Source: Flavobacterium sp. 90
GTDB lineage: Bacteria > Bacteroidota > Bacteroidia > Flavobacteriales > Flavobacteriaceae
Length of the DNA stretch: 64,000 nucleotides
Assembly (NCBI RefSeq): GCF_004339525.1
Contig: NZ_SMGE01000001.1
Location: 2,480,001 to 2,544,000 of the forward strand
Reading direction: 5' to 3'
Both the position numbers and the translations under genes were made by a program. Positions 1 to 64,000 of this stretch are shown piece by piece; the first letter of the stretch is position 1, and every line of letters begins with the position of its first letter. The notes beneath the pieces were generated by a model. That model did not search any database, was not told the DNA's origin, and saw only the letters and a program-made list of their open reading frames with translations.

Positions 1-721
1 GATCGCCTTCAAATTGTAAAACGGTGTCAACCATATGTTCCAGAATTTTTGGTCCGGCAATATTTCCGTCTTTTGTAATATGTCCAATTAAAATAACCGG
101 AATATTGGTTTCTTTGGCAAATTTAATTAGTTCAGCAGTAGTTTCTCTAATCTGAGAAATACTTCCGGCAGTCGATTCGATATAATCGGTATGTAAAGTC
201 TGGATCGAATCGATAATCACAATCTCAGGCTGAATCGCTTCAATTTGTTTGAATATGTTTTGCGTTTTAGTTTCCGTTAGAATATAGCAATTGTCGCTAT
301 TTGGCGTTATTCTTTCGGCACGCATTTTTATCTGTTTCTGGCTTTCTTCACCAGAAACATAAAGTGTTTTATAAGGTAATTTTAGGGAGATTTGAAGTAA
401 AAGCGTACTTTTTCCAATTCCGGGTTCACCACCTAAAAGTGTTAAAGATCCCGGAACAATTCCGCCACCAAGAACACGGTTTAATTCGCCGTCGGTTGTA
501 TCCATACGGATTTCCAGCGCCGAATCAATTTCGTTAATTTTTAACGGGCGAGGCGCTTTACCGCTTGGAGTAGGTTCACTTTTCCAGGCTACTTTTTCCT
601 GTTTCTGAATAATTTCCTCGGCAATTGTATTCCATTCTTTGCACGCATTGCATTGTCCTTGCCATTTGGCATATTGGGTTCCGCAGTTTTGGCAAAAAAA
701 AGAAGTTTTAACTTTTGACAT
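1..721 (-). CDS. radA: DNA repair protein RadA (Sms), N-terminal part; C-terminus lies beyond the window
   Basis: RadA is a RecA-like, DnaB-related ATPase that helps process recombination intermediates in the cytoplasm. Translation leftward from the ATG at 721 gives about 240 residues. It begins MSKVKTSFFCQNCG, with a four-cysteine zinc finger (CQNCG then CNAC, residues about 10-27). A Walker A motif GGEPGIGKST follows near residue 93, and the stretch VIIDSIQTL matches Walker B. The rest (KNRFG motif and Lon-like domain) is off the left edge. The start is set by the zinc finger and by a TAATG overlap: the stop codon of the upstream esterase-like gene shares a base with this ATG, suggesting translational coupling. 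Identity is secure. Confidence 0.95.
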   Translation of the reverse strand, partial: MSKVKTSFFCQNCGTQYAKWQGQCNACKEWNTIAEEIIQKQEKVAWKSEPTPSGKAPRPLKINEIDSALEIRMDTTDGELNRVLGGGIVPGSLTLLGGEPGIGKSTLLLQISLKLPYKTLYVSGEESQKQIKMRAERITPNSDNCYILTETKTQNIFKQIEAIQPEIVIIDSIQTLHTDYIESTAGSISQIRETTAELIKFAKETNIPVILIGHITKDGNIAGPKILEHMVDTVLQFEGD

Positions 722-1875
722 TATTTGGTCTTTTTTGCAAGTGTATTCATTTCGTCGATTTTCTCGTACATCAAATCTTTATTCAAATCACCAATTGCTT
801 CCATTTGCGAAGCATTTTGGTATTTTTTTGAAGCGTGTTTAGGATCTCCCATTTTTTCATACATCAATCCTAATTCATATTCTCCAAGCATCGCTTTAGG
901 ATAATTTACATTTCCAATTTCAGCCATTTTTCCTAATTCGTCGTAAGCATTTCTCTTTAGAATAATATTTTCGATTACTTTAAAGTCGCTCATTCTAACC
1001 GGAATCTGAACTCCCATAACTTTAGACATCATGTCGTATTTGTTTTGAAGATAATCAGCATAACCAGTTTGAAGAACGGCAATTTTATCATTGTATTCCG
1101 CAGAATTTATAGGTCGGTAAACTTCAAAAATCTGATATAATGCGCTCGGAATTGAATGTAACACTTCTGTGTAATGAGTTGTTCCTTTAAATAATTCGTA
1201 TTTATAGTTTACTAACGGATTATTTGCGATTTTAATATTACTGTCTAGTTTTTCTATTGGTTCTTTAATTTTTTTGATGTCGCCATCAGCAGCAGAAAGG
1301 TAATAGAAGAATGGTTTTGTTACTTTGGCAAATTTCTCCGGAATACGAACTTCCATTTTTGGAGCAAGTTCCGGGCTTAAACAAATATAGGCGTTAAAAA
1401 GCGGTTCTTCTTTATATAAATAAAAATTGATAAAACTTGCTGTAATATCATGGCCTGCAATAACTCTGAATGGAGATGTGCGGTATTTTTTTTCGATATA
1501 AGGAACTAATTCTGCTCCGATAAATTCAAAAAATTTAGCTCCTTTTTCAAATGGTAATCCTGTATTTTGATCAATTGTTGAGTCGTCTTCACGTTCTCCA
1601 TCTTTATTTTGGTGAACACCTATGATAATCATCTCCGGTAAATCGTCCCAATAGGTTCCGTAACTTAAAGCTCCGGAAAATGGATCGAATAAATAATCAC
1701 CGTCCAATAAATAAAGAACCGGATATTTTTTGTCTGGATTAGATTCGTAAGAAGCGGGAAGTCCGATGGTTATTCTTCTTTCTTCTCCAAGTTTCTCAGA
1801 TTGAATGTTGTCGAATGTTTTCTGTGAAAAGACAGAAATTGAAATAAAAAGGATTAGTAAGTAAACTTTTTTCAT
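721..1875 (-). CDS. Secreted alpha/beta-hydrolase-fold (esterase D/Fes-like) protein with altered nucleophile elbow
   Basis: The protein has 384 residues from the MKKVYLL start. An upstream in-frame ATG at 1887 would place four residues before the signal peptide and is less likely. Residues 1-17 form a signal peptide ending VFSQ. The body matches the putative esterase family (PF00756): YPVLYLLDGDYLF, then MIIIGVHQN, then a central elbow. The elbow reads VIAGHDITAS, where catalytic members have G-H-S-x-G, so the usual serine position is Asp. The C-terminal 70 residues look like a TPR-type helical tail (ELGLMYEKMGDPKHA). It overlaps radA by one base (TAATG). I infer a periplasmic or surface protein that may bind rather than hydrolyse esters. 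Family confident, activity doubtful. Confidence 0.75.
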   Translation of the reverse strand: MKKVYLLILFISISVFSQKTFDNIQSEKLGEERRITIGLPASYESNPDKKYPVLYLLDGDYLFDPFSGALSYGTYWDDLPEMIIIGVHQNKDGEREDDSTIDQNTGLPFEKGAKFFEFIGAELVPYIEKKYRTSPFRVIAGHDITASFINFYLYKEEPLFNAYICLSPELAPKMEVRIPEKFAKVTKPFFYYLSAADGDIKKIKEPIEKLDSNIKIANNPLVNYKYELFKGTTHYTEVLHSIPSALYQIFEVYRPINSAEYNDKIAVLQTGYADYLQNKYDMMSKVMGVQIPVRMSDFKVIENIILKRNAYDELGKMAEIGNVNYPKAMLGEYELGLMYEKMGDPKHASKKYQNASQMEAIGDLNKDLMYEKIDEMNTLAKKTK

Positions 1876-2109
1876 GATTTGTGGCATTTCAGAGAATTAA
1901 AAAGTATTGAAATAGTGTAGCAATATAGTACTTTAATTTGCTTTTTTGTCAATGAGAACGTTTAAAAGAGATCAAAATTATAGTGAAAATTTGTTTTATT
2001 TGGATGAATGTGAAAACTTGCTTAAAAATATAAAATGTTTTGTATTGACTAATTGTTTTAAACGCAAAGTACGCTAAGATTTTTATCTAAGTAGTATGTT
2101 TAAAAACAC

Positions 2110-2150
2110 AAAGTTCGCAAAGCTTTGTAGATAAAAACTTTGCGAACTTT
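2110..2150. terminator. Hairpin with perfect 13-bp stem, possible terminator of panCD
   Basis: AAAGTTCGCAAAG (2110-2122) pairs perfectly with CTTTGCGAACTTT (2138-2150). T-rich sequence follows on both strands. It is downstream of panD on the minus strand. The same core words (TTCGCAAAG, CTTTGCGAAC) recur in other intergenic spots, so it may equally be a repeat remnant. Confidence 0.4.
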
Positions 2151-2194
2151 TTTATTAGATTCCGCCACGAATTCATAAATTAACACGATCAAAA

Positions 2195-2220
2195 TCCTTT
2201 TAATCTGTGCAATCTGTGGC
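2195..2220. repeat. Dispersed intergenic repeat (AATCTGTGcAATCTGTGG type)
   Basis: It contains TTTAATCTGTGCAATCTGTG. Degenerate relatives made of AATC-n-GTG words occur at 21571-21596, 23841-23870, 25905-25940 and 26063-26103, all intergenic. This is characteristic of a short non-coding repeat family in this genome. Confidence 0.5.
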
Positions 2221-2243
2221 TAAAAAACTTTCCAAACTTCGCG

Positions 2244-2268
2244 TATCCCGATAGCTATCGGGATTGTG
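2244..2268. repeat. 25-nt palindromic element inside a dispersed repeat
   Basis: ATCCCGATAGCTATCGGGAT (2245-2264) is a perfect palindrome. The flanks AACTTCGCG (2235-2243) and AACTTTGCG (2269-2277) are directly joined, without the palindrome, at 26115-26132. This looks like a small insertion unit of REP or MITE type. Confidence 0.5.
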
Positions 2269-2371
2269 AACTTTGCGGTTAGATTTATTTCTTTATTTTT
2301 AGGGAAAAGTAATCTTGTTTGTTCAAAATAATTTTGACAAATAGTATAAGTATAAAGTGTAAAAGAGAATC

Positions 2372-2722
2372 TTATGTTAACGAATTGTCGTTCTCATTAG
2401 GGAAAATGATCCATGGTTTGAAGGTTTTAGCTTCTTCAAATTCCAGGGTTGCATAAGATATAATGATAATAATATCGTCTTTTTGAACTTTCCTTGCTGC
2501 GGGACCATTTAGTGTGATCTCGCCTGAATTTTTTTCTCCTTTAATGGCGTAAGTTTCAAAACGCTCGCCATTATTGATATTTACAATAGCTACTTTCTCA
2601 CCTTCAATAATGTTTGAGGCTTCCAGTAATGTTTCGTCGATAGTAATACTGCCAATATAATTTAAATCGGCACCGGTTACTTTAACACGATGAATTTTTG
2701 ATTTTATAACTTGAATTTGCAT
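2372..2722 (-). CDS. panD: Aspartate 1-decarboxylase proenzyme
   Basis: PanD makes beta-alanine from L-aspartate for pantothenate synthesis. The 116-residue protein begins MQIQVIKSKIHRVKVT. It carries Gly24-Ser25 in YIGSITID, the self-cleavage site that generates the pyruvoyl cofactor, followed by NGERFETYAI and NGPAAR. The length is normal for the family. It lies directly downstream of panC with 14 bases between, so the two are probably co-transcribed. A TACCTTTG box (2734-2727 on the minus strand) ends only four bases before the ATG, which would also allow an almost leaderless transcript of panD alone. Identity secure. Confidence 0.97.
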   Translation of the reverse strand: MQIQVIKSKIHRVKVTGADLNYIGSITIDETLLEASNIIEGEKVAIVNINNGERFETYAIKGEKNSGEITLNGPAARKVQKDDIIIIISYATLEFEEAKTFKPWIIFPNENDNSLT

Positions 2723-2726
2723 GGTG

Positions 2727-2734
2727 CAAAGGTA
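2727..2734 (-). promoter_or_regulatory. Candidate -7 box TACCTTTG for panD (near-leaderless)
   Basis: Exact match to the Bacteroidetes TAnnTTTG element, read on the minus strand and ending four bases before the panD ATG. A TTG lies about 22 nt upstream. A start at the expected distance would give a leader of only a few bases. Confidence 0.4.
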
Positions 2735-2736
2735 AA

Positions 2737-3585
2737 TTAATTTAATGAAATGGTATCAATCAGTCTTATAGAATTAACAAATACTGCTATAAATGCACGG
2801 TAGTTTTTGTCTTTACTCTTGTGATCGATAGGTAATAATGTGGATTCGTCAGCAATTACAAAATATTCTAAGTCAAACTTTTTATTGTCTTTGAAAGAAT
2901 TTTCTACAAAAGCGATGGTTTCTTCGGGAGTATTTGTCTGGAATATTTCTTTGGCTTCAGTCAAAACTTTATAAATAATAGAAGCTTCTTTTCTTTCTTC
3001 CGGCGTTAGACGCTCGTTTCGGGAACTCATTGCGAGTTGGTTTTCTTCTCTAAAAATTGGACAACCCACAACATTTACGGGTAAATCGTTCTTTTCGACC
3101 ATTTTCTTTACAATCTGTAATTGTTGAAAATCTTTCTCTCCAAAGTAAGCATTTGTTGGAGTAACGATTTCGAATAAACGTTTTACGATAGTTCCGACTC
3201 CGTTAAAATGTCCTGGTCTGAATTTCCCTTCCATCTGATTTTCCAGTCCGTCAAAGTCGAAAGATTGAGAAATCGTGTGTCCTTCATAAATATCATCCAC
3301 TGAAGGTGCGTATAAAATTATTTTGTCACTTAAACCTCGCATTTTTTTTACGTCTTCTTCAAGTGTTCGCGGGTATTTTTCGAGATCTTCGGGATTGTTG
3401 AATTGCGTTGGATTGACAAAAATACTCACAACTGTGTCGTCATTTTCTTTAAGTGATCTTTGCATTAAAGCTAAATGCCCTTGGTGTAAAGCGCCCATTG
3501 TTGGTACAAATCCAATGGTTGAATTTACCGTTTTGATAGTTTTTAAATAGGCTATCAATGCTACTTTACCGTAGAAAATATGCAT
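2737..3585 (-). CDS. panC: Pantothenate synthetase (pantoate--beta-alanine ligase)
   Basis: PanC condenses pantoate and beta-alanine with ATP hydrolysis, the last step of pantothenate synthesis. The nucleotidyltransferase motif PTMGALHQGH is near residue 29 of the chosen start. FVNPTQF, the GKFRPGHFNGV loop and the KMSKS-like AMSSRNERL follow, so all catalytic landmarks are present. I chose the start at 3585 (MHIFYGK, 282 residues) rather than the longer frame at 3615. The longer frame's ATG sits inside a TATGTTTG box that matches a -7 promoter element, and family members begin close before the PTMG motif. The neighbours are panD downstream and a divergent glgA-like gene. Confidence 0.95.
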   Translation of the reverse strand: MHIFYGKVALIAYLKTIKTVNSTIGFVPTMGALHQGHLALMQRSLKENDDTVVSIFVNPTQFNNPEDLEKYPRTLEEDVKKMRGLSDKIILYAPSVDDIYEGHTISQSFDFDGLENQMEGKFRPGHFNGVGTIVKRLFEIVTPTNAYFGEKDFQQLQIVKKMVEKNDLPVNVVGCPIFREENQLAMSSRNERLTPEERKEASIIYKVLTEAKEIFQTNTPEETIAFVENSFKDNKKFDLEYFVIADESTLLPIDHKSKDKNYRAFIAVFVNSIRLIDTISLN

Positions 3586-3608
3586 GCCAGTATTATTAAA
3601 ATTTAGTG

Positions 3609-3616
3609 CAAACATA
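3609..3616 (-). promoter_or_regulatory. Candidate -7 box TATGTTTG for panC-panD
   Basis: TATGTTTG on the minus strand fits TAnnTTTG. It lies about 23 nt before the ATG at 3585 and swallows the upstream alternative ATG at 3615, which argues for the shorter panC. Confidence 0.45.
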
Positions 3617-3647
3617 ATATATTAGTTATAAACTGCATAAATTTTTG

Positions 3648-3655
3648 TAATTTTG
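3648..3655 (+). promoter_or_regulatory. Candidate -7 box TAATTTTG for the glgA-like/DUF4270/glmS genes
   Basis: TAATTTTG fits TAnnTTTG, with TTA 19 nt upstream in place of TTG. It lies 38 nt before the ATG at 3694, in the divergent panC/glgA-like spacer. Confidence 0.45.
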
Positions 3656-3693
3656 CAACGTTTTTATTACCAAAAATTAAGTAAAATACTATT

Positions 3694-4500
3694 ATGAAAG
3701 ATAAGAGGATATTATATGTATCATCTGAAGTCGTGCCTTATTTGGCTGAAAATGAAGTTTCTTTAATGTCTTATGACGTTCCAAAAATGATTAACGATCA
3801 AGGAGGACAAATAAGAATTTTCATGCCAAGATATGGAAATATCAACGAAAGAAGACACCAATTACATGAAGTTATTAGACTTTCAGGAATGAATTTGGTA
3901 GTGAATGACTTAGATATGCCATTGATTATTAAGGTAGCTTCAATTCCTAAAGAGAGAATTCAGGTTTATTTTATTGATAATGATGAATATTTTAAGCGTA
4001 AAGCAACTTTTGCTGACGAAGAAGGTGTTTTGTATCCTGATAATGACGAAAGAGCAATCTTTTTTGCAAAAGGAGTTGTTGAGACAGTAAAAAAATTGAA
4101 TTGGGTTCCTGATATTATCCATGTTCACGGTTGGCTTGCAGCTATGTTGCCAATTTACATGAAACATTATTACAAAAATGAAGCTTTATTTTCAGAAACT
4201 AAGATTGTAACCTCTGTTTATGGGCAATCTTTTGACGAAAATTTAGATTTGGAAATGATAAACAAAGTTAAATTTGACGGCGTTCCACATGAATCAGTTG
4301 CTGATTTAGAAACCCCAAATTACGAGAATATCTTAAAGGCTAGTATCTTACATTCTGATGCCGTGATTATAGCATCTGAGAATGTATCTCCAAGTTTAAC
4401 AAAATTTATAGAATCTTCAGGAAAACCTTTTTTACCTTTCGCCACGAAAGATGCATTCGCTGAAGCGTATACAAATTTCTATAAAACGATGGGTCTTTAA
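3694..4500 (+). CDS. Glycogen/starch synthase N-terminal-domain protein (short GlgA-like)
   Basis: The 268 residues begin MKDKRILYVSSEVVPYL and resemble the N-terminal Rossmann domain of GT5 glycogen synthases (PF08323). Visible landmarks are FMPRYGNINERRHQLHEV, NDNDERAIFFAKGVVE-like wording and DIIHVHGWLAAMLP. Full GlgA is about 480 residues with a second GT-B domain, and that domain is absent here. The ADP-glucose-binding K-x-G-G-L is also missing: the equivalent stretch reads SLMSYDVPKMI. So this is probably not a working glycogen synthase. No trace of the missing half follows, and the DUF4270 gene starts 21 bases later. I infer a repurposed domain protein conserved beside panC and glmS, role unknown. 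Confidence 0.75.
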   Translation: MKDKRILYVSSEVVPYLAENEVSLMSYDVPKMINDQGGQIRIFMPRYGNINERRHQLHEVIRLSGMNLVVNDLDMPLIIKVASIPKERIQVYFIDNDEYFKRKATFADEEGVLYPDNDERAIFFAKGVVETVKKLNWVPDIIHVHGWLAAMLPIYMKHYYKNEALFSETKIVTSVYGQSFDENLDLEMINKVKFDGVPHESVADLETPNYENILKASILHSDAVIIASENVSPSLTKFIESSGKPFLPFATKDAFAEAYTNFYKTMGL

Positions 4501-4521
4501 AAATTAACATTATTATTAAAC

Positions 4522-6222
4522 ATGTATAATACTTCTTTTATTAAGAAAATTCTATTAGTTGCAACTGTTGTTCTTTTGTATTCGTGCGATAAAGATTTTA
4601 ACGCTATCGGTGATGAATTAATTGGTGATAATCATTTTGATTTAGTTCCGGAGCAATATGGTGTTACGGCATTTAGCCAGGAAGTAACTCCTATTCAGTC
4701 AAATGGATTGCCATATTATAGTTTAGGGATTTATGATAACCCTGTTTTTGGAGAAACTACCGGGAATTTTGTTTCTCAGGTTGGATTAACTGCTTATAAA
4801 CCAACTATTGGTGAAAGCCCTGTTATAGAAAGTGTAGTGCTTACAGTACCTTATTTTAGCCATGCAACTGCTGTTGACTCAAAAGGAGGTAATGTTTATG
4901 CGCTGGATTCTATTTATGGTCCAAAAGAAGGAAAACTTAAACTTAGTGTTTACGAATCCGGAGCGCAAATGTACAGTAGCTATTATGATGGTAATGGTTC
5001 TCTATTAGGAAAGTTATATTATAGTGATCAGGATACAAATACACCTCCACTAGCAGGTGAGGTGAATTTTAATACTAAAAAGCTTGGTATTCCGTTAAAT
5101 GATTCTAAAGACAAATCACAGAATGATAACTTCGTTTTTAGTGCAAAACAAACGGTAGATTCAACTGTAGTAGATGCTAATGCTGCTATTAAAACGTATA
5201 CGTATCAATATTCTGCACCACAAATGCATTTGGATTTGAATAAGGCTTTTTTTCAGGCTAAAATTTTAAATGCGACGGCTGCAAATCTTTCATCGGATGA
5301 TGTTTTTCAGCAGTATTTTAAAGGTTTGTATTTTCAGGTTGAAAAAGCGGTGGATGGTAGTCCGTCAAATATGGCATTCTTAGATTTTTTAAAACCTGCC
5401 GGACCAGCTAAAATTACCATAAAGTATAAGGCTAAAACAGCAATTACGACTGATGGTGAAACAACAGAAGATAAAGTTATTACAATTAATTTGACAGGCG
5501 CGGGAACAAGTTTATTAAAAGATGCTAAGAGTTCTACTTATTCAAATGGACTAGCTAATAGAAATAAAGATACCGGTGATGACAGACTTTATCTAAAAGG
5601 AGGTCAGGGATCAGTTGCTGTTATTAATCTTTTTGATAAAACAGACCTTATAGGATATGATAGTAATAATAAGCTGGAAAATAAACCTAACGGTGTTTCA
5701 GACGAATTAGACGAAATCAGACATAACGTTATTGTTAAAAAATGGTTGGTTAACGAGGCTAACATAGTTTTTTATATTGATGCAGATAAAATGAAAACTG
5801 CAGAAAGAGAGCCAAAAAGAGTTTATCTATACGATCTGGACAATAATACAATTATTGCTGATTATGTTGATAATAGTACTAATGCTATAGATCCAAAACA
5901 AAACAGAGCTGTTTTTGGAGGTATAATAGCTCTTGATGCAACTACTAAAAAGGGAGTTAGTTATAAAGTTCGGGTTACCAAACATATTAGAAATCTTATA
6001 AAAGATGCTACTATAAAAAATGTCAGATTGGGCTTATCAGTAACTGAAGGAATTGATATTGTTTCTTCGAACAAATTAAGATTGAAAAATGATGTTATTT
6101 CAGAAGCGCCAAGAGGTTCAGTTATGGGGCCATTAGGAACAATATTATATGGTAATAATGTTTCTGCGGCTGATGCAGATAAGAAATTAAAACTTCTGAT
6201 TTACTACACGAAACCAAATTAA
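4522..6222 (+). CDS. DUF4270 lipoprotein
   Basis: The 566-residue protein has a lipoprotein signal peptide (IKKILLVATVVLLYSC) with the lipobox cysteine at residue 22, followed by DKDFNAIGDELIGD. That acidic stretch fits a surface-export type signal known in Flavobacteriaceae. The rest matches the DUF4270 family: a beta-rich sequence with PVFGETTGNFVSQV early and a C-terminal LKLLIYYTKPN. It is sandwiched between the GlgA-like gene (21 bases) and glmS (9 bases), indicating one transcript. Function is not known. The link to glmS suggests an envelope or glycan-related role, but that is inference. Confidence 0.85.
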   Translation: MYNTSFIKKILLVATVVLLYSCDKDFNAIGDELIGDNHFDLVPEQYGVTAFSQEVTPIQSNGLPYYSLGIYDNPVFGETTGNFVSQVGLTAYKPTIGESPVIESVVLTVPYFSHATAVDSKGGNVYALDSIYGPKEGKLKLSVYESGAQMYSSYYDGNGSLLGKLYYSDQDTNTPPLAGEVNFNTKKLGIPLNDSKDKSQNDNFVFSAKQTVDSTVVDANAAIKTYTYQYSAPQMHLDLNKAFFQAKILNATAANLSSDDVFQQYFKGLYFQVEKAVDGSPSNMAFLDFLKPAGPAKITIKYKAKTAITTDGETTEDKVITINLTGAGTSLLKDAKSSTYSNGLANRNKDTGDDRLYLKGGQGSVAVINLFDKTDLIGYDSNNKLENKPNGVSDELDEIRHNVIVKKWLVNEANIVFYIDADKMKTAEREPKRVYLYDLDNNTIIADYVDNSTNAIDPKQNRAVFGGIIALDATTKKGVSYKVRVTKHIRNLIKDATIKNVRLGLSVTEGIDIVSSNKLRLKNDVISEAPRGSVMGPLGTILYGNNVSAADADKKLKLLIYYTKPN

Positions 6223-6231
6223 TAAATATAT

Positions 6232-8082
6232 ATGTGTGGAATTGTTGGATATATAGGTCATAGAGAGGCGTATCCTATTGTAATCAAAGGATTAAAACGA
6301 CTCGAATACAGAGGATATGATAGTGCTGGTGTTATGTTGTATGATGACCAGGATGGAATAAAACTTTGTAAAACAAAAGGTAAAGTTTCAGATCTTGAAA
6401 CAAAAGCAAAAGATAATTTTACAACGAATGGAAGTATAGGAATTGGACATACTCGTTGGGCTACACACGGAGTTCCAAATGATGTAAACTCACATCCGCA
6501 TCTTTCAAATTCAGGTGAGTTGGTTATTATTCATAATGGAATCATTGAGAATTATGCACCGCTTAAAGAAGAATTAAAAAAAAGAGGTTATACTTTTAAA
6601 TCGGATACAGATACTGAGGTTTTAGTGAACTTAATTGAAGAGGTTCAGAAAAAAGAAGGTCTTAAATTGGGTAAAGCAGTTCAGATTGCTTTAAATCAGG
6701 TTGTAGGTGCTTATGCAATTGCAGTTTTTGATAAAAAGAACCCAAATGAAATTGTGGCTGCAAGATTAGGAAGTCCATTAGCGATTGGAGTTGGAGAAGG
6801 AGAGTTTTTTATTGCTTCTGATGCTTCACCGTTTATCGAATATACTTCGAATGCAATTTATCTTGAAGACGGTGAAATGGCAAATATCAGATTGCACAAA
6901 CCTCTTAAAGTTAGAAAAATAAAAGATGACTCTTTAGTAGATCCTTATATTCAGGAACTTCAAATGAATTTGGAGCAAATTGAAAAAGGTGGTTATGATC
7001 ACTTCATGCTTAAAGAGATCTACGAGCAGCCAAGTGTTATAAAAGATACTTACAGAGGAAGACTTCATGCAAATGAAGGAATTGTTCAAATGGCAGGTGT
7101 TGAGGATAATCTTGAAAAATTCTTAAACGCTGACAGAATCATTATTGTAGCTTGTGGTACTTCATGGCACGCAGGTTTAGTAGCAGAATATATTTTTGAA
7201 GAGTTTACCCGTATTCCGGTTGAAGTAGAATATGCTTCTGAGTTTAGATACAGAAACCCTATCATTAATAAAAATGACGTAGTTATTGCAATCTCTCAAT
7301 CTGGAGAAACTGCAGATACTATGGCGGCTATTAAGTTGGCAAAAGAAAACGGTGCTTTTGTTTTTGGAGTTTGTAATGTAGTAGGTTCTTCTATTTCGAG
7401 AGAAAGTCATGCAGGTGCTTATACACACGCAGGACCAGAAATTGGAGTAGCTTCGACTAAAGCTTTTACAACACAAATTACTGTTTTAACGATGATTGCT
7501 TTGCGATTAGGAAAAGCTAAAGGAACATTGTCAAACACTGATTTTCATACGTACTTGCAAGAATTAGAAATAATTCCTGAAAAAGTAGCTGAGGCATTAG
7601 AAACTAACGAAAGAGCAAAAGAAATTGCGGCAGCTTTTAAAGATGCTCCAAACTGTTTGTACTTAGGTCGTGGATATAACTTTCCGGTAGCGTTAGAAGG
7701 AGCTTTAAAGCTTAAAGAGATCTCTTATATTCATGCTGAAGGTTATCCTGCTGCAGAGATGAAACACGGTCCTATTGCGCTTATTGATGAGCATATGCCG
7801 GTTATCGTGATTGCGCCTAAACAAGGTCATTATGATAAAATTGTAAGTAACATTCAGGAAATAAAATCAAGAAGTGGTAAAATCATCGCTGTAGTTACTA
7901 AAGGTGATACGCAAGTTCGTGAATTAGCCGATTATGTAATCGAGATTCCTGAAACTTCGGATGCTTTATCTCCATTGATTACAACTATACCGTTGCAATT
8001 ATTGTCATATTACATAGCAGTAATGAGAGGATGTAATGTTGATCAGCCACGTAACCTGGCGAAATCAGTTACTGTAGAATAA
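6232..8082 (+). CDS. glmS: Glutamine--fructose-6-phosphate aminotransferase (isomerizing)
   Basis: GlmS makes glucosamine-6-phosphate from fructose-6-phosphate and glutamine, the entry step to UDP-GlcNAc for peptidoglycan and LPS. The 616-residue protein starts MCGIVGYIGHREAYP with Cys2 as the glutaminase nucleophile. RLEYRGYDSAG, GHTRWATHG and HNGIIENY follow. Two SIS isomerase domains are marked by ACGTSWHAG, ISQSGETADT and GRGYNFPVALEGALKLKE. The C-terminus is PRNLAKSVTVE, as expected. Length and all catalytic motifs are normal. It is the last gene of the panC-divergent transcript and is followed by a strong terminator. No glmS ribozyme-like structure is evident in the short upstream spacer. 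Confidence 0.98.
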   Translation: MCGIVGYIGHREAYPIVIKGLKRLEYRGYDSAGVMLYDDQDGIKLCKTKGKVSDLETKAKDNFTTNGSIGIGHTRWATHGVPNDVNSHPHLSNSGELVIIHNGIIENYAPLKEELKKRGYTFKSDTDTEVLVNLIEEVQKKEGLKLGKAVQIALNQVVGAYAIAVFDKKNPNEIVAARLGSPLAIGVGEGEFFIASDASPFIEYTSNAIYLEDGEMANIRLHKPLKVRKIKDDSLVDPYIQELQMNLEQIEKGGYDHFMLKEIYEQPSVIKDTYRGRLHANEGIVQMAGVEDNLEKFLNADRIIIVACGTSWHAGLVAEYIFEEFTRIPVEVEYASEFRYRNPIINKNDVVIAISQSGETADTMAAIKLAKENGAFVFGVCNVVGSSISRESHAGAYTHAGPEIGVASTKAFTTQITVLTMIALRLGKAKGTLSNTDFHTYLQELEIIPEKVAEALETNERAKEIAAAFKDAPNCLYLGRGYNFPVALEGALKLKEISYIHAEGYPAAEMKHGPIALIDEHMPVIVIAPKQGHYDKIVSNIQEIKSRSGKIIAVVTKGDTQVRELADYVIEIPETSDALSPLITTIPLQLLSYYIAVMRGCNVDQPRNLAKSVTVE

Positions 8083-8110
8083 AGTTTATAAAACTCTATA
8101 TAGTATTTAA

Positions 8111-8137
8111 AAGCGAGACGTAAGTCTCGCTTTTTTT
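8111..8137 (+). terminator. Rho-independent terminator after glmS
   Basis: The perfect stem AAGCGAGAC/GTCTCGCTT with loop GTAA is followed by a T-run. It lies 28 bases after the glmS stop. Confidence 0.9.
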
Positions 8138-8190
8138 ATGCGCTTATTTTTCATTTAATTTTAAATTACGTAAGGTTTAGATTATAAGTA

Positions 8191-8198
8191 TATATTTG
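8191..8198 (+). promoter_or_regulatory. Candidate -7 box TATATTTG upstream of the coiled-coil pair
   Basis: Exact TAnnTTTG match 31 nt before the ATG at 8230. No good TTG at the usual spacing was found. Confidence 0.4.
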
Positions 8199-8229
8199 TA
8201 AGAAAATATTTAATTTAAATTTTTTGCAA

Positions 8230-9156
8230 ATGAAAAACTTTTTTATATTATCCTTCATTATTTTATGCTCTATAAAGGTTGCGGCCAAATCGCAATATTT
8301 CAGCAGTGCAGTATTTGTTAATGAATATGAAAGGGCAGTGACTTTTCCTGCCGGATATAATGTTGGTGATTATGTTGAATTTGTAAAGGTTAGCCCTTTA
8401 TCTGCGGGGGCAAGTGGTAATTATCAAATTTCTATAAATTATTCACGTGGCAATATTGCGGCAGGGGCTACACATCTGGCTTCTCTATCTCATGCAAATC
8501 CCGCATTGTGGAGAGAAGTCGGGCGTACAAATAATAATCCGTATGTAAGTCTGCAAACAAATTTTACAATTGATTGTAATACAGAATCGTCAAATCCACG
8601 ATTTCGTATTAGAGCAATTAATACTTATGGAACCACTACAGCACCTATTACGGTTTATATAAAAGTCGTTTCTTTAAATTCTAATGGTGCTTTTACTGCA
8701 TTGAGTCTAGCTGGAAATGATCAGACTGTTTCAAAATTTTTGGCAATGACTACAGATTGGGATTTGTATGTAGGAAATAATTTTACCGCCACTGGAGCTT
8801 TGCTTGCAATTAAGGCAATTCAAAATGGTAATGTGGGAATAGGGACATCAAATCCAACAGAAAAGCTTACTGTTGCAGGAAATATAAGTTCAAGAGAAGT
8901 AAAAGTGACTGTGGACGCCGGAGCCGATTTTGTTTTTGAGAACGATTATAAACTCAATTCTTTGGACTTTTTAGATAAATACATCAAAGAGAATAAACAT
9001 TTGCCTGAAATTGCTTCCGCAGAAGAAATGCAAAAAGATGGAATCAATCTGTCTGAAATGAATATTAAACTTTTGCAGAAAATTGAAGAATTAACTTTGT
9101 ATGTAATTGAGCAGGACAAGCGTTTAGAAAAGTTGGAAAAAGGGAATAAGCTATAA
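8230..9156 (+). CDS. Secreted protein with NVGIGT/LLQKIEELTLY C-terminal domain
   Basis: The 308 residues start at MKNFFIL. A TTG two codons upstream is ignored because the ATG directly begins a signal peptide (to about VAAKS, residue 20). The middle part is beta-rich and unrecognised. The C-terminal 110 residues contain GNVGIGTSNPTEKLTVAG, SREVKV, DFVFENDYKL, NKHLPEIAS and MNIKLLQKIEELTLY. This architecture is common in Bacteroidetes and resembles the stalk-plus-coiled-coil end of tail-fibre or S74-type proteins, with a short heptad tail. It pairs with the next gene, which shares this end. Likely exported and possibly oligomeric. Function unknown. Confidence 0.75.
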   Translation: MKNFFILSFIILCSIKVAAKSQYFSSAVFVNEYERAVTFPAGYNVGDYVEFVKVSPLSAGASGNYQISINYSRGNIAAGATHLASLSHANPALWREVGRTNNNPYVSLQTNFTIDCNTESSNPRFRIRAINTYGTTTAPITVYIKVVSLNSNGAFTALSLAGNDQTVSKFLAMTTDWDLYVGNNFTATGALLAIKAIQNGNVGIGTSNPTEKLTVAGNISSREVKVTVDAGADFVFENDYKLNSLDFLDKYIKENKHLPEIASAEEMQKDGINLSEMNIKLLQKIEELTLYVIEQDKRLEKLEKGNKL

Positions 9157-9179
9157 AAAAGTAAAATGAAAAAAGTAAA

Positions 9180-9896
9180 ATGAAAAAAGTATTTAAATTA
9201 ACTATTGTTTTGTTATTGTTGCTGTGCTCTCAAAAAAGTATTTCACAAGGTATTATTACATCAACAGATGGGAGTGTAAATGCGATTAATGCATCTTCAA
9301 CTACAATTCCTAAAACTGATTTAAGTAATGCAATGTGGACCGCAACTAATGCATATTGGGCAACGCCACTTATTTACAGATCAAGAAGATTCCCTGAAGA
9401 TGGAACTGGAATTTTTCCTTTTAATAATTATGGAGAATTGATGATTCAAGGAACATCTCACGGAAATTATAATAAAGGCATTAGTTTGTTAACGTGGGAC
9501 GGGGTTAGTGCATCCGCAGAAATTAGAATGAGAATTTCACCAAATGGTAATGTTGGTATTGGAACAATAACAACAGGAACTCATAAACTTGCAGTTGAAG
9601 GTTCAATTGCAGCACGAGAAATAAAAGTACAGGCTACAGGCTGGGCAGATTTTGTTTTTAAAAAAGAATACAATTTGCCAACACTTCAAGAAGTTGAAAA
9701 ACATATTGCTGAGAAAGGGCATTTGGAAAATATTCCAAGTGAAGAAGATGTTTTAAAAAATGGAATTAATCTGGGTGAGATGAATGCTAAATTACTGCAG
9801 AAAATAGAAGAAATGACTTTGTATATGATTGATCAGAATAAACAAATAATCGATTTGCAAAAAAGATTAGAAAAAGTAGAAGTACACACAAGATAA
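9180..9896 (+). CDS. Secreted protein with the same NVGIGT/LLQKIEE C-terminal domain
   Basis: The 238-residue protein has a signal peptide (KLTIVLLLLLCSQKSISQ). Its N-terminal 110 residues are not recognised. The C-terminal half matches the preceding gene: NGNVGIGT, HKLAVEGSIAAREIKV, ADFVFKKEYNLP, MNAKLLQKIEEMTLY, then a coiled-coil end. The gap to the previous gene is 23 bases, so the two are likely co-transcribed. The start region contains a duplicated AAAAAAGTAAAATG word. The first copy makes a five-codon frame (9166-9183) whose stop overlaps this ATG. A terminator follows. Probably an exported partner or paralogue of the previous protein. Confidence 0.75.
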   Translation: MKKVFKLTIVLLLLLCSQKSISQGIITSTDGSVNAINASSTTIPKTDLSNAMWTATNAYWATPLIYRSRRFPEDGTGIFPFNNYGELMIQGTSHGNYNKGISLLTWDGVSASAEIRMRISPNGNVGIGTITTGTHKLAVEGSIAAREIKVQATGWADFVFKKEYNLPTLQEVEKHIAEKGHLENIPSEEDVLKNGINLGEMNAKLLQKIEEMTLYMIDQNKQIIDLQKRLEKVEVHTR

Positions 9897-10198
9897 TTTA
9901 AGATTACAAAAGTGTTAAAAAAGCAAGATTTATGTCTTGCTTTTTTTAATTACCATATTTTTTTTCTTACCCATGTATTTTTATTAAATCCTTATTTTTT
10001 TTCTTAAAAATTATATGTATGCATAGTAATTTGTGACTTGTGTGTTTGATGTTTGATTTTAATTTAATAAATCGAACTGACGAATAGTTAAAATACTAAC
10101 TAAAAACATGCTAAATATTAATTTATTTTAACGTTTTTTTATTAATATTAAAAATATTTGTATTTTGGCTATATAAACTAACCAAAAACAAACCTAAC
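9897..10198. other. AT-rich intergenic region of 302 bp, terminator plus TonB-receptor promoter region
   Basis: It contains the terminator at 9921-9947 and a candidate AATATTTG -7-like box at 10153-10160. The rest is AT-rich with no credible coding potential. Confidence 0.5.
9921..9947 (+). terminator. Rho-independent terminator after the coiled-coil pair
   Basis: Stem AAGCAAGA/TCTTGCTT with a six-base loop, followed by a T-run. Confidence 0.85.
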
Positions 10199-13045
10199 AT
10201 GAGAGTGTATTTACTAATTATGTTGTTTTTCAGCGGAATATCCTTTGCGCAGAATACAATTACTGGTTCTGTTACTGACGGTAACAAACAAGCTATTCCT
10301 GGTGCCAACGTTGTTATTGTAGGAGATCGCAGCGGTGCTTCTACTGACTTTGATGGGACATTTAAATTGACTACTTCAACTAAGCCGCCATTTACTATTA
10401 AAGTATCTGCGGTTGGATTTACTTCTAAGACGGTAAATGTTACATCGGCTAACCAAAAGATAGATGTGGTTTTGAAAGATGAAGAAAATAAACTGGATGA
10501 AATTGTAGTTTCTGCTTCAAGAACTCCTGAACGTGTTTTAGAATCTCCGGTTACCATTGAGAGAATGGGAATTCAGGATATTAAAAAAACTGCTTCACCA
10601 TCTTTTTACGACGGTATGGAGAATATGAAAGAGGTGCAGATGAATACCAGTAGTATGACTTTTAAATCTGTAAATACCAGAGGTTTTGCAACTGTAGCAA
10701 ATACTCGTTTTATGCAATTGGTTGACGGAATGGATAACTCATCTCCATTGTTGAATTTTGTACTTGGTAATATGATCGGGGTTTCTGAGATAGATGTTCA
10801 GAGTGTTGAGCTTCTACCGGGAGCTTCTTCTGCGTTATATGGAGCGAATGCTTTCAACGGAATTTTGTTTATGAACAGTAAAAGTCCGTTTACAAGTCAG
10901 GGGATTTCGACTTACTTAAAAATGGGGCAAACTTCTCAAAATGCTGCTGGTAACAACATATATTATGATTTTGGGATTAGAATGGCTCATGCGTTCAATA
11001 AATATATTGCTGTCAAAGCTAACTTTACTTATATGGAAGCTACTGATTGGTATGCAACAGATTATAATGATAAAACAATTGCCGGAATCGACAGAAGTAA
11101 TCCAAATTATGATGGTATAAATGTTTATGGTGATGAGGTTTCTACAAACCTAAAAGGAGTAGGGCAATCATTGGCAAGTTTAGGATTGATTCCTGCTGCA
11201 GCTGTAAATTTATTGCCAAGCACAAATGTTAGTAGAACTGGTTATAAAGAAACAGATCTTACAGATAATAAAGCAGGTAATACCAAAATAGATTTTTCAT
11301 TTCATGGAAGACCTTTTGGAGATGAAAGATTAGAAATTATCTGGCAAAGTAAATTTGGTTTTGGTAACGCTGTTTATCAGGGAGCAAACAGATATTATCT
11401 GAACAACTTTGCAATGCAACAACATAAATTAGAATTTAAAGGAAAGAACTTCTTTTTAAGAGGATATACAACATCAGAAGATGGTGGTAACTCATATGAT
11501 ATGGTGTTTACAGGAATTAATGTAGATAGAAAATGGAAAGATGATAAAACATGGTTTGGTCAATACGCGGGTGCATATATTCAGTCTACTTTAGGCGGAG
11601 CTACTCCGGAACAGGCACATTCGATTGCAAGAAGTACAGCTGACACAGGACGTTACGTGCCGGGATCGCAAGCGTTTAAAAATGCTTTTAATCAGGTAAT
11701 CAATGACGAAAGCGTGCTTACAGGTTCTAAATTAGTTGATAATTCAAGAATTTACCATTCAGATGCCAATTATAACTTTAAAGAAATGATAAAATGGGCT
11801 GAAATTCAGGTTGGAGGATCTTTTAGATTGTATGAGTTGAATTCTCACGGAAGAATCTATACAGATGCAAACGGTCCTATCAATTATAATGAATATGGAG
11901 CTTATACACAATTAGCTAAAAAATTCATGGACGATAGACTAAAGTTTACAGGATCTATTCGTTATGACAAATCAAAAAATTTCGACGGAAATTTTTCTCC
12001 TAGATTAGCACTTGTGTATTCTGGAGGAGAAAAGAAGAATCATAATTTCAGAGGATCTTTTCAAACAGGTTTCAGAAATCCATCGACACAAGATCAATAC
12101 ATTGGATTTAATATTGGAAATGCTGTGTTGTTAGGTTCTGCTCCGGATAACTTAGGAAGATTTAGTGAAACTTTTAATGTAAGTGCCGAAGGTCAGGCAT
12201 ATAATGGTGGACAGGCAACAAAAAATATGACAGGTTATGATGCTTATGATAATTCTTATATCGCAAGTTCAGTAACAGCTTTTGGTGCAATGGCAGGAAC
12301 TAATCCATACGAAGCAGTTAAATTACTGAAAAAAGCGAGAGCAAATTTGGTGCAACCGGAAAAAGTAAAAGCTTTTGAGTTAGGATATCGTTCTGTTTAT
12401 GAAGGTTTTTCTATAGATGTAAACGGTTATTATAATATTTACAATGACTTTATTGGTAACCTTAATGTTATTTCCACTTATTATGGACAAGCTCAGGATA
12501 GTCCAAACATTGGTAGTCCTGGAGTTCCTCCATCACCAGCAGATAAAGGTTTTCAATCAGTACGTGCAATCCAAAACGGAGAATATAGAGCATATCAATT
12601 ATATACAAACTCAGATGTTGAAATTCATTCGTTAGGTTTTGGTATTGGACTTTCTAAAAAAGTAATTGCTGATTTTGAATTAGGATTAAACTATAACTAT
12701 GCTCAATTTGATTTTGATCAGGCAAAAGATCCAAGTTTTGAAGCTGGTTTTAATACGCCAAAACACAGAATTAAAGCTTCTATTGGAAATGAGAAATTAT
12801 TCAAAAACTTCGGATTCAATGTAAGCGGAAGATGGAATAGTGAATACATGTGGGAATCAAGTTTTGCTGACGGTTTAATTAAATCGGCTACAGTAATTGA
12901 TGCGCAAATTAATTATGCGGTGCCGGTATTGAAATCTGTTTTCAAAATAGGAGCAGCAAATATTGGAGGAAAAGAATATACTCAGGTAATTGGAGCAGGA
13001 GCTATTGGTCAGCAATATTTTGCTTCCTGGACAATCAATCCGTAA
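10199..13045 (+). CDS. TonB-dependent outer-membrane receptor with carboxypeptidase-like N-domain
   Basis: The 948-residue protein has a signal peptide ending GISFAQ (residue 18). A carboxypeptidase D-like regulatory domain follows (ITGSVTDGNKQAIPGANVVI to about residue 95), then a TonB plug (EIVVSASRTPERVLESP; VELLPGASSALYGANAFNG) and a long beta-barrel. It ends YFASWTINP. This is the SusC/CirA-like architecture used to import ligands across the outer membrane with TonB energy. It is followed 84 bases later by a SGNH-hydrolase lipoprotein, so the substrate is probably an esterified or lipid-like compound, or an acylated glycan. That substrate idea is inference from context. The barrel seems intact. 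Confidence 0.9.
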   Translation: MRVYLLIMLFFSGISFAQNTITGSVTDGNKQAIPGANVVIVGDRSGASTDFDGTFKLTTSTKPPFTIKVSAVGFTSKTVNVTSANQKIDVVLKDEENKLDEIVVSASRTPERVLESPVTIERMGIQDIKKTASPSFYDGMENMKEVQMNTSSMTFKSVNTRGFATVANTRFMQLVDGMDNSSPLLNFVLGNMIGVSEIDVQSVELLPGASSALYGANAFNGILFMNSKSPFTSQGISTYLKMGQTSQNAAGNNIYYDFGIRMAHAFNKYIAVKANFTYMEATDWYATDYNDKTIAGIDRSNPNYDGINVYGDEVSTNLKGVGQSLASLGLIPAAAVNLLPSTNVSRTGYKETDLTDNKAGNTKIDFSFHGRPFGDERLEIIWQSKFGFGNAVYQGANRYYLNNFAMQQHKLEFKGKNFFLRGYTTSEDGGNSYDMVFTGINVDRKWKDDKTWFGQYAGAYIQSTLGGATPEQAHSIARSTADTGRYVPGSQAFKNAFNQVINDESVLTGSKLVDNSRIYHSDANYNFKEMIKWAEIQVGGSFRLYELNSHGRIYTDANGPINYNEYGAYTQLAKKFMDDRLKFTGSIRYDKSKNFDGNFSPRLALVYSGGEKKNHNFRGSFQTGFRNPSTQDQYIGFNIGNAVLLGSAPDNLGRFSETFNVSAEGQAYNGGQATKNMTGYDAYDNSYIASSVTAFGAMAGTNPYEAVKLLKKARANLVQPEKVKAFELGYRSVYEGFSIDVNGYYNIYNDFIGNLNVISTYYGQAQDSPNIGSPGVPPSPADKGFQSVRAIQNGEYRAYQLYTNSDVEIHSLGFGIGLSKKVIADFELGLNYNYAQFDFDQAKDPSFEAGFNTPKHRIKASIGNEKLFKNFGFNVSGRWNSEYMWESSFADGLIKSATVIDAQINYAVPVLKSVFKIGAANIGGKEYTQVIGAGAIGQQYFASWTINP

Positions 13046-13129
13046 TTGCAAAATCTCAGATAAAACAAATATGTTATTTACTTTTCTTAAGTAGGATTTA
13101 GAAAGTGATAATTTTAAAATATATAAATT

Positions 13130-14686
13130 ATGATAAAAAATTTCAAATGGCTTTTATTGGTTTCGTTGACCTTTGGAGCCTGTAATAGTGATGACAATGC
13201 TACAACTGTAGTAGATTCATCTGATGGATTGCCTTTGACAGCGGGTTCTGCTAATTTTTCAAAATACGTTGCATTAGGAGATTCTTTTGCTGCAGGATTT
13301 AGTGGGAATGCTTTATTTGTTAAAGGACAAGAAGGAGCTTATCCAAATTTATTAGCACAGCAATTTGCTTTAGTAGGTGGAGGTGAGTTTAAAACGCCTT
13401 TTGCAAATGATAATATAGGAGGGCTTTTATTAGGAGGAAATGTTATTGCCGGACCTCGTTTGTATTTTAATAATGTTATAACGCCAGAGCATCCTGCTTC
13501 AAGTGTTGATCCTGTAAGTGGAAAACCAACAACTGAAGTTACAGCGCACTTGTCTGGATCTTTTAATAATTTAGGAGTGCCTGGGGCTAAAAGTTTTCAC
13601 TTGTTGGCGCCTGGTTATGGTAATCCTGCAGGAGTAGCTGTGGGAACGGCAAATCCATATTTTGCTCGCTTTGCTTCAAGTGCAACTACAACAGTTTTAG
13701 CAGATGCTCTAAGTCAGAATCCTACTTTTTTCTCCTTATGGATTGGAGGAAATGATGAATTAGGTTATGCAACCGCAGGTGGAGATCCTGCCGTAAACCC
13801 TTTAACGCCTCCTGCTACTTTTGACGGTGCATATAAAGCTTTAGTTGATCAGCTTGTAGCTGGTGGAAAAAAAGGCGTTGTGGCTAATTTGCCTGTTGTA
13901 ACGACACTTCCTTATTTTCATGTTATAGCTTATAATCAATTAAGTCAGGCTAGTTTAACTGTTGGAGGAGTTAGTATGGTTAATACGTTAAATGCGCAAT
14001 TATACGGACCTATACATGGTGCGTTGGCTTATTTAGGTCAGGGAGATAGAATCAAACTTTTGTCTACAACCGGGAATAACCCAATGATTATGGTAGATGA
14101 AAATTTGCCTGATTTGTCTGCGAGTTTAAAAGCGGTATTAATGGGCGGCGGATTAGATGCTACTACTGCTACAGTATTAGGACAGATTTTTGGAAGAGCA
14201 AGACAAACGCAGCCAACTGATTTAATTTGTTTAAGTGCTTCTTCAAGAATTGGTAAAGTTCCGTCGGTAGCGGCTGATGGAGTTGCTTCGCCTTCGCCAT
14301 CGTTGTCGCAATTAGGAGTTACTTTTCCTTTACCTGACAGATATGTATTGTTGCCAAGCGAAGTAGCAGAGATTGAAGTGGCTACTACGGCTTATAATGC
14401 AACAATTAAAGCAGCGTCTGACGCGAACAATTTAGCATTTGTAGATGCGAAAGCAATTATGGATCAATTAGGTACGACAAACGGAATAACGACTAATAAT
14501 GTCACTTTGACTTCTACATTTGTAACCGGAGCAGCTTTTTCTGTAGATGGAGTTCATCCTTCTCCAAGAGGATATGCTTTGATTGCAAATAAATTTATAG
14601 AGGCAATTAATTTAAAATACGGATCAAACCTTAAAGGTGTAGACGTAAGTAAATATCAGGTTTTGTTTCCTGCAGTATTACCGTAA
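13130..14686 (+). CDS. SGNH/GDSL-hydrolase lipoprotein
   Basis: The 518-residue protein has a lipoprotein signal (FKWLLLVSLTFGAC, Cys18) followed by NSDDN, so it is membrane-anchored and possibly surface-exposed. The SGNH catalytic blocks are in order: block I ALGDSFAAG with nucleophile Ser52, a GGND block (WIGGNDELG near residue 206), and block V DGVHPSPRGY near residue 477 supplying Asp and His. The family hydrolyses ester bonds in lipids or acylated carbohydrates. It is longer than simple GDSL enzymes because of an extended middle region. It sits just downstream of the TonB receptor, suggesting processing of the ligand at the outer membrane. Family confident, substrate unknown. Confidence 0.85.
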   Translation: MIKNFKWLLLVSLTFGACNSDDNATTVVDSSDGLPLTAGSANFSKYVALGDSFAAGFSGNALFVKGQEGAYPNLLAQQFALVGGGEFKTPFANDNIGGLLLGGNVIAGPRLYFNNVITPEHPASSVDPVSGKPTTEVTAHLSGSFNNLGVPGAKSFHLLAPGYGNPAGVAVGTANPYFARFASSATTTVLADALSQNPTFFSLWIGGNDELGYATAGGDPAVNPLTPPATFDGAYKALVDQLVAGGKKGVVANLPVVTTLPYFHVIAYNQLSQASLTVGGVSMVNTLNAQLYGPIHGALAYLGQGDRIKLLSTTGNNPMIMVDENLPDLSASLKAVLMGGGLDATTATVLGQIFGRARQTQPTDLICLSASSRIGKVPSVAADGVASPSPSLSQLGVTFPLPDRYVLLPSEVAEIEVATTAYNATIKAASDANNLAFVDAKAIMDQLGTTNGITTNNVTLTSTFVTGAAFSVDGVHPSPRGYALIANKFIEAINLKYGSNLKGVDVSKYQVLFPAVLP

Positions 14687-14707
14687 AGCCAAATTTTTTT
14701 TAGTAAG

Positions 14708-14744
14708 AAAGCCGCGCATTTCTAAAATGTAGTGGCTTTTTTTT
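14708..14744 (+). terminator. Terminator after the SGNH lipoprotein
   Basis: AAAGCC...GGCTTT outer stem with an ATTT/AAAT inner stem, followed by an eight-base T-run. The stem is imperfect in the middle. Confidence 0.65.
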
Positions 14745-14828
14745 ATTTTGGTAAAAAATGCTTTTTTCTGTATTTGAAGCCTGAGTTTTAGGAATCAAAC
14801 AAAATAATAGTATTTTTTATAAAAAAAA

Positions 14829-14858
14829 ATTGATTTTATATTTTAAAAAATTATCTTT
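14829..14858 (+). promoter_or_regulatory. Promoter of atpD-atpC (TTG-N19-TATCTTTG)
   Basis: TTG at 14829-14831 and TATCTTTG at 14851-14858 with a 19-nt spacer fit the Bacteroidetes -33/-7 consensus exactly. The leader to the ATG at 14921 would be about 55-60 nt. Confidence 0.7.
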
Positions 14859-14917
14859 GCGCTCTGAAAAAAGAGGTATTTTCGATAAACCTAAATAGCT
14901 ATTTAATAAATACATAA

Positions 14918-16432
<1,515 letters not shown>

Positions 16433-16442
16433 TATAATTATG

Positions 16443-16505
16443 AATTATGAGTTATAAATTATGAGTATCAACTCACTTATAACTCATAACTTATAACTCA
16501 TAACT
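16443..16505. repeat. Imperfect 24-nt inverted repeat between atpD and atpC
   Basis: The left arm (16443-16466) and right arm (16482-16505) are reverse complements except at two positions. Both are built from the word TTATGAGTTATAA, with a 15-nt loop. The transcript between atpD and atpC would fold into a long AU-rich hairpin. It may be a repeat-element insertion or an mRNA stability or translation device. Confidence 0.7.
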
Positions 16506-16513
16506 AAAAAAAG

Positions 16514-16795
16514 ATGATTTTAGAAATAGTATCACCAGAAGCAAAATTATTTTCAGGAGAAGTAACAGCCGTTACATTGCCTGGAGTTGATGGAAGCTTT
16601 CAAATATTGAATCACCACGCTCCTATTGTTTCTATTTTAGAAAAAGGAACTATTAAAATTGCAGCGTCAAGTTTCAATTTCCCTAAAGAGGTAGCGAGTA
16701 AATTCACGAAAGTAAATGACCAAACCTATACATTAGAGATTACGTCAGGTACTATCGAGATGAAAGACAATAAAATTATTGTATTAGTTGACTAA
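16514..16795 (+). CDS. atpC: F-type ATP synthase epsilon subunit, short form
   Basis: The 93-residue protein begins MILEIVSPEAKLFSGEV, with VTLPGVDGSFQILNHHAPIVS typical of the N-terminal beta-sandwich that joins the F1 central stalk. It ends soon after that domain. The C-terminal two-helix part of about 40-50 residues, which in E. coli-type subunits inhibits ATP hydrolysis, is absent. Short epsilon subunits are usual in Bacteroidetes, so I do not think it is truncated. It is downstream of atpD, separated by a hairpin-forming repeat, and followed by a strong terminator. Confidence 0.95.
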   Translation: MILEIVSPEAKLFSGEVTAVTLPGVDGSFQILNHHAPIVSILEKGTIKIAASSFNFPKEVASKFTKVNDQTYTLEITSGTIEMKDNKIIVLVD

Positions 16796-16819
16796 AACAA
16801 TTTTAGAATAAATATTAAA

Positions 16820-16847
16820 AGCCATTCACTAAGTGAATGGCTTTTTT
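16820..16847 (+). terminator. Terminator after atpC
   Basis: Perfect stem AGCCATTCACT/AGTGAATGGCT with a one-base loop core, followed by TTTTTT. Confidence 0.9.
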
Positions 16848-17048
16848 GTTTTTGTTTATTTTGAAGTGATGGTTTTCTATTTTTGTATTATTCCCCAAAA
16901 ACTGCTGGAAACATATGCGTTTAAAGTTAATCCGGAGATAATTGCGTGATGGATAGAACAAAACAGAAATCGGGAAAATTAAAAGCGTATTTCTCAATAT
17001 ACAAAAGCCTAACATTTACGTTCCTGCTGCCAGATGCTCTGTATAGTT

Positions 17049-17359
17049 TTAGTTTTCTTTTTTATAAAACAGCCAGTAAGTGGTAAAGCCATCATCGCCA
17101 TTAGATTTGAGTACTTTCTCATGAAATGAAGCGTTTTTTCTTTTCGTTCATAACGTGTATTATTTTTTCTTTTTGAACAGGATCTGAAATCGCAGTGATT
17201 TCCTGATTTCCTTTGTGAAGATCAATAAGAGGAGTTTCTTTTGGAATATTAGAAATGAAAACAAAAATAGTCGCAACAAAGAAGAAAAAAATAATATGAG
17301 AGAATTTTAAAATAAAGATGAAAAGTTAGATATCAATGTAGAGCTTTTTTATACTTCAT
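17049..17359 (-). pseudogene. Decayed small membrane-anchored protein gene
   Basis: On the minus strand a hydrophobic segment (HIIFFFFVATIFVFISN) is followed by a plausible polar tail (IPKETPLIDLHKGNQEITA, then EKIIHVMNEKKKR) and stops. In the next frame the sequence continues as FHEKVLKSNGDDGFTTYW and LFYKKEN before a stop at 17049. The break falls at an A-rich run (17135-17150), typical for a slippage frameshift. There is no usable ATG for the hydrophobic part. An ATG at 17359 (MKYKKALH) is out of frame after a second disruption. I read this as one small gene broken by two lesions. No family recognised. Confidence 0.4.
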
Positions 17360-17459
17360 ATGCAAGGAAAGCGCATCTTTAATCATAAATATGTCAGAAA
17401 ATTAACAAAATATGCGAAAAACACGCAAAAAATATGCAAATTTTTTGCTGCATATCTGA

Positions 17460-17467
17460 TATATTTG
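17460..17467 (+). promoter_or_regulatory. Candidate -7 box TATATTTG for the three small secreted proteins
   Basis: Exact TAnnTTTG match 29 nt before the first ATG. No clear TTG at normal spacing. The upstream 60 nt are A-rich with ATATGCnAA words. Confidence 0.45.
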
Positions 17468-17496
17468 TAAGTATATTAACACTTAAAAACATTATT

Positions 17497-17763
17497 ATGA
17501 AAAAAGTTGTTTTAGGAATGCTATTAGTAGCATTAGGTTTTGGGACGATGTCTCTAACTACGAGTTCTGAGTATGTTGTCAAAACGTCAATGAATCAAAA
17601 AGAAGTTGTAGTTGGTCCTACTTACACAATTCCTTGGAAAAGTTGTTGTGAATCACCGCTTACGCCTATTTACATAGACTTAGCTAAACGCGGGTATCCA
17701 AGTTCAACTAATTTTACTATTAATAGTACCACAAGTACTACTGTTACTTATACAATTTGGTAA
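17497..17763 (+). CDS. Small secreted SCCESP-motif protein, copy 1
   Basis: The 88-residue protein starts at MKKVVLGML. The longer frame from 17434 adds residues before the signal peptide and overlaps the promoter box, so I reject it. The signal peptide runs to about residue 23 (FGTMSLTTSS). The mature part of about 65 residues contains VGPTYTIPWKSCCESP and ends NSTTSTTVTYTIW. It is the first of three tandem paralogues sharing the signal peptide, the GPTYT-W-SCCESP motif and the TTSTTVTY tail. It lacks the four residues before FGPTY present in copies 2 and 3. No known family. The paired cysteines and small size suggest a folded exported peptide or protein. Confidence 0.7.
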   Translation: MKKVVLGMLLVALGFGTMSLTTSSEYVVKTSMNQKEVVVGPTYTIPWKSCCESPLTPIYIDLAKRGYPSSTNFTINSTTSTTVTYTIW

Positions 17764-17800
17764 TATTTGTTAGCATATTAATATTTTAAAATAATTTATT

Positions 17801-18082
17801 ATGAAAAAAGTTTTTTTAGGAATGTTATTATTAGCATTAGGTTTTGGAACGATGTCTCTAACTACAAGTTCTGATTCTGTTGCTAAAACTTTACTGTCCC
17901 AAAAAGAGGTTGAAGTTGCAAAAGTTACATTTGGTCCTACATATACCATTCCCTGGAATAGTTGCTGTGAGTCACCGATTTTTACTATTGAGCGTGATAT
18001 TGCGGCGCGAGGGCTACCAGCAAGTACTAATTTTATAATTAAAAGCACCACAAGTACTACTGTAACTTATAATATTTTTTAA
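17801..18082 (+). CDS. Small secreted SCCESP-motif protein, copy 2
   Basis: The 93-residue paralogue of the preceding gene has a nearly identical signal peptide (MKKVFLGMLLLALGFGTMS). The mature part has TFGPTYTIPWNSCCESP, then ERDIAARGLPASTNF and KSTTSTTVTYNIF. It starts 38 bases after copy 1 with no terminator between, so all three are probably one transcript. Conserved between copies are the W-x-SCCESP core, a charged E/D-rich helix-like stretch followed by RG, and the Thr-rich end. Function unknown. Confidence 0.7.
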   Translation: MKKVFLGMLLLALGFGTMSLTTSSDSVAKTLLSQKEVEVAKVTFGPTYTIPWNSCCESPIFTIERDIAARGLPASTNFIIKSTTSTTVTYNIF

Positions 18083-18117
18083 TACACCCAAAATATTAAA
18101 CATTTAAAGAATTTACT

Positions 18118-18399
18118 ATGAAAAAAGTTTTTTTAGGAATGCTGCTAATAGCATTAGGTTTTGGGACAATGTCTCTAACTACAAGTTCTGATTATGTTGC
18201 TAAAACTTCAATGAATCAAAAAGAAGTTGAAGTTTCAGTTGTTGTATTTGGACCTACGTATACCTGTTCTTGGAATAGCTGTTGCGAGTCGCCAATTACT
18301 GCTGTAGAACGCGATCTTATTCGTCGTGGATTGCCAGTTACAACAAATTATAATTTTAATAATACTACAAGCACTACCGTTACCTACACACTTTATTAA
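18118..18399 (+). CDS. Small secreted SCCESP-motif protein, copy 3
   Basis: The 93-residue third tandem copy has signal peptide MKKVFLGMLLIALGFGTMS. Its mature part has VFGPTYTCSWNSCCESP. IP in copies 1 and 2 is replaced by CS here, giving a third cysteine. ERDLIRRGLPVTTNY and NTTSTTVTYTLY follow. It begins 36 bases after copy 2 and is followed by a strong terminator, ending the array. The extra cysteine is a visible divergence that could change disulfide pairing. Not assigned to a family. Confidence 0.7.
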   Translation: MKKVFLGMLLIALGFGTMSLTTSSDYVAKTSMNQKEVEVSVVVFGPTYTCSWNSCCESPITAVERDLIRRGLPVTTNYNFNNTTSTTVTYTLY

Positions 18400-18440
18400 T
18401 CTGTTAATAGGTAAAGTGTTTATTTGAAAATAAATTAAAA

Positions 18441-18468
18441 AGCCATTCGCTGCGGCGAATGGCTTTTT
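18441..18468 (+). terminator. Terminator after the small-protein array
   Basis: Perfect 10-bp stem AGCCATTCGC/GCGAATGGCT with loop TGCG and a T-run. The A-rich left flank makes it potentially bidirectional. Confidence 0.9.
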
Positions 18469-18552
18469 TGTTTGTACTATTTTCAATTTATATATTTTGC
18501 TAATTGTATAGTGTTTGATGTAAGATGAGAACAATACTTTTTAATTAAAAAA

Positions 18553-18762
18553 TTATTCGTCCTTAACAAACTCCATAATATCTCCGGGTTGGCATTCAAG
18601 AACTTCACAGATAAGTTCTAAAGTCGAAAACCGAATAGCCTTTGCTCTTCCTGTTTTCAGGACAGAAAGATTGGCTGTAGTAATGCCAATTCGTTCTGCT
18701 AATTCGTTTGAACGCATTTTTCTTTTCGCAAGCATTACATCAAGATTTACGATGATTGGCAT
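18553..18762 (-). CDS. YozG-type XRE/Cro-C1 helix-turn-helix regulator
   Basis: The 69-residue protein begins MPIIVNLDVMLAKRKMRSNELAERIGIT, with NLSVLKTGRAKAIRFSTLELICEVLECQPGDIMEF. This is the compact Cro/C1 fold (HTH_26) typical of YozG-like regulators. It starts two bases after the stop of the DUF2975 gene, so the two are co-transcribed. The DUF2975/YozG pairing is a recurring two-gene unit in Firmicutes and Bacteroidetes. It probably represses its own operon through the inverted repeat upstream of the DUF2975 gene. Family confident, target inferred. Confidence 0.9.
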   Translation of the reverse strand: MPIIVNLDVMLAKRKMRSNELAERIGITTANLSVLKTGRAKAIRFSTLELICEVLECQPGDIMEFVKDE

Positions 18763-18764
18763 AA

Positions 18765-19601
18765 TTATATTGTTAAGTCATTTTCATTTTGTAGATCGTA
18801 TCCATAGCTCAATAATTTTGCTAAAACTACCAAACATAATCCCATAAACAGCGTTTGCCAGTTATATTCAATGTATGTATTAAGATTCATGAATTGAAAT
18901 TTTGAATTTTCAACTTTTGGAATATAATGATAATAACTTATAGTTGATAAATATTGCGTTGTTATAATACTAATTATCATGTTTATAATTTGATATGATA
19001 TAAACGAATATCCTATAATTTGGATCCTGTTATTTAATAATTGATCAAATGCAAAGTTAGCTCTTAACTGTTTAAATAATAGCATAAGATGATAGCTGAC
19101 AAATAACGCTAAAAGTATTGCTAGATAATTTTTTACTAACATAGCAGCTTTAAAAAAGTAATTTTTGGGATTAACTAGAACATTAAAATCAGAACTGACA
19201 CCCTGTGGTTCTATATTATCAAATTTCTTTTTAGCATTAAAATCATGATCACCAGAATTATAAATATCAAAATTATTGATTTGATAGGTTTTGCTTAATT
19301 TTTTATCGTTTTTTATTTTATTAAAAATAGCATTGTATTCACTATTGCTTGTTTTTGCGGCTGATCCACTTGTTCCTGTTTCTTTATTGTTGTAAAAAAT
19401 TACTGTGTCCGGAATGCTTAACTGAATTTGGGTTTTTACTAAATATCCTTTTGAATGATGGGTGGTAGAATTGAATCCTCCTAAACTTCCATCTGGAATA
19501 CATTCAAAAATTAAGGCAAATAATAGAATAAGTTGAAAAGCGCGAAAACTTAATCGTGATATAATATAAAGCACTGTTACTAATCTGTTGTTGTTTTTCA
19601 T
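18765..19601 (-). CDS. DUF2975 membrane protein
   Basis: The 278-residue protein has a first membrane segment near residues 9-30 (VLYIISRLSFRAFQLILLFAL). A roughly 120-residue extracytoplasmic loop follows, then three further membrane segments (LAILLALFVSYHLMLLF; IIGYSFISYQIINMIISII; LFMGLCLVVLAKLLSYGYDL). The C-terminal half matches DUF2975, and the large inserted loop is longer than in minimal members. It is paired with a YozG-type HTH gene two bases downstream. The role is unknown. By analogy the membrane protein may sense or modulate the regulator. Confidence 0.8.
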   Translation of the reverse strand: MKNNNRLVTVLYIISRLSFRAFQLILLFALIFECIPDGSLGGFNSTTHHSKGYLVKTQIQLSIPDTVIFYNNKETGTSGSAAKTSNSEYNAIFNKIKNDKKLSKTYQINNFDIYNSGDHDFNAKKKFDNIEPQGVSSDFNVLVNPKNYFFKAAMLVKNYLAILLALFVSYHLMLLFKQLRANFAFDQLLNNRIQIIGYSFISYQIINMIISIITTQYLSTISYYHYIPKVENSKFQFMNLNTYIEYNWQTLFMGLCLVVLAKLLSYGYDLQNENDLTI

Positions 19602-19625
19602 AACTTTTTAGATTTTTATTGGATG

Positions 19626-19653
19626 TAAATATATTAAAATTATCGATAAACAA
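19626..19653 (-). promoter_or_regulatory. Candidate promoter of the DUF2975-HTH operon
   Basis: On the minus strand TTG (19653-19651) precedes TATATTTA (19633-19626, one mismatch to TAnnTTTG) by 17 nt. The leader would be about 20 nt. Confidence 0.4.
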
Positions 19654-19679
19654 TAATAAAAAATCAATAAACGATAATT
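19638..19679. promoter_or_regulatory. Operator-like inverted and direct repeats upstream of the DUF2975-HTH operon
   Basis: AATTATCG (19638-19645) and CGATAATT (19672-19679) form a perfect inverted pair. Inside are near-repeats ATCGATAAACAATAA and ATCAATAAACGATAA. The array overlaps the proposed -33 region, so binding by the YozG-type regulator would plausibly block transcription. Confidence 0.5.
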
Positions 19680-19772
19680 TTTTTATTATGGTGAATTTTG
19701 TTTCGATTAATCAAAACTTGGTAGAATGTATTTCTGTCTAGTGAATTAACGTCACATCACTTTATTTTTTTC

Positions 19773-19780
19773 TAACTTTG
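19773..19780 (+). promoter_or_regulatory. Candidate -7 box TAACTTTG for bioF (near-leaderless)
   Basis: Exact TAnnTTTG match ending five bases before the bioF ATG. Transcription would start at or a few bases before the start codon. The -33 region has no TTG. Confidence 0.45.
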
Positions 19781-19785
19781 CTTTT

Positions 19786-20922
19786 ATGAAATTACCCGAA
19801 AACCTGATTCAAAAGCTCGAAAATCGAAAGCAAAATAATTCGTTAAGACAATTGCCAAGTTTCAATAATCTTGTCGATTTTTCTTCAAACGATTATATTG
19901 GATTTTCAAAATCTGAAGCTATTTTTAAACAGGCACATCATTATCTAATCGAAAATGATATTATTCAAAATGGAGCGACAGGTTCAAGATTAATTTCGGG
20001 AAACCATTCCTTATACCAAATTGCCGAAACCTTTATTGCGCAATTTCATGACGCTGAATCGGCTTTAATCTTTAATTCGGGTTATGATGCCAATGTTGGT
20101 TTTTTTAGTGCTTTACCGCAGCGAAACGATGTTATTTTGTATGATGAATTAAGTCATGCTTCTATTCGGGACGGAATCGTAATGTCGAACGCAAAATCAT
20201 ATAAATTCAATCACAATGATTTTGAAGATTTAGAACGTCTTATTGTAAAATTTCCCAATACAACCATTTATATTGTTACCGAAACTGTTTTTTCTATGGA
20301 TGGAGATTCTCCAAACTTAGAAGAACTTGTTATGCTGTCTGAAAAATACAATTGTTATCTTGTAGTTGATGAAGCACATACTTTGGGTGTTTTTGGAGAA
20401 AAAGGCGAAGGTTTGATGCAATATCTCGAATTGCACAACAGGATTTTTGCAAGAATCATGACCTTCGGAAAAGGTTTGGGATGTCATGGCGCTGCCGTTT
20501 TAGGAAGTGTAGAACTTAAAGAATATCTGGTAAATTTTGCCCGAAGCTTTATTTATACCACAGGATTATCCCCACATTCGGTTTCTACAATTTTAACCGC
20601 GTATCATCAACTCGAATTAGAAGCAGAAACAATCGAAAAACTGCGTCAAAATATTGTGCTTTTTAACCAGCAGAAAAACTTATTAGGCTTAAAGCCAATG
20701 TTTGTTCGAAGCAAATCAGCCATACAATCAGCAATAATTCCGGGTAACGAAAATGTAAAACGTCTGGCGCAACAACTACAAGATAAAGGTTTTGATGTAA
20801 AGGCAATACTTTCGCCTACAGTTCCGGAAGGACAAGAACGCCTTCGTTTTTGCATTCACAGTTATAATTCAGAGGAAGAAATTAATCAGATTTTGGAGTT
20901 GTTAAGAGACTTTGTATTTTAA
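19786..20922 (+). CDS. bioF: 8-amino-7-oxononanoate synthase
   Basis: BioF joins pimeloyl thioester and L-alanine in the first committed ring-assembly step of biotin synthesis, using PLP. The 378-residue protein shows DFSSNDYIGFS, the glycine-rich GATGSRLISGNH, VDEAHTLGVFGEKGEG and the PLP lysine in TFGKGLGCHGAAVLG (Lys229). It ends with ERLRFCIHSYNSEEEI. All fold-type I aminotransferase landmarks are intact. It heads a run of biotin genes on the plus strand, but bioD and bioA lie 3 kb further on after four unrelated genes. The DUF2007 gene starts four bases after its stop. Confidence 0.95.
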   Translation: MKLPENLIQKLENRKQNNSLRQLPSFNNLVDFSSNDYIGFSKSEAIFKQAHHYLIENDIIQNGATGSRLISGNHSLYQIAETFIAQFHDAESALIFNSGYDANVGFFSALPQRNDVILYDELSHASIRDGIVMSNAKSYKFNHNDFEDLERLIVKFPNTTIYIVTETVFSMDGDSPNLEELVMLSEKYNCYLVVDEAHTLGVFGEKGEGLMQYLELHNRIFARIMTFGKGLGCHGAAVLGSVELKEYLVNFARSFIYTTGLSPHSVSTILTAYHQLELEAETIEKLRQNIVLFNQQKNLLGLKPMFVRSKSAIQSAIIPGNENVKRLAQQLQDKGFDVKAILSPTVPEGQERLRFCIHSYNSEEEINQILELLRDFVF

Positions 20923-20925
20923 ATC

Positions 20926-21333
20926 ATGGAAGAAAATTTTAAATTAGTTAAAAGTTTCCAATATTCATCGGAAGCACAGATTTTTAGTGGAAAATTAGAA
21001 TCTGAAGGGATTGAAGTTTACTTGCGCGATAATAATATAGTAGATTCAAATCCTATTTGGAGCAATGCTGTTGGAGGAGTCAAGCTTTTTGTAAAAAGCG
21101 AAGACTTCGAGAAAGCAAATATAATTTTATCAGATATTAGTCAATTTTCCTTCGATGAAAATAATAGGCTACTTAAATGCCCAAATTGTGGTGCTGAAGA
21201 AATTGAAATGGTAACCACGATAAGAGATAATAAGACATTTTTTGCTTTTCTCTTCTCATTGCTTTTTGTTTTGTTGCCTTTATATGCAAAACATAGGTAT
21301 AAATGCAATAAGTGTAAATTTGAATTTAATTAG
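20926..21333 (+). CDS. DUF2007 protein with zinc-ribbon-like and membrane segment
   Basis: The 135-residue protein has an N-terminal half that fits DUF2007 (putative signal-transducing): LVKSFQYSSEAQIFSGKLESEGIEVYLRD, then GGVKLFVKSEDFEKANIIL. The C-terminal half has CPNCGAEE, a membrane segment (FFAFLFSLLFVLLPLYA) and a final CNKCKFEF. The two CxxC pairs could form a zinc ribbon around the membrane hairpin. The start lies four bases after bioF, so it is probably co-transcribed with it. The biological role is unknown. Confidence 0.75.
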   Translation: MEENFKLVKSFQYSSEAQIFSGKLESEGIEVYLRDNNIVDSNPIWSNAVGGVKLFVKSEDFEKANIILSDISQFSFDENNRLLKCPNCGAEEIEMVTTIRDNKTFFAFLFSLLFVLLPLYAKHRYKCNKCKFEFN

Positions 21334-21724
21334 TTTTAATATGACTGTCAGGCTGAGCGAAGTCGAAGTCCATTTCAATTAGCGAGCCTTCTCCCGAAGC
21401 TTCGGGATCGCTCAGGGTGCCCCATTGGTTTTAAATTTCGGTGAAACCCCAGATTTCAAAAGATTAGTTTACACCAATAACAGAAAGTCAAACTTAAAAA
21501 ATCTACAATAAAGTATTCAGGAAAACATAGTGTCAACTTTGTTTTTAGCAAGAATAAAAAAGCAGTAAAGATCCGTTAAACCCGCGTCATCTGTGAGCGA
21601 AATCCCAGTGTTAAAAAACTTTCAATTTTTTTTGTAACGTTTTGACGATTCCATTACTTACGAGTCGTAATCAAAATCGCAAACCGTAAAGAGTTTCAAT
21701 CATCAACTTAGATCAATCGACAAA
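21334..21724. other. Intergenic region of 391 bp rich in repeat elements
   Basis: No gene seen. It holds a composite inverted-repeat element (21343-21428) and an AATC/CATCTGTGAG-type dispersed repeat (21571-21596). The rest is AT-rich. Confidence 0.6.
21343..21428. repeat. REP-like composite inverted repeat
   Basis: GGCTGAGCGA (21351-21360) pairs with TCGCTCAGGG further on, enclosing the perfect palindrome TCCCGAAGCTTCGGGA (21392-21407). The words CTGAGCGAAGTCGAAG are typical of interspersed repeats seen across Bacteroidetes genomes. Confidence 0.6.
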
Positions 21725-22588
21725 ATGAAAAATTTATTCAAATTAATAGCATTATTATTTATACTTATTTTTAGTGGAACAGCAAGAGCACAGATAAAAT
21801 CTGCAAAACTTGAAAACTCTCTTTTGTGGGAAGTCTCAGGAAACGGATTGTCAAAACCAACTTATTTGTACGGAACGATTCATATGATTTGTTCAGGTGA
21901 TTATTTCCTTTCGGATAAAACAAAAAAAGTATTTGATGCCTCTGAGAAATTAGTTTTGGAAATCAATTTTAATGACCCAAAAGAAATGGCAGAAATGCAG
22001 CAATTGGCGATGGGAAAAGAACCTTTAACTAAAAAATTAAGTCCGGAACAAATATCTAAATTGGATGCGATATTGAAAAAATCAGCTGGAATGACTATTC
22101 AGCAAGTAGATGCTTTTAGTTTAGTGACGGTGATGAGTTTAATTTCGATGAAGACTTTTGGTTGTAATGATTTGAAATTCTATGAAATGGATTTTATTGA
22201 AAAAGCTAAGGCTAAAAATCTGGAAATTGCCGGATTAGAAACCGTAAAATCTCAGTTTAAAACGTTGGATGATGCTTATTCAGATTCAGAAATGATTGCT
22301 ATGCTTGAAGAATCAGATGTTGAAGAAACCAAACAATTGGTGACAGACTATAAACAAGAAAACTTAGAATCTTTATATAAAAATACAACGGCTGAAAATA
22401 TAATGAATGCAAAAGCCAAAAAATATATGCTGGACGACAGAAATTTAAATTGGGGAAAGATTTTGCCTGAAATGATGAAAAAAGAGAGTTTGTTCGTAGC
22501 AGTTGGAGCGGCACATTTGGCTGGTGATTTAGGATTAATTAATTTATTGAAAAAAGCAGGATATACAGTGAAACCAGTAATGCAATAG
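21725..22588 (+). CDS. TraB/GumN family secreted protein
   Basis: The 287-residue protein has a signal peptide ending GTARAQ (residue 23). SLLWEVSG, LYGTIHMICSGDYF, the LVLEINFNDP stretch and a C-terminal VAVGAAHLAGDLGLINLLKKAGY follow. These are the hallmarks of the TraB/PrgY/GumN family (PF01963), whose members carry conserved GT-H and GAAH motifs proposed to bind metal. Length is normal. It is followed 7 bases later by an ECF sigma gene, suggesting shared transcription, although a functional link is unproven. Exported, molecular role unknown. Confidence 0.85.
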   Translation: MKNLFKLIALLFILIFSGTARAQIKSAKLENSLLWEVSGNGLSKPTYLYGTIHMICSGDYFLSDKTKKVFDASEKLVLEINFNDPKEMAEMQQLAMGKEPLTKKLSPEQISKLDAILKKSAGMTIQQVDAFSLVTVMSLISMKTFGCNDLKFYEMDFIEKAKAKNLEIAGLETVKSQFKTLDDAYSDSEMIAMLEESDVEETKQLVTDYKQENLESLYKNTTAENIMNAKAKKYMLDDRNLNWGKILPEMMKKESLFVAVGAAHLAGDLGLINLLKKAGYTVKPVMQ

Positions 22589-22595
22589 TATTGTT

Positions 22596-23099
22596 TTGAA
22601 AGAAAAAGAGCAAGAATTTTTAAATCGGATCGAAAAGCACAAAGGAATCTTGTACAAAGTTTCTAAGATGTATATGGATAATCATGATGATCAACAAGAT
22701 TTGTTTCAGGAGATTGTTTGTCAACTTTGGAAATCATATGAATCCTTTAGAAATGAAAGTCAGTTTTCGACCTGGATGTATCGCGTTGCCGTAAATACTG
22801 CAATTGTTTTTCTTAAAAAAGAGAAACGAAAGGTGGATAAATACGAAATCGCTTCAGAAAATATTAAAGAAGACGAAGGTGATTCGCATATAAAAGAAAG
22901 TCAGATTGATCACTTTTATAAAGCTGTTCAAAAACTGGAAAAAATAGACAAAGCGATTATTTTTTATCAACTCGAAGGTTTCTCACACAAAGAAATAGGA
23001 GATAATCTTGGAATTTCTGAAGGAAACGCCAGAGTGAAATTGAACAGGGCAAAAGAAAAATTAAAAGAAATTATTAAAAATCAAGGATATGGATTTTAA
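22596..23099 (+). CDS. ECF-type RNA polymerase sigma factor (TTG start)
   Basis: The 167-residue sigma-70 family ECF factor shows region 2 as YKVSKMYMDNHDDQQDLFQEI and FSTWMYRVAVNTA, and region 4 as IIFYQLEGFSHKEIGDNLGIS with the helix-turn-helix GNARVKLNRAKEKL. Region 2 needs residues before the first internal ATG, and the only in-frame initiator after the preceding stop codon is TTG at 22596. It begins 7 bases after the TraB-like gene and overlaps the next gene by 11 bases. That overlap suggests the membrane protein downstream controls it, as anti-sigma factors do. Confidence 0.9.
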   Translation: MKEKEQEFLNRIEKHKGILYKVSKMYMDNHDDQQDLFQEIVCQLWKSYESFRNESQFSTWMYRVAVNTAIVFLKKEKRKVDKYEIASENIKEDEGDSHIKESQIDHFYKAVQKLEKIDKAIIFYQLEGFSHKEIGDNLGISEGNARVKLNRAKEKLKEIIKNQGYGF

Positions 23100-23703
23100 C
23101 GATATACAAAACGCCTGGAACAACGAAAAGACTGAAAATGTCGTTCTTCCGAGTAATTTAGAAAAAATACAAGAAGCAAATACACCATTAGACAGAATCA
23201 GGAAAAATCTTAAAAATGAATTTATTTACCAGATCGTTTCTATTATTTTAGTTGGATTTGTGCCATTGATGTACAGTTTTCCCGAAAAAATGATGACTTA
23301 CTATTATCTAATTTTTAGTTTTTATGTGGCAGTGTGTATTTACTATTTACTAAAGTTTTATGTGTTTTACAAAAGATTGAGCTCAATCACTTTAAAAACA
23401 AAAGACAATTTATACGAGACTTATTTTGATATAAGACTTAATATGGAATTGTATAAAACTTTTGGATTTGCTTTGACTCCGTTTTTGATTCTTTATTTAA
23501 TTAGTTTTTTGTGCTTCGAGTTTTCTAAAATTCCGGGTTTTATCTCTAAAGAGTTTACCAATTATCAATTAATCTCTTTGTTCTCGATTATAGTTTTTAG
23601 CATGTTGTTCATGGGGATTTCTCTGGAATGGTGGGTGAAAAAGTTTTACGGTAAATATGCTCAGGAAATCAGGAAAGTGATAGACGAATTAAAAGAAGAA
23701 TAG
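23089..23703 (+). CDS. Membrane protein overlapping the sigma gene, possible anti-sigma partner
   Basis: The 204-residue protein begins MDFNDIQNAWNNEK, with an N-terminal cytoplasmic segment of about 45 residues. Four hydrophobic stretches follow (IVSIILVGFVPLMY; YLIFSFYVAVCIYYLL; ALTPFLILYLISFL; ISLFSIIVFSMLFMGIS), then a charged C-terminus. It overlaps the ECF sigma gene by 11 bases, implying translational coupling. Classical anti-sigma factors have one membrane segment, so a multi-pass anti-sigma role is inference from position only. A terminator follows closely. Confidence 0.65.
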   Translation: MDFNDIQNAWNNEKTENVVLPSNLEKIQEANTPLDRIRKNLKNEFIYQIVSIILVGFVPLMYSFPEKMMTYYYLIFSFYVAVCIYYLLKFYVFYKRLSSITLKTKDNLYETYFDIRLNMELYKTFGFALTPFLILYLISFLCFEFSKIPGFISKEFTNYQLISLFSIIVFSMLFMGISLEWWVKKFYGKYAQEIRKVIDELKEE

Positions 23704-23712
23704 AAAAAACAG

Positions 23713-23736
23713 AACCCATCGTAATGATGGGTTTAT
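23713..23736 (+). terminator. Terminator after the sigma/membrane-protein pair
   Basis: Stem AACCCATC/GATGGGTT with a five-base loop and a short, interrupted T-run (TTTATTGTTT). Confidence 0.65.
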
Positions 23737-23840
23737 TGTTTATTGGTATTTTTGCATCATGGCTCAAGGATATGACGGATCGAACAGATTTACACCGATT
23801 ATCTTGTTGGGTTTTTGCAAATAAAAAAATAAATCCGCGG

Positions 23841-23870
23841 TAAACCTGTTCAATCAGTGTTATCTGCGGT
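23841..23870. repeat. Dispersed intergenic repeat upstream of bioD
   Basis: TAAACCTGTTCAATCAGTGT followed by TATCTGCGGT, a relative of the repeat at 2195-2220. It ends 10 bases before the bioD ATG. Confidence 0.45.
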
Positions 23871-23880
23871 CCATATCATT

Positions 23881-24498
23881 ATGAAAATATTCGTAACAGG
23901 AATTTCAACGGATGTTGGTAAAACCATAGCTTCCTCAATTATTGTTGAGTCTTTAGAAGCTGATTATTGGAAACCCATCCAGGCAGGTGATCTTGACAAC
24001 TCAGACAGTCACAAGATCAAATCAAAAATCTCCAATCAAAAATCTAAAATTTTCGAAAACGCTTATAAGCTAAATACGCCTGCAAGTCCGCATTTGGCTG
24101 CAGAAATAGATGAAATTACAATTGATTTAAAAGAAATAAAAGAACCGGAAACGGAGAATCATTTAGTAATCGAAGGTGCCGGAGGAATTTTTGTTCCGCT
24201 AAATGAAACAGATACAATTGTAGATTTGATCAAACCCGATTATAAAGTAATTGTGGTTTCGAGACATTATTTAGGAAGTATCAATCATACTTTATTGACG
24301 ATCGAAGCAATTCGAAATCGTGGTTTTGAAGTTGCCGGGATTATCTTTAGCGGAAGCGAAAACAAATCTACCGAAAGTTTGATTCTGAATAAAACAGGAA
24401 TAAAAAGCATTGGAAGAATTGACGAAGAACCGTATTTCGATCAAAATGTCATTAGAGAATATGCCGATTTATTTAGAGAGAACTTATTAAAATTGTAA
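23881..24498 (+). CDS. bioD: Dethiobiotin synthetase
   Basis: BioD closes the ureido ring, converting diaminopelargonate to dethiobiotin with ATP and CO2. The protein has 205 residues from MKIFVTGISTDVGKT, which is the P-loop (residues 7-15). YWKPIQAGD and VIEGAGGIFVPL follow, all conserved. A GTG upstream in frame (23857) lies in a dispersed repeat and would add eight residues before the usual MKIF start, so I use the ATG. The neighbour bioA starts 127 bases later. Length is slightly shorter than the E. coli enzyme but all motifs are present. Confidence 0.95.
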   Translation: MKIFVTGISTDVGKTIASSIIVESLEADYWKPIQAGDLDNSDSHKIKSKISNQKSKIFENAYKLNTPASPHLAAEIDEITIDLKEIKEPETENHLVIEGAGGIFVPLNETDTIVDLIKPDYKVIVVSRHYLGSINHTLLTIEAIRNRGFEVAGIIFSGSENKSTESLILNKTGIKSIGRIDEEPYFDQNVIREYADLFRENLLKL

Positions 24499-24625
24499 AA
24501 TGTGGTTTGTAAAATGTAAAAAGGAAAGCATCTTATGCATTTGAAACTAAAATTGTAAAAGTAATTTGTGAAAAGTAAATGACAGAATTTTACATCTCAC
24601 ATCTCACAAAAAACATTTCACTACT

Positions 24626-25897
24626 ATGACATTAACAGAAAAAGACAGCCAATATCTTTGGCATCCTTATACACAACACAAAACGTCACAAACTCCAATC
24701 GCGATTTCCAGAGGTGAAGGCGCATTGCTTTGGGACGAGAACAATAAAGAATATATTGACGCAATTGCTTCTTGGTGGGTAAATCCGTTTGGACACAGTA
24801 ATAAAATTATTGCAGATGCGATTTACAAACAATTGACGACTTTAGAACACGTTTTGTTTGGAGGTTTTACACATGAACCTGCAATAAATGTAGCGGAGAA
24901 ACTTATTGAAATCCTGCCGAAAAATCAGCAAAAAATATTCTTTTCTGATAATGGTTCAACTGCAGTTGAAGTTGCGATAAAAGTCGCTTTACAATATTTC
25001 TTTAATAAAGGCGAAAAACGAACTACGATTATTGCTTTCGAAAATGCTTTTCACGGAGACACTTTTGCGGCAATGGCAGCAAGCGGAATTTCATTTTATA
25101 CACAAGCTTTTCAAGGAATGTTTATTGATGTGGTCAGAATTCCGGTGCCGGTAAAAGGGCAGGAGCAAGAGAGTTTTGATGCTTTGCGAAATGTGATTCA
25201 AAATCATAATTGCGCCGGATTTATTTTCGAACCTTTGGTACAAGGTGCAGCAGGAATGGTAATGTATGAACCGGAAGCTTTGGCAAAATTAATCCAGATT
25301 TGTAACGAAAATAAAGTCCTGACTATTGCCGATGAAGTAATGACAGGTTTTGGTAAAACAGGAAAAACCTTCGCAATGGATTATGTTTCGGAAGTTCCGG
25401 ATATGATTTGCTTGTCTAAAGCGCTAACCGGAGGAACAATCCCAATGGCAATTACAACATTTACGCAAGAGGTTTTTGATGCTTTTTATGATGATGATAT
25501 TAATAAAGCATTATTCCACGGACATACTTTTACAGCAAATCCAACAGGTTGTGCGGCAGCGCTGGCAAGTATTGATTTGTTGCAAACAGAAGAAATGCAA
25601 GCCAATATTCAAAGAATCAACGCAAGTCATTTGAACTTTCAAAAGAAAATTGAAAAGCACTCAAAAGTAATTACTGCCAGAACTCTGGGGGTTATTTTTG
25701 CGGTTGAAATTAAATCAGATTCAGAGGAAAGTTATTACGGATCAATGCGAACAAAACTCTATAATTTCTTTATCGAAAATGGTATTGTTTTGAGACCGGT
25801 TGGTAATATAGTTTATATTCTTCCGCCGTATATTATGACAGATGAACAACTTCAGAAAGTATATAAAACAATTGAAAAAGCTATTGAAATGGTATAA
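24626..25897 (+). CDS. bioA: Adenosylmethionine-8-amino-7-oxononanoate aminotransferase
   Basis: BioA transfers the amino group from S-adenosylmethionine to 8-amino-7-oxononanoate. The 423-residue class III PLP enzyme shows LWHPYTQHKTS at its start, then SWWVNPFGHSN, FSDNGSTAVEVAIK, AFHGDTFAAMAASG, TIADEVMTGFGKTGK and the PLP lysine in CLSKALTGG (Lys265). It ends VYILPPYIMTDEQL. It follows bioD on the same strand. The spacer between them contains AT-rich TTTGTAAAATG-like repeats. Identity secure. Confidence 0.96.
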   Translation: MTLTEKDSQYLWHPYTQHKTSQTPIAISRGEGALLWDENNKEYIDAIASWWVNPFGHSNKIIADAIYKQLTTLEHVLFGGFTHEPAINVAEKLIEILPKNQQKIFFSDNGSTAVEVAIKVALQYFFNKGEKRTTIIAFENAFHGDTFAAMAASGISFYTQAFQGMFIDVVRIPVPVKGQEQESFDALRNVIQNHNCAGFIFEPLVQGAAGMVMYEPEALAKLIQICNENKVLTIADEVMTGFGKTGKTFAMDYVSEVPDMICLSKALTGGTIPMAITTFTQEVFDAFYDDDINKALFHGHTFTANPTGCAAALASIDLLQTEEMQANIQRINASHLNFQKKIEKHSKVITARTLGVIFAVEIKSDSEESYYGSMRTKLYNFFIENGIVLRPVGNIVYILPPYIMTDEQLQKVYKTIEKAIEMV

Positions 25898-26150
25898 TTT
25901 TAGCCTACGGATTTAACGGATGTGGCGGATTTCTGCGGATTATTAATTTTAATTGGCTAGATCAAAGTTCAATTTTTTACAAAATTTAGATATTAAATTA
26001 ATATTGTATAATATTTGACTAAAGAATGAATCAGATAAAAGAGATTTTTGCTAATTAATTTAAAATCTGTGATAATCAGTTTAATCCGTGTTATCAGCGT
26101 GCCATCTTTCATAAAACTTCGCGAACTTTGCGATTAAAAATATCACAACA
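25898..26150. other. Spacer with dispersed repeats before the ketoacyl synthase gene
   Basis: It holds two relatives of the intergenic repeat (25905-25940 and 26063-26103) and the uninterrupted AACTTCGCGAACTTTGCG word at 26115-26132. No gene seen. Confidence 0.5.
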
Positions 26151-27320
26151 TTGAATACAAAAATATCTATAACAGCTTTTTCGTCTATTTCTCCTTTAGG
26201 AAATAGTGCTGATGCCGTTTGGGAAAAATATCTGGAGAACGAACATTGTTTTACGAGACAATTTTTAGATCAACAAGAAACTTCGGTTGCTTCTTTAAGT
26301 GCTGAATCAAAACAAATTATTGCTGAAGTCCGTGAATCGGATATTAAATATAAATTTTTAGACGATTCGGTTTTGTTTGCTTTGGCAGCTTCTCGAAAAG
26401 CGGTTGAACAGGCGGGATGGAAATCAAATGATGTTTTTGGAATTAATATAGGTTCGTCTCGTGGCGCTACAGATTTATTCGAAAAGCATTATAAAGAATA
26501 CTTAGATACCGGAAAAGCACAGACATTAGCATCGCCAACAACAACTTTAGGGAATATTTCGTCTTGGATTGCGCACGATTTGCAAAGTGTTGGTCCAGAG
26601 ATTTCACATTCTATAACGTGCTCAACAGCGCTACATTCTTTATTAAACGGTTTTGCATGGTTAAAATCAGGAATGGCTGATAAGTTTTTGGTTGGCGGAA
26701 GTGAAGCTCCTTTAACAGATTTTACGATTGCACAAATGCGTGCTTTAAAGATTTATTCACGTATTAATCAAACAGAAGAAGACTGGCCAAATCTGGCTTT
26801 TGATTTTGAGAAAACTCAAAACACTATGATTCTGGGTGAAGGTGCTGCGGTTTGTTGTCTGGAAGCTGGCGAAAAAGAAAATGCAATCGCTTATGTAACC
26901 GGAGTTGGATATGCGACAGAGATTTTGGAACATAATATTTCGATTTCTGCGGAGGCAGATTGTTTTCAGAAATCAATGAAAATGGCTTTGAAGGATGAAA
27001 ATTTAGAAGATATTGACGTAATTGTAATGCACGCGCCTGGAACAATAAAAGGGGATTTAACAGAATTGCGCGCTATCGAAAAAGTCTTCGGATCTAAGTT
27101 GCCATTATTGACTACTAATAAATGGAAGATTGGACACACTTTTGGTGCTTCGGGAATATTGAGTTTAGAACTTGCCCTTTTAATGATGCAAAACGACACT
27201 TTTATTGGAGTTCCGTTTGGAGAAAAACAAAATCAATCTGGAAAACCAATTAAGAAAGCACTAATAAATGCTGTTGGATTTGGAGGAAATGCCGTTAGTA
27301 TCTTAATCGAAAAACGATAA
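26151..27320 (+). CDS. Beta-ketoacyl-ACP synthase (KAS I/II type), biotin-cluster member
   Basis: The 389-residue thiolase-fold condensing enzyme begins MNTKISITAFSSISPLGNSADAVWEKY. It starts at TTG, because no ATG precedes the conserved SPLG start. The Cys-His-His triad is visible: SITCSTALHS (Cys157), MHAPGTIKGD (His294) and GHTFGASG (His329). It is therefore a KAS I/II-like decarboxylating synthase, probably active. It lies 253 bases after bioA and before a terminator. The location suggests a role in making or extending the pimeloyl chain for BioF, since no bioC, bioH or bioW is visible in the window. That role is inference. A general FabF/FabB role is the alternative. Confidence 0.85.
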   Translation: MNTKISITAFSSISPLGNSADAVWEKYLENEHCFTRQFLDQQETSVASLSAESKQIIAEVRESDIKYKFLDDSVLFALAASRKAVEQAGWKSNDVFGINIGSSRGATDLFEKHYKEYLDTGKAQTLASPTTTLGNISSWIAHDLQSVGPEISHSITCSTALHSLLNGFAWLKSGMADKFLVGGSEAPLTDFTIAQMRALKIYSRINQTEEDWPNLAFDFEKTQNTMILGEGAAVCCLEAGEKENAIAYVTGVGYATEILEHNISISAEADCFQKSMKMALKDENLEDIDVIVMHAPGTIKGDLTELRAIEKVFGSKLPLLTTNKWKIGHTFGASGILSLELALLMMQNDTFIGVPFGEKQNQSGKPIKKALINAVGFGGNAVSILIEKR

Positions 27321-27365
27321 TTTATACTTTAAGAGAGATTCAATAATATCATTAAGATGAATAAA

Positions 27366-27399
27366 AAATCCATTCCGTTTTGCGGAATGGATTTTTTAT
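27366..27399. terminator. Bidirectional terminator between the KAS gene and giant gene 1
   Basis: Perfect stem AATCCATTCCG/CGGAATGGATT (27367-27377, 27383-27393) with loop TTTTG. An A-run on the left and a T-run on the right make it usable from both converging genes. Confidence 0.9.
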
Positions 27400-27434
27400 T
27401 TTTTGAAGATACTTAACGTTATATTGTTAGGTTC

Positions 27435-30400
27435 CTATTGAAATATTATTTTTTCGGTTACTGTAAAGTCATTTTCTAAAGTAACTTTTAGCAATAAAAC
27501 CTGAGTGCTTGATTGAAGGTTTTGTATTTGTAGTTCAGTAGCGCCAATTTTATTCTTATTATAAAGAAGTTTTCCGGTGATATCATAAATAGCAACTTCT
27601 TTAATGTTTTCTTTAGTAGAAGTTACTTTAATCACTTTCTCTTTTACAGAAACTAAAAGATCGTTTTCAGTGTTTTCAAAATCTCCTGTTCCAAGAGTTT
27701 TCTTGGTATAAGCAATTGTAAAACGGTCTGTAAAAGTTCCAATCGCAGTTGTAAAAGTATAGTTACCTGCTTTTAAGTCAGTAACTTTTCCAGTTGTTTT
27801 ATCTTCCAGATATACTGCCTGATTATTGAAAAATCCGTCAGCATGATCGATTGCAATTATGAAATCACCCGCAACAGTAGTTTTATATCCTAACGGAATT
27901 CTATCTGTATCTGCAAATGGTAAAGCACGTCCCTGAATAATCAATTTATCTGCTTGATTGATACTGTAGAAATCTACAAAACTATTACCATTATTTGTAG
28001 CAGCATCATAATTAACATCCCAGTCATTTGTTGCGCCTTCGATATAACCAACCAAAACTTGTTTGAAAGCTCCCTGATTACTGGTAAGATTTAACCAAAT
28101 ACGATTTTTCTCGAGCTCATTTACTTTTGTAGTTTTATAAAATTCATTATTGCTTCCGCTTATACGCATATCATTTGTGAACTTAACAACACCCGGAGCA
28201 GAAGCCAACATAAAGAAAGACTGACAGGCAGCTATTTTGCCTGATGGAGGAGGTGTTGCGCCTGTTCCCGTTGAGCCGGATAAATTAAAGACGGCATAAT
28301 CGTTACTGGTGTAATCATATGAACCACCTGCTGAAGGTAAACTACTTGGAGGGGAATTATGCGTCCAAAAGTATAGTGATCCAACATCTACAGATGGTGA
28401 AGCATCATGGTTAATTTTAATAAATTTTTCTGCATCTATTGCTGATGGATACGGGTTTCCTATTAAACTCCATTTTGCACCATATATCGCAACTGAATAA
28501 TTACCGTTATTAGGAACTCCTGTAAAGACTGCCGGATAAACTGTAGGAGCAGTAATCGAAAAAGTTTGCGGAGCTCTTACTGCATAACCTACAGCAGGTT
28601 CCATATCTTTCAATCCGTTTAAATGAATGTTCCATGATGATGATGTCGAATTATAGCTCTGATACTTGTCTAATAAAGTACCCGGAGATAAGTCCTTAAG
28701 CTTATAAGGTTGGGCAGTATTTGTTATTGGCGTTGACCAATAAGTAAAATCATATCGACGAACAGGTTGTGTATTACGTTGATAGATAATATTGCCGGTG
28801 TTTGCATTGGTAACTCCATTAGTTTGTAATAAACTTGAATTGTTCTGAAATGTTAGAGATCCTCCAGAGACAACATTAAGTGCATTTTTAATGTTTAAAG
28901 TACGTCCTGCAGGAACAATTATATTAACCCCTGAATTAATGGTACAAGAACAAGCTTCTATGTCTGCTGTTATTGTAAAAGGTCCGGCAAATATGGCACT
29001 TTTGGTCGCATTTGGATCACCAGTTGACCATGTGGTTCCGTCCCAGGTTGTAGAAGATTGATTTGTAATGGTAACTTCAGCGCTTGACGGAGACATGAAG
29101 CAGGAATTATAAACTTTATAAGTATATTTTCCAGCCGGAATTCCTGTAAGCGTAATTGATGTTCCTGAACTCGTAGTTTTCACTGCTCCCGGACTTCTTT
29201 CAACAGTCCATGTTCCGCTAGCGGGTAAATCACTTAATGTAATAGTTCCCAAAGTGGTACATGTGGTATTTGTAAAACTAGTGATCGTTGGCGGTGTTAA
29301 CAAAAATGTCGTTGTAGGTGTATTATTAAATTCAACGGTGTTTAATGATGGATCGACTCCGGTAACTTTTCCTGTGTTTATAATTTTACCTGCAGTAACA
29401 TCTGCTGCGGTAATGGTATAAACTCCCGTTAGCGTTGTTTTTGCGCCAACAGCCAATGATGCAATAGGATTTCCTGATATTGCTATTCCGGTTAAGGCAT
29501 CGGTAACTTTAATATCAGTGATAGGAACTTCGCCGGTGTTGGTTACCTCGAAGGTGTAGTTTATTTTGTCTCCAGCTTTCCCGCAAGATGTTAATGTACC
29601 TTTTGTAACCAAAGTTAGCTCGGCTATTTTTAGTGAATTGGTATTAAAAGCGATAAAAGCACAATCTGAACTTCCGGAAAAAGTAACTACAAAACGATCT
29701 ACACTTGCCGCATTTGCTGCTGTAATACCAAATTCGCTGGTTTCAATTGCCAGCATTCGAATGTCTCTGGTTGCAGCTGGTGTAAAAGCTCTGGCAGCAT
29801 TATCAGCGCGGAATAAATCCAGGCTGTAAGTACCAATAGCTGACATCGAACCAAAATTTGTAGATAAGGCATGACCGACAATATTATTGTCTTTGTCTAC
29901 AAATTTGAAAGTATCTGGGTTACCTCCCGGCTCTGCTACTTGTGTTACAATTAAATCAGGAATATTATCGCCAAGACCACTGAGGTTTAGATTATTTGTT
30001 CCCACTTTAAATTCTGCTGAACCTGCTTTTATATTGGCAATACCCGTTCCAAGAGTTAAACCGTTAATACCATCTGTAAGTCGGGAAGCAAGTTCGGCGC
30101 CTGTTGACGTCGCTCCTGCAAGTGGCGGAATTAATTTTGTGATTGCGTCATCTCCGTCTATTTTTGAACCTTGTAAAAAATACATGGAATTTGCGTCCAG
30201 ACCTAGGGTTTGAATTTTTAGTGCTCTAAATTTTTGTGGGCTATACGTTATAGGTTTTCCATTTAGGATATTGTCATTTACTCCTGTTGAATATGTTTTG
30301 CTATTCCATTCAAAAGCAAGTAAATTGTTTTCGGTGTCAGGTCTGTTTCCGGCAGCAGTTACGCCATTTGATTTCCAGTAGCCATTCCAGTCTGTATATA

Positions 30401-30509
30401 TTGTTGTTATTTTGGTTTGACTCGACATCTTGAAAGAAATCAATAAAAAAAACAGTACGATTTTCGATATAGAAAATGTATGATTAGGCAATAGTGATTT
30501 ATGGAGCAT
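27435..30509 (-). CDS. Giant T9SS-secreted protein 1 (DUF7507-like domain)
   Basis: The 1024-residue protein has a signal peptide to about residue 31 (IVLFFLLISFKMSSQ). Residues 32-290 are an unrecognised exported domain with EPGGNPDTFKFVD and CAFIAFN. A DUF11/DUF7507-like Ig domain follows (CGKAGDKINYTFEVTNTGEV), then a short Ig-like unit (LPASGTWTVERSPG). A CSC-containing strand region (ACSCTINSGVNIIVPAG) leads into the shared block, residues 584-1024: RRYDFTYWSTP, WSLIGNPYPSAIDA, LYFWTHNS, GRALPFADTD, IDHADG. The end (EVAIYDITGKLLYN to EKIIFQ) is a T9SS sorting domain of the type annotated as type C. It is probably exported across the outer membrane. The shared block is almost identical to that of gene 3 on the opposite strand. 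Confidence 0.85.
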   Translation of the reverse strand: MLHKSLLPNHTFSISKIVLFFLLISFKMSSQTKITTIYTDWNGYWKSNGVTAAGNRPDTENNLLAFEWNSKTYSTGVNDNILNGKPITYSPQKFRALKIQTLGLDANSMYFLQGSKIDGDDAITKLIPPLAGATSTGAELASRLTDGINGLTLGTGIANIKAGSAEFKVGTNNLNLSGLGDNIPDLIVTQVAEPGGNPDTFKFVDKDNNIVGHALSTNFGSMSAIGTYSLDLFRADNAARAFTPAATRDIRMLAIETSEFGITAANAASVDRFVVTFSGSSDCAFIAFNTNSLKIAELTLVTKGTLTSCGKAGDKINYTFEVTNTGEVPITDIKVTDALTGIAISGNPIASLAVGAKTTLTGVYTITAADVTAGKIINTGKVTGVDPSLNTVEFNNTPTTTFLLTPPTITSFTNTTCTTLGTITLSDLPASGTWTVERSPGAVKTTSSGTSITLTGIPAGKYTYKVYNSCFMSPSSAEVTITNQSSTTWDGTTWSTGDPNATKSAIFAGPFTITADIEACSCTINSGVNIIVPAGRTLNIKNALNVVSGGSLTFQNNSSLLQTNGVTNANTGNIIYQRNTQPVRRYDFTYWSTPITNTAQPYKLKDLSPGTLLDKYQSYNSTSSSWNIHLNGLKDMEPAVGYAVRAPQTFSITAPTVYPAVFTGVPNNGNYSVAIYGAKWSLIGNPYPSAIDAEKFIKINHDASPSVDVGSLYFWTHNSPPSSLPSAGGSYDYTSNDYAVFNLSGSTGTGATPPPSGKIAACQSFFMLASAPGVVKFTNDMRISGSNNEFYKTTKVNELEKNRIWLNLTSNQGAFKQVLVGYIEGATNDWDVNYDAATNNGNSFVDFYSINQADKLIIQGRALPFADTDRIPLGYKTTVAGDFIIAIDHADGFFNNQAVYLEDKTTGKVTDLKAGNYTFTTAIGTFTDRFTIAYTKKTLGTGDFENTENDLLVSVKEKVIKVTSTKENIKEVAIYDITGKLLYNKNKIGATELQIQNLQSSTQVLLLKVTLENDFTVTEKIIFQ
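27438..28761 (-). repeat. Shared C-terminal block copy in giant gene 1
   Basis: Minus-strand counterpart of the block at 42509-43831. It runs from RRYDFTYW to the stop codon and has the same length in residues (441). Confidence 0.85.
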
Positions 30510-30627
30510 GGTGGGCTTGGTTTTTTTGTAGAGTTGGTTATAGATTTAGAGCTGTCGTTTTAGGAGATCTTTAAATGATAGATTTTTTTTAGTGTTTATA
30601 ATTCAGTTTTAGGGGAGTTATTACATA

Positions 30628-30660
30628 CAAAAATCCGGCAGCTTTCGCTGTCGGATTTTA
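30628..30660 (-). terminator. Terminator of giant gene 2
   Basis: AAAATCCGGCAGC pairs with GCTGTCGGATTTT (one wobble) around loop TTTC. The minus-strand T-run follows. It lies just past the gene 2 stop. Confidence 0.8.
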
Positions 30661-30677
30661 CATATAAAATTGTAGGT

Positions 30678-33600
30678 TTAATTAAATATGATTTTTTTTG
30701 TTACAACATAGTCATTGTCTAATGTTATTTTTACCAATAAAACCTGTGTGGCTGATTGAAGGTTTTGTACTTGTAATTCAGCTGCGTCAACTTTCTTTTT
30801 ATTGTAAAGAATTTTTCCTGATATATCATAAATAGCAACTTCTTTAATGTTTTCTTTAGTAGAAGTTACTTTGATTGTTTTCTCTTTTACAGAAACCAAA
30901 AGATCGTTTTCAGTAGTTTCAAAATCTCCTGTTCCAAGAGTTTTCTTCGTATATGCAATTGTAAAACGGTCTGTAAAAGTTCCTATTGCAGTTGTAAAAG
31001 TATAATTACCAGCTTTTAGATCTATAACTTTTCCTGTCGTTTTATCTTCTAAATATATTGCCTGATTATCGAATAATCCGTCAGCATGATCGATTGCTAT
31101 GGTAAAATCACCTGCAACAGTAGTTTTATACCCAAACGGAATTCTGTCAGTATCTGTAAATGGTAAAGCACGCCCTTGAATACTCAATTTATCTGCTTGA
31201 TTAATACTATAAAAATCTATAAAAGAATTCCCATTCATAGTACTAGCATCATAATTAACATCCCAGTCATTTGTTGCACCTTCGATATAACCAACCAAAG
31301 CTTGTTTGAAAGCTCCCTGATTACTCGTAAGATTTAACCAAATACGATTTTTCTCAAGCTCATTTGTTTTTGTTGTTTTATAAAACTCATTATTGCTTCC
31401 GCTTATACGCATATCATTTGTAAACTTAACAACACCAGGACCAGAAGCCTTCATAAAGAAAGACTGACAAGAAGCTATTTTTCCAGATGGTGCAGGTTCG
31501 TAAGTTCCGTCAGGTCGTTTTGCACCTGTAGAAGTTGATCCTGATAAGTTTAAAACAGCATAATCATTACTGGTGTAATCATAAGATCCTCCTGCTGAAG
31601 GCTTATCACTTGGAGGCGTATTGTGTGTCCAAAAGTACAATGATCCAACATCTACAGATGGTGTAGCATTGTGGTTTATAGTAATAAATTTCTGTGCATC
31701 TATCGCTGATGGATAAGGATTTCCTATTAAACTATAATTTGTAGCATAAAGTTGAATTGAATAATCACCATTATTAGGAATACCATTAAAAATTGCCTGA
31801 TAAGTCACTGGATTTGTGATTGAAAAATTCTGTGGCGCTCTAATTGCGTATCCCACACCAGGTTTCATTTCATCTGTTCCGTTTAAATTGATCTTCCATG
31901 CATTTGCTGAAGAATCATAGCTCTGATATTTGTCTAATAATGTACCTGGTGACAAGTCATGCATTGTATAAGCCGGAATTTTGGTTAGTGGTGCTGACCA
32001 ATACGTAAAATCATAACGTTTCACCAAATCTGTATTTCTTAGTACCTGAAAAGAATCTGCTGCACCTTGATAAGAATTTGTCGTGGTACTAGTTTGTAGT
32101 AATGAAGCTCCATCTTCAAGCAGAAGTTTTCCACCCGTTCCAACAGTTATATTTTGGTTAACCGTCAATGTTTTGTTAGAAGGTACGGTAAGAACCACAT
32201 TTGGACTAATTGTACAAGAACAAACTTCGATATCGTTATTTAAAGTTGTATTTGTGGTTATTTTAATAGATGTTGAGTTTGGGGGTATAGTTCCCGTGCC
32301 ATTATTATATTCAGTTGGTGTATCAATAAAATTAAGAGCAATATTAGCATCACCAGCATCTTCTCTAAGGCGTACTTCTACTGTAGAGTTTTCGTTTAGG
32401 AAATATGTGGTAGTTCCATTTACTTGTACATTAGCATTGCTGTAACCATTTTGAGTAAAAATGTCAACTCCATTAATGAAAATTTTTGCCACATCATCAC
32501 AATTTGGCAGCACAAGTTGATAGCGACCGCATGGAAAGCCCTTACGTTTATAAGTAATAGTAAAATTGTCGATAGGCATTGGTGCTCCTTGCCAATTAGA
32601 GTAATATGAAGGTGATTTTGTTTTATTCCAAAAAAGTTGTGAGTCAAAGTTTAGATTTGGATCAACATACATTCCTGCGAAACTCGAAGCTTGTAAATTG
32701 ATATCTGGTAAATTGAAACCGTAAACGTTCCATTTATTAATTCCAAACTCAAGTGAGGCGTTAGTTGCTATAACCGCGCCATGTGAAAAGGATACTCTTG
32801 CGATTCCTCCTTTTTCATAATATTCAAGTATAAAGCTATGTGATGCTGCAGTTAACGGAACCTGAGCAGTATAAACGTTATAGCCGTGATCACCCCATGA
32901 ACCTGTTGGCGAAAGAGTAATTAAGTTTCCGTCAATATACAATCGAACACCGTCATCTCCTCCTATTGTAAAATTATAAGTGTCAGCTGTGGTAGTGGTT
33001 TGCATTAAATAGCGCACCATAAAATTTTCAGCCGGTACCGGACCACAAAAGTTATCAGCAGCAACACTTTGGTCACCTGTTATTGTTCCGTATTGTACAT
33101 CTCTTTCAAAATTTGGATTTTCGTAAACCGTTCCAACATATGTAGTTGGTGCTGGTGTTCCTGTATAGGTGTAAACATATCCGTTCCATTGATTTATTCC
33201 AGGTGTTGGAGTAGCAGCACATGGTGGTGGTGTAACGGTTACATAAACAATTGCCGACGAATAAGCACTTCCGTTATAAAGAGTATATACAAATGATGTT
33301 TCACCAGAAAAACCTGTAGTTGGGGTAAAAGTTACATCAGTAAGACCATTAGCTACAGCGACACCATTTAGAGATTGTGTTGATATAGTCATAGTTTGTA
33401 ATGGAATTGATCCTATGATATCATTATTCAAAACCGGAATGTGTACTGCTTGATTCGCTGGTGTAGTTGCCGTATCATAGTTAGCAGTTAAGGTATTGGT
33501 ACTTGAAACAACGCCTGAAATTGTTGGACCTAGTTCTCCTCCGTTATCATGTACAAGATAGTAATCTGAGTAGTATTGATCATTTTCATAAACGTAGATT

Positions 33601-34907
33601 CGGATATAAAATACTTGATTTTGTGTCGCTACAACGCCAGGAGGGAAATTAGCTGTTACAGTTGTCTGTGTATTTAATACAGCAGTTGTTTCAGCTATTA
33701 AACTCGTTCCGTTTCCTGGAAAAGCTGGGTCTAAAGAGTATCGAACCTGATATTTTTTTGGACCTGCATTATTTGAAGATGTTGAATTGTAAGTAAATTT
33801 AAATTGCGTAAGGTCTATTTTATACCCCGTTTTAGGGCTAACACTCATTTGAATATATTTTGAGTAATCTAATGAAGTTGGAGATCCATTTACTCTAAAG
33901 CCACTATTTACTGCACCAAAAGACATGGTGTTGTTTGTTGTGATATCTGAGGCGGTAATATTAGAATCTGAAACCGCAGCAGTAGGTTTTGGAGTAGATC
34001 CTGATCCATTCCAGATCACAAGGCTTGGAGTAATGTCATCTACATTTACAAATACAGTTCCTGTGGATGATTTAGTTGAATTGGAAATGGTGTATTTAAA
34101 AGAAGTTTGTCCCGTAAAATTGTTTCCAGGATTAAAAGTTAAAGATTTATCCGGGTTTACGGTTACGGTACCTTGCCCTGTTGCAGGTTGATTTGCTATT
34201 ACAATGTTGTTAATAGAACTGGTTCCAGCTGTATCATTATTTAAAACGCCTATTGTGATTGCCGTATTTTTTTTGGTAGTTACATTGTCATCATTAGCAT
34301 TTATATCACTTGCATCATATGTTAAAACTGTACCGGTGATTGTAGGTGTCGTATTTCCTGTTTGAGTGATAGTATTTGAATTGGCTAAAAATATTGGAGC
34401 ATTTAGATCTCCGTATACCATTAACTTATAACCATAAATTCTTATAGTTAGTGTTTCTCCTTGCGTCAAAGTTAAATTGGCAAGGCTTAATGATCTGTTT
34501 ATTTTTCCTGTTGTAGTTGCTTCATCCAGTAATAGATAGCTTGTTGTAAAGTTGTCTTTGGAATATCGTACCTGATATCTTTGTACATCAACATGAGATT
34601 CACCATTGTAAGTAAAATTGAAAGCTCCTAATTTAAGTTTGTATCCTGTTTTTGCACTTACCGCTACTTGAAAATACTTGTTGTCGTCTTTAACGAAAGT
34701 AGTAGGCCAACCTGTTCCTTTAAAACCTTCGTATGCTAAAATTTGTAAATTTGAGTTTGGACCTGCTGTAATTTGGGCTGCTGAAACTGCCGCTGTAGAA
34801 GCTACGATTGTTCCGTTAGCGTCGCTTGGCCCATTCCATTTTACAAGATCAGTTTGTGCAATTCCAAAAAAAGGTAACAATAAAAATAAAAGTAGAGTTT
34901 TCTTCAT
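30678..34907 (-). CDS. Giant T9SS-secreted protein 2 (cadherin-like Ig and PA14-like domains)
   Basis: The 1409-residue protein has signal peptide MKKTLLLFLLLPFFGIAQ. Two copies of a roughly 170-residue beta domain (about 19-190 and 297-470, marked by AKTGYKL...FNFTYN and KTGYKIDL...FKFTYN) are each followed by a cadherin-like Ig repeat (GVLNNDTAGTSS; PVLNNDIIGS). A PA14-like domain near residue 648 has GGDDGVRLYIDG, and a second related unit has NCDDVAKIFINGVD. The CSC region (VCSCTISPNVVLTVPSN) precedes the shared block, residues 963-1409, ending KKIIFN. PA14 domains commonly bind carbohydrate, so a glycan-binding surface role is plausible but inferred. It has its own promoter box and terminator. 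Confidence 0.85.
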   Translation of the reverse strand: MKKTLLLFLLLPFFGIAQTDLVKWNGPSDANGTIVASTAAVSAAQITAGPNSNLQILAYEGFKGTGWPTTFVKDDNKYFQVAVSAKTGYKLKLGAFNFTYNGESHVDVQRYQVRYSKDNFTTSYLLLDEATTTGKINRSLSLANLTLTQGETLTIRIYGYKLMVYGDLNAPIFLANSNTITQTGNTTPTITGTVLTYDASDINANDDNVTTKKNTAITIGVLNNDTAGTSSINNIVIANQPATGQGTVTVNPDKSLTFNPGNNFTGQTSFKYTISNSTKSSTGTVFVNVDDITPSLVIWNGSGSTPKPTAAVSDSNITASDITTNNTMSFGAVNSGFRVNGSPTSLDYSKYIQMSVSPKTGYKIDLTQFKFTYNSTSSNNAGPKKYQVRYSLDPAFPGNGTSLIAETTAVLNTQTTVTANFPPGVVATQNQVFYIRIYVYENDQYYSDYYLVHDNGGELGPTISGVVSSTNTLTANYDTATTPANQAVHIPVLNNDIIGSIPLQTMTISTQSLNGVAVANGLTDVTFTPTTGFSGETSFVYTLYNGSAYSSAIVYVTVTPPPCAATPTPGINQWNGYVYTYTGTPAPTTYVGTVYENPNFERDVQYGTITGDQSVAADNFCGPVPAENFMVRYLMQTTTTADTYNFTIGGDDGVRLYIDGNLITLSPTGSWGDHGYNVYTAQVPLTAASHSFILEYYEKGGIARVSFSHGAVIATNASLEFGINKWNVYGFNLPDINLQASSFAGMYVDPNLNFDSQLFWNKTKSPSYYSNWQGAPMPIDNFTITYKRKGFPCGRYQLVLPNCDDVAKIFINGVDIFTQNGYSNANVQVNGTTTYFLNENSTVEVRLREDAGDANIALNFIDTPTEYNNGTGTIPPNSTSIKITTNTTLNNDIEVCSCTISPNVVLTVPSNKTLTVNQNITVGTGGKLLLEDGASLLQTSTTTNSYQGAADSFQVLRNTDLVKRYDFTYWSAPLTKIPAYTMHDLSPGTLLDKYQSYDSSANAWKINLNGTDEMKPGVGYAIRAPQNFSITNPVTYQAIFNGIPNNGDYSIQLYATNYSLIGNPYPSAIDAQKFITINHNATPSVDVGSLYFWTHNTPPSDKPSAGGSYDYTSNDYAVLNLSGSTSTGAKRPDGTYEPAPSGKIASCQSFFMKASGPGVVKFTNDMRISGSNNEFYKTTKTNELEKNRIWLNLTSNQGAFKQALVGYIEGATNDWDVNYDASTMNGNSFIDFYSINQADKLSIQGRALPFTDTDRIPFGYKTTVAGDFTIAIDHADGLFDNQAIYLEDKTTGKVIDLKAGNYTFTTAIGTFTDRFTIAYTKKTLGTGDFETTENDLLVSVKEKTIKVTSTKENIKEVAIYDISGKILYNKKKVDAAELQVQNLQSATQVLLVKITLDNDYVVTKKIIFN

Positions 34908-34960
34908 GTTAAATGTTTTCTATCAGATTGTTATGTTGGCATAGGATTTTTTTGCCCACG

Positions 34961-34968
34961 CAAAGATA
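34961..34968 (-). promoter_or_regulatory. Candidate -7 box TATCTTTG for giant gene 2
   Basis: On the minus strand TATCTTTG (34968-34961) matches TAnnTTTG and equals the atpD box. No TTG lies at the right spacing, hinting at activator dependence. The phased repeats at 35019-35050 are where such an activator could bind. Confidence 0.5.
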
Positions 34969-35018
34969 GATACATCTACGTTTTGGATATCGGAACGGTT
35001 TTTAGAAGAACGATATAG

Positions 35019-35052
35019 TCGATGAAATGTTAAAATAATCGATGAACTACAT
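35019..35052. promoter_or_regulatory. Phased direct repeats TCGATGAA upstream of giant gene 2
   Basis: TCGATGAA at 35019-35026 and 35039-35046 (20-nt period), the second extending to TCGATGAACTACATC. The same GATGAACTACAT word occurs upstream of giant gene 5. Two direct half-sites about two helical turns apart are typical of response-regulator (for example LytTR) binding. Confidence 0.5.
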
Positions 35053-35359
35053 CATAAAATTGATCAAATTGCGTTATTTCTTATAAATCAGCTTTTTTAA
35101 ATATAAGAAAAATCGCAAAATACGCTTTGAAATTTAACCTTTTTTGAATATTTAATTATAAAAAAGTGATTTATGATGCAGATTGTGCAAAAAACGGAAG
35201 ATTTATGATTGGTGGTTTTTCTTATAAAAACGCAATTTTATGTCTTGTTGCATAACGTAGTTTTTTGGATTTGCTATTTTAAAATTTCAGTGAATTATTT
35301 TTTTATTTTTTAGATCTTAAAATAGATTTGGGTCTAAATTTTCAAACGATAAAATTGAG

Positions 35360-35833
35360 TTATGAGTTTTTTTCCAATTCTTTTACTTTGTCGTAAACTA
35401 AAAAACTTTCGAAACCACGTCTTAGCATATAATCGCAGAATTTTTTTCTCTTTTTCAGTACGTCTTTTTCACGTAAATTTTCCCAACATCTTTCTGATAA
35501 TTGCTGAAAAGTAGTGTCATACTCTTCAGGAGATATTTCTTTTAATGCTATTTTGATATTTGTCGAAGAAATTTGCCTTGCTTTTAGTTCATTTGTGATT
35601 CTGATAGTTCCCCATTGTTTGATTCTGTGTTTGCCTCTGGCAAAACTGCAGGCAAAACGAGTCTCGTTCAAAAAGTTACTTTCGATTAGCTGAACTATGA
35701 TTTGTTCTGATTCATCATTGGTCATTTTTAAGCTGTATAATTTCGTAACAACCTCTGCATGACAGCGCTCCTGATAGGCACAAAAGTGTTCGAGCTTAAG
35801 TAAGGCTTCCTTGGGAGTGCAGAATGGTTTCAT
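35360..35833 (-). CDS. recX: RecX family regulatory protein
   Basis: RecX binds RecA filaments and modulates recombination. The 157-residue protein has ALLKLEHFCAYQERCHAEV and the signature FARGKHRIKQWGTIRITNELKARQIS. A third helical repeat follows (REKDVLKKRKKFCDYMLRRGFE). Length and three-repeat layout fit the family. It stands alone between the minus-strand giant genes 1-2 and the plus-strand giant genes 3-6. No recA is in the window. Its position inside a recombination-prone repeat locus may be coincidental. Confidence 0.92.
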   Translation of the reverse strand: MKPFCTPKEALLKLEHFCAYQERCHAEVVTKLYSLKMTNDESEQIIVQLIESNFLNETRFACSFARGKHRIKQWGTIRITNELKARQISSTNIKIALKEISPEEYDTTFQQLSERCWENLREKDVLKKRKKFCDYMLRRGFESFLVYDKVKELEKNS

Positions 35834-35938
35834 GAGTTTTTTCTTTCTTTTTAACTATTTGTTCTAAAAATAGTCATTTTGTTGTTAAAATTGTACGTCT
35901 TTTTTTGCTTTTTCCTAAAAATATTGTTTGCTAAAATG

Positions 35939-35968
35939 TTGTGTATGTGTGGAATTATAATATTTTTG
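35939..35968 (+). promoter_or_regulatory. Promoter of giant gene 3 (TTG-N19-TATTTTTG)
   Basis: TTG at 35939-35941 and TATTTTTG at 35961-35968 with a 19-nt spacer fit the Bacteroidetes consensus. The leader to the ATG at 36119 would be about 145 nt. Confidence 0.6.
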
Positions 35969-36118
35969 TACGAGATTTTGATAAGTTTTAATCTGTCTAA
36001 AAAACAGGATTTTAGCTTTAATTTTCAGATTAAAAGCCAAATTTAAAGTATTGTTTTAAAAATGCAGTGCTGTTTTATTTCTTTTAACGCCAAAAACTAA
36101 TATAAATACCGCGCCTAT

Positions 36119-39100
36119 ATGATTCGAAAACTACTTACGAATAAAAAATTACTATTAAGTCTTGTATTATTTTTTACTTTTTTTATTAATTATGGACAAT
36201 CAGCCAGTAATTATTGTTTTACAGCAAGATCAGGGACCTACCCAACTTTAACCGGGACTACTAACGTTCCGGGGTTAGCTGCTACAGATGATGAGGCAGT
36301 CTCTAACGCAATAACCCTGCCTTTCAATTTTACGTTTGGAGGATCGGCATATAATCAAGTTAAAGTTTCAAGCAATGGTTGGCTTACTTTTGGATCTACA
36401 ACAAATGCGGCTTATGTTAATACATCAGGAAATGCAGCATCATCAAAGCCAATTTTATTTCCGTTATGGGATGATTTACAGAACAGAACGATTCCGAGGT
36501 ATGTTGTTTCCGGATCTGCTCCAAATAGAATTTTTAAACTTGAATGGTCGCAACAAGAATGGGATTTTAATGCGAATAATGATGTTATTTCTTTTCAGGT
36601 ATGGCTTTATGAAACTAGTAATGTAATTGAATATTATTATAAACAAGGAGGAACGGCTGTAAATAATGGATCTGCTTCCATAGGTATTTATGACGCGAAT
36701 GATACGTATTTGACGTTAAATACTCCAAGCGCTGCACCAACTGCGCAGTCGTCAACTTTTACTACAAGTATTAGTGCTAAACCAGCAACTAATCAGATTT
36801 ACAGCTTTGCTCCGCCAACAACTATTTCGCAAGCAGGAGCAGATCAATATAAAAATACTCCATTTACATTAGCGGCAAATGCTGCGGGAAGTGGTAATAC
36901 AGGAACATGGTCAATAGTTAGTGGCCCAAGTACTTCAACAAGTCAATTTAGTGATGTTTCCAGCCCCACGGCTCTATTTACACCTTCGGGATCAGGAACA
37001 TGGGCGTTAAACTGGACTATAACGAATGGCTGTTGGACATCGACAGATCAGGTTCTTATTACTAATTGTGCTGGAAATTCAATTACTAATGGCGATTTTA
37101 GTGGTGGAGCTACTAGTTGGACACCTGCTATTAATTCAAAAGGACCTGTTAGCGGTACTTCTTATGTTGAGGTTTTGAATGAAAAAGTCTATTTTGGTAA
37201 TAATAATGATGATAATACAGCAGAATTAGATAGCCAGGCATCTCTTGGTCAAACTGTATCCGTTATTCCAAATGTTCAGTACACACTAAATTTTCTTTAT
37301 GCTCGAAGACCGGGATCTCCGGCTACTGTTGCGGTTGACGTCAGAGTATATGAAGGTGGCTCAATTACAGCATCAAAAAATATTACTACCAGTGATACTA
37401 ATAATACTCCTCAAGTAGGTACTTTAACGTTTACGCCAACAAGTTCTTCAATAGTGCTTGAATTTTTCAACTCCTTAGGAGGATCAAGTACTCTGGGGTC
37501 TATTGTAGATAATATAGTTTTAGTTCCATCTACTCAGGTAGTTCCCATTGCGATAACAAATCCTAAAGGGAGCTATAAAACCTTAACTGTTTGTGTCGGA
37601 GGATCTGCAGGATTAGATGTGGATAATATTTCTGCTTCAGGTGTAACTTATGCATGGTCAACACCGTCTGCGGGAACAAGTTTTACTACAGCTACAAATA
37701 TTAAAAGTCCTGCAGTTACATTTACAACAACTGGAATGAAGGAATTTAAAGTATTGGCAACCAATTCAAGCGGTTGCGGAAATGTCTCTTCCAGTACATT
37801 TGTATATGTAGTTGATCTTCCGGTAGTTTATAATGTTACAGGAGGAGGACCATATTGTTCTGGAGGTACCGGAGTTTTGGTTGGTCTGGATGGTTCGGCT
37901 AGTTCGTCTTTAAATATTAGCTATCAGTTGCAAAGAGACGGAGTTGATGTTGCGGGTGCTGTTGTTACGGGAACAGGGTCTGCGATTAGTTTTGGTCTTC
38001 AAACGGTAGCTGGTACATACACAGTGGTTGCTAAAAATGCTGGTTGTACTTTAAATATGAATGGTTCTCCAGTCATATCAATAACTACTCCACCAACTGT
38101 AAGTATCACAGGTAGCAGCAATATTTGTGTGAATGGTACAACTAAATTATCTCCTACAACTGGAGGCACATGGGTAAGTAACAATCCTTTGATTGCCTCT
38201 GTAACGAATAGTGGTGATGTAGTAGGTTTAGCAACAGGAACAGCTACATTTACTTTTACCAGCAACATTGCACCTAATTGCTCAGCTACTACGGCAGCAG
38301 TAAACGTTTCATCATCAACTATTGTTTTTGATTCCACAGGTTCTTATACTATTCCTGCAGGAGTTACAAATATTCAAGTGGAATGTTGGGGAGCTGGCGG
38401 TGGCGGTGGCGGAGCGTCTAATAACCCATCGGCTGGTGGTGGTGGAGCCGGAGGTTCTTATGTTAAAAACGCATCTTTTACAGTTACACCTAATACTGCA
38501 TATACAATTAATGTTGGTACTGGAGGGACTGTGTCTACAACTGCTGGTGGAGGAACTGGAGGATCATCTTGGTTTGGTTCAGCGACAACAATTGTGGCCG
38601 TAGGTGGTAGAGGCGGACTGGTAGGAAATAATACAACTAATAATGGAACCGGAGGTACGGCTGTTTCAACTGGAAATGTTGGTGGTACAACTACTAGTAC
38701 ATACGGTGCGGCCGGAGGTTCAGCAAATTTAACTGGTACTAATCGTATTGCAGGTAGTGGAAGTGCAGGAGCTAACGGAGGCGCAATAGCTGCTGGTACT
38801 ACTACTAATGGTAAAGGAGCAGATGGAAATGCCCCTGGTGGTGGTGGTGCAGGAGGACGCAACACAAACGGTACTAATAGTTCTGGAGGTGTTGGTGGTA
38901 TGGGTAGAGTTACTATAACCTTACCTACTCCAACAGCAAGTGCAGGAGGTAGTCAAACAATATGCCAAACTGGAACAGCATTAGTAAGTGGTGCAAATGC
39001 AACAAATGGAACTATATTATGGTCACATAACGGTGCAGGTTCATTAAGTAATGCAACAACGTTAGCACCAACATATACAGCTGCATCAGGAGATGCAGGA

Positions 39101-42100
39101 AATGCTGTTGTTTTAACCATGACGGTATCAAATGGACCTTGCTTAGTAACTACGGCTACTTATACTGTGAATGTTACACCGACAGTTGGTACGCCAACAG
39201 CAATTACTCCAGCTTCACCAGCAACAGCAACAATTTGTCAGGGAAGTGCAAACACTACTTATACTACATCTGCTACTAATGCTACGAGTTATACATGGAG
39301 CGTTAGCGGTACAGGAAATACAATATCAGGAAGCGGAACAACAGGGACGGTTACCTGGGCAGCAGGATTTTCAGGTCCGGCAACGGTGAGTGTTGTGGCT
39401 AATGGTTGTGGCACTTCATCAACAGTTTCAACAACAATTACTGTGACACCAACAGTTGGTACGCCAACAGCAATTACTCCAGCTTCACCAGCAACAGCAA
39501 CAATTTGTCAAGGAAGTGGAAACACTACTTATACGACATCTGCTACTAATGCTACGAGTTATACATGGAGCGTTAGCGGTACAGGAAATACAATCTCAGG
39601 AAGCGGAACAACAGGAACGGTTACCTGGGCAGCAGGATTTTCAGGTCCGGCAACGGTGAGTGTTAAAGCTAATGGTTGTGGCACTTCATCAACAGTTTCA
39701 ACAACAATTACTGTGACACCAACAGTTGGTACGCCAACAGCAATTACTCCAGCTTCACCAGCAACAGCAACAATTTGTCAGGGAAGTGCAAACACTACTT
39801 ATACTACATCTGCTACTAATGCTACGAGTTATACATGGAGCGTTAGCGGTACAGGAAATACAATATCAGGAAGCGGAACAACAGGGACGGTTACCTGGGC
39901 AGCAGGATTTTCAGGTCCGGCAACGGTGAGTGTTGTGGCTAATGGTTGTGGCACTTCATCAACAGTTTCAACAACAATTACTGTGACACCAACAGTTGGT
40001 ACGCCAACAGCAATTACTCCAGCTTCACCAGCAACAGCAACAATTTGTCAAGGAAGTGGAAACACTACTTATACGACATCTGCTACTAATGCTACGAGTT
40101 ATACATGGAGCGTTAGCGGTACAGGAAATACAATCTCAGGAAGCGGAACAACAGGAACGGTTACCTGGGCAGCAGGATTTTCAGGTCCGGCAACGGTGAG
40201 TGTTAAAGCTAATGGTTGTGGCACTTCATCAACAGTTTCAACAACAATTACTGTCACACCAACAGTTGGTACGCCAACAGCAATTACTCCAGCTTCACCA
40301 GCAACAGCAACAATTTGTCAGGGAAGTGCAAACACTACTTATACAACATCTGCTACGAATGCTACCAGTTATACATGGAGCGTTAGCGGTACAGGAAACA
40401 CAATATCAGGAACCGGAACAACAGGAACGGTTACTTGGGCAGCAGGATTTTCAGGTCCGGCAACGGTGAGTGTTGTGGCTAATGGTTGTGGCACTTCATC
40501 AACAGTTTCAACAACAATTACTGTCACACCAACAGTTGGTACGCCAACAGCAATTACTCCAGCTTCACCAGCAACAGCAACAATTTGTCAAGGAAGTGCA
40601 AACACTACTTATACGACATCTGCTACTAATGCTACAAGTTATACATGGAGTGTTAGCGGTACAGGAAATACAATTTCAGGAAGCGGAACAACAGGAACGG
40701 TTACCTGGGCAGCAGGATTTTCAGGTCCGGCAACGGTGAGTGTTGTGGCTAATGGTTGTGGCACTTCATCAACAGTTTCAACAACAATTACTGTTACACC
40801 GACAGTTGGTACGCCAACAGCAATTACTCCAGCTTCACCAGCAACAGCAACAATTTGTCAGGGAAGTGCAAACACTACTTATACTACATCTGCTACTAAT
40901 GCTACAAGTTATACATGGAGCGTTAGCGGTACAGGAAACACAATTTCAGGAAGCGGAACAACAGGAACGGTTACTTGGGCAGCAGGATTTTCAGGTCCGG
41001 CAACGGTGAGTGTTAAAGCTAATGGTTGTGGCACTTCATCAACAGTTTCAACAACAATTACTGTGACACCAACAGTTGGTACGCCAACAGCAATTACTCC
41101 AGCTTCACCAGCAACAGCAACAATTTGTCAGGGAAGTGCAAACACTACTTATACGACATCTGCTACTAATGCTACGAGTTATACATGGAGCGTTAGCGGT
41201 ACAGGAAATACAATCTCAGGAAGCGGAACAACAGGAACGGTTACCTGGGCAGCAGGATTTTCAGGTCCGGCAACGGTGAGTGTTGTGGCTAATGGATGTG
41301 GTACTTCATCAACAGTTTCAACAACCGTTACTGTAACTCCAACTTTATCAGCAGTTGGAATTTCACCAACAGGTGGTCAGGCATTATGTCTAATAGGTAC
41401 AGGAACACTTTTAACGGTAGCAGAAACCGGAGGAGGTACAATTTCTCGTCAATGGGGTAAACGCTTAGTTTCTGGAGGAGCGATTACAAATATATCAGGT
41501 CAAACTGCACAAACTTTTACTCCAACAGGAGCAAATTTAGGAGTTGGTGACTGGCTTATAGTTTGTACTTCAACGCCATCATGTGGAAGCGCAATTATTT
41601 CTAATGAAGTATCAGTGAAGGTTTCACCAGACCTTCCAGCAAGTGTTAATATTGCAGCTTCACCATCGGGAGCAATTTGTGCGGGAACACTGGTAACTTT
41701 TACAGCAACACCAACTAATGGAGGAACTACTCCAACCTATCAATGGTACAATGGATTAACTGCAGTAGGGACAGGTTCAACTTATAGCAGTTCAACTTTA
41801 GCTAATGGCGACGCTATCAAAGTTGTAATGACATCGAATGCAAGTCCTTGTTTAACAGGAAGTCCAGCGACGTCTAATACAATAACAATGTCAGTAAATG
41901 CATTACCAGGAACACCAAGTCCGGGAACTCCAACACAACCAACATGTGCTTCACCAGTAGGTAGTGTTTTGTTGAGTAATTTACCGTCAAGCGGAACTTG
42001 GACAATCACACAAAGCGGTTTTGCTCCAGGTTCATATAATGGTACAGGAACAACATACAATGTGCAAAATCTTGCGCCGGGTAATTATACTTTTACGGTT

Positions 42101-43834
42101 GTGGGTGCTGCTAATTCTTGTAGTTCTTTAGCTTCTACAAATGTGACAATAAATGTTTCTTCATCTAAAGTATGGACAGGAAACTCAGATGCAAACTGGA
42201 GTAATCCTGCAAACTGGAATCCTTCAGGAATACCATTACCGTCAGATTGTGTTGTAATACCAGATGCGTCAGTGGTACTAAATGTTCCAACGATTACAGG
42301 AGCTGGAGTTGTTGCAAATGCTTTTACACTTAATGTAAATGACAATGCTTCATTAACAGTAAACAGCAAAAATACTTTAAGAGTAGTAGGTAGTGTAACA
42401 GTAGCGCCTTTAGGTTCTTTAGTTTTTAAAGACGAAGCCAGTTTAGTGCAAACAACAAATGCTACAAATACAGGAAATATTACTTATAATAGAAATACAG
42501 AACCAATTCGTCGTTATGATTTTACTTATTGGTCAACACCAATAACAAATACTGCTCAGCCTTATAAACTTAAGGACTTATCTCCGGGTACTTTATTAGA
42601 CAAGTATCAGAGCTATAATTCGACAACATCATCATGGGACATCCATCTAAACGGATTGAAAGATATGGAACCTGCCGTAGGTTATGCAGTAAGAGCTCCG
42701 CAAACTTTTTCGATCACTGCTCCCATAGTTTATCCGGCAGTTTTTACGGGAACCCCTAACAATGGAGATTACACAGTTGCGATATATGGTGCAAAATGGA
42801 GTTTAATAGGTAACCCTTATCCATCAGCAATAGATGCAGAAAAATTAATTCAAATTAACCATGATGCTTCACCATCTGTAGATGTTGGATCATTATACTT
42901 TTGGACGCATAATTCTCCTCCAAGTAGTACGCCTTCAGCAGGGGGATCTTATGATTACACCAGTAACGATTATGCTGTATTTAATTTATCCGGCTCAACA
43001 GGAACAGGGCCAACACCACCGCCAACAGGCGATATAGCTTCATGTCAGTCTTTCTTTATGTTGGCTTCTGCTCCGGGTGTTGTTAAATTCACAAATGATA
43101 TGAGAGTTGACGGAAGAAACGAGCAATTTTTCAAAACAGCAAAAACAAATGCTATCGAGAAAAATCGTGTATGGTTAAATCTTACGAGTAATCAAGGAGC
43201 TTTCAAACAAGTTTTGGTTGGTTATATCGAAGGCGCAACAAATGACTGGGATGTTAATTATGATGCTGCTACAAATAATGGTAATAGTTTTGTAGATTTC
43301 TACAGTATCAATCAAGCAGACAAATTGATTATTCAGGGTCGTGCTTTACCATTTGCAGATACAGATCGCGTTCCATTAGGATATAAAACTACAGTTGCAG
43401 GTGATTTCATAATTGCGATCGATCATGCTGACGGATTATTCAATAATCAGGCTGTATATCTGGAAGATAAAACAACAGGAAAAGTTACAGACCTAAAAGC
43501 TGGTAACTATACTTTTACAACGGCGATAGGAACTTTTACAGACCGTTTTACAATTGCTTATACCAAGAAAACTCTTGGAACAGGAGATTTTGAAAATCTT
43601 GAAAACACGGTCTTTGTCTCTATAAAAGACAAAACGATCAAAGTAACTTCTAGTAAAGAAACGATCAAAGAAGTTACGATTTATGATATCAACGGACAGC
43701 TTCTTTATAACAAAAAGAAAATAGACGTTAATGAATTGCAAATACCAAATTTACAATCAAGTAATCAGGTGTTATTAGTAAAAGTTACTTTAGACAATGG
43801 TTTTACAACAACCAAAAAGATTATATTTCAATAA
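36119..43834 (+). CDS. Giant T9SS-secreted protein 3 with eight 90-residue PKD-like repeats
   Basis: The 2571-residue protein has a signal peptide to about residue 26 (FFTFFINYGQ). Residues 28-230 form a nidogen-like beta domain (NFTFGGSAYNQVKVSSNGWL). A carbohydrate-binding-like jelly-roll region follows (NGDFSGGATSWTP, 320-470), then Ig/PKD-like units and a glycine-rich domain (GAGGGGGGASNN, about 755-930). Eight near-identical 90-residue repeats occupy residues 1020-1739 (TPTVGTPTAITPASPATATI; SYTWSVSGTGNTISG). Further Ig-like units follow. The shared block is residues 2131-2571, ending TTKKIIFQ. The CSC motif seen in paralogues is replaced by SDCVVIPDA. Frame is intact across all repeats. 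Probably a long fibrous surface protein. Confidence 0.85.
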   Translation: MIRKLLTNKKLLLSLVLFFTFFINYGQSASNYCFTARSGTYPTLTGTTNVPGLAATDDEAVSNAITLPFNFTFGGSAYNQVKVSSNGWLTFGSTTNAAYVNTSGNAASSKPILFPLWDDLQNRTIPRYVVSGSAPNRIFKLEWSQQEWDFNANNDVISFQVWLYETSNVIEYYYKQGGTAVNNGSASIGIYDANDTYLTLNTPSAAPTAQSSTFTTSISAKPATNQIYSFAPPTTISQAGADQYKNTPFTLAANAAGSGNTGTWSIVSGPSTSTSQFSDVSSPTALFTPSGSGTWALNWTITNGCWTSTDQVLITNCAGNSITNGDFSGGATSWTPAINSKGPVSGTSYVEVLNEKVYFGNNNDDNTAELDSQASLGQTVSVIPNVQYTLNFLYARRPGSPATVAVDVRVYEGGSITASKNITTSDTNNTPQVGTLTFTPTSSSIVLEFFNSLGGSSTLGSIVDNIVLVPSTQVVPIAITNPKGSYKTLTVCVGGSAGLDVDNISASGVTYAWSTPSAGTSFTTATNIKSPAVTFTTTGMKEFKVLATNSSGCGNVSSSTFVYVVDLPVVYNVTGGGPYCSGGTGVLVGLDGSASSSLNISYQLQRDGVDVAGAVVTGTGSAISFGLQTVAGTYTVVAKNAGCTLNMNGSPVISITTPPTVSITGSSNICVNGTTKLSPTTGGTWVSNNPLIASVTNSGDVVGLATGTATFTFTSNIAPNCSATTAAVNVSSSTIVFDSTGSYTIPAGVTNIQVECWGAGGGGGGASNNPSAGGGGAGGSYVKNASFTVTPNTAYTINVGTGGTVSTTAGGGTGGSSWFGSATTIVAVGGRGGLVGNNTTNNGTGGTAVSTGNVGGTTTSTYGAAGGSANLTGTNRIAGSGSAGANGGAIAAGTTTNGKGADGNAPGGGGAGGRNTNGTNSSGGVGGMGRVTITLPTPTASAGGSQTICQTGTALVSGANATNGTILWSHNGAGSLSNATTLAPTYTAASGDAGNAVVLTMTVSNGPCLVTTATYTVNVTPTVGTPTAITPASPATATICQGSANTTYTTSATNATSYTWSVSGTGNTISGSGTTGTVTWAAGFSGPATVSVVANGCGTSSTVSTTITVTPTVGTPTAITPASPATATICQGSGNTTYTTSATNATSYTWSVSGTGNTISGSGTTGTVTWAAGFSGPATVSVKANGCGTSSTVSTTITVTPTVGTPTAITPASPATATICQGSANTTYTTSATNATSYTWSVSGTGNTISGSGTTGTVTWAAGFSGPATVSVVANGCGTSSTVSTTITVTPTVGTPTAITPASPATATICQGSGNTTYTTSATNATSYTWSVSGTGNTISGSGTTGTVTWAAGFSGPATVSVKANGCGTSSTVSTTITVTPTVGTPTAITPASPATATICQGSANTTYTTSATNATSYTWSVSGTGNTISGTGTTGTVTWAAGFSGPATVSVVANGCGTSSTVSTTITVTPTVGTPTAITPASPATATICQGSANTTYTTSATNATSYTWSVSGTGNTISGSGTTGTVTWAAGFSGPATVSVVANGCGTSSTVSTTITVTPTVGTPTAITPASPATATICQGSANTTYTTSATNATSYTWSVSGTGNTISGSGTTGTVTWAAGFSGPATVSVKANGCGTSSTVSTTITVTPTVGTPTAITPASPATATICQGSANTTYTTSATNATSYTWSVSGTGNTISGSGTTGTVTWAAGFSGPATVSVVANGCGTSSTVSTTVTVTPTLSAVGISPTGGQALCLIGTGTLLTVAETGGGTISRQWGKRLVSGGAITNISGQTAQTFTPTGANLGVGDWLIVCTSTPSCGSAIISNEVSVKVSPDLPASVNIAASPSGAICAGTLVTFTATPTNGGTTPTYQWYNGLTAVGTGSTYSSSTLANGDAIKVVMTSNASPCLTGSPATSNTITMSVNALPGTPSPGTPTQPTCASPVGSVLLSNLPSSGTWTITQSGFAPGSYNGTGTTYNVQNLAPGNYTFTVVGAANSCSSLASTNVTINVSSSKVWTGNSDANWSNPANWNPSGIPLPSDCVVIPDASVVLNVPTITGAGVVANAFTLNVNDNASLTVNSKNTLRVVGSVTVAPLGSLVFKDEASLVQTTNATNTGNITYNRNTEPIRRYDFTYWSTPITNTAQPYKLKDLSPGTLLDKYQSYNSTTSSWDIHLNGLKDMEPAVGYAVRAPQTFSITAPIVYPAVFTGTPNNGDYTVAIYGAKWSLIGNPYPSAIDAEKLIQINHDASPSVDVGSLYFWTHNSPPSSTPSAGGSYDYTSNDYAVFNLSGSTGTGPTPPPTGDIASCQSFFMLASAPGVVKFTNDMRVDGRNEQFFKTAKTNAIEKNRVWLNLTSNQGAFKQVLVGYIEGATNDWDVNYDAATNNGNSFVDFYSINQADKLIIQGRALPFADTDRVPLGYKTTVAGDFIIAIDHADGLFNNQAVYLEDKTTGKVTDLKAGNYTFTTAIGTFTDRFTIAYTKKTLGTGDFENLENTVFVSIKDKTIKVTSSKETIKEVTIYDINGQLLYNKKKIDVNELQIPNLQSSNQVLLVKVTLDNGFTTTKKIIFQ
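39176..41335 (+). repeat. Tandem array of eight 270-bp repeats inside giant gene 3
   Basis: Units start at 39176, 39446, 39716, 39986, 40256, 40526, 40796 and 41066, each 90 codons. Units 1-2 and 3-4 are identical as a 540-bp pair up to a single C/G difference at the very end of the second pair, indicating a recent duplication of a two-unit block. Units 5-8 differ by scattered silent and S/T or V/K changes. Confidence 0.95.
42509..43831 (+). repeat. Shared C-terminal block copy in giant gene 3 (inverted relative to 27438-28761)
   Basis: 1323 bp coding 441 residues, closely matching the minus-strand block of giant gene 1 at 27438-28761, also at the DNA level by eye. The two form a long inverted repeat about 14 kb apart. 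Related, less similar blocks end the other four giant genes. Confidence 0.85.
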
Positions 43835-43876
43835 ATGATCTAGAGATTAAAACATCTTTAACATTTTAAATTATCT

Positions 43877-43911
43877 AAATCCATTCCGTTTTTTCGGAAT
43901 GGATTTTTTTT
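43877..43911 (+). terminator. Terminator of giant gene 3
   Basis: Perfect stem AAATCCATTCCG/CGGAATGGATTT with loop TTTTTT and a long T-run. Closely related to the hairpins at 27366, 47898, 54039 and 61956. Confidence 0.9.
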
Positions 43912-43943
43912 GCAATAACCATAAATTTAACCAAAAGTGGGTA

Positions 43944-43974
43944 TTGCTGTAGTCATAAAAGAATTTTACATTTC
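43944..43974 (+). promoter_or_regulatory. Candidate promoter of giant gene 4 (TTG-N20-TACATTTC)
   Basis: TTG at 43944-43946, then TACATTTC at 43967-43974 (one mismatch to TAnnTTTG) after 20 nt. The leader would be about 38 nt. Confidence 0.45.
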
Positions 43975-44015
43975 GGTTTATTCTTACAAATAGTAATAAC
44001 CTGAAAATTTAAATT

Positions 44016-47000
44016 TTGATTAGAAAATTATTTTGTTCCTTGATTTTAATTAGTTCGACATTTACGCCACAACTTTATGCACAGCAAGGAAAAGTAGATA
44101 TTACCTTTAACACATTTGATGATGGTTTAAATGGAGATGGTTTCGACAATACAGTCAGGACCTTATCGCTGCAATCAGATGAAAATCTAATAGTTGGTGG
44201 AGATTATTTAGGACTTAACGGAATACCAAGTACTTATTTAACCCGATTAAAACCTGATGGAACTAACGACTTAAGTTTTAGTACCGGAACTGGTTTCAAT
44301 GGTAAAGTATATACAACTCACATTCAGCCTGACGGCAAAATACTGGTTGGCGGAAGTTTTACATCTTACAACGGTGTAAGTTCAGGAAGGTTGATTCGTC
44401 TAAATAAAAATGGAACAAACGACACATCCTTTAATACATCGATCGCGGCCACAACAGGTATTATCTATAATATTTGTCCACAACCAGACGGCAAAATTAT
44501 TATTGTAGGCAGTTTTACAAAATATAATAATATTACAGCAAATCGAATTGCACGTTTACTTCCAAATGGAACCTTAGATCCTACTTTTATTACAGGTTCC
44601 GGTTCATCAGTAATTATCTCAAATGCCAGAGTTTTAGCCAGCGGAAAAATTCTGATTTCCGGAAATTTTTTAGCATTTAACGGCGCTTCAAAGAATAAAA
44701 TTGCCCGTTTAAATTATGATGGAAGCATAGACGAAACCTTTAATATCGGAACTGGTTTTAATGATGATGTCGATGCAATAGCAGTTCAGGAAGATGGTAA
44801 AATTATTCTGGGCGGAAGCTTCACAACCTATAACGGAATTATAGCAAATCGGATCATACGTCTAAACGAAGACGGCACCTTAGACAATAGTTTATTATCA
44901 GGTTCGGGCATAAACGGAGGCGCTGTTCAAGCAATCAAAATAGATGCTTCAGGTCGAATAATGGTTGGAGGATCTTTTGCAGGCTTATATAATGGCAATG
45001 CAATTAATAGAGTTTTTCTTTTAAATTCTAATGGAACTCTAAATTCAGATTTTGATATAGAATCCGGACCAGGTTCAGGCTCTGTTTTAGCATTAATAAA
45101 TGACTCAAATGGCTCTTGGTATATTGGAGGCTCTTTTTTAACTTTTGACGGGCAAAATCAAGGCAGATTAGTAAAAGTTAACCCAGACGGAGATCATGAT
45201 AGTAGTTACCTGTCTGCAGGAGTTGGTTTTGATAATTCGGTTTTAAAAATTTTGCCATTAGAAGATCATAAAACAATGATTTTTGGAAGTTTTACCAAAT
45301 TTAATGGTGACCCAATTTTTAGAATCGCCCGACTTTTAGAGAACGGATTTTCTGATTCATCTTTTAATTCCAATAAATCGGGAGCAAATAATCTCATAAA
45401 ATCTGCCGTATTACAAACAGACAGGAAAATTGTTTTTGGAGGAAACTTTACGAAGTATAACGATGTAATCTCCAATCGGATTACCAGAGTTTTTCCGGAT
45501 GGAACAATTGATCCTACTTTTAATATCGGATCCGGATTTAATAGTCAGATATATGCAATGGCAATTCAGCCAGATGGAAAAGTAATTGTTGCAGGCAATT
45601 TTACCACTTATAATGGTTCAACTGGAGTGGGAAGAATCATTAGATTATTATCAAATGGCTCTCGTGATAATAGCTTTAATACAGGTCTTGGTGCTGACGC
45701 TATTATTGAGGCGATTTTAATTCAGCCTGACGGAAAAATTTTGGCAGGAGGAAGATTTAATAGTTTTAATGGGAATAGTTTCGCTCGTTTAGTCCGTTTA
45801 AATCCCGACGGAAGTATTGATTCCGGTTTTAATATTGACGATGGTTTCGATAAAAATATATATGCGATCGCACTACAATCTGATCAGAAAATAATCATTG
45901 GAGGTTCTTTTTTAAGCTATAATAAAGTTGCACAAAAACGAATACTTCGGCTAAATTCTAATGGTGATTTAGATACTACATTTGATTCAGGTACAGGTTT
46001 TAGCAAAGGAGAAGTTCGCAGTATTCTTGTTCAGCCCGATGATAGAATTCTCGTAGGAGGAACTTTCTCAGGAACCTACAAAAATTTGCCTTCTCAGCGA
46101 TTTATACGTTTGTTGAAAAATGGCGATAATGATGTCTCTTTTGATGCTCCTTTGAACAATACTCTTTTTGCAATGAGTTTTACATCAGATTACAGAGTAT
46201 TAATTGGAGGGAATTTTAATTCTGTTTCCAGGATTGCAAAACATAGAATTGCACGTCTCAAACTCTGCGTTGATTCTACAATCTGGAATGGTATTTCCTG
46301 GAATAATGGAAAGCCATCAGCAGGTAAAGAAGTGTTTTTTAAAGAAAATTTTGCTTCGTTGACAACTACAAATATTTGTAGTTGCTCAATTGACGAAGGA
46401 AAAACAGTAACGTTATTAAGTGGTAATACTTTAGGAATTGAATTTTCATATGTAGGTTTAGGAACGTTAGTTTTAGAAGATTCAACAAGTTTATATCAAT
46501 CAGACGATGATATGATAAATACAGGAATTATTCATTTTAAAAGAAAAACAAACCCAGTCTTAAGATATGATTTTACTTATTGGTCTTCTCCCGTTGAAAA
46601 TCAAAAATTGATTGATGTTTCTCCAAATACGTTATTCGATAAATATGAGTCTTATGATAGTTTAACAGAAAGCTGGACATTCGAGAAGCCTTCCAATATC
46701 ATGATTGTAGGCAAAGGATATGTTATTAGAGCGCCACAGAATTTTTCAATTACAGAACGATCTGTATTTGAAGCTACTTTTAAAGGGATTCCAAATAATG
46801 GGAAAATTAACGCTGATTTGGGAATGGAGGACAGTTATAATTTAGTTGGAAATCCCTATCCGTCGGCAATTAATGCAGATGTTTTTTTGACGAATAATGA
46901 CTTACAAATAAAAGGAGCACTGTATTTCTGGACTCATAATACGCCAATAACCAATTTTAAATATACAGCTGATGATTATGCAACTTATAATTTGCTTGGA

Positions 47001-47873
47001 GGTGTTGGCACAGCCGCAACAACTTCTGTTTCTAATAAAACAGAGCCGAATGGTGCGATTGCAGCAGGACAATCCTTTTTTCTGCAAAGTAAGGATTTAG
47101 GATTTGTCAGTTTTACAAACGAAATGAGGATAGTAGGAAGAAATGCAAGTTTTTTTAAGCCGGCAAATCACAATAAAGAATCAGATCAAAGCACGATTGA
47201 AAAACATAGATTTTGGTTGAATCTAAGAAATGATGAAGGTGCATTTAAGCAAATTTTATTGGGTTATATAAAAGGAGCAACCAACGAGTTCGATGATAAG
47301 TATGATGCTTTAAGTATGAACGGAAATCCGTATGCTGATTTCTACAGTATTATCGAAAACAAAAAATTAGTAATCCAGGGACGTGCTTTGCCTTTTACTG
47401 AAAAAGATTCTATCGTATTAGGTTTCAAATTAGGAATCGAAGGTAATTTTAATTTTAGCATTGATCATAAAGACGGAATTTTTGAGAAAACAAATGTTTT
47501 TATTGAAGATAAAGATTTGAAGACCATTCATAATTTATCTCAATCGCCCTATTTTTTTAATTCTTCAATAGGAACTTTTAATGAACGTTTTATAGTAAAA
47601 TTTACTGATAAAACATTAAGTATTGATAATTTTGAAGTTCAGGACAATGATGTTGTAGTTTGGAAAAAAGATAAAATGATTTTTATTATTGCCAAAAATC
47701 AAAATATAAATGAAGTTGTTGTTTTTGATATTTCCGGAAAAAGTATCTACAGAAAAGATAAATTGGATACAAATAAATTAACCATTCAGAATTTGTTTTC
47801 AGCACATCAAATTTTATTTGTAAAAGTGAGATTGGAAAATGGAAATTCGATAATAAAAAAAATACCTTTTTAA
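44016..47873 (+). CDS. Giant T9SS-secreted protein 4 with delta-60 repeats (TTG start)
   Basis: The 1285-residue protein begins at TTG (read MIRKLFCSLILISS), which directly starts a signal peptide ending LYAQ. No ATG is available nearby, and MIRKL matches the start of giant gene 3. Residues about 25-750 are a run of delta-60 repeats (DUF5122): IQPDGKILVGGSFTSYNG, RLNKNGTNDTSFN and many variants, probably folding as a beta-propeller-like array. The CSC region (ICSCSIDEGKTVTLLSG) leads to the shared block, residues 850-1285 (LRYDFTYWSSP; VGNPYPSAINA; GRALPFTEKD; IDHKDG), ending IIKKIPF. It is the most divergent of the six blocks. Surface or secreted; ligand unknown. Confidence 0.85.
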   Translation: MIRKLFCSLILISSTFTPQLYAQQGKVDITFNTFDDGLNGDGFDNTVRTLSLQSDENLIVGGDYLGLNGIPSTYLTRLKPDGTNDLSFSTGTGFNGKVYTTHIQPDGKILVGGSFTSYNGVSSGRLIRLNKNGTNDTSFNTSIAATTGIIYNICPQPDGKIIIVGSFTKYNNITANRIARLLPNGTLDPTFITGSGSSVIISNARVLASGKILISGNFLAFNGASKNKIARLNYDGSIDETFNIGTGFNDDVDAIAVQEDGKIILGGSFTTYNGIIANRIIRLNEDGTLDNSLLSGSGINGGAVQAIKIDASGRIMVGGSFAGLYNGNAINRVFLLNSNGTLNSDFDIESGPGSGSVLALINDSNGSWYIGGSFLTFDGQNQGRLVKVNPDGDHDSSYLSAGVGFDNSVLKILPLEDHKTMIFGSFTKFNGDPIFRIARLLENGFSDSSFNSNKSGANNLIKSAVLQTDRKIVFGGNFTKYNDVISNRITRVFPDGTIDPTFNIGSGFNSQIYAMAIQPDGKVIVAGNFTTYNGSTGVGRIIRLLSNGSRDNSFNTGLGADAIIEAILIQPDGKILAGGRFNSFNGNSFARLVRLNPDGSIDSGFNIDDGFDKNIYAIALQSDQKIIIGGSFLSYNKVAQKRILRLNSNGDLDTTFDSGTGFSKGEVRSILVQPDDRILVGGTFSGTYKNLPSQRFIRLLKNGDNDVSFDAPLNNTLFAMSFTSDYRVLIGGNFNSVSRIAKHRIARLKLCVDSTIWNGISWNNGKPSAGKEVFFKENFASLTTTNICSCSIDEGKTVTLLSGNTLGIEFSYVGLGTLVLEDSTSLYQSDDDMINTGIIHFKRKTNPVLRYDFTYWSSPVENQKLIDVSPNTLFDKYESYDSLTESWTFEKPSNIMIVGKGYVIRAPQNFSITERSVFEATFKGIPNNGKINADLGMEDSYNLVGNPYPSAINADVFLTNNDLQIKGALYFWTHNTPITNFKYTADDYATYNLLGGVGTAATTSVSNKTEPNGAIAAGQSFFLQSKDLGFVSFTNEMRIVGRNASFFKPANHNKESDQSTIEKHRFWLNLRNDEGAFKQILLGYIKGATNEFDDKYDALSMNGNPYADFYSIIENKKLVIQGRALPFTEKDSIVLGFKLGIEGNFNFSIDHKDGIFEKTNVFIEDKDLKTIHNLSQSPYFFNSSIGTFNERFIVKFTDKTLSIDNFEVQDNDVVVWKKDKMIFIIAKNQNINEVVVFDISGKSIYRKDKLDTNKLTIQNLFSAHQILFVKVRLENGNSIIKKIPF

Positions 47874-47897
47874 GAAGATGTTTTTCAAAATATTTAC

Positions 47898-47928
47898 AAT
47901 CCATTCTGCAAAACGGAATGGATTTTTT
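47898..47928 (+). terminator. Terminator of giant gene 4
   Basis: AATCCATTCTG/CGGAATGGATT (one G-U pair) with loop CAAAA and a T-run, followed by GTGCAATA as after gene 5. Confidence 0.85.
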
Positions 47929-48048
47929 GTGCAATAATTTTTGATTTTATGTACTTGTCAGACGTTTTTTGAGATTAAATTACCTCTTGTTTTTCCAAAT
48001 CAGGTATTAAAACCACAAAAAATTCAGAATTAGCATTTTATTTATTTG

Positions 48049-48083
48049 GATGAGCTACATTATTTAAATGATGAACTACATTA
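48049..48083. promoter_or_regulatory. Phased direct repeats GATGA(G/A)CTACATTA upstream of giant gene 5
   Basis: GATGAGCTACATTA at 48049-48062 and GATGAACTACATTA at 48070-48083 have a 21-nt period. The GATGAACTACAT word recurs at 35041-35052 before giant gene 2, and a degraded form GACGAACTTACAT occurs at 54220-54232 before giant gene 6. Confidence 0.55.
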
Positions 48084-48291
48084 AAAAAAAAACTTTATGC
48101 GAAATTACTTAAAAATATTTAATTTTTTAATTATAAGTATCTGTTTTTTAATAAGTTAAATAATATTTTGTAAATTGTTAGTACACTTTTTTTAACGGAA
48201 TTCTACTATTACATTTTGTTAAAACTGCTCTTAGAAGTATTAAAAATGTAAACAAAAAAATTTTTTTTCGGGGCCCTTCTACCTACTTACA

Positions 48292-48340
48292 ACTACTGAT
48301 TGTTTAATTTAAATGCCACACTAAATAAACAAAAAAGTAC
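48292..48340 (+). promoter_or_regulatory. Leader block shared by giant genes 5 and 6 (copy before gene 5)
   Basis: ACTGATTGTTTAATTTAAAT, then CTAAATAAACAAAAAAGTAC. It aligns with 54310-54355 with a few mismatches and small gaps. It is non-coding and probably part of the promoter or 5' leader. Confidence 0.6.
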
Positions 48341-48608
48341 ATCTTAATGACTACGATCTGAATGTCAAATAAAAAAAGTAAACACAAATTTTACGAATTA
48401 GTTCGTACAATTAAATTCACCAACTAAACATTAAGTTTAGTATCAGTTTGTGAAACTCATGTTCAAATTTTTCTATAACATTTTGTGTTCATGCGTAACG
48501 TCTTAATCATTTCCTTTTTATTGTTCTGATTCAAAATTGCGGTATTTAAATAGTCTAAAAATGATTTTCAACTGAATCTGATTTTTTAATGATTTAAAAC
48601 GCCTTGAT

Positions 48609-51600
48609 ATGAAAAGATCTTTACTTATTCCATTATTGATTTGTTTTCCTGTTTTTTTCTATGCACAGACTACAACTACATTTTCAGCTGCTGGTTCACA
48701 AACATTTGTTAGTCCTGCTGGAATAACTTCAATCAATGTACAAGCTTGGGGAGCCGGTGGTGCAGGAGGTAGCTCGACTGCTCCTCCCGGATTTAGTGGT
48801 GCAAGAGCTGGTTCCGGAGGTGGTGGAGGTGCATTTGCAAGTGCCTCTTTGACAATAACCTCCGGGGCTTTATTACCAGTAATTGTTGGAGCTGGAGGAA
48901 AAGGAGTTTCCGGAGCAAATGGAAATTTTGGAGGTTTTTCGGCCATTACCGGATTTTCACTTAAAGCAGATGGAGGAAAGGGAGGTCTTGTAAATACAGG
49001 AAACCAACCTGCAGGAGGTTTAGGAGGTGCGAGTGGAGCATCTGTTGGAACAACAACAATTTCAGGATTTCCAGGTCTTGCCGGAGAATCTGGTTTTGTT
49101 GATGACACAGGATCTGTTATTAGTTCAGGTGCCGGTGGAAATGCTGCAAATGGCGGAGGAACGGGTGGTGCTGCAATTACAGGTGCCTTTGTGACCAATG
49201 CAGGTAATCCGGGTAATCCTCCGGGAGGTGGTGGTAGTGGTGGTAGATCTTCTTTTTTTCAAAGTGCTAGAGTAGGTGGAGATGGAGGAGACGGAAAAGT
49301 AATTATTTCTTATAATTGTCCCACCTATAGTTTATCTGGTGCAGTGGCTTCTGCAGTAAATGTTTGTTCCGGAAGCTCTTCAGAGATTACTTTAACGGGA
49401 AATTTGCCTGTTGGTCTTTATAAAGTTTCTTATGAAATACAGGGAGTAGCACAAACTCCTTCTGCAATGAATGTAACAACAACCGGGACCGGATCCTTTA
49501 TTGCCAGTGGTTTTACTGCGGTTGGATCTAAGTTTGTAAAAATTACTGCCTTAACATCCGGATCAAGTACAGTAGCTTCTGAAAATTGTACTTCACCAAT
49601 TACAATAAATAATTTAGCAACAGTCGTAGTAAATTCATCAGGAACTGCTCCGGTAGCTGTGGCTGGTTCTGGTGCTACATGTACGCAAATAACCGCCAAT
49701 TGGCAAGCTGTCTCAGGTGCATCGTATTACGAATTAGATGTTTCTACAGATAATACTTTTGCGACTTTTGTTACAGGTTACAGCGCGCGTAATGTTGGCA
49801 ATGTGCTTACATTTAATATAACTGGTTTGGTAAATGATACTTATTATTATAGAGTAAGAGCTTATAATGGTACTTGTGTTAGTGCTAATTCTAATATTAT
49901 AACATACGCAACTACAGTAGCTCCTGCTACGCCAACCTCAAATGCAGGTTCTGGGAAAACGTGTTCACAAATAACCGCAAATTGGACCGCAGTATCAGGT
50001 GCAACTAGTTACTTTTTAGATGTATCTACACAAAATGGAGCTAATTTTAATACAAATATGTTAGTTGGCTACAATAATTTAAATGTTGGAAATGTTGTAA
50101 CGAAAGATGTTACAGGATTGGCTGTAAATACAAACTATTATTATAGAGTGAGAGCTACTAATAGTTGTGCTACAAGCTCAAGTTCGGCTATTATTAACTA
50201 CAGTACCTCAACGACTGTTGCTGGAATTCCTGCAACACCTACTGCGAATGCGGGATCAGGTCAGACATGTTCTCAATTTACGGCAAATTGGGCTTTGGCT
50301 GCAAGAGCAACAAGTTATATTATAGATGTCTCTACCCAAGCATCAGGAACTGCTTTTACAAATAATATATTACCTGCTTACAATGGCTTGAATGTTGGAA
50401 ATGTGCTTAGTTTCGATGTAACTGGATTAAATGCGAATACCACCTATTATTACAGAGTCAGAGCTACTAATACTTGTGGTACAAGTAGTAATTCGGGTAT
50501 TATTATGTATGGAACAACAACGGGAGGTTCAGGGACGCCCACTGTACCTACGGTAAATACACCTACAGGGCAAACATGCACTCAAATTACAATAAATTGG
50601 AGTTCAGCTACTCGTGCAACAAGTTATATTATAGATGTCTCAACCCAAGCATCTGGAACTGCTTTCACGAATAACATATTACCTGCTTACAATGGTTTAA
50701 ATGTTGGTAATGTGCTTACAAAAAACATTACAGGATTGTCGGCAAATACGATCTACTATTATAGAATCCGAGCCACAAATAATTGTGGTACAAGTGCAAA
50801 TTCTACAATAGCAAACACTTCAACTACGCCTGTACCTGCGGTTCCGGCTATTTTGCCAACTTCTACCACAATTTGTCAGACAGATGGTGTAAGTCTTAAT
50901 GTAGTTTCTCCTAATGCTGCATATACATATGTTTGGTCTACAGGCGAAATGGGTTCGTCTATATATGCAACTGCAGCTGGTAGTTATACTGTAAAAGCAG
51001 TTAATTCAGGTGGGTGTTCAAGTGCAGATTCTCCAGCAGCAACCGTCATAGTACAAGGTTTGCCAACTGCAATTGCTGGAGGAAGTGTAACAATATGCTC
51101 TAATCAACCTGTGACCGTAACAGGAGCATCGGCAACAAATGGAACAATAAAATGGACGTTTAGCGGTGGTGCGGGAACCTTAACTGGTGATACTACATTG
51201 ACACCGATCTATACTCCGGTTCAGGGCGGAGCAGCAAGAACGGTTGTTTTAACAATGACTGTTACAAGTACTAATGCTTGTATGCCACAAATTGCCACAG
51301 CAGCTTATACTATAAATATTCAGGCTGCGCCCACAGCGTCAATTTCTGGTACGCAAAGTACGTGTTCAAACGGATCAGTTACACTCGCCGCCGGAGAGGC
51401 AAATGCGTCAAACGGAACCATCTTATGGACACATAATGGTGCCGGATCAATTTCGGCAGGAGCAACAACATTAACACCTACGTATACTGCCGCCGCCGCC
51501 GATGCTGGAAAACAGATCACATTAACAATGACGGTAACTGCATCGCCATCTTGTTCAACTCCTTATATAGTAACAGATATTTATCCGGTTATTGTTAATG

Positions 51601-54014
51601 CAGAAAACACTGTTACAGGGGCTTCTTCATCTCCAATATTATGCATAAATACCTTGATGCCTAATATTACGCATACTACTACTGGCGCAACAGGAATTGG
51701 AGCACCACTAAATTTGCCAGCGGGAGTTTCTGCCAGTTGGGCATCTAATACAATTACAATAAGTGGTATGCCAACACAATCTGGAACTTTTAGTTATACT
51801 ATTCCATTAACGGGAGGTTGTAGTATAGTGAATGCCACGGGAACAATTGTTGTAAAATTAGATACAGTTGGAGCAGCGTCAACATCTCCAATAATTTGTT
51901 CTCACACCGTAATGCCAAATATCACACATACCACTACAGGTGCAACAGGAATTGGTGCGCCGGTAAATTTACCAACGGGAGTTTCTGCAAGTTGGGCATC
52001 CAATACAATTACAATAAGTGGTACTCCAACACAGTCAGGGACTTTTAATTATAGTATTCCTTTAACAGGAGGTTGTGGACCTGTTAGTGCTGTGGGAACT
52101 ATTGTGGTAAAACCTTTGCCGTCTACTCCAATATCCGGAACAATTACACAACCTACCTGCAGTAATACAACAGGAAGTATTGTATTAAATGGTTTGCTTT
52201 CTACATCAACATGGATTATTACTCAAAGCGGAACTGTTTTGAAAACTTATTCGGCTTCTGGAACCACTTATACAATTTCTAATTTATTACCCGGAAATTA
52301 TAATTTTACGATCGAAGATGGGGTCAATTGCGCTTCGTTACCAACAATAAGTTTAGAGATTAAGGCGCCAGTTACAAATATTTGGGACGGAACATCTTGG
52401 TCAAAAGGTGGCATTCCCATAAATACGGATGGTGTTGAGTTTTCTGCAGATTACCAATCAACAGGAGATTTAAATGTCTGTTCATGTAAGATTGATTCCG
52501 GAAAAAGTGTAACAATAAATTCGGGACATACTTTAACAATAGAAAAAGAATTAAATGTTGATTCAGGAGCAGGAACCAATTTGATATTTCAAAATGATGC
52601 CAGTCTGGTACAAACAACAAATGCAGTCAATACAGGAAACATTATATATCATAGAGATACAGAACCGGTTCGCCGATATGATTTTACCTATTGGTCAACA
52701 CCAATAACAAATCCTGCACAACCTTATACGCTTCATGATTTGTCTCCAAATACATTGTTAGACAAATATGAAAGCTACAATTCTTTAGCGGGAGCATGGG
52801 ATATTAGCTTAAATGGAACGCGAGTAATGGTTCCGGCAGTAGGTTATGTGGTTAGAGCACCACAAAATTTTTCTATTACTGCTCCTGCAATTTATCCTGC
52901 AATTTTTACAGGTGTTCCTAATAATGGAGACTATTCAGTTCCGCTTTTTGCAACAAAATGGAGTTTAATAGGAAATCCTTATCCATCAGCAATAGATGCA
53001 GAGGAATTTATTAACATAAATCATTTCGCATCACCGTCTGTAGATGTTGGAGCCTTATACTTTTGGACACATAATACTCCTCCAAGCAGCACAGCTTCAT
53101 CTGGTGGTTCTTACGATTATACCAGTAATGATTATGCTGTTTTTAGTTTGTCCGGAGGAATTTCAACAGGAGCCAGATTGCCTGACGGAACTTATGGACC
53201 TGCACCATCAGGAAAAATAGCTGCTTGTCAGTCTTTCTTTATGCTGGCTTCAGGTCCGGACGCTGTTAAGTTTACAAATGGCATGCGAGTGGGCGGAAAC
53301 AATGGAGAATTTTTTAAAACAACAAGACCAAGAGTGTTAGAAAAAAATCGATTATGGTTAAATTTAACTAATACCCAAGGGGCTTTCAAACAACTTTTAA
53401 TAAGTTATATCGAAGGAGCATCAAATAGTTGGGATGTTAATTATGATGCAACTACAATGGAGAGTAATAGTTTTATAGATTTTTATAGTATTAATGAAAG
53501 TGAAAAACTAACGATTCAAGGTCGCGCATTACCATTTGTAAATACTGATAAGGTTCCGTTAGGATATAAAACGACCATTGCGGGTAATTTTAATATTGGA
53601 ATTGATCATGCCGATGGGCTTTTTAATAATCAGGAAGTATATCTGGAAGATAAAATAACAGGAAAGGTTACAGACTTAAAAGCCGGTAATTATACATTTA
53701 CAACTGCAATAGGAACTTTTACAGATCGCTTTACTATTAACTATATTGACAAAACCCTTGGAACAGGAGACTTTGAAAACCCTGAGAATGATGTTTTGGT
53801 TTCGGTAAAAGATAAAATTATAAAAGTAACATCTACTAAAGAAGAACTTAGAGAAGTCGTTTTATTTGATGTTTCGGGAAAAATGCTTTATCATAAAAAC
53901 AAGATAACGAATAAGGAATTAGTGATACCAAATTTGCAATCAGGAAATCAGGTTTTATTAGTTAGGATTGTTTTAGACAATGGATATTCAAGCTCCAGAA
54001 AGGTTATATTTTAA
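48609..54014 (+). CDS. Giant T9SS-secreted protein 5 (glycine-rich and fibronectin-III-like repeats)
   Basis: The 1801-residue protein has a signal peptide ending FFYAQ (residue 20). A glycine-rich domain (about 25-235; AWGAGGAGGSS, SGGGGGAFASA, PPGGGGSGGRS) comes first. Four fibronectin-III-like repeats follow (about 346-740; ITANWQAVSGASYYELDVST, NTYYYRVRATN); units 3 and 4 share a long identical stretch. PKD/Ig-like units come next, then two copies of an 86-residue putative Ig unit (about 999-1170; SPILCINTLMPNITHTTTGA). After the CSC region (VCSCKIDSGKSVTINSG) comes the shared block, residues 1355-1801, ending SSRKVIF. The start aligns with gene 6. Likely a surface fibre or binding protein. 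Confidence 0.85.
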   Translation: MKRSLLIPLLICFPVFFYAQTTTTFSAAGSQTFVSPAGITSINVQAWGAGGAGGSSTAPPGFSGARAGSGGGGGAFASASLTITSGALLPVIVGAGGKGVSGANGNFGGFSAITGFSLKADGGKGGLVNTGNQPAGGLGGASGASVGTTTISGFPGLAGESGFVDDTGSVISSGAGGNAANGGGTGGAAITGAFVTNAGNPGNPPGGGGSGGRSSFFQSARVGGDGGDGKVIISYNCPTYSLSGAVASAVNVCSGSSSEITLTGNLPVGLYKVSYEIQGVAQTPSAMNVTTTGTGSFIASGFTAVGSKFVKITALTSGSSTVASENCTSPITINNLATVVVNSSGTAPVAVAGSGATCTQITANWQAVSGASYYELDVSTDNTFATFVTGYSARNVGNVLTFNITGLVNDTYYYRVRAYNGTCVSANSNIITYATTVAPATPTSNAGSGKTCSQITANWTAVSGATSYFLDVSTQNGANFNTNMLVGYNNLNVGNVVTKDVTGLAVNTNYYYRVRATNSCATSSSSAIINYSTSTTVAGIPATPTANAGSGQTCSQFTANWALAARATSYIIDVSTQASGTAFTNNILPAYNGLNVGNVLSFDVTGLNANTTYYYRVRATNTCGTSSNSGIIMYGTTTGGSGTPTVPTVNTPTGQTCTQITINWSSATRATSYIIDVSTQASGTAFTNNILPAYNGLNVGNVLTKNITGLSANTIYYYRIRATNNCGTSANSTIANTSTTPVPAVPAILPTSTTICQTDGVSLNVVSPNAAYTYVWSTGEMGSSIYATAAGSYTVKAVNSGGCSSADSPAATVIVQGLPTAIAGGSVTICSNQPVTVTGASATNGTIKWTFSGGAGTLTGDTTLTPIYTPVQGGAARTVVLTMTVTSTNACMPQIATAAYTINIQAAPTASISGTQSTCSNGSVTLAAGEANASNGTILWTHNGAGSISAGATTLTPTYTAAAADAGKQITLTMTVTASPSCSTPYIVTDIYPVIVNAENTVTGASSSPILCINTLMPNITHTTTGATGIGAPLNLPAGVSASWASNTITISGMPTQSGTFSYTIPLTGGCSIVNATGTIVVKLDTVGAASTSPIICSHTVMPNITHTTTGATGIGAPVNLPTGVSASWASNTITISGTPTQSGTFNYSIPLTGGCGPVSAVGTIVVKPLPSTPISGTITQPTCSNTTGSIVLNGLLSTSTWIITQSGTVLKTYSASGTTYTISNLLPGNYNFTIEDGVNCASLPTISLEIKAPVTNIWDGTSWSKGGIPINTDGVEFSADYQSTGDLNVCSCKIDSGKSVTINSGHTLTIEKELNVDSGAGTNLIFQNDASLVQTTNAVNTGNIIYHRDTEPVRRYDFTYWSTPITNPAQPYTLHDLSPNTLLDKYESYNSLAGAWDISLNGTRVMVPAVGYVVRAPQNFSITAPAIYPAIFTGVPNNGDYSVPLFATKWSLIGNPYPSAIDAEEFININHFASPSVDVGALYFWTHNTPPSSTASSGGSYDYTSNDYAVFSLSGGISTGARLPDGTYGPAPSGKIAACQSFFMLASGPDAVKFTNGMRVGGNNGEFFKTTRPRVLEKNRLWLNLTNTQGAFKQLLISYIEGASNSWDVNYDATTMESNSFIDFYSINESEKLTIQGRALPFVNTDKVPLGYKTTIAGNFNIGIDHADGLFNNQEVYLEDKITGKVTDLKAGNYTFTTAIGTFTDRFTINYIDKTLGTGDFENPENDVLVSVKDKIIKVTSTKEELREVVLFDVSGKMLYHKNKITNKELVIPNLQSGNQVLLVRIVLDNGYSSSRKVIF
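49645..50835 (+). repeat. Four fibronectin-III-like coding repeats in giant gene 5
   Basis: Units of about 92-102 codons begin near 49645, 49921, 50220 and 50530. Units 3 and 4 are nearly identical over TSYIIDVSTQASGTAFTNNI and beyond, so this pair is the most recent duplication. Confidence 0.75.
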
Positions 54015-54038
54015 CGATAGTATTTTAAAAAAGAAGGA

Positions 54039-54070
54039 ATCCATTTCGTTTTGCGGAGTGGATTTTTTTT
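54039..54070 (+). terminator. Terminator of giant gene 5
   Basis: AATCCATTTCG/CGGAGTGGATT (two G-U pairs) with loop TTTTG and an eight-base T-run, followed by GTGCAATA. Confidence 0.85.
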
Positions 54071-54500
54071 GTGCAATATTTTTTTCTCAGTACTTTTTTA
54101 CTATTAACACTCTTTTTCTAAAAGGGATGTTATTGATTTCAATATGTTAAAAAACAATTCTTTACGTTAAAATATTTTTCTGTTGTAAATAAAATCGTAC
54201 CTTGTTGGAGGTTATAATCGACGAACTTACATAAAAGCCTGTTGTAATACAATTTTACTCACTACCTCTCAAAAACTAAGATTATTTTTTTAGTTTTTTA
54301 TTCGCCTAAATACTGATTGTTAAATTTAAATACCATTAAATAAACAAATAAGTACTTAACGTTTATTTCTACATCTTTTCCTAGGTTTTAGGACGTTTTT
54401 TAAGCGTTCCTGTTCCGCTTATATGGTATTTAAAGTTTTTTAAGAGAATTCATGCTTTGATTGTGGATCTGTTTTTTTTTAATTATCTAAAATGCCTCTT
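54071..54500. other. 430-bp AT-rich leader region before giant gene 6
   Basis: No gene seen. It contains a degraded GACGAACTTACAT site (54220-54232), the leader block shared with gene 5 (54310-54355), and a final segment ATCT...TTTTTTAATTATCTAAAA directly before the ATG that aligns with the end of the gene 5 leader. Confidence 0.5.
54310..54355 (+). promoter_or_regulatory. Leader block shared by giant genes 5 and 6 (copy before gene 6)
   Basis: TACTGATTGTTAAATTTAAA, then TTAAATAAACAAATAAGTAC. Homologous to 48292-48340, supporting duplication of gene 5 and gene 6 including their upstream regions. Confidence 0.6.
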
Positions 54501-57500
54501 ATGAAAAGAATCTTACTTAACTATTTGATTTTTATTCCTGTTCTAAAGGAACATTTGTTTCTAAATGAGCAATATAAACCAGCATTTTTTAATAGAAAGT
54601 TCAAACTAGTTTTAGTTTTATCTTTTGTATGCACTTCACTGTGGGCTCAGCCACCTCACATATTTACAGCTGATGGCACAGTAGTTATTCCGGCAGGAAT
54701 TACCTCTATGGATATTAAAGCATGGGGTGCCGGTGGTGCTGGTGGAGGTGCAGGTAGTTCTCCTTTACTTAGTGGAAGAAGTGGTGCAGGCGGAGGAGGA
54801 GGAGCATATGCAAATGGTCTCATAACAGTTAATCCATTATCAGGAGTGCCTTTAAATATTAAAGTTGCCGTAGCGGTTACTGGAACAACTTCAAGTGGAA
54901 CAGCAGGAGGCAGTTCAACAATACAAGGTTTTGAAGCAGTTATTTTAGCAGTTGGAGGAGGAGGAGGTACAGCCAATACAGCAGGCGGTACACCCAGTGG
55001 CGGAGCAGGTGGATTAGGCAGTGCTTCGATTGGTTCCATTTCAACAGCTTCTGGGATAAATGGAGGAAACGGAAGTGCTGCCTTATTAAGTTTGGGGCTT
55101 TCATCTGGGGCTGGTGGTAATGCAGGTGGTACCGGAGGAGGTGCCGGAGGTGCAGCTCTTTCAACTTTATTATTAGGTAATGGACCAGGAAATGCAGGTA
55201 GTCCACCCGGTGGTGGCGGGAGTGGTGGATTGCAGACCGTAGGAAATCCTTCTCAAGTAGGAGGTTCAGGTGCTCACGGACAAGTTACAGTTACTTATAC
55301 ATGTCCAACTTATAATATTACGGGAATATCAGCAACGAATGTTTGTATTACATCACCAACATCTTCAGTAACAGTTACATCGAGTGCTGCATCTTTGCCT
55401 ATTGGTATTTATACGGTTACTTATAATCGAGGTACACCCGCAGCTACTGGATTGACAGCAGCAATGACAGTAAATACAGCAGGTACTGGAACTTTTACAG
55501 CAGTAGGCCTAACAACTGCAGGTACAAGTTCGATTGCTGTTACAGGATTAACATCAGGTGTTTGTGTTTCTCCCATTTCAGGAATAACTACTAATGTAAC
55601 AATTTCTCCGGACACAGTAGCGGGATCCGCTGGTGGAGGAACAACAATTTGTAGTGGTTCAACAAGTGCTGCTTTATTATTAACCAGTAGTGTAGGCTCA
55701 GTTCTTAGATGGGAATATTCAATAGCTCCGTTTTCAACTTGGACTCCCACATCTGTTGCAAATACAACAACAACATATACTTCGGACGCACTTACACAAA
55801 CTACACAATTTAGAGCTGTAGTGCAAAGTGGTACTTGCTCGACATTAAATTCTACAGCAACTACCGTAACTGTTAACCCGTCTCCACAAGGAAGTTTGTC
55901 AGCCAATGGCCCATTTTGCGCGACTGGCGCTGGACAATTAACTTTTACTGCAACATCCGGAACCGGACCGTTTACGGTGGTTTATAATGATGGCGTTACA
56001 AATCGCACTGCAAATAGTGTAGTAAGCGGAACAGCTTTTGCAACGGCTGTCACTCCGGTTTTAAGTACAACAACCTATACTTTAGTTTCCGTTACCGATG
56101 CCAATACTTGTATAAGAAGTTCTGGTTTCACCGGAAGTTCAGCGACTATCACCGTTAATCCATTACCACAAGGAACCTTATCGGCTAATGGTCCTTTTTG
56201 TGCGACTGGCGCGGGACAATTAACTTTTACAGCAACATCAGGAACAGGACCATTTACTGTCGTTTATAATGATGGAATTGCCAATCGCAGCGTTAGTGTT
56301 GCAAGCGGTACAGCTTTTGCAACGGTTGTCACTCCGGTTTTAAGCACAACAACCTATACTTTAGTTTCCGTTACCGATGCCAATACTTGTGTACGAAGTT
56401 CAGGTTTCACTGGAGGTTCAGCCACGATAACCGTTACCCCATTACCACAAGGAAGTTTGTCAGCCAATGGTCCTTTTTGTGCGACTGGCGCGGGACAATT
56501 AACGTTTACCGCAACATCCGGAACAGGACCATTTACAGTGGTTTATAATGATGGAGTGGCAAATCGTAGTGTAAGTGTTGCAAGCGGAACAGCTTTTGCA
56601 ACGGCTGTCACTCCAGTTTTAAGTACAACAACTTATACTTTAGTTTCAGTTACCGATGCCAATACTTGTATAAGAAGTTCTGGTTTCACCGGAAGTTCAG
56701 CGACTATAACTGTTAGACCTTTACCACAAGGAACCTTATCGGCTAATGGTCCTTTTTGCGCGACTGGCGCTGGACAATTAACTTTTACCGCAACATCCGG
56801 AACAGGACCATTTACGGTGGTTTATAATGATGGAGTGGCAAATCGCAGTGTAAGCGTCGCAAGCGGAACATCTTTTGCAACGGCGGTCACTCCGGTTTTA
56901 AGCACAACAACCTATACTTTAGTTTCAGTTACCGATGCCAATACTTGTGTACGAAGTTCTGGTTTCACCGGAGGTTCAGCCACGATAACCGTTACCCCAT
57001 TACCACAAGGTAGCTTATCAGCCAATGGTCCTTTTTGTGCGACTGGCGCGGGACAATTAACGTTTACCGCAACATCCGGAACAGGACCATTTACTGTGGT
57101 TTATAATGATGGAGTTGCCAATCGCAGTGTAAGTGTGGCAAGCGGTACAGCTTTTGCAACTTTCCAAACTCCGGTTTTAAGTACAACAACTTATACTTTA
57201 GTTTCCGTTACCGATGCCAATACTTGTATAAGAAGTTCTGGTTTCACCGGAAGTTCAGCAACGATAACCGTTACCCCATTACCACAAGGAACCTTGTCAG
57301 CCAATGGTCCATTTTGTGCGACTGGAGCGGGACAATTAACGTTTACTGCAACATCCGGAACAGGACCATTTACTGTGGTTTATAATGATGGAGTTGCAAA
57401 TCGTAGTGTAAGTGTGGCAAGCGGAACCGCTTTTGCAACTTTCCAAACACCGGTTTTAAGTACAACAACTTATACTTTAGTTTCCGTTACCGATGCCAAT

Positions 57501-60500
57501 ACTTGTGTACGAAGTTCAGGTTTCACCGGAGGTTCAGCCACGATAACCGTTACCCCATTACCACAAGGAACCTTGTCAGCCAATGGTCCTTTTTGCGCAA
57601 CTGGCGCCGGACAATTAACGTTTACAGCAACATCCGGAACAGGACCATTTACTGTGGTTTATAATGATGGAGTTGCAAATCGTAGTGTAAGTGTTGCAAG
57701 CGGTACAGCTTTTGCAACTTTCCAAACTCCGGTTTTAAGTACAACAACCTATACTTTAGTTTCGGTTACTGATGCCAATACTTGTATAAGAAGTTCAGGT
57801 TTCACCGGAGGTTCAGTAACGATTACCGTTACCCCATTACCACAAGGAAGTTTGTCTGCCAATGGTCCTTTTTGTGCAACTGGCGCCGGACAATTAACTT
57901 TTACAGCAACATCAGGAACAGGACCATTTACTGTGGTTTATAATGATGGAGTTGCAAATCGTAGTGTAAGTGTTGCAAGCGGAACCGCTTTTGCAACGGC
58001 TGTCACTCCGGTTTTAAGTACAACAACTTATACTTTAGTTTCCGTGACCGATGCCAATACCTGTATAAGAAGTTCTGGTTTCACCGGAGGTTCAGCGACT
58101 ATCACCGTTACCCCATTACCACAAGGAACCTTGTCAGCCAATGGTCCTTTTTGCGCAACTGGCGCTGGACAATTGACGTTTACAGCAACATCCGGAACAG
58201 GACCATTTACAGTGGTTTATAATGATGGAGTTGCCAATCGCAGCGTTAGTGTTGCAAGCGGAACAGCTTTTGCAACGGCTGTGACTCCGGTTTTAAGCAC
58301 AACAACCTATACTTTAGTTTCCGTGACCGATGCCAATACCTGTATAAGAAGTTCTGGTTTCACCGGAGGTTCAGCGACTATCACCGTTACCCCATTACCA
58401 CAAGGAAGTTTGTCAGCCAATGGTCCATTTTGTGCAACTGGCGCCGGACAATTAACTTTTACCTCAACATCCGGAACAGGACCATTTACTGTGGTTTATA
58501 ATGATGGAGTGGCAAATCGCAGTGTAAGTGTGGCAAGCGGAACAGCTTTTGCAACTTTCCAAACACCAGTTTTAAGTACAACAACCTATACTTTAGTTTC
58601 GGTTACCGATGCAAATACTTGTATAAGAAGTTCCGGTTTCACCGGAGGTTCAGCGACTATCACCGTTAATCCATTACCACAAGGAAGTTTGTCAGCTAAT
58701 GGTCCATTTTGCGCGACTGGCGCTGGACAATTAACTTTTACAGCAACATCCGGAACAGGACCATTTACGGTAGTCTATAATGATGGAGTTGCCAATCGCA
58801 GTGTAAGTGTTGCAAGCGGAACAGCTTTTGCAACAGCTGTCACTCCGGTTTTAAGTACAACAACCTATACTTTAGTTTCCGTTACCGATGCTAATACTTG
58901 CGTGAGAAGTTCAGGTTTTACCGGAGGTTCAGCGACTATCACCGTTACCCCATTACCACAAGGAACCTTATCGGCTAATGGTCCATTTTGTGCAACTGGC
59001 GCTGGACAATTAACGTTTACCGCAACATCCGGAACAGGACCATTTACTGTGGTTTATAATGATGGAGTTGCCAATCGAAGTGTAAGTGTTGCAAGCGGAA
59101 CAGCTTTTGCAACGGTTGTCACTCCTGTTTTAAGTACAACAACCTATACTTTAGTTTCGGTTACTGATGCCAATACTTGTGTACGAAGTTCAGGTTTCAC
59201 CGGAGGTTCAGCCACGATAACCGTTACCCCATTACCACAAGGAACCTTGTCGGCTAATGGTCCATTTTGTGCGACTGGAGGGGGACAATTAACGTTTACA
59301 GCAACATCCGGAACAGGACCGTTTACGGTAGTTTATAATGATGGAGTTGCCAATCGCAGTGTAAGTGTTGCAAGCGGAACAGCTTTTGCAACGGCGGTCA
59401 CTCCGGTTTTAAGTACAACAACTTATACTTTAGTTTCCGTGACCGATGCCAATACCTGTATAAGAAGTTCAGGTTTTACGGGAGGTTCAGCGACTATAAC
59501 CGTTAATCCATTACCGGTTCCGGTTTTTTCTGTTCAGCCTGGAGCAACTGTTTGTGTTGATGATAGCGTGACCTACACCACTTTGGCTGGACAAACAAAT
59601 TATCTTTGGACGGTTCCCGGAGTTGCAGGTACAGATTATAATATTACCTCAGGTGGAATATCAACTACCAATAATACAGTCACATTACAATGGAAAATAA
59701 CAGGAAATAAAACAGTTATGGTAAGTTATTCTTCAAATGGATGTGCTGCAGTTGTGAGTGCAAGTAACTCAACAAATGTAACAAAAACACAACCCGGAAT
59801 TGTAAACGGAGGAGCGCATGTTTGTAGCGGAGATCCAAGTCCTTTATTAACTTTAAGTGGTTATAACGGTACTATTGTCAGATGGGAATACGCCGAATCT
59901 TTGCCATATGTATGGCAATCTATAAGTCATACAGGTGTTGCTTATCAGCCAGGAATATTATTAACGAGTACTAGTTATCGAGCTGTGATAAAAAACGGAA
60001 CCTGTGCAGAAGATTTTTCAATAGAAACAAGAATTGATATTGATTCAAGACCATCTACTCCGGTACCAGGAACTATAGTACCACCAACATGTGTTAATCC
60101 TACAGGAAGTGTAGTTTTAAATGGCTTAATCACTGGTCCTAACGTGATCATTAATCAAACCGGCACATCTTTGCAAACTTATACTGATTTTGGCGCTGGT
60201 TATACCGTTACTAATTTATCTCCGGGTACTTATTATTTTACGATTCAGGATGGGGCAAATTGTCCTTCGTTACCAACAACAGGTATTGTAATTGTACCGC
60301 CTGTTACAAATATTTGGAATGGTTCAGTTTGGTCTAATGGAAGTCCACCTATAGAAACTGACGGCGTTGAGTTTGCAGGAAATTATCAAACAACAGGAAA
60401 CTTAAGTGCCTGCTCATGTATTGTGCACCCCGGAGTTAATGTTACTGTAAAATCCAATCATACATTAACCATTGATAATTTTTTAAATAATAATGGAGGA

Positions 60501-61913
60501 ACTTTGATTTTTGAAAACAATGCCAGCCTTCTTCAGGTAAACAACTCAGTTAACACAGGAAATATTTTTTATAAACGAGATACTCCCCCGGTTCGTCGTT
60601 ATGATTTTACCTATTGGTCATCTCCGGTTACACGTACTCCGGCTTTTACGTTACATGATTTGTCTCCAAATACTTTGATTGATAAGTATGAAAGATATGA
60701 TCCTTTAACAGGATGGATAATTATTAATAATGGAACCGCACCAATGTTAGCAGGAGTTGGTTATACCGTAAGAGCTCCGCAAAATTATGATATTAATAAT
60801 CCGGTGGTTTATAATGCATCATTTGAAGGAGTTCCAAATAATGGTCCATACAATATAAGTTTGGGAGCAGCGGAGAAATGGAGCTTATTAGGAAATCCAT
60901 ATCCTTCTGCAATTTATGCAGATCAATTTATCGTCGATAATACGGCAAATGTTTATGGTACTTTATATTTTTGGACTCACAATTCAGCTCCCAATAGTAC
61001 AACATACCAATATAATTCTGAAGATTATGCAACTTATAATTTATCAGGCAGTGTAGTTATAGGCAATATGACAGGAGATGGAGCAACAACACCTGGAAAT
61101 CAAAATCCTCCATTGGGATATATTGCAGCAGGGCAATCATTCTTTGTGAAATCAAAAACAGGACAAAACGCTGTTTTTACAAACTCAATGCGTATTTCAG
61201 GGAATAACACGCAATTTTTTAAAGATGCAAATTCAAAGAATGAAAAGAACCGTGTCTGGCTTAATCTAACAAATACCCAAGGAGCATTCAAGCAATTGTT
61301 AGTTGGTTATATTGAAGGAGCAACAGATGGTTGGGATACTAATTATGATGGAATCACAGCAGATGCAAACAAATATTTAGATTTTTACAGTATAAATGGA
61401 GATCTAAAACTTGTGATTCAGGGACGCGCATTACCGTTTAAAAATTCTGATATTGTTCCCTTAGGATATAGATCCGCAATTGCAGGTGATTTTACCATTG
61501 CAATAGATCATGCCGATGGTCAATTAAGTACTCAACCTATTTTTCTGGAAGATAAAACTACTGGTGTTATGCACGATTTGAGAGCAAGCAACTATACTTT
61601 TACAACTACAACAGGCATTTTTGCAGACCGTTTTGTGCTGCGATACTCGAAAACTTTAGGAGTTGAAGACTTTGATAAAAACGAAGATAATGTTATTGCT
61701 TTTGTAAAAAATAAAAACATAAAAGTATCCTCACTCAAAGACGCTATTAATGAAGTTGTTATTTATGATGTTTCCGGAAAAATGCTTTATGATAAAAAGA
61801 AAATCGGAAATACTGAATTACAAATAACAAATTTGCAATCCGGAAATCAGGTTTTATTTGTAAAAGTTATTTTAGAAAACGGTTATGTATCGACCAAGAA
61901 AGTTGTCTTTTAA
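54501..61913 (+). CDS. Giant T9SS-secreted protein 6 with thirteen 93-residue repeats
   Basis: The protein has 2470 residues from the ATG at 54501, chosen over 54492 because leader and MKR start align with gene 5. The N-terminus is unusual: MKRILLNYLIFIPV, a polar linker (KEHLFLNEQYKPAFFNRK), then a second hydrophobic stretch (LVLVLSFVCTSLWAQ). A glycine-rich domain follows (about 65-260), then Ig-like units. Thirteen repeats occupy residues 464-1673 (PQGSLSANGPFCATGAGQLT, TFTATSGTGPFTVVYNDG, YTLVSVTDANTC). After two more Ig-like units and the CSC region (ACSCIVHPGVNVTVKSN), the shared block is residues 2032-2470, ending STKKVVF. Probably a long repetitive surface protein; function unknown. 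Confidence 0.85.
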   Translation: MKRILLNYLIFIPVLKEHLFLNEQYKPAFFNRKFKLVLVLSFVCTSLWAQPPHIFTADGTVVIPAGITSMDIKAWGAGGAGGGAGSSPLLSGRSGAGGGGGAYANGLITVNPLSGVPLNIKVAVAVTGTTSSGTAGGSSTIQGFEAVILAVGGGGGTANTAGGTPSGGAGGLGSASIGSISTASGINGGNGSAALLSLGLSSGAGGNAGGTGGGAGGAALSTLLLGNGPGNAGSPPGGGGSGGLQTVGNPSQVGGSGAHGQVTVTYTCPTYNITGISATNVCITSPTSSVTVTSSAASLPIGIYTVTYNRGTPAATGLTAAMTVNTAGTGTFTAVGLTTAGTSSIAVTGLTSGVCVSPISGITTNVTISPDTVAGSAGGGTTICSGSTSAALLLTSSVGSVLRWEYSIAPFSTWTPTSVANTTTTYTSDALTQTTQFRAVVQSGTCSTLNSTATTVTVNPSPQGSLSANGPFCATGAGQLTFTATSGTGPFTVVYNDGVTNRTANSVVSGTAFATAVTPVLSTTTYTLVSVTDANTCIRSSGFTGSSATITVNPLPQGTLSANGPFCATGAGQLTFTATSGTGPFTVVYNDGIANRSVSVASGTAFATVVTPVLSTTTYTLVSVTDANTCVRSSGFTGGSATITVTPLPQGSLSANGPFCATGAGQLTFTATSGTGPFTVVYNDGVANRSVSVASGTAFATAVTPVLSTTTYTLVSVTDANTCIRSSGFTGSSATITVRPLPQGTLSANGPFCATGAGQLTFTATSGTGPFTVVYNDGVANRSVSVASGTSFATAVTPVLSTTTYTLVSVTDANTCVRSSGFTGGSATITVTPLPQGSLSANGPFCATGAGQLTFTATSGTGPFTVVYNDGVANRSVSVASGTAFATFQTPVLSTTTYTLVSVTDANTCIRSSGFTGSSATITVTPLPQGTLSANGPFCATGAGQLTFTATSGTGPFTVVYNDGVANRSVSVASGTAFATFQTPVLSTTTYTLVSVTDANTCVRSSGFTGGSATITVTPLPQGTLSANGPFCATGAGQLTFTATSGTGPFTVVYNDGVANRSVSVASGTAFATFQTPVLSTTTYTLVSVTDANTCIRSSGFTGGSVTITVTPLPQGSLSANGPFCATGAGQLTFTATSGTGPFTVVYNDGVANRSVSVASGTAFATAVTPVLSTTTYTLVSVTDANTCIRSSGFTGGSATITVTPLPQGTLSANGPFCATGAGQLTFTATSGTGPFTVVYNDGVANRSVSVASGTAFATAVTPVLSTTTYTLVSVTDANTCIRSSGFTGGSATITVTPLPQGSLSANGPFCATGAGQLTFTSTSGTGPFTVVYNDGVANRSVSVASGTAFATFQTPVLSTTTYTLVSVTDANTCIRSSGFTGGSATITVNPLPQGSLSANGPFCATGAGQLTFTATSGTGPFTVVYNDGVANRSVSVASGTAFATAVTPVLSTTTYTLVSVTDANTCVRSSGFTGGSATITVTPLPQGTLSANGPFCATGAGQLTFTATSGTGPFTVVYNDGVANRSVSVASGTAFATVVTPVLSTTTYTLVSVTDANTCVRSSGFTGGSATITVTPLPQGTLSANGPFCATGGGQLTFTATSGTGPFTVVYNDGVANRSVSVASGTAFATAVTPVLSTTTYTLVSVTDANTCIRSSGFTGGSATITVNPLPVPVFSVQPGATVCVDDSVTYTTLAGQTNYLWTVPGVAGTDYNITSGGISTTNNTVTLQWKITGNKTVMVSYSSNGCAAVVSASNSTNVTKTQPGIVNGGAHVCSGDPSPLLTLSGYNGTIVRWEYAESLPYVWQSISHTGVAYQPGILLTSTSYRAVIKNGTCAEDFSIETRIDIDSRPSTPVPGTIVPPTCVNPTGSVVLNGLITGPNVIINQTGTSLQTYTDFGAGYTVTNLSPGTYYFTIQDGANCPSLPTTGIVIVPPVTNIWNGSVWSNGSPPIETDGVEFAGNYQTTGNLSACSCIVHPGVNVTVKSNHTLTIDNFLNNNGGTLIFENNASLLQVNNSVNTGNIFYKRDTPPVRRYDFTYWSSPVTRTPAFTLHDLSPNTLIDKYERYDPLTGWIIINNGTAPMLAGVGYTVRAPQNYDINNPVVYNASFEGVPNNGPYNISLGAAEKWSLLGNPYPSAIYADQFIVDNTANVYGTLYFWTHNSAPNSTTYQYNSEDYATYNLSGSVVIGNMTGDGATTPGNQNPPLGYIAAGQSFFVKSKTGQNAVFTNSMRISGNNTQFFKDANSKNEKNRVWLNLTNTQGAFKQLLVGYIEGATDGWDTNYDGITADANKYLDFYSINGDLKLVIQGRALPFKNSDIVPLGYRSAIAGDFTIAIDHADGQLSTQPIFLEDKTTGVMHDLRASNYTFTTTTGIFADRFVLRYSKTLGVEDFDKNEDNVIAFVKNKNIKVSSLKDAINEVVIYDVSGKMLYDKKKIGNTELQITNLQSGNQVLFVKVILENGYVSTKKVVF
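55890..59519 (+). repeat. Tandem array of thirteen 279-bp repeats inside giant gene 6
   Basis: The first unit (55890-56171) is 282 bp with a divergent centre (TNRTANSVVSG). Twelve 279-bp units follow to 59519. Units vary at a few fixed spots: G(S/T)L start, AVTP/VVTP/FQTP, C(I/V)RSS, (S/G)SATITV and final T/N/R. The combinations are shuffled among units. Confidence 0.95.
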
Positions 61914-61955
61914 GGTGATAAAATAATTCTGAAACCAAATTGTTTTACCAAAAGA

Positions 61956-61988
61956 AAAGCCATTCCGTTTTGTGGAATGGCTTTTTTA
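61956..61988. terminator. Terminator of giant gene 6
   Basis: AAAAGCCATTCCG/TGGAATGGCTTTT with loop TTTTG and a T-run. The A-rich left flank also suits the converging cupin gene. Confidence 0.85.
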
Positions 61989-62051
61989 TGTATTTATCTA
62001 AAGTGAATATTATATATTGTTAATCCATCTTTTTAGTTGAATATTTTCCTC

Positions 62052-62918
62052 TTAAAAAGTCTTTTGCAAACTTCCGTTAGTTTTGCTAACCGCTTTTTCA
62101 TTTTTATAATCAATCCATTTTTGACCTTTAATTTTTCGCATTAAAATATCAAAATGGCGCATGATGAAAACATTATAAACTGCTTTTGATAAGTTCTTAA
62201 TGTTTTTTGGGAAAGCTCTTAAACTCATAGAAAATCCGGGAGTCAGGTATTTCATATAATGCCAATAACCTTCGGGCATATATAACATTTCTCCGTGTTT
62301 GAGATTGGTGATATAACCTTCGGCATTTTTTAGGGCAGGAAATTTTTCGTAATCCGGATTGTCAAAATCAATGTCTTCTCGCGAGATCAAAGCGTGAGGG
62401 ACCTTGTACAGAAACTTAGTCTGATTTGGAGCAAAAAGCATACATTGTTTTTCTCCATGAAAGTGAAAATGCAAAATATTAGAATAATCAATATCATAAT
62501 GCATAAAGACTCTTGCTTTTTCTCCGCCAAAAAACAGCATTGGCATTTGCTTGACCAATTTTAGACCAATATCAGGCCATAGAAAGTCGTTTTTTAATGT
62601 TGGGAGCTCTTTCATTAGATTATAAAGAAAGATGCGATAATTGGTAGGTTTTTGCTCCAGAAGATTAATGTAATCGCTCATCTTCATTTTAGTATGAGCT
62701 TCATTAAAGCCATCTTCATGATTTACGGGTCTGTCATCGTATAAAGGGACGATGGTTTCGCCTGCGATTTCTTTAATGTATGATAATTTCCATTTATGAT
62801 ATGCTGGCCAGTCTTCTGTCAGTTCTTCAATAACAACGGGAATTTGCTTTTTTACATATTGGGAAATAAAATCAGATTTTGAGATTTTTTTTACCCTTTC
62901 GATTTGTTTTAACTTCAT
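62052..62918 (-). CDS. JmjC/cupin-8 family protein (probable Fe(II)/2-oxoglutarate oxygenase)
   Basis: The 288-residue protein starts at MKLKQIERVKK. The longer frame from 62963 runs through the bioB terminator hairpin and is rejected. The Cupin_8 (PF13621) pattern is visible: PVVIEELTEDWPAYHKW near the start, the metal site in FMHYDIDYSN (His-x-Asp) with HFHFHGEKQ after it, and the distal histidine in MYMPEGYWHYMKYL. The family hydroxylates proteins or small molecules using Fe(II) and 2-oxoglutarate; the substrate here is unknown. It is transcribed in the same direction as bioB but separated by a terminator. It converges on giant gene 6. Confidence 0.8.
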   Translation of the reverse strand: MKLKQIERVKKISKSDFISQYVKKQIPVVIEELTEDWPAYHKWKLSYIKEIAGETIVPLYDDRPVNHEDGFNEAHTKMKMSDYINLLEQKPTNYRIFLYNLMKELPTLKNDFLWPDIGLKLVKQMPMLFFGGEKARVFMHYDIDYSNILHFHFHGEKQCMLFAPNQTKFLYKVPHALISREDIDFDNPDYEKFPALKNAEGYITNLKHGEMLYMPEGYWHYMKYLTPGFSMSLRAFPKNIKNLSKAVYNVFIMRHFDILMRKIKGQKWIDYKNEKAVSKTNGSLQKTF

Positions 62919-62925
62919 CTCTCTA

Positions 62926-62964
62926 AATAAAAAAATTGCTTCTGACACTAAGTCAAGAAGCAAT
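62926..62964 (-). terminator. Terminator of bioB
   Basis: On the minus strand ATTGCTTCT...AGAAGCAAT with inner GAC/GTC pairs (62935-62964) is followed by a T-run. It lies 36 bases after the bioB stop and overlaps the false extended start of the cupin gene. Confidence 0.85.
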
Positions 62965-63000
62965 TTAAAAATATTTTGTGAGATTTATGGACTCTTTTAA

Positions 63001-64000
63001 TTAAATTTTTGATTTGATCGAAGCCTCGAGGTTTCTTTCGATTGTATGTCCAGGTCTTGTCCACTTAGGTTTTTCGCCCAATGGAGCAAATTGAGAATCA
63101 GCTGCTTCAACAGTTTGTGGTTGCGAAACTTTAACAAATGGTTTTTGTGGAATTAAGCCTAACATTTCAAACATTTTCATGTCTTCGTGAACATCAGGAT
63201 TTGGAGTAGTCAATAATTTATCACCTGCAAAAATAGAATTTGCACCGGCAAAAAAGCACATTGCCTGTCCTTCGCGACTCATATTTGTTCTTCCGGCTGA
63301 TAAACGAACTTGCGTGTCCGGCATAACAATTCTTGTAGTTGCTACCATTCGAATCATTTCCCAGATTTCAACTGGTTTTTCTTCCTCCATCGGAGTTCCT
63401 TCAACGGCAACTAATGCATTAATTGGCACAGATTCCGGTTGAGGGTTTAAAGTAGAAAGTGCAACAAGCATTCCCGCTCTGTCTTCGATGCTTTCTCCCA
63501 TACCAATAATTCCTCCACTACAAACGGTAACATTCGTTTTACGAACATTTTCGATAGTTTGCAAACGGTCTTCGAAACCACGAGTAGAAATTACATCTTT
63601 ATAATATTCTTCAGAAGTATCTAAGTTGTGATTGTAGGCATATAAACCAGCTTCTGCTAAACGTTGTGCTTGATTTTCGGTAATCATACCTAAAGTACAA
63701 CAAACCTCCATATCTAGTTTGTTAATGGTACGAACCATTTCCAGAACCTGATCAAACTCTTCACCATCTTTTACGTTTCTCCAGGCAGCACCCATACAAA
63801 CGCGGGAAGATCCGCTTGATTTTGCACGCAAAGCCTGAGCTTTTACCTGACTTACACTCATTAGATCATTACCTTCTACGCCAGTGTTATATCGGGCAGC
63901 TTGCGGACAATAACCGCAATCTTCCGGACAACCTCCGGTTTTGATAGATAGTAAAGTTGATACCTGAACTACGTTCGGATCATGTTTTTGTCTATGTATA
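63001..64000 (-). CDS. bioB: Biotin synthase, 5' end beyond the window
   Basis: BioB inserts sulfur into dethiobiotin by radical SAM chemistry. Reading in frame from the right edge gives HRQKHDPNVVQVSTLLSIKT, then GGCPEDCGYCPQAARYN with the radical-SAM CxxxCxxC cysteines. RVCMGAAWRNVKDGEEF, EVCCTLGMI, YNHNLDTSEEYY and AGRTNMSREGQAMCFFAGANSIFAGDKLLTT-type landmarks follow. The ATG at 63861 is internal, not the start. Only the first roughly 30 or more residues are missing. It is far from bioF/D/A, with the giant-gene locus between. Confidence 0.95.
   Translation of the reverse strand, partial: IHRQKHDPNVVQVSTLLSIKTGGCPEDCGYCPQAARYNTGVEGNDLMSVSQVKAQALRAKSSGSSRVCMGAAWRNVKDGEEFDQVLEMVRTINKLDMEVCCTLGMITENQAQRLAEAGLYAYNHNLDTSEEYYKDVISTRGFEDRLQTIENVRKTNVTVCSGGIIGMGESIEDRAGMLVALSTLNPQPESVPINALVAVEGTPMEEEKPVEIWEMIRMVATTRIVMPDTQVRLSAGRTNMSREGQAMCFFAGANSIFAGDKLLTTPNPDVHEDMKMFEMLGLIPQKPFVKVSQPQTVEAADSQFAPLGEKPKWTRPGHTIERNLEASIKSKI

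Follow-up and report, generated by a model that had tools for sequence, protein, structure and literature searches.

A candidate rem locus of six RemA/RemZ-family genes in Flavobacterium, whose common C-terminal core appears to be exchanged between paralogs

The locus and its six genes

The window, the whole stretch of 64,000 nucleotides of Flavobacterium sp. 90 DNA that was analysed, carries six large genes between positions 27435 and 61913, designated here g1 to g6. The first-pass annotation had described six proteins of 1024-2571 residues which end in a common C-terminal block with a T9SS sorting domain, and all six reading frames were verified in the ORF list of the window: g1 (27435-30509, 1024 aa) and g2 (30678-34907, 1409 aa) on the minus strand, and g3 (36119-43834, 2571 aa), g4 (44016-47873, 1285 aa, with a TTG start), g5 (48609-54014, 1801 aa) and g6 (54492-61913, 2473 aa) on the plus strand. 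The left border of the locus is formed by bioA (24626-25897) and a beta-ketoacyl synthase (KAS) family gene (26151-27320), both on the plus strand, and the right border by a cupin-like gene (62052-62963) and bioB (63001-63861, the frame continuing to the end of the window), both on the minus strand. With arrowheads denoting the strand, the order is KAS> g1< g2< recX< g3> g4> g5> g6>. The recX-like gene (35360-35833, minus strand), a putative recombination regulator, lies inside a segment found in either of two orientations, depending on the species. Rfam gave no match in the window.

The motifs RYDFTYWS, GNPYPSAI, LYFWTHN and GRALPF are present in all six proteins, while the fifth motif that had been credited to each of them, IDHADG, occurs in five, g4 carrying IDHKDG instead. 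Counted from RYDFTYWS, 436-446 residues remain up to the C-terminus, in keeping with the 436-447 residues originally given for the block; the block itself, however, begins approximately 100 residues earlier, at a W-G..W motif, and totals 535-558 aa. Its three parts are the W-G module (about 100 aa), the core (361-371 aa) and the T9SS tail (87-88 aa), so that most of it does lie beyond the sorting tail, as had been claimed. The core and tail are located on the minus strand at 27702-28793 and 27438-27701 in g1 (whole block 27438-29057) and at 30945-32054 and 30681-30944 in g2, and on the plus strand at 42476-43567 and 43568-43831 in g3, 46527-47609 and 47610-47870 in g4, 52638-53750 and 53751-54011 in g5, and 60561-61649 and 61650-61910 in g6. 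As compared to the core of g3, identity is 92% for g1, 76% for g2, 49% for g4, 75% for g5 and 59% for g6. The core matched no model of either Pfam or NCBIfam in the scans of the window ORFs, and a search of the block against Pfam at E up to 5 returned nothing above cut-off. Across its own genome, a single contig of 6.65 Mb, matches of the core profile at E up to 0.01 were confined to g1 to g6. In F. johnsoniae two proteins, of 276 aa (L140:974-1804) and 278 aa (L141:1212-2048), have a signal-peptide-like start as judged by eye and, behind it, the C-terminal half of a core with the tail; as they hold half of the core, the core probably consists of two domains. A third F. johnsoniae site (G148:C1:3216269) was also hit, G148 being taken as F. 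johnsoniae because a 202-aa piece of RemZ matches it at 100% and a stretch of 18 RemA residues occurs in it unchanged.

In a PDB profile search the six-block profile matched residues 572-1113 of RemZ (E 1.4e-234) and 895-1435 of RemA (E 6.8e-223), and the block is on this alignment homologous, end to end, to the C-terminal ~540 aa of both F. johnsoniae proteins. The entries 4wa0, 7on7 and 3mw4 (E 0.004-0.3), retrieved by the same search, were taken as chance matches. RemZ (Fjoh_0803) is reported to be a homologue of RemA that was trapped in the SprA-PorV translocon with its CTD alone well resolved and the core not resolved (PMC10994853), and RemA is Fjoh_0808 (PMC5445135). Two aligned stretches of g6 jointly span RemZ 1-1113, the array of 13 repeats being situated between them, while residues 9-240 of g3 correspond to RemA 3-238 (226 bits). 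F. johnsoniae RemA contains the SUEL lectin domain PF02140 (35.9 bits), which is absent from RemZ and for which no match was listed in the family scans of g1 to g6; as RemZ is also without it, this domain does not define the family, and for the same lack of a listed SUEL domain g3 is not called RemA itself. By sequence, then, g1 to g6 are assigned to the RemA/RemZ gliding-adhesin family, in which the block is already known. The suggestion of an unknown carrier was consequently not upheld, the block being the C-terminal part of RemA and RemZ, and the description of most of it as an unexplained domain applies to the core, which no model of either database covered and which has no described fold or function, but not to the sequence as such.

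A bioF-bioA-KAS-[rem genes, recX]-cupin-bioB neighbourhood recurs in many of the Flavobacterium stretches that were read. The order in F. johnsoniae is KAS> RemA< recX> g2-like> g1-like> g4-like> RemZ> cupin< bioB<, which is distinguished from that of the window by a single inversion, of the segment lying between the blocks of g1 and g3, and by having no g5-like gene; g1 is a relative of the F. johnsoniae cluster gene whose core matches that of RemA. These similarities in gene order and sequence indicate that g1 to g6 constitute the Flavobacterium rem locus, located at the same chromosomal position as F. johnsoniae RemA and RemZ. The family is known and the members at this locus are new; also new, as far as the open-licence PMC literature goes, are the homogenisation of the carrier, the pair of cores inverted across recX and the core as a part not described before. 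Matches to the core were found in 53 of 61 genomes of the genus (the present one included, with 1-14 matches each, fragments counted). Of 199 genomes sampled from the family 113 had a match, and of 296 sampled from the phylum 27, with 25 of these 27 belonging to the same order. Scoring of 7999 candidates yielded 1086 core-matching proteins, the named sources being mostly Flavobacterium among the 120 listed. Departures from an intact g4 arrangement were noted in Flavobacterium sp. JAS (G062, contig C55, 61227-62297 and upstream), where a g4-like frame contains one in-frame TAA, and on contig C10 of G015 (L035), where a g4-type frame stops ~24 residues past the core and the tail is shortened.

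Ectodomains and the exchanged core

Family scans assigned the front of g1 to DUF7507, that of g2 to Big_9 with a PA14 match below threshold, that of g3, which has a RemA-like N-terminus, to PKD_6 in eight stretches, and that of g4 to DUF5122/delta-60, whereas g5 has FN3-type and glycine-rich domains and g6 a glycine-rich domain followed by 13 repeats of 279 nt. Tandem arrays were located on the plus strand in g3 (39172-41343, 270 nt x 8, 96% matches) and in g6 (55884-59515, 279 nt x 13, 90% matches). In the alignment with RemZ approximately a single g6 repeat unit has a counterpart, which suggests that the array of g6, a RemZ relative, is expanded and varies in length between the two. The distinct domains agree with the earlier statement that the front parts derive from different families, although this separation is incomplete, as a Gly_rich_2 domain starts both g5 and g6, and g3, g5 and g6 have some 70 residues in common just before the W-G module (53-54% identity); a similar stretch precedes the W-G module of g1 as read by eye.

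A further proposal had been that a constant carrier receives interchangeable binding modules. In a best-relative comparison (94 of 98 cores used, 62 labelled by ectodomain) the core was closer to a same-genome paralog than to the best same-label gene elsewhere in 25 of 62 labelled genes. The same held for the W-G module in 7 of 62 genes and for the tail in 14 of 61. The W-G module follows the ectodomain in 55 of the 62 genes and the core does so in 37, which places the break at the core and identifies the core as the part exchanged. The frequency with which the core was closer to a paralog differed between genes, being 6/6 for both g1 and g3, 7/12 for g2, 2/4 for g5, 3/17 for g6 and 1/17 for g4. 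The one g4-type gene concerned (G008, contig C7, L043) has a core nearer to that of its g6-type neighbour (66%) than to that of its orthologue (49%). On a core tree of 82 of 91 rows, from which five rows from two duplicate genomes and four short cores were left out, the ectodomain labels need 31 changes against a minimum of 6 and a shuffled mean of 49.5, and both exchange and orthology are therefore visible in the core. Cores have thus often been exchanged between paralogs, by gene conversion or crossing over, with the ectodomains mostly keeping their orthology. This exchange is not universal, as the cores of g4 (16/17) and g6 (14/17) mostly follow their orthologues.

The converse process, a recent movement of ectodomains between fixed carriers, finds some support in a RemZ-type N-terminus that is also present on a coreless ORF elsewhere in the own genome, in the position of the g6-type gene, which is not the last before cupin/bioB in 7 of 27 stretches having one, and in the recX segment, which in either orientation re-pairs ectodomain and carrier end. 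The g6-type gene is, however, last before cupin/bioB in the other 20 of these stretches, and the W-G module stays with the ectodomain far more often than the core does, so that it is the core that is exchanged; we therefore regard module swapping as an unlikely principal explanation. What is retained of the original proposal is a common carrier with varied ectodomains, some movement of which is also visible, but it is mainly the carrier that has been exchanged.

The sorting tail and a proposed role of the core

The tails of all six proteins, and likewise those of RemZ and RemA, passed NF033708 (T9SS sorting signal type C). TIGR04183 matched two of the six at 19.7 and 20.2 bits, below its cut-off of 23, and RemZ at 19.2 bits, with no match listed for RemA, while PF18962 was listed for three of the six tails, again below cut-off (best E 0.008). 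The naming of this tail is in conflict, as it is 'type C' in NCBIfam, RemZ and RemA included, and 'Type A' in T9SS papers. The N-termini of g1 to g6 are hydrophobic as read by eye, and the own genome contains SprA (2802 bits) and four PorV-family genes over cut-off. The RemZ tail is reported to sit in SprA, touching PorV (PMC10994853). In the mechanism that we propose, g1 to g6 would be exported by Sec, after which the tail of 87-88 aa would be recognised by the SprA-PorV T9SS translocon, and the outward-facing ectodomains would attach to surfaces or polysaccharides, in the manner of RemA during gliding.

The NF033708 tail model was over cut-off at eight places in the own genome, and the two ORFs other than g1 to g6 are without a match to the core profile: L139, a GH18 chitinase, and L138 (1607-7084, at ~2.106-2.111 Mb), a reading frame of 1825 aa in which a RemZ-like front is combined with a type C tail. 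It has also been reported that SprB-HaloTag with a segment labelled as the RemA CTD was efficiently secreted and immobile, and that part of RemA-HaloTag moved (PMC12618676). From the presence of the tail without the core on L138 and L139, and from the SprB fusion that is secreted yet immobile, we infer that the core acts after secretion. It may serve a post-secretion step common to these adhesins, either holding them at the surface or coupling them to the moving track, and such a common step would favour a uniform core. The assignment of the core to surface coupling rather than to secretion is the weakest step of the proposal, and the conclusion drawn by the authors of PMC12618676, that the CTD alone dictates localisation, speaks against it. 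The 276- and 278-aa proteins of F. johnsoniae, in which half of a core is present, likewise count against the overall proposal.

Alternatively, the core may belong to the secretion signal itself, as an enlarged T9SS recognition region comparable to that of type B CTDs, for which more than 200 residues are reported to be needed (PMC10202324), and 153 of 155 full cores are succeeded by more than 40 aa, as expected of a tail, which would be compatible with such a combined signal. This appears improbable to us, given that L139 and L138 carry the same tail model without a core and that the SprB fusion with the segment labelled as the RemA CTD was efficiently secreted.

Probable recombination within the blocks and comparison with known systems

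The DNA identity of g1 and g3 is 37-58% in the upstream windows. It reaches 77% at the core boundary and 87-98% in most windows of the core, a single one having 73%, and is 79% in the tail. A similar profile is obtained for F. johnsoniae RemA and the g1-like gene, where 33-59% upstream is followed by 71% and then by 90-99% over core and tail, and the cores of RemA and this cluster mate are 98% identical at the amino acid level. Fourfold-degenerate sites in the core are 87-96% identical in six within-genome pairs of at least 95% identity and 78% identical in the g1/g3 pair of the window, as compared to 50 and 51% in two orthologue controls. At the same class of site the W-G modules of these pairs reach 31-65%, and the tails are homogenised in some pairs (97%) but not in others (27%, 44%). 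The near-identity of silent sites in the core, relative to the controls, indicates that core exchange has been recent and that the similarity is not due to selection only. The uniformity of the core within genomes, silent sites included, marks the core as one exchangeable unit. A practical consequence concerns F. johnsoniae RemA and its cluster mate, which share ~1.4 kb at 96% DNA identity, so that read mapping and mutant construction could be misled.

These data also bear on the possibility that the genes are ordinary paralogs, arisen by duplication, with a block kept similar by selection alone and no exchange between copies. Such a history would account for the g4 and g6 cores, which mostly follow orthology, and for the clustering of ectodomain labels on the core tree, where the number of changes falls below the shuffled mean. 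The silent-site test contradicts it for g1 and g3 and, in part, for g2 and g5, since the fourfold sites of the closest pairs are 78-96% identical against the 50-51% of the controls; moreover, all six labelled g1 cores and all six labelled g3 cores are closer to a paralog, and identity drops sharply at the core boundary. As an account of the locus as a whole we therefore consider ordinary paralogy very improbable.

The cores and tails of g1 and g3 form an inverted repeat of 1369 nt, with a left arm at 27436-28804 (minus strand) and a right arm at 42465-43833 (plus strand), the arms being 89% complementary and 13,660 nt apart. In 25 genomes recX has genes of the locus on either side, and the recX segment lies in one orientation in 17 of them and in the other in 8. 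In 14 of these 25 genomes the two cores most alike, at 85-100% identity, are inverted across recX, and wherever the top pair reached at least 85%, a cut picked after the first set of genomes had been seen, it was inverted (14/14). Within-genome pairs of ~85% or more number 20, of which 17 are inverted and three, spanning 85-95%, are direct, against 107 pairs of each kind in the 25 two-sided genomes; a direct pair of 93% was also present in the one-sided genome G030. The first set comprised 28 stretches (14 two-sided, 8 one-sided and 6 without recX), with G049 left out as its locus is on two contigs (g1/g3 cores 99% identical), and here 9 of the 14 two-sided genomes had an inverted top pair, against 7.5 expected (P 0.29; 10 of 14, P 0.14, with a tie broken otherwise). 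The second set of 20 genomes was reduced by two duplicates of shii and JAS, five without locus features and two one-sided to 11, of which 10 had an inverted top pair (expected 5.3, P 0.0036), the strand patterns, not the identities, of four of its genomes having been seen before this test. For both sets the figure is 19 of 25 (P 0.0087), and all of these P values treat the genomes as independent, though they are not.

Recombination within the blocks is the simplest cause of the two orientations. Recombination between inverted blocks would have turned the recX segment, and an inversion with its ends inside the blocks would re-pair ectodomain and carrier. In a tail-position test for inversion breakpoints the tails carried no position signal and did not locate the crossover point. 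No report of inversion or conversion at rem genes was found in the open-licence PMC literature. On the species tree, a single midpoint-rooted tree built from five neighbouring proteins, with gaps in the data and support of 41-50% on several of its branches, orientation requires at least 4 changes as compared to a shuffled mean of 6.9, a value as low being obtained in 1.3% of shuffles; this clustering suggests that inversion is rare and not a fast switch. A dedicated phase-variable inversion switch, to which the two orientations, inverted pairs of up to 100% amino acid identity and the 1369-nt inverted repeat might point, is accordingly dismissed as highly improbable and its fast form was set aside, as orientation states cluster by clade, the arms are long coding blocks and not the short inverted sites with a nearby recombinase of a shufflon, no recombinase family was listed for the 24 ORFs that were scanned of the 31 in the window (2 of the 24 being without any Pfam family), and inversion alone would probably not silence a gene because in this layout each gene carries its own upstream region along.

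Overall, we consider it highly probable that the window contains a rem locus of RemA/RemZ adhesins, predicted to be T9SS-displayed, with core exchange; block-mediated inversion and, as the weakest part, a post-secretion role of the core may complete this picture. A more far-reaching reading, that the rem locus is a self-homogenising array in which block inversion turns the ~14-kb recX segment and the core lets the adhesin stay on, or ride, the track, is put forward as possible but doubtful. If true, it would imply that a clade is able to retain a variety of ectodomains while the carrier stays uniform, and that the carrier core is the missing part, beyond the CTD alone, for a PorV-dependent adhesin on the gliding track.

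Of the known systems, RemZ (Fjoh_0803; PDB 8gl8, 8glm, 8gln) resembles g6 over its length and has the cupin and bioB neighbours and the tail model in common with it, but has approximately one repeat unit where g6 has 13 tandem repeats of 279 nt. RemA (Fjoh_0808; PDB 8gl6) matches the block over its C-terminal 540 aa and g3 over its first 240 aa; it differs in carrying the SUEL lectin domain, none being listed for g1 to g6, and its segment has the opposite orientation relative to bioA and bioB. ChiA-type proteins are recognised by the same NF033708 tail model, and the chitinase L139 of the own genome has GH18 domains and no core match. SprB is likewise a surface adhesin exported by the T9SS, but is described as having a type B CTD with its own carrier, SprF, in place of PorV (PMC12618676, PMC12635249). 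Recombination within surface-protein genes has likewise been described for P. gingivalis, of a T9SS-bearing genus; there, variants are reported to be exchanged between strains, (PMC5266723), whereas here it is the constant end that is homogenised within a genome.
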